Of a stretch of DNA of 35,140 nt, positions 1 to 35,140 are shown one piece after another. Position numbers and translations under genes: made by a program. Numbering within the stretch: position 1 is the stretch's first letter; each line of letters starts with the position of its first letter. The stretch comes from Synechococcus sp. AG-679-B05 (GTDB lineage: Bacteria > Cyanobacteriota > Cyanobacteriia > PCC-6307 > Cyanobiaceae), in contig QCUJ01000017.1 of assembly GCA_003210795.1 (NCBI GenBank), positions 1 through 35,140 on the forward strand, in the 5' to 3' direction. Below the pieces are notes generated by a model. The model did not search any database. It worked only from the letters and a program-made list of their open reading frames with translations, and was not told the DNA's origin.

Positions 1-1136
1 GCCTGACTGAAGACAGATTCGAAAGCCGGCACGATCGGCTCCAGATTCACGTCTTCCGCCAGAAATCCGAGGGTGACGAAATCCTTGGAGAGTTTGCCGA
101 AGTTGCGATTCACAAGATGAACCACGGCTTGGATCAGACCCGTGCGTGACTCGCGACTCACCTCGCTCATCATCCCGAAGTCCAAATAACACAGACGGCC
201 GTCTTCCATTGCCAGAAGATTGCCTGGATGGGGATCGGCGTGGAAGAAGCCATGTTCCAGCAGCTGCTGGAGACTGCAGTTCACGCCGACCTCCACCATG
301 TCGTCGGGATCGATGCCCAGCTCGCGCACGGCATCGAGATTGGTCAACTTCACCCCGTCAATCCATTCCATCGTGAGAACACGACGACTGGTGGCGTAGC
401 GATAAATCGCAGGAACCGCGATGCGGGGGTTGTGGACGTGAAGATCTCGGAAGGCCTCCGCATTGGATGCCTCGTTGAGGTAGTCCATTTCCTCGAAAAC
501 GCGCTTTCCGAGTTCATCGATCAGTGCAACCAGGTCACTGCGAATCAGGCCAACGTTGCTGTTCAGCCAGGCAGCGATGTTCCGGACAATGTAGAGGTCG
601 AGTGTGATCTGCTCCCTCAATCCAGGGCGCTGCACCTTGACGGCGACCTTTTGGCCGTCCTTGAGGGTTCCCTTGTGAACCTGGCCCAGAGAGGCGGCCG
701 ATATCGGATCTCGGTCAAGCTGTGCGTAGATCTCTTCCACCGGCGCACCGAGATCTTCCTCGATGCATGCCATGGCCAGGTCGCTGTCAAAGCCTGGGAG
801 TTGGTCCTGCAGCTGCGCCAGTTCCTCGAGCAGAAGAGGCGGAACGATGTCCGGGCGGGTGGAGAGGGCCTGACCTGCCTTGATGAAGGCTGGGCCAAGG
901 TCCACAAGTAATTCGGCGCACTCCCTGGCCCTTGATCTGGCGCGGGTTTCATCCTTCAGCAACTGAAACATCCAGTCGAAGGTCACCCCGAGCAACAGCA
1001 GACCGATCGGCACCAGGGTTTGCCAAAGCCTGCGGATCAACCTTTGTGGATGCCCCGCATAAATCCGTGTGATGGCAGCAGGGTCGTACTCGAGCAGACC
1101 AGCTGCTTCGATGAAATCCCCAAGTTCCGCCGTCAT
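1..1136 (-). CDS. ABC1/AarF/UbiB-family atypical protein kinase (partial, C-terminus outside window)
   Basis: The frame is open from an ATG at 1136 to the window edge, giving about 378 residues; the C-terminal part lies outside. Visible family motifs, in order, are the KxGQ signature (FIKAGQALSTRPD), the alanine/serine loop before the lysine strand (ISAASLGQVHKG, then VAVKVQRPG), an ExD-type motif (FEEMDYLNEASN), the catalytic loop HADPHPGNLL and the metal-binding YLDFGMM. Family members are membrane-associated ATPases/kinases linked to ubiquinone, plastoquinone and other isoprenoid-lipid metabolism. A hydrophobic stretch (LVPIGLLLLGVTF) near residue 40 may contact the membrane. Which cyanobacterial paralogue this is cannot be told from the sequence. 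It is transcribed divergently from recN, with 77 bp between the two starts. Confidence 0.9.
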   Translation of the reverse strand, partial: MTAELGDFIEAAGLLEYDPAAITRIYAGHPQRLIRRLWQTLVPIGLLLLGVTFDWMFQLLKDETRARSRARECAELLVDLGPAFIKAGQALSTRPDIVPPLLLEELAQLQDQLPGFDSDLAMACIEEDLGAPVEEIYAQLDRDPISAASLGQVHKGTLKDGQKVAVKVQRPGLREQITLDLYIVRNIAAWLNSNVGLIRSDLVALIDELGKRVFEEMDYLNEASNAEAFRDLHVHNPRIAVPAIYRYATSRRVLTMEWIDGVKLTNLDAVRELGIDPDDMVEVGVNCSLQQLLEHGFFHADPHPGNLLAMEDGRLCYLDFGMMSEVSRESRTGLIQAVVHLVNRNFGKLSKDFVTLGFLAEDVNLEPIVPAFESVFSQ

Positions 1137-1213
1137 GGTTGTCGGGGCCGTTGCGCCCCCCCTTCTAAACGAACCGTGTCGCCGCTACGTTCGGATTCGT
1201 CACCGGTTCTGTT

Positions 1214-2899
1214 GTGCTCACCGGTCTGCAGCTGCAGAACATCGCTCTGATCGACCAGCTTGAGCTCGAGTTCAGCGCTGGTTTCACAGTGCTTACGGGT
1301 GAGACGGGGGCTGGAAAGTCCATCCTTCTCGATGCTTTGGATGCTGTGTTGGGAGGTGCTCAGGGAGCAGCGGGGATTCGGCTGTTGCGCAGTGGATGTG
1401 ATCGGGCTCGGATCGAGGCCAGTTTCCAGCTCAATGAAGGTCTTGAGCACTGGTTGCTGGATGCGGGGTTTGAGCCGGAGGAGGAACTTCTCATCAGCCG
1501 GGAGTGGAAACGGCAGGAGGGAGAGCGTTTTTCCAGTCGATCCCGTCTCAACGGAACAGCTGTTAACCGTCAGCAGTTGCAGGATCTGCGACCTCTGCTG
1601 ATTGATCTAACCGTTCAAGGACAGACGCAGCAGCTCTCCCGTCCCGGGCAGCAGCGCAACTGGCTGGATCGTCTCGGTGGTGCGGAGCAGGAGACAATGC
1701 TGCAGCAAGCATCCAAGGCCTGGCAGCAGTGGCGTGATTCGGCCGCGGCCCTGATGCGGTGCCAGCAGGATCAGCAGCGCAGTGAGGAGGAGCGCGTTCT
1801 ACAGGATCAGTTGCTGGAGCAGCTGGAGGCAGCCCAATTGGATGATCCTGCTGAACAGCTGCTGCTGGAGCAGGAGCAGGACCGGCTTGTGCATGGGGTT
1901 CGACTTCAGGAGGGGCTTGCCCGCCTGTTCGGACGTTTGCGCGATGGAGCCGAACAGGCCCCTTCTCTGCAGGAGCATCTGGCTGAGGCTATTCACGAGT
2001 TGCAGGCGATGGCTCAGCTCGATTCTTCATTGGAATCCCTGCGAGACCAGGCTGTGGACCTTGAGGTGGTGATCGAAGGCTTGCTTCGCTCCCTGGATCA
2101 ATACGGTTTCGCCCTGGAGAGCGATCCAGATCACCTCGATCAGATTCAGCTGCGACTGGTTGAACTGAAGCGTCTTCAGCGTCAACAGGGTCTCGACCTC
2201 GGAGGGCTGATCGAACGTCGCGACGTTCTGCGCGAACGTTTTGGTGAGGGGGGATTCGCTGCTGCTGAGTTGGAACGATTGCAGTCTGCGGAGTTGGAGC
2301 TGAGGCTGGAAAGGGATCGCATCAATGGCGATTTGCATGCGGCGCGTCAGCAGACTGCCCAGCGGCTGCAATCCGCTCTTCTGGATCTGTTGCCGCCGAT
2401 GGGCTTAGTGAATGTTCGCTTTTCGGTGGAGTTGCTTTCTGTGGCGCCAGCAGAGCACGGTGCTGATGGCGTTCGTTTTCTGTTCTCCGCCAACCCCGGC
2501 CAGCCCATGGCGCCATTGACGGATGTTGCCTCAGGCGGTGAGATATCACGTTTTCTGCTGGCTTTGAAGACGATCCTTGCTGCCGTGGATGGCTCCAGCA
2601 CGTTGCTGTTCGACGAAATCGATGCTGGGGTTAGTGGTCGTGTGAGCGGTGCGATGGCCGATCTGCTGCACTCTCTCGCCCGCCAGCGGCAGGTGTTCTG
2701 CGTGACTCACCAGCCGTTGTTGGCGGCTGTCGCGGACCACCACTTTCAGGTGAGCAAGACAGTCATCAACGGTGAAACCCACTCTCGGGTGTCCCATCTG
2801 CGGGACATTGAGGCCCGGCGTCAGGAGTTGGCGGAACTTGCTGGAGGAGAGCAGGCTGATGCCTATGCGGCAAGCCTGCTGGACCAACGATCGGCTTGA
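1214..2899 (+). CDS. recN: DNA repair protein RecN
   Basis: 561-aa SMC-like ATPase that acts in double-strand-break repair. The N-terminal ABC half carries the P-loop GETGAGKS at residues 29-36. The middle is glutamine- and leucine-rich coiled coil. The C-terminal half has the ABC signature [13 protein letters not shown] and the Walker B segment [12 protein letters not shown], followed by a VTHQPLLAA switch histidine. Length is close to the usual 550-570 aa. The start is GTG at 1214, where the typical RecN opening ([13 protein letters not shown]) begins; no good Shine-Dalgarno is seen. The gene lies 45 bp upstream of uvrA, on the same strand. I see no clear cyanobacterial LexA-type box in the 77-bp upstream gap. 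Confidence 0.95.
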
Positions 2900-2924
2900 A
2901 CGCCGGCGAAGTTCTTAAGCTCTG
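2900..2924 (+). repeat. Motif copy A, shared with the sps upstream region
   Basis: This short stretch between recN and uvrA begins with ACGCCGGC and continues AAGTTCTTAAGCTCTG. It closely matches 7461-7484, upstream of sucrose-phosphate synthase, with only single-base insertions and deletions. It contains TAAGCT (2916-2921), which fits a TANNNT -10 element, but no well-spaced -35 is present. Its function is unknown; a shared regulator site or promoter module is possible. Confidence 0.4.
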
Positions 2925-2944
2925 GTGCTTTCGATCGGGGCGTC

Positions 2945-5920
2945 ATGGAGCGAGCTGCTGCCAAGAGCACTGATTCGAAGCCAACACCCCTGCCGCTGCC
3001 GGTGAACCAGCAGGACGACGTGATCCGGGTGAGAGGGGCTCGCCAACACAATCTCAAGAACGTCAACGTCACGATCCCTCGAAACAAGTTCGTTGTTTTT
3101 ACCGGGGTCAGTGGGAGCGGCAAGAGCTCACTCGCTTTCGACACGATTTTTGCGGAGGGTCAGCGCCGTTACGTCGAAAGCCTGTCCGCCTATGCGCGTC
3201 AGTTCCTAGGCCAGGTGGACAAACCCGATGTGGATGCCATTGAGGGTTTGTCTCCGGCGATTTCAATTGATCAGAAATCCACCAGCCATAATCCCCGCTC
3301 GACGGTTGGAACCGTTACGGAGATTCAGGATTACCTCCGGCTGCTTTTCGGCAGGGCCGGCGAGCCCCATTGCCCTAAGTGCAATCGCTCAATCAAGCCG
3401 CAGAGCATCGACGAAATGGTCGATCAGATTCTGCTCCTTCCGGAGGCGACGCGATATCAGCTGTTGGCACCGGTGGTGCGAGGCAAGAAGGGAACCCACA
3501 CCAAGCTGATCAGCGGTCTGGCGGCTGAAGGTTTTGCCCGTGTACGCATTAACGGAGAGGTGCGCGAACTTTCCGACAACATTGAGCTGGACAAGAACCA
3601 CAGCCACAACATCGAGGTGGTGGTCGATCGTCTTGTGGCCCGGGAGGGTATTCAGGAGCGGCTCACCGATTCGCTGCGGACTGCCCTTAAACGTGGGGAT
3701 GGTCTGGCACTGGTGGAGGTGGTGCCCAAGAAGGGGGAGGAGCTGCCAGAGGGTCTTGATCGCGAGCGTCTTTATTCCGAAAACTTTGCTTGCCCCGTAC
3801 ACGGGGCGGTGATGGAGGAACTGTCTCCGCGTCTATTCTCGTTTAACAGTCCCTATGGCGCTTGTGAGGCTTGCCATGGCATTGGTCATTTGCGCAGGTT
3901 CACCGTGGATCGGGTCATCCCTGACCCCAATCAGCCGGTGTACGCGGCGGTTGCTCCCTGGGCGGAAAAAGACAACAGCTATTACTTTTCGCTGCTCTAC
4001 TCCGTGGGTGAAGCCTTCGGATTCGAGATCAAAACACCCTGGAACCAACTCAGCGATGAGCAGCGGGATGTTCTCCTGCATGGCAGTCGGGAGCCAATTC
4101 TGATTCAGGCGGATAGCCGCTATCGCAAGGGCAAGGCGGGTTACAACCGGCCCTTTGAGGGGATCCTTCCAATTCTTGAGCGTCAGTTGCGCGATGCAAG
4201 CGGTGAGTCTCAGCGTCAGAAGTTGGAGAAGTATCTCGAGTTGGTGGCCTGTGAAGAATGCAGCGGCCAACGGCTGCGGCCTGAGGCTTTAGCTGTTCAG
4301 GTGGGTCCCTTTCACATTCCTGAGCTCACGTCGGTGAGTGTTGGCCAGACCCTCGATCGCATTGAGCAGCTGATGGGGGTCGGCAGCCATGAGGGGTCTG
4401 AACCGCTGCTGAATGATCGCCAGATCCAGATTGGTGATCTGGTGCTGCGAGAAATCCGGCTCAGGCTGAAATTCCTGCTGGATGTCGGCCTTGATTACCT
4501 GAGTCTGGATCGTCCGGCGATGACGTTGTCTGGAGGTGAGGCGCAGCGGATTCGTCTGGCCACTCAGATCGGAGCTGGTCTCACCGGAGTTCTGTACGTG
4601 CTGGATGAGCCGAGCATCGGTCTTCACCAGCGGGATAACGACCGGTTGCTCAATACCTTGGCGCGGCTGCGTGATCTGGGAAACACGCTGGTGGTGGTCG
4701 AGCACGACGAGGACACGATTCGTGCCGCTGATCACGTTGTGGATATCGGTCCGGGTGCGGGCGTTCACGGCGGCCACATCGTTGCGGAGGGATCTTTTGA
4801 TGATCTGGTCGCCAGTGAGGCATCCCTTACAGGCGCCTATCTCAGTGGGCGTCGATCGATTCCGACTCCGCCTGAACGTCGTCAGAACGGTTCACGCTCT
4901 CTGAAACTGATCGATTGCAACCGCAACAATCTCAAGAATGTGAGCGTTGAGTTTCCGCTCGGCAGGTTGGTATCTGTCACCGGGGTCAGCGGCAGCGGCA
5001 AGAGCACCCTTGTGAATGAGTTGCTTCATCCAGCTCTGGAGAATGGGTTAGGGCTGAAGGTTCCGTTCCCGCAGGGACTGGGTGAGCTGCGGGGTCTCAA
5101 GTCGATCGACAAGGTGATCGTGATTGATCAGAGCCCGATCGGCCGAACGCCTCGATCCAATCCGGCGACCTACACCGGAGCATTCGATCCGATCCGTCAG
5201 GTGTTTGCCGCCACGGTGGAAGCCAAGGCCCGCGGTTATCAGGTGGGGCAGTTCAGCTTCAACGTGAAGGGAGGTCGCTGTGAGTCCTGTCGCGGACAGG
5301 GTGTGAATGTGATCGAGATGAATTTCCTGCCGGACGTCTACGTCCAGTGCGATGTCTGTAAAGGCGCTCGCTTCAACCGCGAAACGCTGCAAGTGAAATA
5401 CAAGGGCTACACCATTGCCGATGTGCTCCAGATGACGGTGGAACAGGCTGCCGAGGTGTTCGATGCGATACCTCAGGCGGCTGATCGCCTGCGCACCCTT
5501 GTGGATGTGGGTCTCGGTTACGTGAAGCTAGGTCAGCCAGCTCCGACTCTCTCCGGTGGTGAAGCCCAGCGCGTGAAACTGGCGACGGAACTCTCTCGCC
5601 GGGCCACCGGTAAAACGCTCTACCTCATCGATGAACCCACCACGGGTCTCAGCTTCTATGACGTGCACAAGCTGATGGATGTGATGCAGCGTCTTGTCGA
5701 TAAAGGGAACTCGATCATCTGCATTGAGCACAACCTCGATGTGGTCCGTTGCTCGGACTGGATCATTGATCTCGGTCCTGAAGGGGGTGACAAAGGGGGC
5801 GAGATCCTTGTAACGGGCACGCCTGAGGAGGTTGCCCAGCATTCGACCAGTCACACGGGTCAATATCTCGCCCGTGTTCTCGAGCAACATCCACCTGAGA
5901 TCCCTGTGATTGCTGCCTGA
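2945..5920 (+). CDS. uvrA: Excinuclease ABC subunit A
   Basis: 991-aa damage-recognition ATPase of nucleotide excision repair, working with UvrB. It has two ABC modules: Walker [10 protein letters not shown] at residues 54-62 and a second GVSGSGKST in the C-terminal half, each followed by an LSGGEAQR signature and a Walker B ([20 protein letters not shown]). Zinc sites are visible. The first has C283-P-V-H286 paired with C307/C310, a Cys-Cys-Cys-His variant. The second is CESC...CDVC. An additional CPKC lies at 143-146. About 25 residues precede the usual start of the family. The start is ATG at 2945. It follows recN on the same strand, and its stop overlaps the next start by one base (TGATG). 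Confidence 0.97.
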
Positions 5921-7413
5921 TGAACCGCTTTCGTAGCGGACTGACGGCCTTACTTGGAGGTCTTGTTATCGCAGCCACGGCCAGCCCAGCGCAGGCTCTT
6001 GAGCGTTTTGTGCTGCGGATGCCATTTCTTCAGACCAACATCACCATCAATTTTTCGGGTGCTCAGTCCGTTGAAGAACTGATTCGTTCCAGCCCGGATC
6101 TCGCCGAACTGGAGTCGGTCAGCGATGGTCATTTGCTGGGGTTCCTGCGAACAGTGTTTTTAACTCCCCTGCCACTCCAGACCGAGAAATTTCTTCGAGG
6201 TGCATCAGGACAGCCCTTGTTGGAGCAGGCCCTCGCTGCTGCGACGTATTTCGTTGATCTGCAGGGGGTTGAGATTGATACCAGCGGGAAAACACTGACT
6301 GACACCCTGAGTCGGGCAGCGCGCAAGGGTGAGCCCAATATCCTTGGTTTTCTGCGCGAACTGCCGGGCGATGAGGCATCGCTGGACTTTTCACGGGTCT
6401 CTGATGCGGCCAATCGCCTCAAGGGAAATCTTGAGCAGGGAGTCGCACTTGTCAAAGCCGGACCTTCTGCTTCTGTTGATCCTGCTCTGAGAAAACCGCT
6501 CTCCGGTCGCTGGGAGCGAGCGCTCTTGCAACTGTCGGTTCCTCATCGACCGGAATCGCTGAGATTGATCAGCCTGCTTCCATCCGCTCCCAATGGCCGC
6601 TTGGTGGTGATTTCACATGGTCTCTGGGACGAGCCGGAGTCTTTTGAGGGTTGGGGTGAGGTGTTGGCTGAGCATGGATACACCGTGTTGTTGCCGGATC
6701 ATCCCGGAAGCAATTACCGCCAGCAAGAATTGATGCTGGCTGGAGATCGTCCACCGCCGGGACCGGAAGAATTGCGTCTTCGCCCTCTTGATGTGAGCGC
6801 TGTCATTGATGCCGTTGCAGACGCAAAACTGCTTGCCGGTCGTTCGCTCAATACCGATTCCGTCGGCATTGTCGGGCACTCTTGGGGAGCCACAACCACG
6901 TTGCAGCTTGCCGGTGCTGTGCCGACGGACCGCAAGCTGAACAGCCGTTGTAGTGATCTCAAGAATCCTGAACGCAACATCAGTTGGGTGCTTCAGTGCA
7001 GCTGGCTTTCAGGAATCCAGACGGCGGGACTGGCTGATCCTCGCGTCAAGGCTGTTGTGGCCGTGAGTCCGCCTTTGCGGCTTTTGTTCGAGCCCTCCAG
7101 CTCAAATAAGCTGAATGCCAAGGTGCTTCTGGTCAGCGGCAGTCGCGACTGGGTTGTGCCGTCAGCCCCGGAAGCGATCCGGCCCATGAGTGAGACCGGT
7201 GCGGCGGAGAAAGGCCATCGTCTCGTGTTGGTGGATGGTGCCGATCATTTCAGCTTGAGGAGTTTTCGTGGCGAAGCCCAACCAGCTCTTATGGGGCCCC
7301 TGATGCTCGGGTGGCTCAATGAGCAGCTGGAAGTGCCTGCATCGCCGCGCTTTTCTCAGGGGGGCTGGGGTGATCAGCAGATTCAGATGGTGGATGTTAG
7401 TGAGCGTCTGTAA
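5920..7413 (+). CDS. Exported alpha/beta hydrolase (cyanobacterial, DUF1400-like N-terminus)
   Basis: 497-aa protein with a signal peptide (hydrophobic core LTALLGGLVIAATASP, AxA-type cleavage PAQA-LERF around residue 26). An N-terminal domain of about 200 residues resembles the cyanobacterial DUF1400 region. The hydrolase fold follows, with oxyanion strand VVISHGLWD, nucleophile elbow GHSWG (Ser321), acid Asp410 in SGSRDW and His443 in GADHFS, so a complete catalytic triad is present. It probably acts in the periplasm or thylakoid lumen on an ester or lipid-like substrate, which cannot be specified. Its ATG overlaps the uvrA TGA by one base, so translational coupling is likely. Confidence 0.85.
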   Translation: MNRFRSGLTALLGGLVIAATASPAQALERFVLRMPFLQTNITINFSGAQSVEELIRSSPDLAELESVSDGHLLGFLRTVFLTPLPLQTEKFLRGASGQPLLEQALAAATYFVDLQGVEIDTSGKTLTDTLSRAARKGEPNILGFLRELPGDEASLDFSRVSDAANRLKGNLEQGVALVKAGPSASVDPALRKPLSGRWERALLQLSVPHRPESLRLISLLPSAPNGRLVVISHGLWDEPESFEGWGEVLAEHGYTVLLPDHPGSNYRQQELMLAGDRPPPGPEELRLRPLDVSAVIDAVADAKLLAGRSLNTDSVGIVGHSWGATTTLQLAGAVPTDRKLNSRCSDLKNPERNISWVLQCSWLSGIQTAGLADPRVKAVVAVSPPLRLLFEPSSSNKLNAKVLLVSGSRDWVVPSAPEAIRPMSETGAAEKGHRLVLVDGADHFSLRSFRGEAQPALMGPLMLGWLNEQLEVPASPRFSQGGWGDQQIQMVDVSERL

Positions 7414-7460
7414 CGCAGGTGTCGTGCAGCCGGTATTGGGTTAAACCGCCGAAAGTGCAG

Positions 7461-7484
7461 ACGCCGGCAAGTTTCTTAGCTCTG
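7461..7484 (+). repeat. Motif copy B, upstream of sps
   Basis: The sequence ACGCCGGC then AAGTTTCTTAGCTCTG matches 2900-2924 upstream of uvrA. It lies in the 186-bp gap between the hydrolase stop and the proposed sps start. I see no convincing promoter or terminator elsewhere in that gap. Confidence 0.4.
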
Positions 7485-7587
7485 AAACTCCTCTATCCGG
7501 GCCTATCCATAACCTTCTTTTCAGATTTTGTGCCTTGAATCCTCTTAGACACCGATGGCGGCATTTGTTTGTTGCTGCGGACTATTT

Positions 7588-7593
7588 GGAGGT
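7588..7593 (+). promoter_or_regulatory. Shine-Dalgarno GGAGGT for sps, pointing to a CTG start
   Basis: A perfect GGAGGT ends 6 nt before the CTG at 7600. It lies inside the reading frame if the ATG at 7555 is used, and directly abuts the TTG at 7594, so CTG is the only initiation codon at ideal spacing. Confidence 0.65.
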
Positions 7594-7599
7594 TTGGAA

Positions 7600-9708
7600 C
7601 TGGGGATTCGTCTGCTGCATTTGCATCTTCACGGTCTGTTCCGATCCCGTGATCTTGAGCTCGGTCGTGATGCTGATACCGGTGGTCAGACGCTGTATGT
7701 GCTCGACCTGGTTCGCAGCCTGGCCCAACGCCAAGAGGTCGAGCAGGTTGATGTCGTTACCAGGCTGATTCAGGACCGTCGGGTTGATGTGTCCTACAGC
7801 CAGCCGGTTGAGATCATTGCCCCGGGTGCTCGCATTCTTCGCCTTCCCTTTGGCCCTAAGCGTTATCTCCGTAAGGAGCTGCTTTGGCCACATCTGGAGG
7901 ATCTGGCCGATCAGCTTGTGCAGCACCTCAGCCAACCTGGCCAGGGGGTCGACTGGATCCATGCCCACTACGCCGATGCAGGTTTTGTCGGTGCGCTGGT
8001 CAGTCAGAGATTGGGGATTCCCCTGGTCTTCACCGGTCATTCCCTGGGTCGAGAGAAGCAGCGGAGATTGATGGCCGGGGGATGTGATCGTGAGCAGATC
8101 GAACAGACCTATGCCGTCAGCCGCAGGATCGAAGCAGAGGAACAGGCCCTGGCCCAAGCCGATTTGGTGATCACCAGCACCCGTCAGGAAGCCGATCTCC
8201 AATACTGCCGTTATGGACAGTTTCGGCGGGAGCAGGCTGAGGTTGTTCCTCCCGGGGTTGATGCCACTCGGTTTCATCTGGTGGGATCCCCAGCGGAGAA
8301 GGCGGATCTGGATCAGCTGTTGAATCCATTTCTCAGGACTCCAAACAAGCCCCCTCTGCTTGCGATTTCGCGTGCGGTTCGCCGCAAGAACATTCCTGCA
8401 CTGGTGGATGCTTTTGGTCGATCAACCGTGTTGCGCAATCGCCATAACCTGGTGCTGGTCTTGGGATGTCGTGAGGATCCACGTCAGCTGGACAAACAGC
8501 AGCGCGATGTGTTCCAGCAGGTCTTTGATCTGGTGGATCGCCACAATCTTTACGGATCCGTTGCGTACCCCAAACAGCATCGGCGCTCCCAGGTGCCGTC
8601 GTTTTATCGATGGGCCGCCCAGCGAGGAGGTTTGTTCGTCAACCCAGCGTTGACCGAACCCTTCGGTCTCACGCTCCTGGAAGCCGCTGCCTGTGGCTTG
8701 CCGATGGTGTCGACCGATGACGGTGGGCCCCGCGATATTCAGGCTCGATGCGACAACGGATTACTAGTGGATGTCACCGATTCCGGTGCGCTTCAGGAGG
8801 CTCTGGAACGAGCCGGTAGGGATCCCAATCGCTGGCGAAGCTGGAGTGACAACGGGGTGGAAGCCGTCAGCCGCTATTTCAGTTGGGATGCCCATGTCTG
8901 TAGTTATCTCGCGCTGATGCAATCTCATCGGCGCGTTACAACTCAGCGTTCCCCCTTAAAGAGGTCTCGTCCGCAGCGTCTGCTGCTGCTTGATCTGGAC
9001 AGCAATCTGGAGCTTCCTAACGGTGCTGATTTGGCAGCGCTGCGAGCTCAGCTGACCCGTGACCGGGATCGTTACGGCCTTGGAATCTTTACGGGCCGCT
9101 CGCTGGCAGCTGCCCGACAGCGATACGCCGAGTTACACCTGCCGTTGCCGCAGGTGTGGATCAGTCGTGCCGGAAGTGAAATACACCATGGCGAACAGCT
9201 GCTGCTGGATTGCGATTGGCAGCAGCGGATTGATGTGGACTGGAATCGCGATGGGGTGTTGGCTGCCCTGGCCGATCTGCAAGATCAGCTCACATTGCAG
9301 GATCCTCCCCATCAGGGCCCCTGGAAGGTGAGCTTTCTGCTGCGGCAGCCGGACGAATCCCTGCTTGATCTGGTGCGTCAGCGGTTGCGCCGCGCGGGAT
9401 TGCAGGCCCAGCCTCTTTTGCGTTGCCACTGGTATCTGGATGTTCTTCCCCGTTTGGCATCCCGCAGCGAAGCGATTCGTCATCTCTCTCTGCACTGGCA
9501 GCTTCCGCTGGAGCGAGTGCTGCTCGTGGCTAGTCAGCAAGGGGATGCTGAATTGCTTCGTGGGATGCCCTCCGCGGTGGTACCTGCGGACCATGACCCC
9601 TGTCTCAGGCGTCAGCCCCAGCAACAGCGCGTGTTTTTCTCAACGCGCTCGAGCCTGGGGGGTGTGTTGGATGGCCTTAGCCACTTTCGTTTTCCCTCCA
9701 GCCGCTGA
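7600..9708 (+). CDS. sps: Sucrose-phosphate synthase with C-terminal HAD phosphatase-like domain
   Basis: Makes sucrose 6-phosphate from a nucleotide sugar and fructose 6-phosphate; sucrose is a compatible solute in these organisms. From the CTG at 7600 it is 702 aa. The N-terminal GT4 glycosyltransferase begins GIRLLHLHLHGLFR, with DADTGGQTLYVL, GHSLGREK and the donor-site segment EPFGLTLLEAAACG near residue 353. The HAD domain starts near residue 460: motif I is DLDSN (Asp465, Asp467), motif II is FTGRS, a lysine lies in WKVSF, and the motif IV region reads ASQQGDAEL (Ser645, Asp649). The first acidic residue of motif IV and the threonine of motif I are replaced, so phosphatase activity is doubtful. 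An ATG at 7555 would add 15 residues (MAAFVCCCGLFGGLE) with no Shine-Dalgarno. The gene converges on purT, 14 bp away. Confidence 0.9.
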   Translation: MGIRLLHLHLHGLFRSRDLELGRDADTGGQTLYVLDLVRSLAQRQEVEQVDVVTRLIQDRRVDVSYSQPVEIIAPGARILRLPFGPKRYLRKELLWPHLEDLADQLVQHLSQPGQGVDWIHAHYADAGFVGALVSQRLGIPLVFTGHSLGREKQRRLMAGGCDREQIEQTYAVSRRIEAEEQALAQADLVITSTRQEADLQYCRYGQFRREQAEVVPPGVDATRFHLVGSPAEKADLDQLLNPFLRTPNKPPLLAISRAVRRKNIPALVDAFGRSTVLRNRHNLVLVLGCREDPRQLDKQQRDVFQQVFDLVDRHNLYGSVAYPKQHRRSQVPSFYRWAAQRGGLFVNPALTEPFGLTLLEAAACGLPMVSTDDGGPRDIQARCDNGLLVDVTDSGALQEALERAGRDPNRWRSWSDNGVEAVSRYFSWDAHVCSYLALMQSHRRVTTQRSPLKRSRPQRLLLLDLDSNLELPNGADLAALRAQLTRDRDRYGLGIFTGRSLAAARQRYAELHLPLPQVWISRAGSEIHHGEQLLLDCDWQQRIDVDWNRDGVLAALADLQDQLTLQDPPHQGPWKVSFLLRQPDESLLDLVRQRLRRAGLQAQPLLRCHWYLDVLPRLASRSEAIRHLSLHWQLPLERVLLVASQQGDAELLRGMPSAVVPADHDPCLRRQPQQQRVFFSTRSSLGGVLDGLSHFRFPSSR

Positions 9709-9722
9709 TTGTCTGCCATTCA

Positions 9723-10889
9723 TCAGCCAGGCATCACCGTGATGGAGGCTGCGGCTCGATCGGCCTTGGCCCGAGCGGCGGTCACATCCGTGTCGCGGGC
9801 CAAGGCCACCCCCATGCGACGGCCGGGTCGGGCGTTGGGTTTCCCGAACAGCAGCACCTGCGTGTCTGCTTCTTTCAGGGCCTTTTCCAATCCCGTGTAA
9901 GTCACTGATGGCATCGATTCATCCGCCAGAATTACCCGGCTGGCTGATGCTGACGCCGTTGCAATTCCAGGGATCGGTAACCCCAGCACAGCGCGTATGT
10001 GAAGTTCGAATTCGCTCAGGTTCTGGCTGATCAGTGTCACCAGACCGGTGTCATGGGGGCGTGGTGACAACTCCGAGAAGATCACGTCGTCACCGCAGAG
10101 AAAGAACTCCACGCCGAACAGGCCTGCACCCCCAAGGTTGTCGGTCACGGTTCGGGCCATGGCCTGGGCCTTTTGCAACTGTTCCGCCGAGAGCTGAGCC
10201 GGTTGCCAGCTGCACTGGTAATCGCCATGTTCCTGTTCGTGACCGATCGGGGGGCAGAAAAGGGTCTCCCCGTTGCGTTGTTTCACGGTCAGCAAGGTGA
10301 TTTCCAGATCGAACCGCAGGAATTCCTCAACGATCACGCGGGGAGATGTGCCCCGGGCGCCTGCCATGGCGGCGTTCCAGGCGGCCTCAAGTTCTTCGGG
10401 TTCATTCACAACGCTCTGCCCCTTTCCCGAGGAGCTCATCACCGGTTTCACCACCACGGGCCAGCCGAGATCCGGAGCAACCCGGTGCAGCTCCTGGGCA
10501 CTGGCGGCGTAAGCGAAGCGCGCTGTTCGAAGCGATAGCTCCTGCGCGGCCAGGTCCCGGATCCGATCCCGGTTCATGGTCACAGCGGTCGCTCGGGCCG
10601 TTGGGATCACGGTGATGCCTTCCTCCTCCAGCTCCGCCAGGGCTGCTACAGCAAGGGCTTCAATCTCCGGGATCACCACGTCGGGTCGGTGGCGGCGCGC
10701 CACCTCCAGCAGGGCGCTGGCATCGGTCATCGGCAGCACCTCCACCTTGTCCGCAACCTGCATGGCGGGAGCACCCTCGTAGCGGTCGCAGGCGATAACT
10801 CTGCAGCCGAGCCGCTGGGCAGCGATAGCGACTTCTTTGCCCAGTTCACCGCTGCCCAGCAGCATCACAGTGCGCGGAAAACCGACCAT
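9723..10889 (-). CDS. purT: Formate-dependent phosphoribosylglycinamide formyltransferase (PurT)
   Basis: 388-aa ATP-grasp enzyme that formylates GAR using formate and ATP, the folate-independent third step of purine synthesis. The N-terminal nucleotide-binding segment is VMLLGSGELGKEV; the central ATP-grasp part has PVVVKPVMSSSGKGQS; the C-terminal signature is FSELSPRPHDTGLVTL. Length matches the family (about 390 aa). The start is ATG at 10889. It is separated by 84 bp from the upstream 55-aa gene on the same strand. The window also encodes PurU, which can supply formate for this reaction. Confidence 0.96.
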   Translation of the reverse strand: MVGFPRTVMLLGSGELGKEVAIAAQRLGCRVIACDRYEGAPAMQVADKVEVLPMTDASALLEVARRHRPDVVIPEIEALAVAALAELEEEGITVIPTARATAVTMNRDRIRDLAAQELSLRTARFAYAASAQELHRVAPDLGWPVVVKPVMSSSGKGQSVVNEPEELEAAWNAAMAGARGTSPRVIVEEFLRFDLEITLLTVKQRNGETLFCPPIGHEQEHGDYQCSWQPAQLSAEQLQKAQAMARTVTDNLGGAGLFGVEFFLCGDDVIFSELSPRPHDTGLVTLISQNLSEFELHIRAVLGLPIPGIATASASASRVILADESMPSVTYTGLEKALKEADTQVLLFGKPNARPGRRMGVALARDTDVTAARAKADRAAASITVMPG

Positions 10890-10973
10890 GCCTCACTTCA
10901 AATGAAGGTTGTCTCCATCATTGATCACACAGCTCCAGACGTTTGACGATGTCCAGCCCCGTAGGACAAGGGC

Positions 10974-11141
10974 TCAGTTCGATCTCGACTGACTCTGTCG
11001 GCGAATTTCTCCGATCAACCACACCCCCATGAAGCCGAGGGACGAGATTCCGAAGTAAATCAGCACCCAACGCAGAACCCGGTCTGGATCGGCGGCGGCA
11101 GCGGACAGCAGGTCTGCTGTTTTGGTGAGCACTGCGTCCAT
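10974..11141 (-). CDS. Small single-span membrane protein, 55 aa, unknown function
   Basis: Short frame starting at ATG 11141 and ending TGA at 10974-10976. It encodes a soluble alanine-rich start (MDAVLTKTADLLSAAAADP), one predicted transmembrane helix (WVLIYFGISSLGFMGVWLIG) and a basic tail (EIRRQSQSRSN), suggesting the C-terminus faces the cytoplasm. The start overlaps the stop of the 82-aa gene (ATGA), a strong sign that it is translated as the last gene of the mraY cluster. I do not recognise the family. Confidence 0.65.
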   Translation of the reverse strand: MDAVLTKTADLLSAAAADPDRVLRWVLIYFGISSLGFMGVWLIGEIRRQSQSRSN

Positions 11142-11389
11142 CAGGTGTCCAGATCCGGGATCAGTGTGAGCTGGCGAACAGGGGATTCTTCGCTGACGAA
11201 GCCCCAGGCTTCGAACACCGATGGATTCGGATGGGTGATGCGTTGTTGGTTGCCGTTGCGCTCGAGGTGGAAACCCTCTTCCGCCATGCGTCGCATCAGG
11301 CTTGCCGCCTCTTCAAACCGAGCCGCCATCGCCTCAAGGCTGGCGCAGTCCGTTGTGAGACCGGATTCCCGCCAGGTGAAATAGGTCAT
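11141..11389 (-). CDS. Conserved small soluble protein, 82 aa, unknown function
   Basis: The ATG at 11389 lies 4 nt after the mraY stop, and its TGA overlaps the next gene as ATGA. The protein begins MTYFTWRESGL and contains an amphipathic helix with ARFEEAASLMRRMAEEGF, then QQRITHPNPSVFEAWGFVSEE and a hydrophobic C-terminal strand (RQLTLIPD). It resembles a small protein I associate with cyanobacteria but cannot name. The same frame stays open back to 11548, but that part lies wholly inside mraY and is not protein-like, so the short version is preferred. Close coupling to mraY may mean a role near the envelope, which is inference only. Confidence 0.7.
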   Translation of the reverse strand: MTYFTWRESGLTTDCASLEAMAARFEEAASLMRRMAEEGFHLERNGNQQRITHPNPSVFEAWGFVSEESPVRQLTLIPDLDT

Positions 11390-11393
11390 GAAG

Positions 11394-12500
11394 TCAGCCC
11401 ATCGGTCGCAGCAGCAGCCCCAGCAGCACGCAGCCAGCTGTGACCAGCCAGAAGCATGGCACCACTGTGCGTTCACTGGTGCCTCCAAGTTCGAAGTGAT
11501 GGTGCAGGGGGGCCATGCGAAGGACTCGACGGCCCTGACCGTCAGCACCTTTGGTTGCCTTGAACACCCAAACCTGAACGATCACCGAAAGTGATTCCGC
11601 CAGGAACACTCCGCCCATCACCAGCAGGGGCCAGAGACTGTCCGACAGGAGAGCCACGGCAGTCAGGGCAGCGCCCATCGCAAGCGAACCGGTATCGCCC
11701 ATGAAGGCGTGGGCTGGATGACGGTTATGCAGTAAAAAACCGAGCCAGGCGCCTGCCATCGCCATGCAAAACCCTGCCAAGGCGGGGTCGCCATTGTTAC
11801 CGCGCAACATCAGCTGCAAGGCCAGTCCGGTGAACACCAGAGCTCCGCAACCGCTGGCAAGTCCATCGAGGCCATCGGTGAGGTTGGTGGCATTGCTCTC
11901 CGCCAGAAACACAAACAGGCCCAGCGGCCAGATCGCCAGGCCCAGCGGCAGAGACCAATGGAAGGGCAGGCTCACACTGGTGGAAATCCATCCCTGCCAG
12001 GCCGAAACCAACAGGAACGCCCCTCCTGCAGTGCCCTGCAACAGCAATTTGCCACGGGGTGTCAGGCCTTTGTTGGTCTTTTTGGTGAGACTGCTCCAGT
12101 CGTCAAAACCGCCGATCACCATGAAAGCCAGGGTGACCGCCGCCACGGCAAGCAACTGGTGGGAGGCGGTTCCCTCCACGCTGATCAAGCTGCCGAGCAC
12201 TGCTCCCACTGGCACCACCAGCAGTCCACCCATCGTTGGTGTTCCTGCCTTCGACTGATGTCCGCTCGGACCTTCCGTCCGGATGATCTGCCCCATTTTC
12301 AGGGCCTTCAACCGGGGGATCCCGATTGCTGCGACCAGGCCAGCGATGAACGTTGACACCAACAGCGTCAGCGTCAGCTGACTGTTGGGAATCCATTTGT
12401 CTGAAAGCAGGCTCGAGCCGAGAACAACCAGCGTCAGAGCGACGGCACTGACAGTCCCGTTGTGCCACCAAGGGCTCGGGCTCTGATTGGCGTCGCTCAC
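11394..12500 (-). CDS. mraY: Phospho-N-acetylmuramoyl-pentapeptide-transferase (MraY)
   Basis: 368-aa integral membrane enzyme that transfers phospho-MurNAc-pentapeptide to undecaprenyl phosphate, forming lipid I. It has multiple hydrophobic helices and all family motifs: [28 protein letters not shown] (aspartate pair), [15 protein letters not shown], the [13 protein letters not shown] motif and the histidine-rich [10 protein letters not shown]. The start is GTG at 12500 ([12 protein letters not shown]). It lies outside any dcw cluster, as is usual in cyanobacteria, and heads a tight three-gene run with two small proteins. Confidence 0.96.
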
Positions 12501-12525
12501 GGTTGAATCGTCGGTTGCTGGGACC

Positions 12526-12795
12526 TCAGTCCTCCCACTGTTCTTCGTTCTGTTCGTCGTCTTTGTTGTAATCCTCTTTCTCGCCCATCAATGCGGAGAG
12601 TTCCTCCTCTTCAACGGTGCTCACCTCGGTTGAGTCTGAATCTTCATCAGCCACAAGCCGTCCGCTGGCTTCAAGCCAGCTCAGCAGATCAGGCTCTTCC
12701 CTCAGCGGTAGAACCGGAGCTGGATCTTTCCGGCCGTAGCGCGTCAGTGAGGGATTGACGCTGTCCAGGGCATTCGTGTCGACCAGAGCGCTCAT
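12526..12795 (-). CDS. DUF3134 family protein
   Basis: 89-aa protein with the core [33 protein letters not shown] that marks the cyanobacterial DUF3134 family. The C-terminal third is very acidic ([21 protein letters not shown]). No membrane segment is seen and the function is unknown. The start is ATG at 12795. It lies 25 bp upstream of mraY on the same strand and is divergent from the small membrane protein before argG. Confidence 0.8.
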
Positions 12796-12823
12796 GCTTT
12801 ACCAGGACTCGGGGCAATCCTTC

Positions 12824-12829
12824 ACTATA
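12824..12829 (-). promoter_or_regulatory. Possible -10 box (TATAGT) for the DUF3134 gene
   Basis: On the minus strand TATAGT lies about 30 nt before the DUF3134 start, in the 74-bp divergent gap. On the plus strand the overlapping TATAAG (12826-12831) could serve the opposite gene. No good -35 is visible for either. Confidence 0.3.
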
Positions 12830-12869
12830 AGACATACACGACGGCTGACACTTGCGAAAGCTGACGTTG

Positions 12870-13082
12870 ATGGCCTCGGTTTGGGGAGCTTCACTTGCCA
12901 TCAGCGTCGGTCTACGTCGCTGGGGCGATCTGAGGCCTGAGCCTCTGCAGGCCAGCTGGCCTGTCGTGATGGTGGTGATGCTGCTTCCGCCACTGCTGAT
13001 GGCTGGCTGGCTGATTCTTTCCCAGGCCGGCATGGACCATGAGAGGAGAGAATCAGTCGATTCTGATCAGGAGACCCGTTGA
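12870..13082 (+). CDS. Small membrane protein upstream of argG, 70 aa, unknown function
   Basis: The frame starts at ATG 12870 ([12 protein letters not shown]); a TTG at 12852 would add six residues. It has a short hydrophobic N-terminus and one strong transmembrane helix ([23 protein letters not shown]), followed by a charged tail ([13 protein letters not shown]). The stop TGA overlaps the argG ATG by one base, so argG translation may depend on reading this ORF. No homologue is recognised. The coupling and the membrane composition support a real gene. Confidence 0.6.
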
Positions 13083-14293
13083 TGGGCCGTGCCAAGAAGG
13101 TGGTTCTTGCCTATTCCGGTGGGGTGGATACCAGCGTCTGCATTCCCTACCTGAAAGAGGAGTGGGCCGTCGAGGAGGTGATCACTTTCGCGGCTGATCT
13201 CGGTCAGGGCGATGAGTTGGAACCGATCCGTCAGAAGGCACTGGACGCGGGAGCTAGTCAGTCCCTGGTGGGCGATCTGATCAAACCCTTCATCGAGGAG
13301 TTCGCTTTTCCGGCGATCCGGGCCAATGCTCTCTACGAGGGGCGTTACCCCTTATCCACCGCTCTCGCCAGGCCGCTGATTGCTCGTCGATTGGTGGAAG
13401 TGGCCCGGGAGGTTGGCGCCGATGCCGTTGCCCATGGCTGTACCGGTAAGGGCAATGATCAGGTGCGTTTTGATGTGGCCATCGCATCCCTGGCTCCGGA
13501 TCTGAAGGTGCTGACACCTGCTCGCGAGTGGGGAATGAGCCGGGAGGAGACGATCGCCTATGGCGAGCGATGTGGAATTCCTGCACCAGTCAGTAAAAAG
13601 TCGCCCTATTCGATTGATCTCAATCTTCTGGGGCGAAGCATTGAGGCCGGTCCTCTGGAAGATCCGATGGTGCCTCCTCCGGAGGAGGTGTTCGCGATGA
13701 CTGCAGCCGTGGCGGATACGCCGGATGCTGCTGAGGAGATCGAGATTCGTTTTGAGGCCGGAAATCCTGTCGCCATCAACGGTGGGTCGCTTGATCCGGT
13801 GGCCATGATCCGTGAGGCTAACCGTCTGGCGGGAACCCACGGCATCGGACGCCTCGACATGATCGAGAACAGGGTTGTTGGGATCAAGTCACGGGAGATT
13901 TACGAAACGCCTGGCCTTCTCCTGTTGATTCAGGCTCATCAGGAGCTTGAGAGTCTCACGCTCGCGGCGGATGTGTTGCGCAGCAAACGTCAGCTTGAGA
14001 TGCAGTGGGCTGATCTCGTGTATCAGGGCCTCTGGTTCGGACCGCTCAAGGATGCCCTGGATGGGTTCATGGATCGCACCCAGCAGCATGTGAATGGTGT
14101 GGTGCGTTTGCGTCTCCACAAGGGTTCGGCCGCGGTGATCGGTCGTGCTTCCTTCGACAACAGCCTTTACGTTCCAGCGATGGCTTCCTATGGAAGCGAC
14201 GATCAGTTCGATCATCGAGCCGCTGAAGGCTTCATCTATGTGTGGGGTCTGCCGACCCGACTCTGGGCAGCATCCCAGCGCCGTTCAGGCTGA
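13082..14293 (+). CDS. argG: Argininosuccinate synthase
   Basis: 403-aa enzyme joining citrulline and aspartate with ATP, the penultimate step of arginine synthesis. The N-terminal PP-loop is [12 protein letters not shown] (residues about 9-20). Further family segments are [13 protein letters not shown], the serine-rich [15 protein letters not shown] and [20 protein letters not shown]. The start is ATG at 13082, overlapping the upstream stop; a TTG one codon earlier is possible but unnecessary. The final 9 bp overlap the convergent coiled-coil gene. Confidence 0.97.
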
Positions 14294-14641
14294 ATCCCGG
14301 CGCAGCAGATGCGGCCATCGCAACCGACCCAGCTGGATCACTTTGCTCCGCTGGGATTCGGACGATATGTCATCCCCAGGTGGCAGGGCTGGAGGGCGCG
14401 TTCCATCCGCGTTCAGTCCCTGTTCCAGCAGGCGATAGCGATCCAGCAACGGTTCGAGCCGCTGTTGAAATTTGCGCTCGAACAGATCGGGTAAGTCTTC
14501 AAGCAAACTTTCGTAGGCGCTGATCTGGCCTTCGAGCGCTTCGATCCTGCCCAGTAACTGGTCTCGATCATCGGATCTGGATGAATGACCTGACCACCAC
14601 GGCTGTTCTGGGGTCGGTTGAGATTGATCCGGGTGGTCCAT
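14285..14641 (-). CDS. Coiled-coil hypothetical protein, 118 aa
   Basis: The protein has a proline/serine-rich N-terminus ([17 protein letters not shown]), a helical heptad-like region ([33 protein letters not shown] is coiled-coil-like in pattern) and a basic C-terminus. The function is unknown and no domain is recognised. The gene lies 41 bp downstream of rpsF, and its start codon sits inside a perfect 12-bp hairpin, so access of ribosomes may be controlled. The 3' end overlaps argG by 9 bp on the opposite strand. Confidence 0.65.
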
Positions 14642-14669
14642 TGGCAGACGCTATAGCCTGCCAATGGAC
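14636..14669 (-). promoter_or_regulatory. Perfect 12-bp inverted repeat enclosing the start codon of the 118-aa gene
   Basis: The arms GTCCATTGGCAG (14636-14647) and CTGCCAATGGAC (14658-14669) are exact reverse complements, separated by a 10-nt loop that contains GCTATAGC. The ATG (14641-14639 on the minus strand) is within one arm. The element begins 14 nt after the rpsF stop. No T-run follows, so a translation-control hairpin or a protein-binding palindrome seems likelier than a terminator. Confidence 0.6.
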
Positions 14670-14682
14670 TGAACAACTGCCT

Positions 14683-15048
14683 TCAGGAGGCGGGTGAGGG
14701 TTCTTCTTGCCGAGCAGGTTCACTACCGGGCACAACACGAGGGGCGGGCAAAGGACCTTCCTGCTTAACCGTCAGGTAACGGATCACGTCCTCGCTCAGT
14801 CGCATGGCCTTCTCCAGCACGGCCACTTGCTGACCGTCGCCGTTATGGCTCAGCTGCACGTAGATGCCTTCTTTGTGCTTGTTGATCGGATAGGCCAAAC
14901 GGCGCTTGCCGCGCATCTGGTTGTCGAGTATCTCGGCACCTGTCTCCACAAGCATGTCGCGGTACTTGAGCAGATGGCTTTCCACTTCCTCCTCCGGGAT
15001 GTCCGGACGGAGGATGTACATAGTCTCGTAATAGGGATCGTGTGTCAT
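14683..15048 (-). CDS. rpsF: 30S ribosomal protein S6
   Basis: 121-aa small-subunit protein that binds 16S rRNA with S18. The first strand [18 protein letters not shown] and the segments [20 protein letters not shown] and [17 protein letters not shown] are typical, and a proline/glutamate-rich tail follows. The start chosen is ATG at 15048 (MTHDPYYE), where S6 proteins normally begin. A GTG at 15099 has a better Shine-Dalgarno (GGGAG, 5-nt spacing) and would add 17 residues, so the start is not settled. Upstream is the Tic20-like gene on the same strand. Confidence 0.93.
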
Positions 15049-15124
15049 GGGTACCGACAGGGTCTTCAGGCTCACCGTGATGAGCGCCGGATTGGTCACC
15101 TTATCTCCCGACAGTTCCCTTCAC

Positions 15125-15601
15125 TCAGTACAGCTGCATTCGCGCGGCCTGACTGATGCCCGGCAGATCCGGTTCACGGCCTCGAAGGCATTCCACTAGT
15201 GCGAAGACCAGGATTGCCAGCACAGCGATAACGATCGTGCTGGACAGTGTTCCTATCAGCAGGCTGCCGCTTGCAAGAGGTTGAAGCAGGATGCTGAAAC
15301 CGAAGCTGAGCACGATCAGCACGATGTCCGTCATTAATGCCTGCAGGGTGTTGAAGCGAAGGAAGTAGGGCACTTTCGGGTTACGCACCACGGCCAGAAA
15401 GAGCACGAAGAACAGCAGCAGGCCGCCGAAGGGAACGCTTCGGTTCAGTTGGATAAATGGGACGGCGGGCACGATCAGAAGTCGAAGCAGCGGAACCTGG
15501 TTGAAGACTCCATCCATCCCCAGTCCGAAGGGAATGGCATCGCTCCACGGCAGCAGATAGACAAGAGGAGCGATCACCCGCTGCCAAAGAGGAATCTCCA
15601 C
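15125..15601 (-). CDS. Tic20-like membrane protein
   Basis: About 158 aa with four hydrophobic helices and the family features PLWQRVIAPLVYLLPWSDAIPFG, VPYFLRFNTLQALM and a final ILVFALVECLRG. Tic20 is a component of the chloroplast inner-envelope import machinery; cyanobacterial homologues are multi-span membrane proteins of unclear role. The start is uncertain: GTG at 15601 gives VEIPLWQR, which suits the family, while TTG at 15619 adds six residues. Neither has a well-spaced Shine-Dalgarno. The gene follows aroE closely and precedes rpsF. Confidence 0.85.
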   Translation of the reverse strand: MEIPLWQRVIAPLVYLLPWSDAIPFGLGMDGVFNQVPLLRLLIVPAVPFIQLNRSVPFGGLLLFFVLFLAVVRNPKVPYFLRFNTLQALMTDIVLIVLSFGFSILLQPLASGSLLIGTLSSTIVIAVLAILVFALVECLRGREPDLPGISQAARMQLY

Positions 15602-15625
15602 AACCCTTCCGAAACTCAACTGAAA

Positions 15626-16495
15626 CTAGGAGCTCAGGGCTGATTCAGCCGCCAGTCGCATTGCCGGCACTGGCACGTCTTGTTGTCCGCTCCAAAGTCG
15701 CAGGGCTGCTGCCCCCTGCTGCACCAGCATCTCCAGCCCGTCGAAGCAGCGGTGGCCACGATCCGCGGCCTGAGCCAGCCAGGTGGTTGGTCGCGGTGTG
15801 TAGATCAGGTCGTAAAGGATGGCCTGTGGAAGGAGAGCGTCCCAAAGCTCCTTTCCCAGGGGCATCGCCGAAGGATCGCCATGCTGAGCCATGCCCACCG
15901 GGGTGGTGTTCACCACCAGATCGGCGGTTTCAATCACCTGTCTGAGGCTTGGATCCTGCTCGATGACTGCACGCAGTAGCGCATCATCCTGCTGAAGATC
16001 GGCCACAAATTGGTTCAGAGCCTCCGCCCGGCGTCCGATCACATGAACCATCCGTAGCTGAAGGGTCTGCAGCCCAGCCACCACCGCTCGTGCTGAGCCG
16101 CCACAACCGATCACCACCGCCTGTTTTCCCTGCCATCGGTCCTTTTCTCCGAGTGGTGCAAGAAATCCCTCCACATCCGTGTTGGTTCCGTGCCAACCAC
16201 CTGTGGCGAGTGGCAGCAACGTGTTAACCGCTCCAAGACGTTCCGCCAGTGGACTCAATTGCGTACAGAGATTGGCGACGGATTGTTTGTGGGGGATGGT
16301 CACATTGAGTCCGCGGCAGTTCACCGCGTGCATCCCTTCCAGGACAACCTTGAGCTGTGCCTCCTCGCAGGGGAGGGCCAGATAGCGCCAATCAAGCCCC
16401 ATGGCATTCAGGGCCGCGTTCTGCATCACCGGGGAGAGGGAGTGCTTCACCGGATTGCCCAGCAGACCCACAAGCCCTGTGCTGCCTTTGATCAT
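15626..16495 (-). CDS. aroE: Shikimate dehydrogenase
   Basis: 289-aa NADP-dependent enzyme reducing 3-dehydroshikimate to shikimate. The substrate site is GNPVKHSLSPVMQN, the catalytic Lys70 lies in NVTIPHK and Asp107 in GTNTDVEGF. The nucleotide-binding loop is VIGCGGSARAV (residues about 128-138), and C-terminal GLEMLVQQGAAAL is typical. The start is ATG at 16495. It is immediately preceded by a hairpin that hides the only Shine-Dalgarno-like bases. It is divergent from dnaK. Confidence 0.96.
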   Translation of the reverse strand: MIKGSTGLVGLLGNPVKHSLSPVMQNAALNAMGLDWRYLALPCEEAQLKVVLEGMHAVNCRGLNVTIPHKQSVANLCTQLSPLAERLGAVNTLLPLATGGWHGTNTDVEGFLAPLGEKDRWQGKQAVVIGCGGSARAVVAGLQTLQLRMVHVIGRRAEALNQFVADLQQDDALLRAVIEQDPSLRQVIETADLVVNTTPVGMAQHGDPSAMPLGKELWDALLPQAILYDLIYTPRPTTWLAQAADRGHRCFDGLEMLVQQGAAALRLWSGQQDVPVPAMRLAAESALSS

Positions 16496-16539
16496 GGGGT
16501 CCCTGGAGTGCCCTTCCAGCCTGCCTGTTCGGGAACCCC
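16496..16539 (-). promoter_or_regulatory. Nested hairpin directly before the aroE start codon
   Basis: Read on the minus strand, GGGGTTCCC and GGGACCCC form an 8-bp stem with one bulged T. An inner CTGGA/TCCAG stem lies between them, and the last base of the outer stem touches the ATG. The AGGGA that could act as ribosome-binding site is in the paired part. It could be a translation-control structure for aroE. Confidence 0.4.
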
Positions 16540-16595
16540 ACCTCGCCTGTGCCGGGGTTGGCTGATGAAGATGAGCTCACTCAATTCACACTTTC

Positions 16596-16603
16596 AGGAG
16601 GTG
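16596..16603 (+). promoter_or_regulatory. Strong Shine-Dalgarno of dnaK
   Basis: AGGAGGTG lies 7 nt before the dnaK ATG and is the longest match to the 16S tail that I noticed in this window, fitting an abundant protein. No CIRCE element is seen in the 115-bp gap. Confidence 0.8.
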
Positions 16604-16610
16604 GGCACAG

Positions 16611-18527
16611 ATGGGCAAGGTTGTCGGCATTGACCTTGGCACCACGAACAGCTGCGTTTCCGTGATGGAGGGTGGCAAGCCCACCGTCATCGCGAACGCC
16701 GAGGGTTTCCGCACCACGCCCTCCGTCGTGGCCTACACCAAGAACCAGGATCAGCTGGTCGGCCAGATCGCCAAGCGCCAGGCGGTCATGAATCCGGATA
16801 ACACTTTTTATTCGGTGAAGCGCTTCATCGGCCGCCGGGTGGATGAGGTCAACGAGGAATCGAAGGAAGTGAGTTACGGCGTTGAGAAGGCCGGCTCAAA
16901 CGTGAAGGTGAAGTGTCCGGTTCTCGATAAACAGTTCGCTCCCGAGGAAGTTTCCGCCCAGGTTCTTCGCAAGCTGGCTGAAGACGCCGGCAAATATCTC
17001 GGTGAAACCGTCACTCAGGCGGTGATCACTGTTCCCGCCTATTTCAACGATTCTCAGCGTCAGGCCACCAAGGACGCCGGCAAGATCGCTGGTCTCGAGG
17101 TGCTGCGCATCATCAATGAGCCTACGGCGGCTGCCCTGGCCTATGGCCTGGACAAGAAGAGCAATGAGCGCATTCTTGTTTTCGACCTGGGGGGTGGCAC
17201 CTTCGACGTGTCCGTACTCGAGGTGGGCGACGGTGTGTTTGAGGTGCTCTCCACCGCCGGTGACACCCACCTCGGTGGTGATGACTTCGACAAGGTGATC
17301 GTGGATCACCTGGCCGAGACCTTCAAATCCAACGAAGGCATCGATCTGCGTCAGGACAAGCAAGCCCTACAGCGTCTGACCGAGGCCGCTGAGAAGGCCA
17401 AGGTTGAGCTGTCCAACGCCACTCAGAGCGAGATCAATCTGCCGTTCATTACGGCCACGCCTGAGGGTCCCAAACACCTGGATCTCACCTTGACTCGCGC
17501 CAAGTTCGAGGAACTGGCCTCCCAGCTGATTGATCGCTGTGCCATGCCCGTGGAGCAGGCCCTCAAGGACGCCAAGTTGTCTTCGAGTGAGCTGGACGAG
17601 ATCGTGATGGTGGGTGGTTCCACCCGGATCCCGGCCGTGCTGGACCTGGTGAAGCGCACCACCAGCAAAGACCCCAACCAGACCGTCAACCCCGATGAGG
17701 TGGTCGCCGTTGGTGCTGCAATTCAGGGTGGTGTTCTCGCCGGTGAGGTGAAGGACATCCTGCTGCTGGACGTCACACCTCTGTCCCTGGGTGTTGAAAC
17801 CCTCGGCGGTGTGATGACCAAGATGATTACCCGCAACACCACGGTCCCCACCAAAAAGACCGAGACCTATTCCACGGCTGTGGATGGTCAGACCAATGTG
17901 GAGATTCACGTGCTCCAGGGTGAGCGCGAGATGGCATCCGACAACAAGTCGTTAGGAACCTTCCGTCTTGACGGCATTCCCCCGGCCCCTCGCGGCGTGC
18001 CGCAGATTGAGGTCACGTTCGATATTGATGCAAACGGCATCCTCAGCGTCAATGCCAAGGACAAGGGCAGCGGCAAGGAGCAGTCCATCTCCATTACCGG
18101 TGCTTCGACGCTCTCGGATTCCGAGGTCGACAAGATGGTCAAGGACGCTGAATCTAATGCCAGCGCTGATAAGGAAAAGCGCGAAAAGATCGATCTAAAG
18201 AATCAGGCTGAAACCCTCGCTTATCAGGCTGAAAAGCAGATGAGCGAACTTGGCGACAAGGTTGAGGCAGATGCCAAGGCCAAGGTCGAGGAGAAGCGCA
18301 TCAAGCTCAAGGAGGCTGTTGATCAGGAGGATTACGACGCGATGAAGCCGTTGCTGGAGGAACTCCAGCAGGAGCTCTACACGGTGGGTGCTTCTGTTTA
18401 TCAGCAGGACAGCGCTACTGCTGGAGGCGCTGCCCCCGGAGCTGATGCCGGTGCAACGGGCAACGCTGCTTCAGGTGGAGATGGTGCTGACGATGTCATC
18501 GATGCGGAGTTCACGGAGACCAAGTGA
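16611..18527 (+). CDS. dnaK: Chaperone DnaK (Hsp70)
   Basis: 638-aa chaperone working with DnaJ and GrpE. It opens with the Hsp70 signature [15 protein letters not shown], and has [12 protein letters not shown], the third signature [17 protein letters not shown], the linker [15 protein letters not shown], a full substrate-binding domain, a charged helical lid and a glycine/alanine-rich tail ending [13 protein letters not shown]. Length matches bacterial DnaK. No dnaJ or grpE is adjacent. The start is fixed by AGGAGGTG at 7-nt spacing. Transcription ends at a terminator 24 bp beyond the stop. Confidence 0.98.
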
Positions 18528-18550
18528 TCCGCTGAGTTCATGGCGATTGC

Positions 18551-18576
18551 AAAGGGGCCCTAACGGGCCCTTTTTT
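18551..18576 (+). terminator. Rho-independent terminator after dnaK
   Basis: The stem GGGCCC-TAAC-GGGCCC (18555-18570) is extended by A/T pairs and followed by TTTTTT. The A-run before the stem means it could also act for the convergent oxidoreductase gene whose stop is at 18576-18578. Confidence 0.85.
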
Positions 18577-19646
18577 CATGGCTCCTGGAGTGCGGTTGAA
18601 ACCCACTCCGCCGTGGCAGGTGCAAGAAGAACACCATTGCGATAGTGACCACTCGCCACGATCAGCCCTGGTTCCAGTACGTCCAACAAGGGTGCTGGTC
18701 GATCCACCGGTCGGGCCCGCAAGCCACTCCAATGCTCGATCACCCGGGCGCTGCGCAGCCATTCCGGTGCGCTGTCATTGAGAGAACGCATCAGAGCCAG
18801 GGGATTGTCCGCAGCGTCGGTTCCGGGTTCCACCGTTGCTCCAAGCAACAGGCGTCCCGGTCCATCAGGGATCAGGTTGAAGCTCTGATCGACCAGAACA
18901 GCCGGCCATTGCATCCAGGTTGACGGACCTTCCCTCAATTGCAGGGTGAGGGCTTGTCCGAGCACTGGACTGATCGGAAGGCTGTGACCAAGAGGCTCCA
19001 GCAGCGCTCCAGCGCTCAGCCCCGAGCAGATCACCACGCTGTCGTGGCAGGTGCTGCCTCCTATGGCGTGATGCAGCCGCCAACGGGAGCCATTGCGCTC
19101 TAGCTGCTCCACACGGGTTGCCACGGGTTGAACGCTTTCCTGGAGCAGTGCTCGCCTTAAAGCGATTTGAAGCCGCAGTGGGTCGACACGACCATCTGCC
19201 CTTGAGTGCAGTGCACCGTGCAGTGCGGTTGGCCAGATCGTGCGGACCTGGTCGCTCGTCTTCAGTTCCAGGCCCAGATCTTTGCGTTGCTCGGCGAGGG
19301 CCCCCATCCGTGCCGCCGCATCTCGATCGGCAGCAATCTGCAGCAGCCCCGTTTGCAAGGTGAGGCAGGTCTCGAATGCCTGAAGGGCCTTCACCCATCG
19401 GGGCCAGAGCTGCATGCTGCGGCGGCGTAAACGCCAGCCACGACCACTTGTGCGGCGGAACACATGTCCCATCAACACGCCGAGGGATGCGCTGGTGCCG
19501 TTGAGTTCAGACTCTGAAGACTGCCTCTGTACCGGTTGATCCCAGCGAGGATCCAAAAGAGTGACGGAATGGCCCTTGAGGGCTAGTTCCCATGCTGAGC
19601 CGAGGCCTACAGCTCCGGCACCAACGATTGCGACGGATCGGGTCAG
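18576..19646 (-). CDS. FAD-dependent oxidoreductase, glycine oxidase/ThiO-like, with apparent CTG start
   Basis: 356 aa when read from CTG at 19646. The sequence TRSVAIVGAGAVGLGSAWELALKGHSVTLLD forms the Rossmann FAD-binding motif and lies upstream of the first conventional start (TTG 19556, at LDPRWD). A protein from TTG would therefore lack its FAD site. Later segments include HSRADGRVDPLRL, VICSGLSAGALL and the C-terminal GHYRNGVLLAPAT seen in ThiO-type glycine oxidases, which make the iminoacetate used for thiazole synthesis; other amino-acid oxidases of the family remain possible. The CTG overlaps the psbQ stop as CTGA, with GAGG 7 nt upstream. It is convergent with dnaK. Confidence 0.8.
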   Translation of the reverse strand: MTRSVAIVGAGAVGLGSAWELALKGHSVTLLDPRWDQPVQRQSSESELNGTSASLGVLMGHVFRRTSGRGWRLRRRSMQLWPRWVKALQAFETCLTLQTGLLQIAADRDAAARMGALAEQRKDLGLELKTSDQVRTIWPTALHGALHSRADGRVDPLRLQIALRRALLQESVQPVATRVEQLERNGSRWRLHHAIGGSTCHDSVVICSGLSAGALLEPLGHSLPISPVLGQALTLQLREGPSTWMQWPAVLVDQSFNLIPDGPGRLLLGATVEPGTDAADNPLALMRSLNDSAPEWLRSARVIEHWSGLRARPVDRPAPLLDVLEPGLIVASGHYRNGVLLAPATAEWVSTALQEP

Positions 19647-20077
19647 CTGAGGGCCTCGTCCGGGATCACTTCTGAATAAGCCTCGAAACCAGCGGCTACA
19701 GCGCTGTAGGAGCGTTGCAGTCGGGAGCTGTCCTGCAGACGGGCGGCCTCATCAAGATTGGCCAGTGCAGCCTTGAGGTCCCGGGCGATCGATTCAGCCT
19801 CCTTGCGGTGGGATTTGTCGAGTCGTTGGTTGATGTAGAGCATTTCGCGACCCACCTCCTGCATCGGCCCGTGGATCAGGTTCCGAGTGAATGTCCAGTC
19901 TTCGATGCTCACCAGGCGGGCCAGTTCAGGGAGACGGCTCTTCGTCTCTTCAAAGGCCGCGGCCTGACGTGCAATAACCGCCGCGTCGTCCGCTTTGACG
20001 GCGGCAGGCGTGATCAAACCCAGGCTCAGGGTGATGCAGAGGCAGAACGCGGCGAGGCGGCGCAGGGCCTTCAGCAT
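19643..20077 (-). CDS. psbQ: Photosystem II extrinsic protein CyanoQ (PsbQ)
   Basis: 144-aa lumenal PSII subunit. It has a signal peptide (MLKALRRLAAFCLCITLSLG, then cleavage around AVKA-DDAA) and a helical mature domain with the family segment DWTFTRNLIHGPMQEVGREMLYI followed by regularly spaced helices ending YSEVIPDEALS. The usual CyanoQ lipobox cysteine is not seen at the cleavage site, so it may be a soluble rather than lipidated lumenal protein. The start is ATG at 20077; the open frame extends upstream to 20449, but that part is antisense to purU. The stop overlaps the CTG start of the oxidoreductase. Confidence 0.9.
   Translation of the reverse strand: MLKALRRLAAFCLCITLSLGLITPAAVKADDAAVIARQAAAFEETKSRLPELARLVSIEDWTFTRNLIHGPMQEVGREMLYINQRLDKSHRKEAESIARDLKAALANLDEAARLQDSSRLQRSYSAVAAGFEAYSEVIPDEALS
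19654..19657 (-). promoter_or_regulatory. Shine-Dalgarno GAGG for the oxidoreductase CTG start
   Basis: GAGG within the psbQ 3' end lies 7 nt before the CTG at 19646, the same spacing as at the radical SAM gene. Confidence 0.5.
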
Positions 20078-20149
20078 GATCCGAAAAAAAATATCTGGGA
20101 CTTTAACCAGCCCACAGGACGCGGGAGAATTTGTTTTTAATGCTTCGTT

Positions 20150-21004
20150 GTGAGTGAGGCCACGGTCATCCTCCAGATGATCTGTCCGGATCGGCCCGGG
20201 CTGGTGAGTGAGTTGGCGGGCTGGGTGGCAGCCAATGGCGGCAACATCCGCCATGCCGATCACCACACCGATGTGGGGGCTGGTTTGTTCCTCAGCAGGA
20301 TCGAATGGCAGTTGATGGGTTTCGGTATTCCACGCGAGGCCATCGCAGCTGCGATAACAGCGTTGGGGGAACGCTTGAACGCTCAGGTCCAGCTGCGTTT
20401 TTCGGATGAGCTGCCGCGGGTTGCCATTTTGGCCAGCAAACAGAGCCACTGTTTACAGGATTTGCTCCTGCGTGTGCAAAGCGGTGAGCTGCCGATGCAA
20501 GTGCCGCTCGTCATCGCCAATCATCCCGAGCTGGAGGGGCTCTGCCGTGCATTCGAGGTGCCGTTTATGCACGTTCCCGTATTGCCGGATCGCAAGCCGG
20601 AGGCCGAGCAGCAGATCCTTGATCTCTTGGTTGAGCATCGGATTGAACTGGCGGTTCTGGCCAAATACATGCAGGTGCTGAGTTCAGACTTTCTGGATCG
20701 CTTCCCTGAGGTGATCAATATTCACCACTCGTTTCTGCCGGCTTTTAAAGGTGCTCAGCCTTATCACCGCGCCTGGGAGCGAGGCGTCAAGTTGATTGGC
20801 GCCACTGCCCACTACGTCACCGAGGATCTCGACGACGGCCCGATCATTGAGCAGACCACAGTGCATGTCAGTCATCGCGATGAGGTGGAGGATCTGATTC
20901 GCAAAGGCCGTGATACGGAACGGCTGGCACTGGCCCGAGCTCTGCGGTTGCATCTGCGCAGGCAGGTGATGGTTTATCGGGGCCGCACCGCGGTGTTTGC
21001 GTGA
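20150..21004 (+). CDS. purU: Formyltetrahydrofolate deformylase
   Basis: 284-aa hydrolase splitting 10-formyl-THF into formate and THF, which balances one-carbon pools and supplies formate to PurT. The N-terminal ACT domain (ILQMICPDRPGLVSELAGW, residues about 6-80) is followed by the formyltransferase fold with IELAVLAKYMQVLS, the catalytic INIHHSFLPAFKGA and YVTEDLDDGPIIEQ. The start is GTG at 20150 (MSEATVIL). It is divergent from psbQ across 72 bp. The stop overlaps the next gene as GTGA. Confidence 0.95.
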   Translation: MSEATVILQMICPDRPGLVSELAGWVAANGGNIRHADHHTDVGAGLFLSRIEWQLMGFGIPREAIAAAITALGERLNAQVQLRFSDELPRVAILASKQSHCLQDLLLRVQSGELPMQVPLVIANHPELEGLCRAFEVPFMHVPVLPDRKPEAEQQILDLLVEHRIELAVLAKYMQVLSSDFLDRFPEVINIHHSFLPAFKGAQPYHRAWERGVKLIGATAHYVTEDLDDGPIIEQTTVHVSHRDEVEDLIRKGRDTERLALARALRLHLRRQVMVYRGRTAVFA

Positions 21005-22263
21005 TCGGTGCGCGGCTTTTTCGGATTGGGTTGCTTCTGTTGCCCTCCAGTGCACTGTTGGGAGGGCTGTGTCTGTTGGCGGCTGCAGTCAGCGGTAGCC
21101 GAGACAGGCCAGTGCCGATCTGGCGTGATCGCTGGTGTCAGCCCCTCCTGCTGGCGGGTGCGCTGATGCTGATTGGGGCGCTCCAGGCCCACACGGGTGC
21201 TTTGGCCTGGGCGGGTCTAGGCAACTGGTTGCCGTTGATCTGGGCGTTCTGGGCCTTTCAGCCGTATCTGATAACGGAGAGTCAGCGACGCGATGCTGCC
21301 TGGATGCTGGTGGCCGGAACGCTGCCGGTGCTGCTCACCGGTTTTGGCCAGATGTTTCTCGGTTGGGAGGGACCATGGCAGTTGGGTGGCGAAGCGGTCG
21401 TCTGGTTTGTTGCACCCGGTGGGAAGCCCGTCGGGCGTTTATCTGCCCTGTTTGATTACGCCAATGTCGCGGGAGCCTGGCTGGGGGTGATCTGGCCTCT
21501 GATGATTGCGGCAGTGCTGCGTCCCGATGGATGGCGGCGCCGTGGTGCTGCGCTGGTGCTGGCGCTGGCAGTCGGCATGGCGGTGCTGCTGACCCAGTCG
21601 AGAAATGCCATGGGTGGCCTTGCCCTGGCTTTGCCTCTGGTGATCGGCCCTGCCCGCTGGATCTGGCTTCTGCCGTTCATGCTGCTGGTGAGCTCACCGC
21701 TGCTGATGGTTGTGCTCCCGGGCATTCCCCCTGGCCTGCGCCAGGGTGCGATGACTTTGTTGCCGGACTCGATCCTCGAGCGATTGCTGCAGCGCGAAGG
21801 GGAGACGGCTTGGAAGCACACCCGCCTGGGGCAGTGGACCTACGCCATTCAGTTAGTGGCTGCTAGGCCCTGGTTGGGCTGGGGTTCGGCGGCTTTCAGC
21901 GTGATGTATCCGATCTATGTCTCCAAGCGTTGGCATGGGCACTCCCACAATCTGCCGCTGGAGTTAGCAATCAGCCATGGAGTGCCCGTGGCGCTGCTCA
22001 TAACAGGCACCGTGCTGGCCCTATTGGTGCTGGCGCTTCGGCGCGGCATCCTTCAGCAGGCCCCTCTGGAGAGGGCGTGGTGGACTTCGGCGTTGGTGCT
22101 GTTGACGATGCACTTCACCGATCTGCCCTTCTTTGATGCCCGGTTGAACCTGCTTGGCTGGATCCTGCTGGCCGGACTTTGCGCCTTTATTCGGCATCCC
22201 CAGCCAGCGCAAGAGCCTGATCGTGGTGATCCCGCAGACGGTCTGGTTTCAACGGCCCCCTGA
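21001..22263 (+). CDS. O-antigen ligase/polymerase-like membrane protein
   Basis: 420-aa protein with about ten or more hydrophobic helices. It carries the Wzy/WaaL-type features RLSALFDYANVAGAWLGV, the arginine-bearing LLTQSRNAMGGL, a large loop with TRLGQWTYAIQLVAARPWLGWG and the HGHSHNLPLELAISHGV motif. Members ligate or polymerise lipid-linked glycans in the periplasmic leaflet; cyanobacterial relatives include IctB, whose bicarbonate role is disputed. The substrate cannot be told. The GTG start overlaps the purU stop (GTGA), and its last 77 bp overlap the convergent radical SAM gene. Confidence 0.85.
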   Translation: MIGARLFRIGLLLLPSSALLGGLCLLAAAVSGSRDRPVPIWRDRWCQPLLLAGALMLIGALQAHTGALAWAGLGNWLPLIWAFWAFQPYLITESQRRDAAWMLVAGTLPVLLTGFGQMFLGWEGPWQLGGEAVVWFVAPGGKPVGRLSALFDYANVAGAWLGVIWPLMIAAVLRPDGWRRRGAALVLALAVGMAVLLTQSRNAMGGLALALPLVIGPARWIWLLPFMLLVSSPLLMVVLPGIPPGLRQGAMTLLPDSILERLLQREGETAWKHTRLGQWTYAIQLVAARPWLGWGSAAFSVMYPIYVSKRWHGHSHNLPLELAISHGVPVALLITGTVLALLVLALRRGILQQAPLERAWWTSALVLLTMHFTDLPFFDARLNLLGWILLAGLCAFIRHPQPAQEPDRGDPADGLVSTAP

Positions 22264-23827
22264 GGTGGCACCACGGCAGTGTGCGTTTGCCGTCCCATGA
22301 CTCCTGGGTCACCTCTGCCCATGGTGGTGGGTTTGGAAGCTCGGGCCCCGGCATTGGCTCCAGTTCTCCGTTGAGAGCTGCGCGGTAGGTCTTTTTCCAA
22401 CCTCCCATGCTTTCGCGGCCCTCTCCGACGGCAGCAATCACCGGCGCAAGTCGTCGGTCGCTGCGCGACAGCAGCGCCTGGATCACACTCCAGCCATAGC
22501 TTTCGGGTCGGAAATCGATGCCCTTGGGTTTGAGACGTTTGGCCAGTCGCTTCAGCCGTTTTTCGGCCTCAGGCCTGACGCCTTGCCATTGAAACGGTGT
22601 CTGTGCCTTCGGAACGAACGTGCTGACGCCGAGGGTGAAGCGCAGGCCAGGTGTCCCTTTTTTCAATGTCAGGAGTAGGTCGGCGGTGGCTTCCACATCT
22701 GCATCGGTTTCCGTCGGCAGGCCGACCATTCCGTAAAGCTTGAGCCCTGAGAGGCCGCCTTGTTTGGCATGTCGTGCTGCCTCATGGATTGCCTCGGTGG
22801 TGAGTTTTTTGTTCACCACCTCCCGCATTCGTTCGCTGCCGCTTTCGATCGCGATCGTGAGTGACCTGCTGCCGCGTTTGGCAAGAATCCTTCCCAGTTC
22901 GGGCGTCACAGTTGCGGCGCGAACAGAGCTGACACTCACGCGGGTGTCATCAAAACGATCCTGATTCAGCCACTGCAGCAGATCACTGAATTGGGGGTGC
23001 TGGGTCACCGAGGCTCCGAGCAGGCCCAGACGCCGGGTGGCCTTCAGGCCTTTTTCCACGGCTGGAATCAAGCCGTCGTCGAGGGAGGAGGTACGGAACG
23101 GCAAGGTGAGATAGCTCGCCAGGCAAAAGCGGCAAAGTTCTGGACAGCTGCGCACCACCTCCACCATGTGGATGTCTGGCCAGGCCGCGTCCGGCGTGAC
23201 CACGGTGGAATGGCTGAGGGTGTTCCCCCGCCAGGTTTGCTTTTCCACCAGGGCAGGGACGTCTGAATCCACCGGCTCCACACCAATCAGCGTTCCCGTC
23301 GCGTCGTATCGCGGGATATAGAGGCTGGGCACGTAGACCCCCTCCACCATTGCCAGTCGTCGCAGGCGTTCGGGCCGTGATGCATTGCGGCATTGCTGCA
23401 GGGCATCGATGAAGGCACCGAGCAGCAGTTCACCGTCGCCCAGCAATACAGCATCAAAAAATGGTGCCAAGGGTTCAGGGTTGGCGGTGAGAACTGGTCC
23501 GCCACCAAAAACGATCGGATCGTCATCGCCACGGTTTTCGGCCCAGATCGGAATGTTCTGGTTCTGCAGCAGCTCAGGAAGGACAGGTCCATCCAGCTCC
23601 CAGCTCAGAGAGAGTCCGAACAGATCGCAGCGTCGTGGCAACGGATCTCCCTGGTCGGTGAACAACCGGCGCACGTCCACATCGCTGCGCTGGGCCAGGG
23701 TCGCCCACACGATCTGATAACCCAGGCTGGTAATGCCAACGGAATACGTGCTGGGAAAGGCCAGAACGGCCTTGAGAGCATCGTTGTCCGGCTGGGCCGG
23801 ATCGAACAGCAGCGTTTCCTGATTCAG
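22187..23827 (-). CDS. B12-binding-type radical SAM protein with apparent CTG start
   Basis: 546 aa from CTG at 23827. The first 39 residues (NQETLLFDPAQPDND, then AVLAFPSTYSVGITSLGYQI) contain the first strand and loop of the cobalamin-binding-like domain, and precede the only conventional start, GTG at 23710. The radical SAM cluster motif is C228, C232, C235 (SCPELCRFC), followed by LGLLGASVTQHPQF, the strand IAIESGSERMREVV and GLKLYGMVGLPTETDADV. It resembles uncharacterised radical SAM proteins with an N-terminal B12-binding region; no reaction can be assigned. AGGAG lies 7 nt before CTG, which overlaps the clc stop as CTGA, so the two are probably co-translated. Confidence 0.8.
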   Translation of the reverse strand: MNQETLLFDPAQPDNDALKAVLAFPSTYSVGITSLGYQIVWATLAQRSDVDVRRLFTDQGDPLPRRCDLFGLSLSWELDGPVLPELLQNQNIPIWAENRGDDDPIVFGGGPVLTANPEPLAPFFDAVLLGDGELLLGAFIDALQQCRNASRPERLRRLAMVEGVYVPSLYIPRYDATGTLIGVEPVDSDVPALVEKQTWRGNTLSHSTVVTPDAAWPDIHMVEVVRSCPELCRFCLASYLTLPFRTSSLDDGLIPAVEKGLKATRRLGLLGASVTQHPQFSDLLQWLNQDRFDDTRVSVSSVRAATVTPELGRILAKRGSRSLTIAIESGSERMREVVNKKLTTEAIHEAARHAKQGGLSGLKLYGMVGLPTETDADVEATADLLLTLKKGTPGLRFTLGVSTFVPKAQTPFQWQGVRPEAEKRLKRLAKRLKPKGIDFRPESYGWSVIQALLSRSDRRLAPVIAAVGEGRESMGGWKKTYRAALNGELEPMPGPELPNPPPWAEVTQESWDGKRTLPWCHLRGPLKPDRLRDHHDQALALAGDAE

Positions 23828-25248
23828 CTGAGGTCTCCTGGGGAGGACTGTGGGGGGGTCGGCGGGTTGAACGGCCGGCGGTGACGGTTGAGTTGTTTTT
23901 CCATTCGCTCCTCGGAATCCAGTTCCATCCCCATCTGACGTTCGTAGATCGAATGGGGGTGAAAGAGCCTTGCCACTACGAAGCTCGTCAGGCAGGCCAC
24001 CAGGATTGGTTTGAGGATCAACAGATCCTTGGTGAGGGCGAAGGCCAGAAACATCGCTGAAATTGGCGTGCGCGAGCAGCCGGCTACGAAAGCTCCCATG
24101 CCTGCAAAGACATAGGTGGTTGGCACATGGCCCGTGAGGGCTTCGACACCAGTGCCGCAGGCCAGGCCTATGGCTCCTCCCAGCGTCAGCATTGGCATGA
24201 ACAGTCCACCGGGTGCCCCTGATCCAGCCGCCAGGCCTGTGCAGAAAAACAAGACCACAAAGCTTGACAGCGCAAGGCTGATGTCGGCTTCGCCGGCTCC
24301 GATCAGATGTTTGAGTTCACTGGGGTTATGGAAGGTGTCGGGCAGCGCGGCGTAGACGCACCCCAGCACAACGCCACTGAGGGTCATCCGCAGGATGAGT
24401 CGGTCACCGAACCAATGGCTGCCCTGGCGCTGCATGGTGAGCACGTATCGGGTGTAGAGCTCCGCCAGCACACCCACCACCACTCCCAGGGCGATCAGGT
24501 AGATCAGGTCGATCGGAAGGAAGCGAACCAGTGGGGTGTACTCCCTCTCCAGCTGGAAGCCGATGGTGCTGCTGAGACCGCCTCCACCCATCACATCGGC
24601 CCAGGTGTCGGCGGAGAACGTGGTGATCAGCACCAGCAGCAGCACCACTGGCCGAGCTGAATGGAGCAGTTCCTCGATCGCATAGATGAAGCCACCGATG
24701 GGTGCACTGAATACAGCCGCGATGCCGGCACCACCGCCAGCGGCGACGATCACGCGGCGGAACGCCACTGGTGCTTTCAACCAGCGCGACATCTTCCAGG
24801 CCACTGACCCCCCCATCTGTACCGCTGGTCCCTCAGGTCCAAGCGGAAATCCAGAGCCGATGGCGATGATCCCGGCGACCAGCTTCACCAGCCCCACCCG
24901 CAAACCCATCGGCACCGGTCGGTGCCGGAGAAAGCCCATGATGTGAGTGATACCGGCGCCACCGGCTGCCGGTGACAAACGGGTCACCAGCCAGGCCGAG
25001 AGCATCCCGCCGAAGCCGCCGAGGGCCGGCAACACCACCCAGGCCGGCAGTTCATCGAGCAGGTCGAGCCGCCAATCCCGCAGCAGGTTGATCCCACTGG
25101 TGAACAGAAGCCCTGTGATGGCCGCGCCCAGACCGGTCAGTGACAGAGCCAGCACCACCACCAGCCAGCGGCGCTCCAGCATTCGCTGGATGCTGCGGCT
25201 GGAGCCGAGAAGGTGGCGGCGTTTTTTTGGTTCGCTTAAAGAGGGCAC
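23824..25248 (-). CDS. CLC-family chloride/anion channel or antiporter
   Basis: 474-aa multi-span membrane protein. The conserved anion-pathway segments are GAGIT (97-101, in place of GSGIP), GPEGP (137-141, with gating Glu139 kept), the AIEEL pair (Glu192/Glu193, the proton-site position) and GLFMP (348-352). Both the gate and proton glutamates are present, so an H+/anion exchanger is likelier than a channel. No C-terminal CBS domains are present. The start is GTG at 25248. The gene follows acnB by 12 bp and overlaps the radical SAM gene. Confidence 0.9.
   Translation of the reverse strand: MPSLSEPKKRRHLLGSSRSIQRMLERRWLVVVLALSLTGLGAAITGLLFTSGINLLRDWRLDLLDELPAWVVLPALGGFGGMLSAWLVTRLSPAAGGAGITHIMGFLRHRPVPMGLRVGLVKLVAGIIAIGSGFPLGPEGPAVQMGGSVAWKMSRWLKAPVAFRRVIVAAGGGAGIAAVFSAPIGGFIYAIEELLHSARPVVLLLVLITTFSADTWADVMGGGGLSSTIGFQLEREYTPLVRFLPIDLIYLIALGVVVGVLAELYTRYVLTMQRQGSHWFGDRLILRMTLSGVVLGCVYAALPDTFHNPSELKHLIGAGEADISLALSSFVVLFFCTGLAAGSGAPGGLFMPMLTLGGAIGLACGTGVEALTGHVPTTYVFAGMGAFVAGCSRTPISAMFLAFALTKDLLILKPILVACLTSFVVARLFHPHSIYERQMGMELDSEERMEKQLNRHRRPFNPPTPPQSSPGDLS
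23835..23839 (-). promoter_or_regulatory. Shine-Dalgarno AGGAG for the radical SAM CTG start
   Basis: AGGAG within the last codons of clc ends 7 nt before the CTG at 23827. No ATG, GTG or TTG in that frame lies nearby. Confidence 0.65.
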
Positions 25249-25260
25249 AGACCGCTTGGA

Positions 25261-27843
25261 TTAGGCCTGGGCCAGAACGGCAGCTTCATCGGTGCTGCTG
25301 ACGACCCGGCCCTGGTCCTCAAAGCCGTCGATCTGGTCGAAGTTCAGGTAGCGATAGAGCTGATCGGAAAGAGGGTCGATCTTCTCGGCTGCGATGCTCC
25401 GATATTCGTCTGGTGTTGGGATGCGGCCCAGCTGGGCGCAGACGGCCGCCAGTTCCGCGCTTCCCAGGTACACCTGAGCACCCTTGCCAAGCCGGTTGTT
25501 GAAGTTGCGGGTACTGGTGGAGAACACTGTGGTGTCGTCCTCAACCCGGGCCTGGTTGCCCATGCACAATGAGCAGCCGGGCATCTCCATTCGAGATCCT
25601 GCTGCTTCAAAGGTGGCGTAGTAGCCCTCAGCCTTCAGCGTTTCCTCATCCATTCGGGTTGGTGGGCAGACCCAGAGTCGCGCTTCGTTTTGGCCGGCGC
25701 CTTCCAGCACCTTTGCAGCAGCGCGGTAGTGGCCGATGTTGGTCATGCAGGATCCGATGAAGACCTCCTGAACCGGATTCCCAGCCACTTCGCTGAGCAG
25801 CTTCACGTTGTCTGGATCGTTCGGGCAGGCCACTACCGGTTCGGTGAGCTCGTCCAGGTTGACGTCGAGCACTTCGGCGTAGTCAGCATCAGCGTCAGCG
25901 GTGAGCAGCTGCGGGTTGGCCAGCCAGGCTTCCATTTCCTTGATCCTGCGGGCCAGGGTGCGGGCATCGCTGTATCCCCGGGCGATCATGTTTTTCAGCA
26001 GGGCCACATTGCTGCGCAGATATTCGCTGACCGTTTCTTCGGAGAGCTTGATCGCACAGCCTGCACAGGAGCGTTCTGCGCTGGCATCCGTGAGTTCAAA
26101 GGCCTGTTCGAGCTTCAGGTTGGGGAGCCCTTCGATCTCCATGATCCGGCCGTTGAACAGATTTTTTTTGTTGGCTTTTTCAACGGTCAGCAGGCCTCGC
26201 TGAATCGCGATCCAGGGAATGGCATTGACGACATCGCGAAGGGTAACTCCCGGCTGCAGAGAGCCGCTGAAGCGCACCAGCACCGACTCGGGCATGTCCA
26301 ACGGCATGGCGCCGATGGCCGCGGCGAAGGCCACGAGGCCGGATCCCGCGGGGAAGGAGATGCCCAGTGGGAAGCGGGTATGGCTGTCTCCGCCGGTGCC
26401 CACGGTGTCGGGCAGCAGCATGCGGTTGAGCCAACTGTGGATGATTCCGTCTCCGGGGCGCAAGGCCACTCCGCCCCGTTGCGCGAAGAAATCGGGAAGG
26501 TCCTTCTGGGTCTGCAGATCAACGGGCTTGGGATAGGCCGCGGTGTGGCAAAAGCTCTGCATCACCAAGTCGGATGAGAATCCCAGGCAGGCCAGTTCCT
26601 TCATCTCATCCCGGGTCATCGGTCCGGTGGTGTCCTGGGATCCGACGGTGGTCATCAGCGGTTCGCAGCTGGTGCCCGGATGAACCCCGGCCAGGCCGCA
26701 GGCTTTGCCGACCATCTTCTGGGCCAGGGTGAACCCCTTGCCGGTGTCTCCCGGTGCGGAGGGTCGGATGAATAGATCCGACGGCGGCAGCCCGAGCTTT
26801 GCCCGCACCTTGTCGGTCAGAGCCCGACCGATCATGAGTGGGATGCGTCCACCGGCACGCACCTCATCGCGGATGGTGCTGGGATTGAGCTCAAAGCGGC
26901 TCACCACCGTGCCTTCCCGTTCGATCGTTCCGTCATAGGGACGGATGGTGATGACATCTCCGGTATTCAGGATCGTGACATCGCATTCGATCGGTAGCGC
27001 GCCGGAGTCTTCCGCGGTGTTGAAAAAGATCGGAGCGATCTTGCCGCCAAGGATCACACCGCCGGCCCGTTTGTTGGGAACGAAGGGAATGTCATCCCCC
27101 GTGTGCCAGAGCACGGAATTGATCGCGCTTTTGCGGGAACTCCCCGTTCCCACAACATCACCCACGTAGGACACGGGATGCCCGTTCTCCTTCAGGGTCT
27201 CGATTGTTTGAAGGCCCTCTGGATCGCGGGTTTCCAGCATGGCCAGGGCATGCATGGGAATATCCGGCCGCGTTGTGGCGTGGGTGGCGGGGGAGAGGTC
27301 GTCGGTGTTGGTTTCGCCTTCAACCTTGAACACCGTCACGGTGATGCTCTCGGCCAGTTTCGGTTTGGAAGTGAACCATTCGGCGGCGGCCCAGCTATCC
27401 ACCACCTGCTTGGCGAAGCGGTTGCTGTTCGCCAGCTCCATCACTTCATTGAAGGCGTCGTAGACCAGCAGGATGCGGCTGAGGCCGGCGGCAGCACAGG
27501 CCGCCAGTTCGGTGTTGCTGTGTTTCAACAGCTCGATTAGAGCGGCCACGTTGTAACCGCCCACCATGGTTCCCAGAAGTCGGGTGGCGTCCAGTGGTGA
27601 CACCAGGGGGCTGCTGACATGGCCTTGGGCAACTGCGCTGAGCCAGGTGGCTTTGACGTAGGCCGCTTCGTCCACGCCGGGTGGGATGCGCTCACTCAGC
27701 AGATGGAGCAGGGCTTCGTCCTCACCGGATGGAGGGTTTTGCAGCAGTTCGGTGAGCCCCTGCGTCTGCTCAGCAGTGAGAGCCAGAGCAGGAACGCCCT
27801 GGGCTTCCCGTTCTGCGGCCAACTTGCGGTAAGCGCTCAGCAT
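25261..27843 (-). CDS. acnB: Aconitate hydratase B
   Basis: 860-aa TCA-cycle enzyme interconverting citrate and isocitrate. The N-terminal HEAT-like region precedes the swivelling domain (TRPDIPMHALAML, then SYVGDVVGTGSSRKSA), in the domain order typical of AcnB. The 4Fe-4S cluster ligands are C699 (GSCMTNIGH) and C757/C760 (GCSLCMGNQ). The start is set at ATG 27843 (MLSAYRKLAAERE), where AcnB proteins begin. A TTG 60 bp upstream gives a glycine/proline-rich extension unlike the family. It is divergent from the DAHP synthase gene across 95 bp. Confidence 0.96.
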   Translation of the reverse strand: MLSAYRKLAAEREAQGVPALALTAEQTQGLTELLQNPPSGEDEALLHLLSERIPPGVDEAAYVKATWLSAVAQGHVSSPLVSPLDATRLLGTMVGGYNVAALIELLKHSNTELAACAAAGLSRILLVYDAFNEVMELANSNRFAKQVVDSWAAAEWFTSKPKLAESITVTVFKVEGETNTDDLSPATHATTRPDIPMHALAMLETRDPEGLQTIETLKENGHPVSYVGDVVGTGSSRKSAINSVLWHTGDDIPFVPNKRAGGVILGGKIAPIFFNTAEDSGALPIECDVTILNTGDVITIRPYDGTIEREGTVVSRFELNPSTIRDEVRAGGRIPLMIGRALTDKVRAKLGLPPSDLFIRPSAPGDTGKGFTLAQKMVGKACGLAGVHPGTSCEPLMTTVGSQDTTGPMTRDEMKELACLGFSSDLVMQSFCHTAAYPKPVDLQTQKDLPDFFAQRGGVALRPGDGIIHSWLNRMLLPDTVGTGGDSHTRFPLGISFPAGSGLVAFAAAIGAMPLDMPESVLVRFSGSLQPGVTLRDVVNAIPWIAIQRGLLTVEKANKKNLFNGRIMEIEGLPNLKLEQAFELTDASAERSCAGCAIKLSEETVSEYLRSNVALLKNMIARGYSDARTLARRIKEMEAWLANPQLLTADADADYAEVLDVNLDELTEPVVACPNDPDNVKLLSEVAGNPVQEVFIGSCMTNIGHYRAAAKVLEGAGQNEARLWVCPPTRMDEETLKAEGYYATFEAAGSRMEMPGCSLCMGNQARVEDDTTVFSTSTRNFNNRLGKGAQVYLGSAELAAVCAQLGRIPTPDEYRSIAAEKIDPLSDQLYRYLNFDQIDGFEDQGRVVSSTDEAAVLAQA

Positions 27844-27938
27844 GGGATGTAGGTGCGGGGCTTCACCCCATTCTTCCGGACCGCCTCTGTTGCTTATGGG
27901 CAAAGTGCGTAGCCTTGGCTTGATTTAGCGCTTTGGTC

Positions 27939-29006
27939 ATGGCCGCCACCTCAGATCTGCATGTGGTGGAAACGCGTCCGCTCGTGGCACCTGCGCTCCT
28001 GCATCGCGACCTGCCGATCGACGCCGCCTCAACCGAGACCGTGGCTTCAGCGCGTCGCCGGATTCAATCGATTTTGCGGGGTGACGATCTGCGCCTGCTG
28101 GTGGTGGTGGGCCCCTGCTCCGTTCACGACAAGATGGCTGCGCGCGAGTATGCCCAGCGCCTGGCTCCGATCCGGGAGCGGCTGAAGGATCAGCTGGAGG
28201 TGGTGATGCGGGTGTATTTCGAGAAGCCGCGCACAACTGTGGGTTGGAAAGGGATGATCAATGATCCCCATCTGGATGGCTCCTACGACATCAACACCGG
28301 TTTGCGACGTGCCCGCGGATTGCTTTTGGATCTTGCACGCGAGGGTATACCGACGGCTACGGAACTCTTGGATCCCGTGGTGCCCCAGTACATCGCTGAT
28401 CTGATCAGTTGGGCCGCCATCGGCGCCAGGACCACGGAAAGCCAGACGCACCGTGAGATGGCGTCGGGCTTGTCGATGCCGGTCGGCTACAAAAACGGCA
28501 CGGATGGCAGCGCCAGCATCGCCATCAATGCCATGCAGGCGTCCGCCAGACCCCATCATTTTCTTGGCATCAACCGGGAGGGGCAGGCCTCGATCGTGAG
28601 TACGACGGGAAACCCCGATGGTCATCTGGTGCTGCGCGGCGGAAACGGTGGCAGCAACTATCACTTGGAGGCTGTTCAGGCTGCGGCGTCTGAGTTGAGC
28701 AAGGCTGGATTAAAAGAACGGTTGATGGTGGATTGCAGCCATGCCAATTCCAACAAGGACTACCGCCGTCAGTCCGACGTTTTGGCCTCCGTCGCCGACC
28801 AGCTCAGGGCCGGATCGCAGCACGTGATGGGCGTGATGATTGAAAGCCATTTGGTGGAAGGCAATCAGAAATTGACTGCTGATCTTTCACAGCTCACCTA
28901 CGGCCAGAGCATCACCGATGCCTGCATCAGCTTTAAGGCCACGGAACAGCTGTTGCTGGATCTGGCGTCCGCGGTGGGCGAACTTCAAACGGCCGTTCCA
29001 GCCTGA
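27939..29006 (+). CDS. 3-deoxy-7-phosphoheptulonate synthase (class I DAHP synthase)
   Basis: 355-aa enzyme condensing PEP and erythrose 4-phosphate at the entry of the shikimate pathway. Active-site and metal segments of the AroF/G/H class are LVVVGPCSVHD, RVYFEKPRTTVGWKG, GARTTESQTHREMASGLSMP, LMVDCSHANSNKD and VMIESHLVEGNQ. Length and N-terminal extension fit feedback-regulated enterobacterial-type enzymes; which aromatic amino acid inhibits it is not evident. The start is ATG at 27939 (a TTG two codons earlier is open). The same window encodes AroE, a later pathway step. Confidence 0.95.
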   Translation: MAATSDLHVVETRPLVAPALLHRDLPIDAASTETVASARRRIQSILRGDDLRLLVVVGPCSVHDKMAAREYAQRLAPIRERLKDQLEVVMRVYFEKPRTTVGWKGMINDPHLDGSYDINTGLRRARGLLLDLAREGIPTATELLDPVVPQYIADLISWAAIGARTTESQTHREMASGLSMPVGYKNGTDGSASIAINAMQASARPHHFLGINREGQASIVSTTGNPDGHLVLRGGNGGSNYHLEAVQAAASELSKAGLKERLMVDCSHANSNKDYRRQSDVLASVADQLRAGSQHVMGVMIESHLVEGNQKLTADLSQLTYGQSITDACISFKATEQLLLDLASAVGELQTAVPA

Positions 29007-29013
29007 TCGCCAC

Positions 29014-29045
29014 TTGAATGCAGCCTGATGGTCTGCTGGATTCAA
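29014..29045. other. Imperfect hairpin between convergent genes
   Basis: TTGAAT/ATTCAA arms with an inner GCAG/CTGC pairing and a 3-nt bulge lie just after the DAHP synthase stop. There is no T-run; it may help end transcription or protect the 3' end. Nothing else is recognised in the 91-bp gap. Confidence 0.35.
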
Positions 29046-29097
29046 CTCCCTGAACAGTCTCCCCTTTGCCAGCGTCACGGGAAGCTGATGTTTTGCT

Positions 29098-29709
29098 TCA
29101 GCTCAGCGTTGCTGCCCACAGACAACCCACGACCAGGGGAACGCTGAGGTTGTCGATTCCTGCAGGGCTGAGTTGTTCCAGCCCAGTGGCCACTACAGAT
29201 AAGAGCAGGGCAACCGTCCAGTTGGCACCAGAGCCGCCGGTGATGCTCAGTGCCAGCAGCACGCCGAAGGAAACCATCAGCATGGTGGTGGTTCCAGCCA
29301 GAGATTTCGTTTGGCCGGCAACGGACCAACGCGGCGACGTCACGGCACTACCGATTAATCCGGCCAGACCATCACCGCAGGCCATGACCAGCACGCCTGC
29401 GCAGACAGCATCTGGTCGACTCGGCCAGAAGAGCATCAGCAGCGCAGTGATCGCCAGGCCGTAAGCGGTTGTTCCGTAGCTGTTGCGATCAACATTTTCA
29501 ACGGCGGGGATCAGACGCCAACGCTGGTTGATTGCCGTTGCCAAGGTAACGACGCCAGCAAAGGGAATCGCGATTTGGGCTGGGATGGCGAACCACCAGG
29601 CCATGGGAATCACAGCACCTGTGCCGATGTGCACAATCTTTCTGCTGAGCTCGCGCTGGTTGGGCCATTGACGACGTGCCAAAAGAGCTGCAGCAAGAAC
29701 GATCACCAT
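29098..29709 (-). CDS. Phytol kinase/diacylglycerol kinase-like membrane protein
   Basis: 203 aa from ATG 29709, with about six hydrophobic helices. Family segments are ELSRKIVHIGTGAVIP near the N-terminus, RNSYGTTAYGLAIT, MACGDGLAGLIGSAVTSPRW and GQTKSLAGTTTML. This CTP-dependent lipid-kinase-like family includes VTE5-type phytol kinases that recycle phytol for tocopherol and chlorophyll; the exact alcohol is not evident. The first helix would be short from ATG 29709. The frame is open to a CTG at 29757 that overlaps the sigma-factor stop (CTGA), adding 16 mostly hydrophobic residues, so the true start may lie there. Confidence 0.8.
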   Translation of the reverse strand: MVIVLAAALLARRQWPNQRELSRKIVHIGTGAVIPMAWWFAIPAQIAIPFAGVVTLATAINQRWRLIPAVENVDRNSYGTTAYGLAITALLMLFWPSRPDAVCAGVLVMACGDGLAGLIGSAVTSPRWSVAGQTKSLAGTTTMLMVSFGVLLALSITGGSGANWTVALLLSVVATGLEQLSPAGIDNLSVPLVVGCLWAATLS

Positions 29710-29753
29710 CCATGCGGTGATCGTCAGGATGCCACTGCTTGAGGTCAGAGTGA

Positions 29754-30740
29754 TCAGGCGGCCTGTTGGTGATTGGTTATGGCCCGCAGCTTGAGAATCG
29801 CTTTGGATTCGAGTTGTCGGACCCGTTCGCGGGAGACATTGATCTGACGACCGATTTCCGCCAGCGTCAGAGGCTCTTCACCACCAAGGCCAAAACGCAG
29901 CTTGAGGATCTTCTGTTCCCGCTCGTTCAGTTGTGATAGCCAGCCGCCCAGGTGCTCCTTCTGAATGCTGCGGTCCATGCCTTCCATCGGCTCTTCGCCG
30001 TTGGGGTCAGGAATCAGTTCACCAAGAGTGCTGCGATCCTCCTCGCCTCGGGCGTGGGCATCGAGGGAGGCGCATGGGGCGCTCTGCGAGATCAGGTCTT
30101 CAAGATCACGGGGTTCAATCCCCATGGCACTGGCCAGCTCCAGTCGATTGGGCTGGCGGCCAAAACGGTGGGAGAGCTCCCTGGAGATGCGACGCATCTT
30201 GGAGAGTTTTTCGCTGACGTGGATCGGCAGGCGAATCGTGCGGGCGCTGTTGTCGATCGCCCTGGTCATGCCCTGACGGATCCACCAGTAGGCATATGTC
30301 GAAAACTTGTAGCCCATTGCCGGGTCAAACTTGTCGACGGCGCGTTCCAATCCGATCGCACCCTCCTGAACCAGGTCCAGCAGTTCCAGCCCCTGGTTCT
30401 GATATTTCTTGGCGACGCTCACAACCAGGCGCAGGTTGGCGGCCATCATGCGGTCGCGAGCACGTTTGCCCATGCGGATCTTGTGCCGCTGGCGGGAGGT
30501 GAGATCCCCCTCAGGAACGTCCTGTAGCTGTTTCATCGCTTGCACATGATGTGCAAGTTCGATTTCTTCGGCTGCAGTCAGCAGTGGGATGCGTCCAATG
30601 CTGCTCAGATAAAAGCCAATGGAATCAGTGGCTAAACGTCTGCTTTGGCTCGCTGTTGACCGACGTCCAGTAGACGGCAGTGCAGGTATCTTCCGGGAAG
30701 ACTTTTCAGCCTCGCCGGAAGACTCCAGAGGGATCCCCAT
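29754..30740 (-). CDS. Group 2 RNA polymerase sigma-70 family factor
   Basis: 328-aa sigma factor that directs RNA polymerase to a promoter set. Region 1.2 is DSIGFYLSSIGRIPLLTAAEE; regions 2.1-2.4 include NLRLVVSVAKKYQNQGLELLDLVQEG and KFSTYAYWWIRQGMTRAIDNSART; region 3 starts at IRLPIHVSEKLSK; region 4.2 is LTLAEIGRQINVSRERVRQLE. It lacks the long region 1.1 of the primary sigma, so it is a SigB/C/D/E-type non-essential paralogue, whose member cannot be named. The start is ATG at 30740 (a GTG one codon earlier is possible). It is preceded by an AT-rich 205-bp gap. Confidence 0.93.
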   Translation of the reverse strand: MGIPLESSGEAEKSSRKIPALPSTGRRSTASQSRRLATDSIGFYLSSIGRIPLLTAAEEIELAHHVQAMKQLQDVPEGDLTSRQRHKIRMGKRARDRMMAANLRLVVSVAKKYQNQGLELLDLVQEGAIGLERAVDKFDPAMGYKFSTYAYWWIRQGMTRAIDNSARTIRLPIHVSEKLSKMRRISRELSHRFGRQPNRLELASAMGIEPRDLEDLISQSAPCASLDAHARGEEDRSTLGELIPDPNGEEPMEGMDRSIQKEHLGGWLSQLNEREQKILKLRFGLGGEEPLTLAEIGRQINVSRERVRQLESKAILKLRAITNHQQAA

Positions 30741-30945
30741 CACCCTGGTCTCCTGAATGAATTTGGGCTGAACTTAGCACTCAGTGTTGAGAAAGAACGA
30801 CGCAAATCCGAAAACTTTCAGCAGCTGAACTTCGTTCAGTTGAGATCTCTCGGAATTTTTACCTTTCCGGTTGAAAATTCACCGAAATCAACGTTTTTGC
30901 TTGTATCGAAGGAGACAGATCAAGATGATTTTTAATGATGAAGCA
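30741..30945 (-). promoter_or_regulatory. AT-rich upstream region of the sigma gene with short palindromes
   Basis: This gap between ppk and the sigma gene is the most AT-rich part of the window. It holds CTGAAC-TTC-GTTCAG (30825-30839), the palindrome GAGATCTC (30842-30849) and several A/T tracts, likely the sigma promoter and regulatory sites. A single TTAGCACTC (30774-30782) resembles one CIRCE arm without its partner. No exact -10/-35 pair can be chosen. Confidence 0.45.
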
Positions 30946-33084
30946 TTACAAGCTGGTGAGTCCCTGGCTCCATGCGTTGATCAATTCGATCTGTGAGTTC
31001 CTCTCGGGCTCATCATCTGTGGGTTGGCGCTGCGTGAAGCTGCCATCACTGTGCATGTCCCAGGCTCCACGATTGTCGTTGAGATAAAGCGACAACAGTC
31101 GTTCCAATTGTTCTTGCAAGGCAGGCTCTTCAACCGGTGTCACCGCTTCCACGCGTCGATCCAGATTCCTTGTCATCCAGTCAGCACTGCCGATATACAC
31201 CTCTGGCGATCCACCGTTGCTGAACCAGAAGATGCGTGAGTGTTCCAGAAACTGGCCAATAATGCTGATCACACGGATGTTGTCGCTCAGCCCTTCCTTG
31301 CCTGGAATCAGGCTGCACATTCCGCGAATGATCAGTTCAATCTGGATCCCTGCCTGTGACGCTTCATAGAGCAGGCTGATGATCTCGGGATCCACCAGAG
31401 AATTCATCTTGGCTCGGATCAATCCAGGACGGCCTTCCTGGGCATGGTCGATTTCGCGGCGGATCAGGGCTTTCATGCCCTTCCGCAGGGTGACGGGTGC
31501 CACCAGCAGTTTGCGGAAACTCTGCTGCTTTGAAAATCCCGTCAGGTAATTGAACAATTCCACCAGGTCCTGCCCCAGCTCGGGGCGTGTGGAAAGTAAT
31601 CCGAGGTCGGTGTAGAGCTTGGATGTTTTCGAGTTGTAGTTGCCGGTGCCGATGTGCACGTAGCTGCGCACGTGGTCCTGTTCTCGGCGCACCACCAGCA
31701 CAATTTTGGTGTGGGTTTTCAGGCCGAGTACGCCATACACCACATGTACGCCTGCCCGCTCAAGTTGCCTCGCCCACTGGATGTTGTTGTCTTCGTCAAA
31801 CCGGGCTTTGAGCTCCACCAGGGCCATCACCTGTTTGCCGTTTTCTGCGGCGCGGATGAGCGCTGCAATGATCGGCGAATCCTTCGATGTCCGGTACAGG
31901 GTCATCTTGATCCCCATCACCTGGGGATCATCTGCCGCCTGATTGATGAATTCCTCCACGGTGGTTGAGAACAGGTCATAAGGGTGATGCAACAGGATGT
32001 CCTGTTGACGCATCAACGAAAAAATGTCGTCAAACTCCTCCGGATTGACAGTCCCTTCATCGATGAGGTGCTGTTGCGATCGCGCCAAAAGATCGGGGGT
32101 CTGACCGTTGTGGGATTTGCTCTTCAAGTTCGGTAGCGGTAACCCCGCCAGTCCGAACAGATCGTCGAGGCCCAGAAGCCCATCAATCTTGTAGAGATCT
32201 TCCTCTACAACGGCGAGTCCCTGCATCAGCATCGCCACCACGTCGTCCGGCATCTCGTTGGGTACTTCCAGACGCACCACTTCGCCGCCGACCCTGCGTT
32301 TGCGCAGGCCTTTTTCCAGCGCCAGCATCAGATCGTCTGCCTCCAGATCCCGTAGTTCGAGATCAGCATCACGGGTGACGCGGAAGACGTAATGCCCCTC
32401 CACGCTCATTCCTGGAAACAGCAAGGAGAGGTTGTAAGCAATCATCTGCTCCAACGGAATGGCGCTGTGGATGGGGGCTGGATCGTGATCGCTCAGCTCC
32501 GTGGGGATGGCCATGAACCTGGGGAGGTTCTTCTGGGGAACCTTCAATCGGGCGAATTGGCGTTGATCTGTTTCGGGATCACGGATCACAGCCGCCACGT
32601 TCATGCTCAGGTTGCTCACAAACGGGAAGGGATGGGCTGGATCCACCGCCAGGGGTGTCAAGACCGGGAACACCGAGTTTCGGAACGTGTCATCGACCCA
32701 TTGCCGCTGGCGATCGTTCAGCTGGTCGTAATCCAGAAGCTGCACATGGTGTTGCTGGAGCTGTTTTTTGAGGCGTAACCGGAAATGATCCTGCTGTTGC
32801 TGCAGCAGGGGCATCAACTGTTCGCGAATGGTGAGCAGCTGTTCAAGAGGCGTCTTGCCGTCTTCGCTCGGCTTGGTGATTCCGGCTTCCACCTGAGACT
32901 TCAGGGATGCCACTCGCACCATGAAGAATTCATCGAGGTTGTTGCTGAAGATGGCACTGAATTTCGCCTGATCAAGCAGTGGGGTGCGTTGATCGAGTGC
33001 CTGAGCGAGGACTCGCTCGTTGAAGGCGATCCAGCTCAGCTCACGGTTGATGTAGCGATCCGGACTCAGCAGATCGGAACTCAT
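30946..33084 (-). CDS. ppk1: Polyphosphate kinase 1
   Basis: 712-aa enzyme polymerising the gamma-phosphate of ATP into polyphosphate, a phosphorus and energy store. The N-terminal domain begins YINRELSWIAFNERVLAQA and includes FSNNLDEFFMVRVASL. Catalytic histidines are H458 (GLKTHTK) and H615 (FLEHSRIF), spaced as in E. coli Ppk (435 and 592). The phosphate-binding HIGTGNYNSKTSKLYTD and the C-terminal DWMTRNLDRRVEA are also present. The start is ATG 33084 (MSSDLLSPDRYIN). A TTG at 33129 directly after the MFS stop would add 15 unconserved-looking residues. Confidence 0.96.
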   Translation of the reverse strand: MSSDLLSPDRYINRELSWIAFNERVLAQALDQRTPLLDQAKFSAIFSNNLDEFFMVRVASLKSQVEAGITKPSEDGKTPLEQLLTIREQLMPLLQQQQDHFRLRLKKQLQQHHVQLLDYDQLNDRQRQWVDDTFRNSVFPVLTPLAVDPAHPFPFVSNLSMNVAAVIRDPETDQRQFARLKVPQKNLPRFMAIPTELSDHDPAPIHSAIPLEQMIAYNLSLLFPGMSVEGHYVFRVTRDADLELRDLEADDLMLALEKGLRKRRVGGEVVRLEVPNEMPDDVVAMLMQGLAVVEEDLYKIDGLLGLDDLFGLAGLPLPNLKSKSHNGQTPDLLARSQQHLIDEGTVNPEEFDDIFSLMRQQDILLHHPYDLFSTTVEEFINQAADDPQVMGIKMTLYRTSKDSPIIAALIRAAENGKQVMALVELKARFDEDNNIQWARQLERAGVHVVYGVLGLKTHTKIVLVVRREQDHVRSYVHIGTGNYNSKTSKLYTDLGLLSTRPELGQDLVELFNYLTGFSKQQSFRKLLVAPVTLRKGMKALIRREIDHAQEGRPGLIRAKMNSLVDPEIISLLYEASQAGIQIELIIRGMCSLIPGKEGLSDNIRVISIIGQFLEHSRIFWFSNGGSPEVYIGSADWMTRNLDRRVEAVTPVEEPALQEQLERLLSLYLNDNRGAWDMHSDGSFTQRQPTDDEPERNSQIELINAWSQGLTSL

Positions 33085-33129
33085 GGGATGGCTGGTGGAA
33101 CTGTTGTTGTCAGAACTGCAACGTAGCAA

Positions 33130-34407
33130 TCAGATTTGGTGTTCCAGTTGACCTCCCTGGGGACGGCCAGCCACCAGAAAAGCGACCCCGATGAGCACGG
33201 CGGCTCCGATCCAGAAAGGACTGGTCTGGCCCAGGCGGTCGTAACTGAAACCGGCGGCAGAAGCCCCAAGGAATGTGCCGAGGCTCTGGAGGCCCTGGAG
33301 ACCTCCTAGGGCTGCGCCTTGCCCATCCCGGTTCAGTTTTCTGGAGACCAGGGCGCGCAGGCAGGGGGTGACCAGACCGGTGCCCAGTGCCAGCAGGGCC
33401 ACGGCGCTGTAAATCACAGGCATGGAAGTCTCCACGGTGGCCATTGGAACCAGCACACAACCCACCGTCAGCAGACCGAGGCCAGTCAGGGTGAGGCGCA
33501 GTTCTCCAAACCGCTTCACAAGGGGGCCGATCAGACCTCCTTGCACGATCATGGCGATCACCCCTACCAGGGCGAATGCTGCACCTGCCATGCCTTCGGT
33601 CCAGTTGAAAGAGTTACGGAGATACAGCACCAGAATGGTTGTGAAGCCGTTGAAGGCCATGAAAAAGCCGAAAAAGGCCAAGGCCAGACGCCTCACATCG
33701 CTCTGAGCAAAAACGCTTTGCAGCAGCGATACGGGATTGAGAGCCCGTTTGCGCGGCAGTGGCTTGCGGGCTTCAAGCGGATGGGTCTCCGGCAGGAGAA
33801 GGCTCACCATCACCAGATTCACTGCGGCGAAGCCGGTGGCCCCCCATGCCGGAAGGATGCGGTTCATTTCACCTAGCAGGCCCCCCAGGCCAGGGCCCAG
33901 GGCGAAGCCCAGACCGAAGGCGACACCGATCAGTCCAAAGGCTTTTGCGCGGTTTTCCGGTGTGGTGATGTCGGCAAGGACCGCTGTTGCGGTAGCGGCA
34001 GTGCCGCCGCTCATGCCATCGATGATTCGAGCGAGGAAGAGCAGTGCCAGGGGCAGGCCTGCAGCGGTGGCTCCCGGCCAGATCTCCTGCCAGGGCAGCG
34101 TCAGGGTGATCGCGAAGAGACCCATGCCCACTACCGAACCAGCAACGCAGACGGTGATGACCGGTCGGCGGCCGAAGCGATCGCTCAGGGCTCCGATTAG
34201 AGGTGCCACTGCGAACTGGGACAGGGCATAGGTGCCCGAAAGTAGCCCGACCGTGCTGCCACTGCTGCTGAAATCCGCCAGCAGAAAGGGGAGCAACGGC
34301 AGAAAAATGCTTTCGCTGAGCCGGTCATTCAGCAGCGTCAGGAACGTGCTCAGTAGGGTTGGGATGCGGCGGCGCTGCAAGGCGACCAGCGGGCGGGTGA
34401 GACTCAC
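33130..34407 (-). CDS. Major facilitator superfamily transporter (TetA-like)
   Basis: 425-aa protein with about 12 hydrophobic helices. Motif A is GALSDRFGRRPVI between helices 2 and 3. ARIIDGMSGGTAATATAVLADITTPENRAKAFG is the helix 4-5 loop typical of drug:H+ antiporters, and GPGLGGLLG is the motif C region. It is probably an efflux pump; the substrate is unknown. The start is set at GTG 34407 (MSLTRPLVALQRRR). The open frame runs to 34461, but that part overlaps the divergent GNAT gene. Its stop is 45 bp before the chosen ppk start on the same strand. Confidence 0.88.
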   Translation of the reverse strand: MSLTRPLVALQRRRIPTLLSTFLTLLNDRLSESIFLPLLPFLLADFSSSGSTVGLLSGTYALSQFAVAPLIGALSDRFGRRPVITVCVAGSVVGMGLFAITLTLPWQEIWPGATAAGLPLALLFLARIIDGMSGGTAATATAVLADITTPENRAKAFGLIGVAFGLGFALGPGLGGLLGEMNRILPAWGATGFAAVNLVMVSLLLPETHPLEARKPLPRKRALNPVSLLQSVFAQSDVRRLALAFFGFFMAFNGFTTILVLYLRNSFNWTEGMAGAAFALVGVIAMIVQGGLIGPLVKRFGELRLTLTGLGLLTVGCVLVPMATVETSMPVIYSAVALLALGTGLVTPCLRALVSRKLNRDGQGAALGGLQGLQSLGTFLGASAAGFSYDRLGQTSPFWIGAAVLIGVAFLVAGRPQGGQLEHQI

Positions 34408-34427
34408 ATTCCCACAGGCTTGATGGC

Positions 34428-34889
34428 ATGGCTCTGCGGCCGATTCAATCTGCCGATGCATCTCTGCTGCGTGGGATCTACGCCGATGCAGTGGAAAGTC
34501 AGGCCCCGGCTCTTTACTCCGATCAGCAGGTGAACGCCTGGGCTGCTCTGGCCTGGTTGCCCGGGGTGCTGGATCGCACGTTTGCGGAGGGGAGCGGCTG
34601 GATCAGCGGCAACGATGCAGCGTTCGCCATCCGCCATCCAAAGGATCGGCTGTCGTTGTTGTACTGCCGTGGTTGCGCGGCTCGGCAGGGCCATGGAACA
34701 GCTTTGCTTCAACAGATCGAGATGGAGGCTCAGGCGGAAGGCGTGGAACGGTTGTGTACGGAAGCCAGTCAGTTAAGTCGTCCGCTGCTGGAGCGCCGGG
34801 GCTGGCGTGTTGTGGCTCCTGAAATTATTGCCATTGCCGGTGTTCCCTTCGAGCGTTATCGAATGGACAAGCCCTTGCGCCAGTCCTGA
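34428..34889 (+). CDS. GNAT family N-acetyltransferase
   Basis: 153-aa acetyltransferase-like protein. The N-terminus MALRPIQSADASLLRGIYADAV is typical of GNAT strand 1 and helix 1; the acetyl-CoA loop is CRGCAARQGHGTALLQQIE (R/Q-x-x-G-x-G/A type, slightly altered as ARQGHGTAL); strand LCTEASQLSRPLLERRGWRV follows, ending FERYRMDKPL. The acceptor is unknown. The start is ATG at 34428, divergent from the MFS gene by 20 bp. The 3' end overlaps the convergent TrpD-like gene by 34 bp. Confidence 0.85.
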   Translation: MALRPIQSADASLLRGIYADAVESQAPALYSDQQVNAWAALAWLPGVLDRTFAEGSGWISGNDAAFAIRHPKDRLSLLYCRGCAARQGHGTALLQQIEMEAQAEGVERLCTEASQLSRPLLERRGWRVVAPEIIAIAGVPFERYRMDKPLRQS

Positions 34890-35140
34890 AGATGCACCAG
34901 TTGGGCGGCAGCCTGGCCTGTCTCCTGTATCGATTCGGCAAGTTTGATCCCAGCCTCAAGGCTGTAGGTCTTTCCTGAAAACCAGAGGTAGGCAGCAGCG
35001 TTCCAGCGCACGGCGTCACTCAGAGGTCCATGGCCGTTCAGGGCTTCAAGGGCCTGGTCATGCCAGCTGTCGATGTCCGTCCATTCCGCGTCGGCGTGAT
35101 GGCAGCCGTGGTCTCGGGGATGGAGGATCAATCGTTCGGC
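34856..35140 (-). CDS. TrpD-like (anthranilate phosphoribosyltransferase family) C-terminal fragment
   Basis: The frame is open to the window edge; only the last 94 or so residues are visible. The segment SDAVRWNAAAYLWFSGKTYSLEAGIKLAESIQETGQAAAQLVHLQDWRKG matches the C-terminal helices of TrpD in pattern (N-A-A-L, SLEEG, SGKA, L). LILHPRDHG near the edge is what I expect from the TrpD2-like cyanobacterial paralogue rather than true TrpD. The upstream majority, including the active site, is outside. The stop is TAA at 34856-34858, inside the GNAT gene on the other strand. Confidence 0.6.
   Translation of the reverse strand, partial: AERLILHPRDHGCHHADAEWTDIDSWHDQALEALNGHGPLSDAVRWNAAAYLWFSGKTYSLEAGIKLAESIQETGQAAAQLVHLQDWRKGLSIR

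What the first reader, a model, noticed from the sequence alone, without database searches (positions are those of the whole stretch)
7588..23840. Recurrent CTG initiation with a common junction 9-mer
Three of about 28 genes look CTG-started, well above the very low frequency reported in model bacteria. Two share the junction CTCAGCTGA with the Shine-Dalgarno exactly 7 nt upstream. Together with TGATG, ATGA and GTGA junctions nearby, CTGA seems to be a fourth kind of stop/start coupling here. It could lower downstream expression, depend on terminating ribosomes, or reflect relaxed start-codon choice in this lineage.
Basis: inference. Interest (0 to 1): 0.7.

Follow-up and report, generated by a model that had tools for sequence, protein, structure and literature searches.

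The report
Conserved CTG start codons in picocyanobacteria
A few genes in marine Synechococcus and related cyanobacteria begin with the very rare start codon CTG, and one of them has kept it in nearly every family member examined, which points to a weak start kept by selection rather than to an error.

Summary
The FAD-oxidoreductase (DAO) gene at 19646 and the radical-SAM gene at 23827 are CTG-started; sucrose-phosphate synthase (SPS) at 7600 very probably is.

In the genus the start is CTG in 30 of 30 DAO and 30 of 30 radical-SAM loci. In 80 loci of other genera of the family, radical SAM has CTG in 78, one TTG, one ATG, including AT-rich genomes where CTG is 2-12% of that gene's Leu codons. 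In one locus an in-frame stop touches the CTG. None of 96 Leu-invariant columns in the gene bodies keeps one codon.

A scan of 316 ortholog groups found one more case, a chorismate-lyase-like gene (29 of 29 CTG), and only 3 CTG groups in all.

The 9-mer is unremarkable: C precedes 517 of 911 TGA stops. The CTGA overlap with its Shine-Dalgarno is real in the genus, but radical SAM keeps CTG where both are absent.

Best reading: a few genes keep CTG as a weak start that caps expression. The start is well supported by sequence; the expression effect is inferred.

The parts
23825..23827 (-). CTG start codon of the radical-SAM gene, overlapping the TGA stop of the CLC channel gene (CTGA 23827-23824)
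   Evidence: CTG in 30 of 30 genus loci and 78 of 80 other-genus loci read
23835..23839 (-). Shine-Dalgarno AGGAG, 7 nt before the CTG
   Evidence: SD in 25 of 26 genus loci with overlap, 0 of 4 without
22187..23827 (-). radical-SAM protein gene (546 codons from CTG)
   Evidence: Pfam PF19864, PF04055; best NCBIfam model TIGR03960, B12-binding radical SAM, below cut-off (260 of 462 bits)
23824..25248 (-). upstream CLC chloride channel gene
   Evidence: PF00654
19644..19646 (-). CTG start codon of the DAO gene, overlapping the psbQ stop (CTGA 19646-19643)
   Evidence: CTG in 30 of 30 genus loci
19654..19657 (-). Shine-Dalgarno GAGG inside psbQ, 7 nt before the CTG
   Evidence: SD in 30 of 30 genus loci
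18576..19646 (-). FAD-dependent oxidoreductase (DAO, ThiO-like) gene
   Evidence: PF01266; TIGR02352 below cut-off (156 of 251 bits)
19643..20449 (-). psbQ open frame (listed start GTG; the PsbQ profile begins at residue 129)
   Evidence: TIGR03042 above cut-off
7600..7602 (+). probable CTG start codon of sucrose-phosphate synthase
   Evidence: CTG in G000, G030, G002; ATG at the same position in 23 of 30 loci
7588..7592 (+). Shine-Dalgarno GGAGG, 7 nt before the CTG
7600..9708 (+). sucrose-phosphate synthase gene
   Evidence: TIGR02472, TIGR02471 above cut-offs

Best explanation
CTG is a genuine fourth start codon used by a small fixed set of genes in this cyanobacterial family. Shown from sequence: translation of radical SAM, DAO and a chorismate-lyase-like gene begins at a CTG that is conserved while ordinary Leu codons in the same genes drift, and at the overlaps CTG is kept although a synonymous C-to-T change would give TTG. 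Inferred: ordinary initiator tRNA reads CUG in the ribosomal P site, initiation is inefficient, and selection keeps it so to hold these enzymes at a low level. In the genus the CTG mostly sits on the stop codon of the upstream gene with a Shine-Dalgarno inside that gene, so terminating ribosomes probably re-initiate there at a low, fixed ratio (for example a little DAO from psbQ mRNA). Where overlap and Shine-Dalgarno are absent, initiation must be de novo. SPS is a recent, local change from ATG to CTG.
For: (1) Start codon CTG: DAO 30/30, radical SAM 30/30, chorismate lyase 29/29 genus loci. Radical SAM in other genera of the family: 19 of 20 (TTG in L113) and 59 of 60 (ATG in L297). (2) In many loci hardly any other start is possible: an in-frame stop lies 0-2 codons before the CTG in 11 of the 60 loci, touching it in L325. 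(3) 0 of 96 Leu-invariant columns in the three gene bodies keep one codon. In 20 family loci the best of 36 such columns has 13 CTG, against 19 at the start; in six AT-rich loci CTG is 2-12% of the gene's Leu codons. (4) The last sense codon of the upstream gene varies (AGC, AAC, CTC, CAC, CGC, TGC, TTC) but ends in C at all 83 overlapping junctions. All-C columns are 7 of 27, 3 of 37 and 2 of 12 of the pyrimidine-only columns, product about 0.0035. (5) Conserved codons with SD at coding boundaries of the 52 groups without a shared canonical start: CTG 3, AAC 1, CCG 1. (6) In 25 of 26 loci of other cyanobacterial families the alignment begins at the fourth residue (L226 at the first), and 24 of 26 have ATG/GTG/TTG within 8 codons upstream, so this N-terminal region is truly coding. 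(7) An initiator-type tRNA-Met is present.
Against: No N-terminal peptide, ribosome profile or reporter supports initiation at CTG or a low yield; a published GUS reporter gave no expression from CUG in tobacco chloroplasts or E. coli (PMC9845219, passages). The loci share ancestry: radical SAM is probably one ancient CTG event inherited many times, and the pyrimidine-column test is not tree-corrected. SD was part of how the CTG cases were found, so their high SD rate is biased. DAO outside the genus is mixed: of 17 matched loci, CTG was assigned in 8 (6 convincing), ATG in 3, neither in 6. One TTG and one ATG at the radical-SAM start show the constraint is not absolute.
Confidence: 0.72

Rival explanations
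1. Neutral leftover: CTG is merely tolerated in low-expressed genes, and its persistence is inheritance plus base composition and overlap constraint, with no function.
For: C is the commonest base before TGA stops (517 of 911). Only 3 of 316 groups are affected. One locus uses TTG and one ATG instead.
Against: CTG persists in AT-rich genomes where it is 2-12% of the gene's Leu codons, without overlap in 17 of 20 other-genus loci, and no T appears at the synonymous site of 83 overlapping junctions in three genes.
Confidence: 0.2
2. CTGA is a dedicated coupling element: CUG works only because terminating ribosomes at the overlapping UGA re-initiate there.
For: Overlap with an upstream frame of more than 60 codons in 30/30 DAO, 26/30 radical SAM and 27/29 chorismate lyase genus loci. 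SD inside the upstream gene in 25 of 26 overlapping radical-SAM loci against 0 of 4 without overlap. The coupling literature says cyanobacteria use SD more for re-initiation than de novo (PMC6728339, passages).
Against: Radical SAM keeps CTG without such overlap in 4 of 30 genus loci and 17 of 20 other-genus loci. The AT-rich DAO loci with a convincing CTG (L115, L119, L122, L129) have no upstream frame over 40 codons. SPS has no overlap.
Confidence: 0.12
3. Relaxed start-codon choice: the initiation machinery of this lineage accepts CTG generally.
For: SPS has CTG in the clade of the window where most relatives have ATG. The window genome is in only 52 of 316 groups and the mixed-column list missed SPS, so local swaps in it are under-counted.
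Against: None of the nine mixed canonical/CTG columns listed is a clear swap (by eye: a canonical codon stands within nine codons in groups 8, 92, 187 and 190; the rest are undecided). Initiator tRNA has the usual three G-C pairs in the anticodon stem, and IF3 of four relatives is ATG-started.
Confidence: 0.07
4. The CTG is an ordinary Leu codon: the true start is upstream and non-canonical, or the frame is entered by frameshifting from the upstream gene, or it is a base-call error.
For: The open frame extends upstream in some loci (163 codons in the window for radical SAM).
Against: In-frame stops 0-2 codons upstream in 11 of 60 loci. No overlapping upstream frame over 60 codons in 17 of 20 other-genus loci. 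Leu synonyms are not used at this position in any of 89 genus loci of three genes. Identical in independent genomes.
Confidence: 0.02

Closest known systems
Conserved AUA/AUU start codons of S. aureus infC, cvfC1, ccpN (PMC13009471, passages seen)
   Same: Starts outside ATG/GTG/TTG conserved among relatives; ccpN conserved between S. aureus and B. subtilis. Reported reporter yield about 10% of AUG in poor medium (ccpN up to 30% in rich medium). SD-assisted.
   Different: CTG instead of AUA/AUU; genes of enzymes rather than regulators. For radical SAM the SD is mostly lacking outside the genus. No measured effect here. IF3 itself starts with ATG in four relatives.
ATGA / TGATG overlaps with termination-reinitiation (PMC6728339, abstract and passages)
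   Same: 4-nt stop/start overlap with SD inside the upstream gene.
   Different: CTG in the start position; the CTG persists without the overlap. The string CTGA is not in the main text of that paper.
Sporadic CUG starts in bacteria (PMC5622118; PMC9845219; passages)
   Same: CUG as start codon.
   Different: There CUG is a very rare switch: 2 of 61,358 ancestral AUG, 1 of 5,080 GUG, 1 of 2,468 UUG; 20 ORFs (0.024%) in 69 model genomes. Here it is fixed in orthologues across a family.
CTG among start codons in Nostoc proteogenomics (PMC8557916, passages)
   Same: A cyanobacterial study listing CTG among typical initiation codons.
   Different: The two passages seen name no CTG gene and no conservation; its own non-canonical cases are ATA/ATT.

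Membership tests
Conserved non-canonical start codon acting as attenuator | start codon outside ATG/GTG/TTG conserved in orthologues | tested here: met
   DAO 30/30, radical SAM 30/30 plus 78/80, chorismate lyase 29/29
Conserved non-canonical start codon acting as attenuator | no usable canonical start in frame | tested here: met
   DAO and radical SAM: first canonical codon 30 and 39 codons downstream in the window; in-frame stops 0-2 codons upstream in 11 of 60 radical-SAM loci. Not met cleanly for SPS (ATG 7555, TTG 7594 in frame)
Conserved non-canonical start codon acting as attenuator | strong Shine-Dalgarno at the site | tested here: inconclusive
   radical SAM 25 of 30 in genus, 0 of 20 and 4 of 60 in other genera
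Conserved non-canonical start codon acting as attenuator | lower yield than with AUG | not testable with these tools
   needs a reporter
Conserved non-canonical start codon acting as attenuator | IF3 gene itself rare-started (autoregulation, as in the S. aureus paper) | tested here: not met
   infC of G029, G007, G006, G001 starts with ATG; no IF3 hit in the incomplete window genome
Stop/start overlap coupling (ATGA type) | start codon overlaps the upstream stop by 4 nt | tested here: met
   in the genus for DAO 30/30, radical SAM 26/30, chorismate lyase 27/29. Not met for SPS, nor for radical SAM in 17 of the 19 other-genus CTG loci
Stop/start overlap coupling (ATGA type) | downstream translation depends on upstream translation | not testable with these tools
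   needs an experiment
Lineage-wide relaxed start choice | CTG interchanges with ATG/GTG/TTG across many genes | tested here: inconclusive
   3 conserved CTG groups of 316 and no clear mixed column among the relatives; but the list missed SPS and the window genome is in only 52 groups

The most novel reading that the evidence does not exclude
Picocyanobacteria keep a small regulon of genes under CTG starts as a deliberate translational brake, retained since early in the family and even through strong AT enrichment. Its output could be tuned together by initiation fidelity (IF3, ribosome state), and in one genus it is wired into stop/start overlaps so that the brake sets a fixed ratio to the upstream gene.
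Probability: 0.3. Interest if true: 0.85.

Novelty: new variant of a known kind. Interest (0 to 1): 0.66.

Why it matters
CUG is regarded as an almost unused bacterial start. A CTG start kept in 108 of 110 examined radical-SAM loci of one family shows that a near-cognate start can be a long-lived gene feature. It also means that gene callers limited to ATG/GTG/TTG (recalled, not checked here) would truncate these proteins in marine cyanobacteria. And it offers a direct test of whether start-codon identity is an expression dial under selection.

Tried and rejected
Pairwise scans of stop-to-stop frames were swamped by off-frame ORFs. A first multi-genome score mis-set the coding boundary when frames were long and missed radical SAM; searches replaced it. 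Apparent non-CTG starts (groups 143, 165, 130) resolved to ATG/GTG starts on reading the proteins; group 204 was left open. CTG columns without SD (groups 26, 162, 201) have canonical codons in frame nearby and were dropped. In one search, nine groups had a conserved CTG with SD near the boundary; six were dropped because a canonical codon stands within six codons. One row (L312) was read on the wrong strand and corrected. The mixed-column list did not flag SPS, so it under-counts local swaps. An Rfam scan of the window and six AT-rich loci gave no match at the gathering scores. The genome-contig scan returned a single locus, useful only to name the lineage. Literature searches: no listed paper (titles and abstract openings seen; in 60 only 20 of 449 and in 63 only 10 of 33 hits were listed) reports a conserved CTG start in cyanobacteria. 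That library lacks most subscription journals, and one relevant paper (all-64-codon measurements) is not held.
Full report
Lineage. The window is contig C17 of a 1.88-Mb, 77%-complete genome. The nearest named contig found is an uncultured Synechococcus MAG, 88% identical over DAO.

Observation. All three CTG sites are present with a 7-nt spacer to GGAGG, GAGG and AGGAG. The shared 9-mer means little: it occurs 51 times in the genome as held, and C precedes 517 of 911 TGA stops of the grouped genes. Per stop, CTGA hosts an assigned start far less often (12 of 517) than ATGA (82 of 153) or GTGA (13 of 94), and somewhat less than TTGA (8 of 147) (numerators, denominators).

Orthologues in the genus. 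Thirty DAO loci (of 32 genomes with an orthologue-level hit; the other two were not fetched) all have CTG on the psbQ stop. Thirty radical-SAM loci (again of 32) all have CTG. In 26 it overlaps the stop of an upstream frame of more than 60 codons, in the window the CLC gene. Four loci have neither overlap nor SD, and still CTG. SPS: CTG in the window genome and the two nearest relatives, ATG at the same place in 23 of 30 loci, ATG two codons upstream in 4.

Beyond the genus. One search found radical SAM in 106 family genomes outside the genus; I read 80. CTG in 19 of 20 (TTG in one) and 59 of 60 (ATG in one); 26 were not read. Outside the family, 26 loci show a different N-terminus, and 24 of them have ATG/GTG/TTG within 8 codons upstream of the aligned position. 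So the CTG start probably arose at or near the base of the family and stayed. For DAO outside the genus, one search matched 17 of 20 loci: six have a convincing CTG (L115, L118, L119, L122, L124, L129), two a doubtful one, three ATG, and six neither.

Is it the start? In 11 of 60 loci an in-frame stop stands 0-2 codons before the CTG, and in L325 it touches it. Gene-body leucines use mixed codons: none of 96 Leu-invariant columns has a single codon across the genus. Across 20 family loci the most CTG-rich of 36 such columns has 13 of 20, while the start has 19 of 20. In the AT-rich loci L114, L115, L119, L122, L126 and L129 CTG is 5, 7, 12, 2, 7 and 6% of the gene's Leu codons. An ordinary leucine, a frameshift product or a sequencing error does not explain this.

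Is CTG kept against TTG? The base in question is the third base of the upstream gene's last codon. That codon varies (psbQ AGC 24, AAC 6; upstream of radical SAM AGC 13, CTC 4, AAC 4, CGC 2, CAC, TGC, TNC; upstream of chorismate lyase TTC 26, CAC 1) but always ends in C, although T would be synonymous and give TTG. Pyrimidine-only columns that are all C are 7 of 27, 3 of 37 and 2 of 12 in the three upstream genes, a joint chance near 0.0035 without tree correction. This supports selection for CTG but does not prove it.

How common? I grouped 316 conserved coding ORFs (each in at least 3 of 5 genomes) from 400 kb each of four relatives plus 435 kb of the window genome and located coding boundaries from substitution patterns. 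The window genome is in 52 of the groups. A shared canonical start lies at the boundary in 264; 52 lack one. Among those 52 the conserved codons with SD are CTG 3, AAC 1, CCG 1. The three are DAO, radical SAM and a chorismate-lyase-like gene (PF01947), the last CTG in 29 of 29 genus loci. Without the SD requirement a conserved CTG is found 6 times against 2.1 expected, but the additional three have canonical codons in frame nearby. Start codons counted as genome-by-gene cells: ATG 664, GTG 219, TTG 108, CTG 16. The relatives' regions lie at the ends of their contigs, chosen for shared gene order, and may not represent the genome. Local swaps are under-counted: SPS was not flagged.

Shine-Dalgarno. 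SD (4-11 nt) precedes canonical starts in 28 of 100 NTGA overlaps, 11 of 47 TGATG/TAATG overlaps and 113 of 845 others. CTG sites in the genus: DAO 30 of 30, radical SAM 25 of 30, chorismate lyase 26 of 29. Part of this is ascertainment, since SD helped find them. Outside the genus radical SAM has SD in 0 of 20 and 4 of 60. So SD goes with the overlap, in line with published statements on cyanobacteria (PMC6728339, passages), and not with the CTG.

Machinery. The initiator-type tRNA-Met has the usual GGG/CCC anticodon stem (sequence). IF3 of four relatives is 217 aa and ATG-started; none was found in the incomplete window genome. IF3 residues were not examined.

Mechanism. Shown: CTG is where translation of these genes begins, as far as sequence can show. 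Inferred: inefficient initiation by initiator tRNA at CUG limits expression and selection keeps it. The closest measured parallel is the set of conserved AUA/AUU starts in S. aureus, which gave about 10% of the AUG yield in poor medium (PMC13009471, passages). A GUS reporter gave no expression from CUG in chloroplasts or E. coli (PMC9845219, passages), which shows how weak the codon can be and is also a caution: use of CUG may need features of this lineage that I did not identify. CUG switches are otherwise very rare (PMC5622118, passage).

Verdict. It is gene-specific, deeply conserved CTG initiation.

Noticed in passing
G000 genome-wide; C3:47211-47220: CTCAGCTGA (its last eight bases are the palindrome TCAGCTGA) occurs 51 times against 3 for the reversed control pattern. 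At C3:47211 a 521-codon open frame ends at the 9-mer, with GGAGG upstream of the CTG and a 41-codon frame after it.
   Followed up: partly
window 19643-20449: The psbQ open frame has 268 codons but the PsbQ profile begins at residue 129, so the listed GTG start may be far too early or the protein has a long N-terminal extension.
   Followed up: no
L086-L089 (G008, G023, G026, G020): Sucrose-phosphate synthase matches end near query residue 463-477, short of the C-terminal phosphatase domain of the window protein; in G013 and G027 the match falls into several pieces.
   Followed up: no
L113 and L297: The exceptions in the radical-SAM gene: L113 starts with TTG on the stop of a 481-codon frame (TTGA overlap), L297 with ATG.
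   Followed up: partly
radical-SAM codon 4: Codon 4 is GAA rather than GAG in most loci, also in many from GC-rich genomes, which may reflect selection for an A-rich, open start region. Not counted against background codon usage.
   Followed up: no
group 204 (G029:C1:42126-43283): No ATG/GTG/TTG near the conserved N-terminus (GLTLPVWVAAAAKA) in four genomes, and no clear CTG with SD; the start is unresolved. The gene looks like cobalamin-biosynthesis cbiD by recall only.
   Followed up: no
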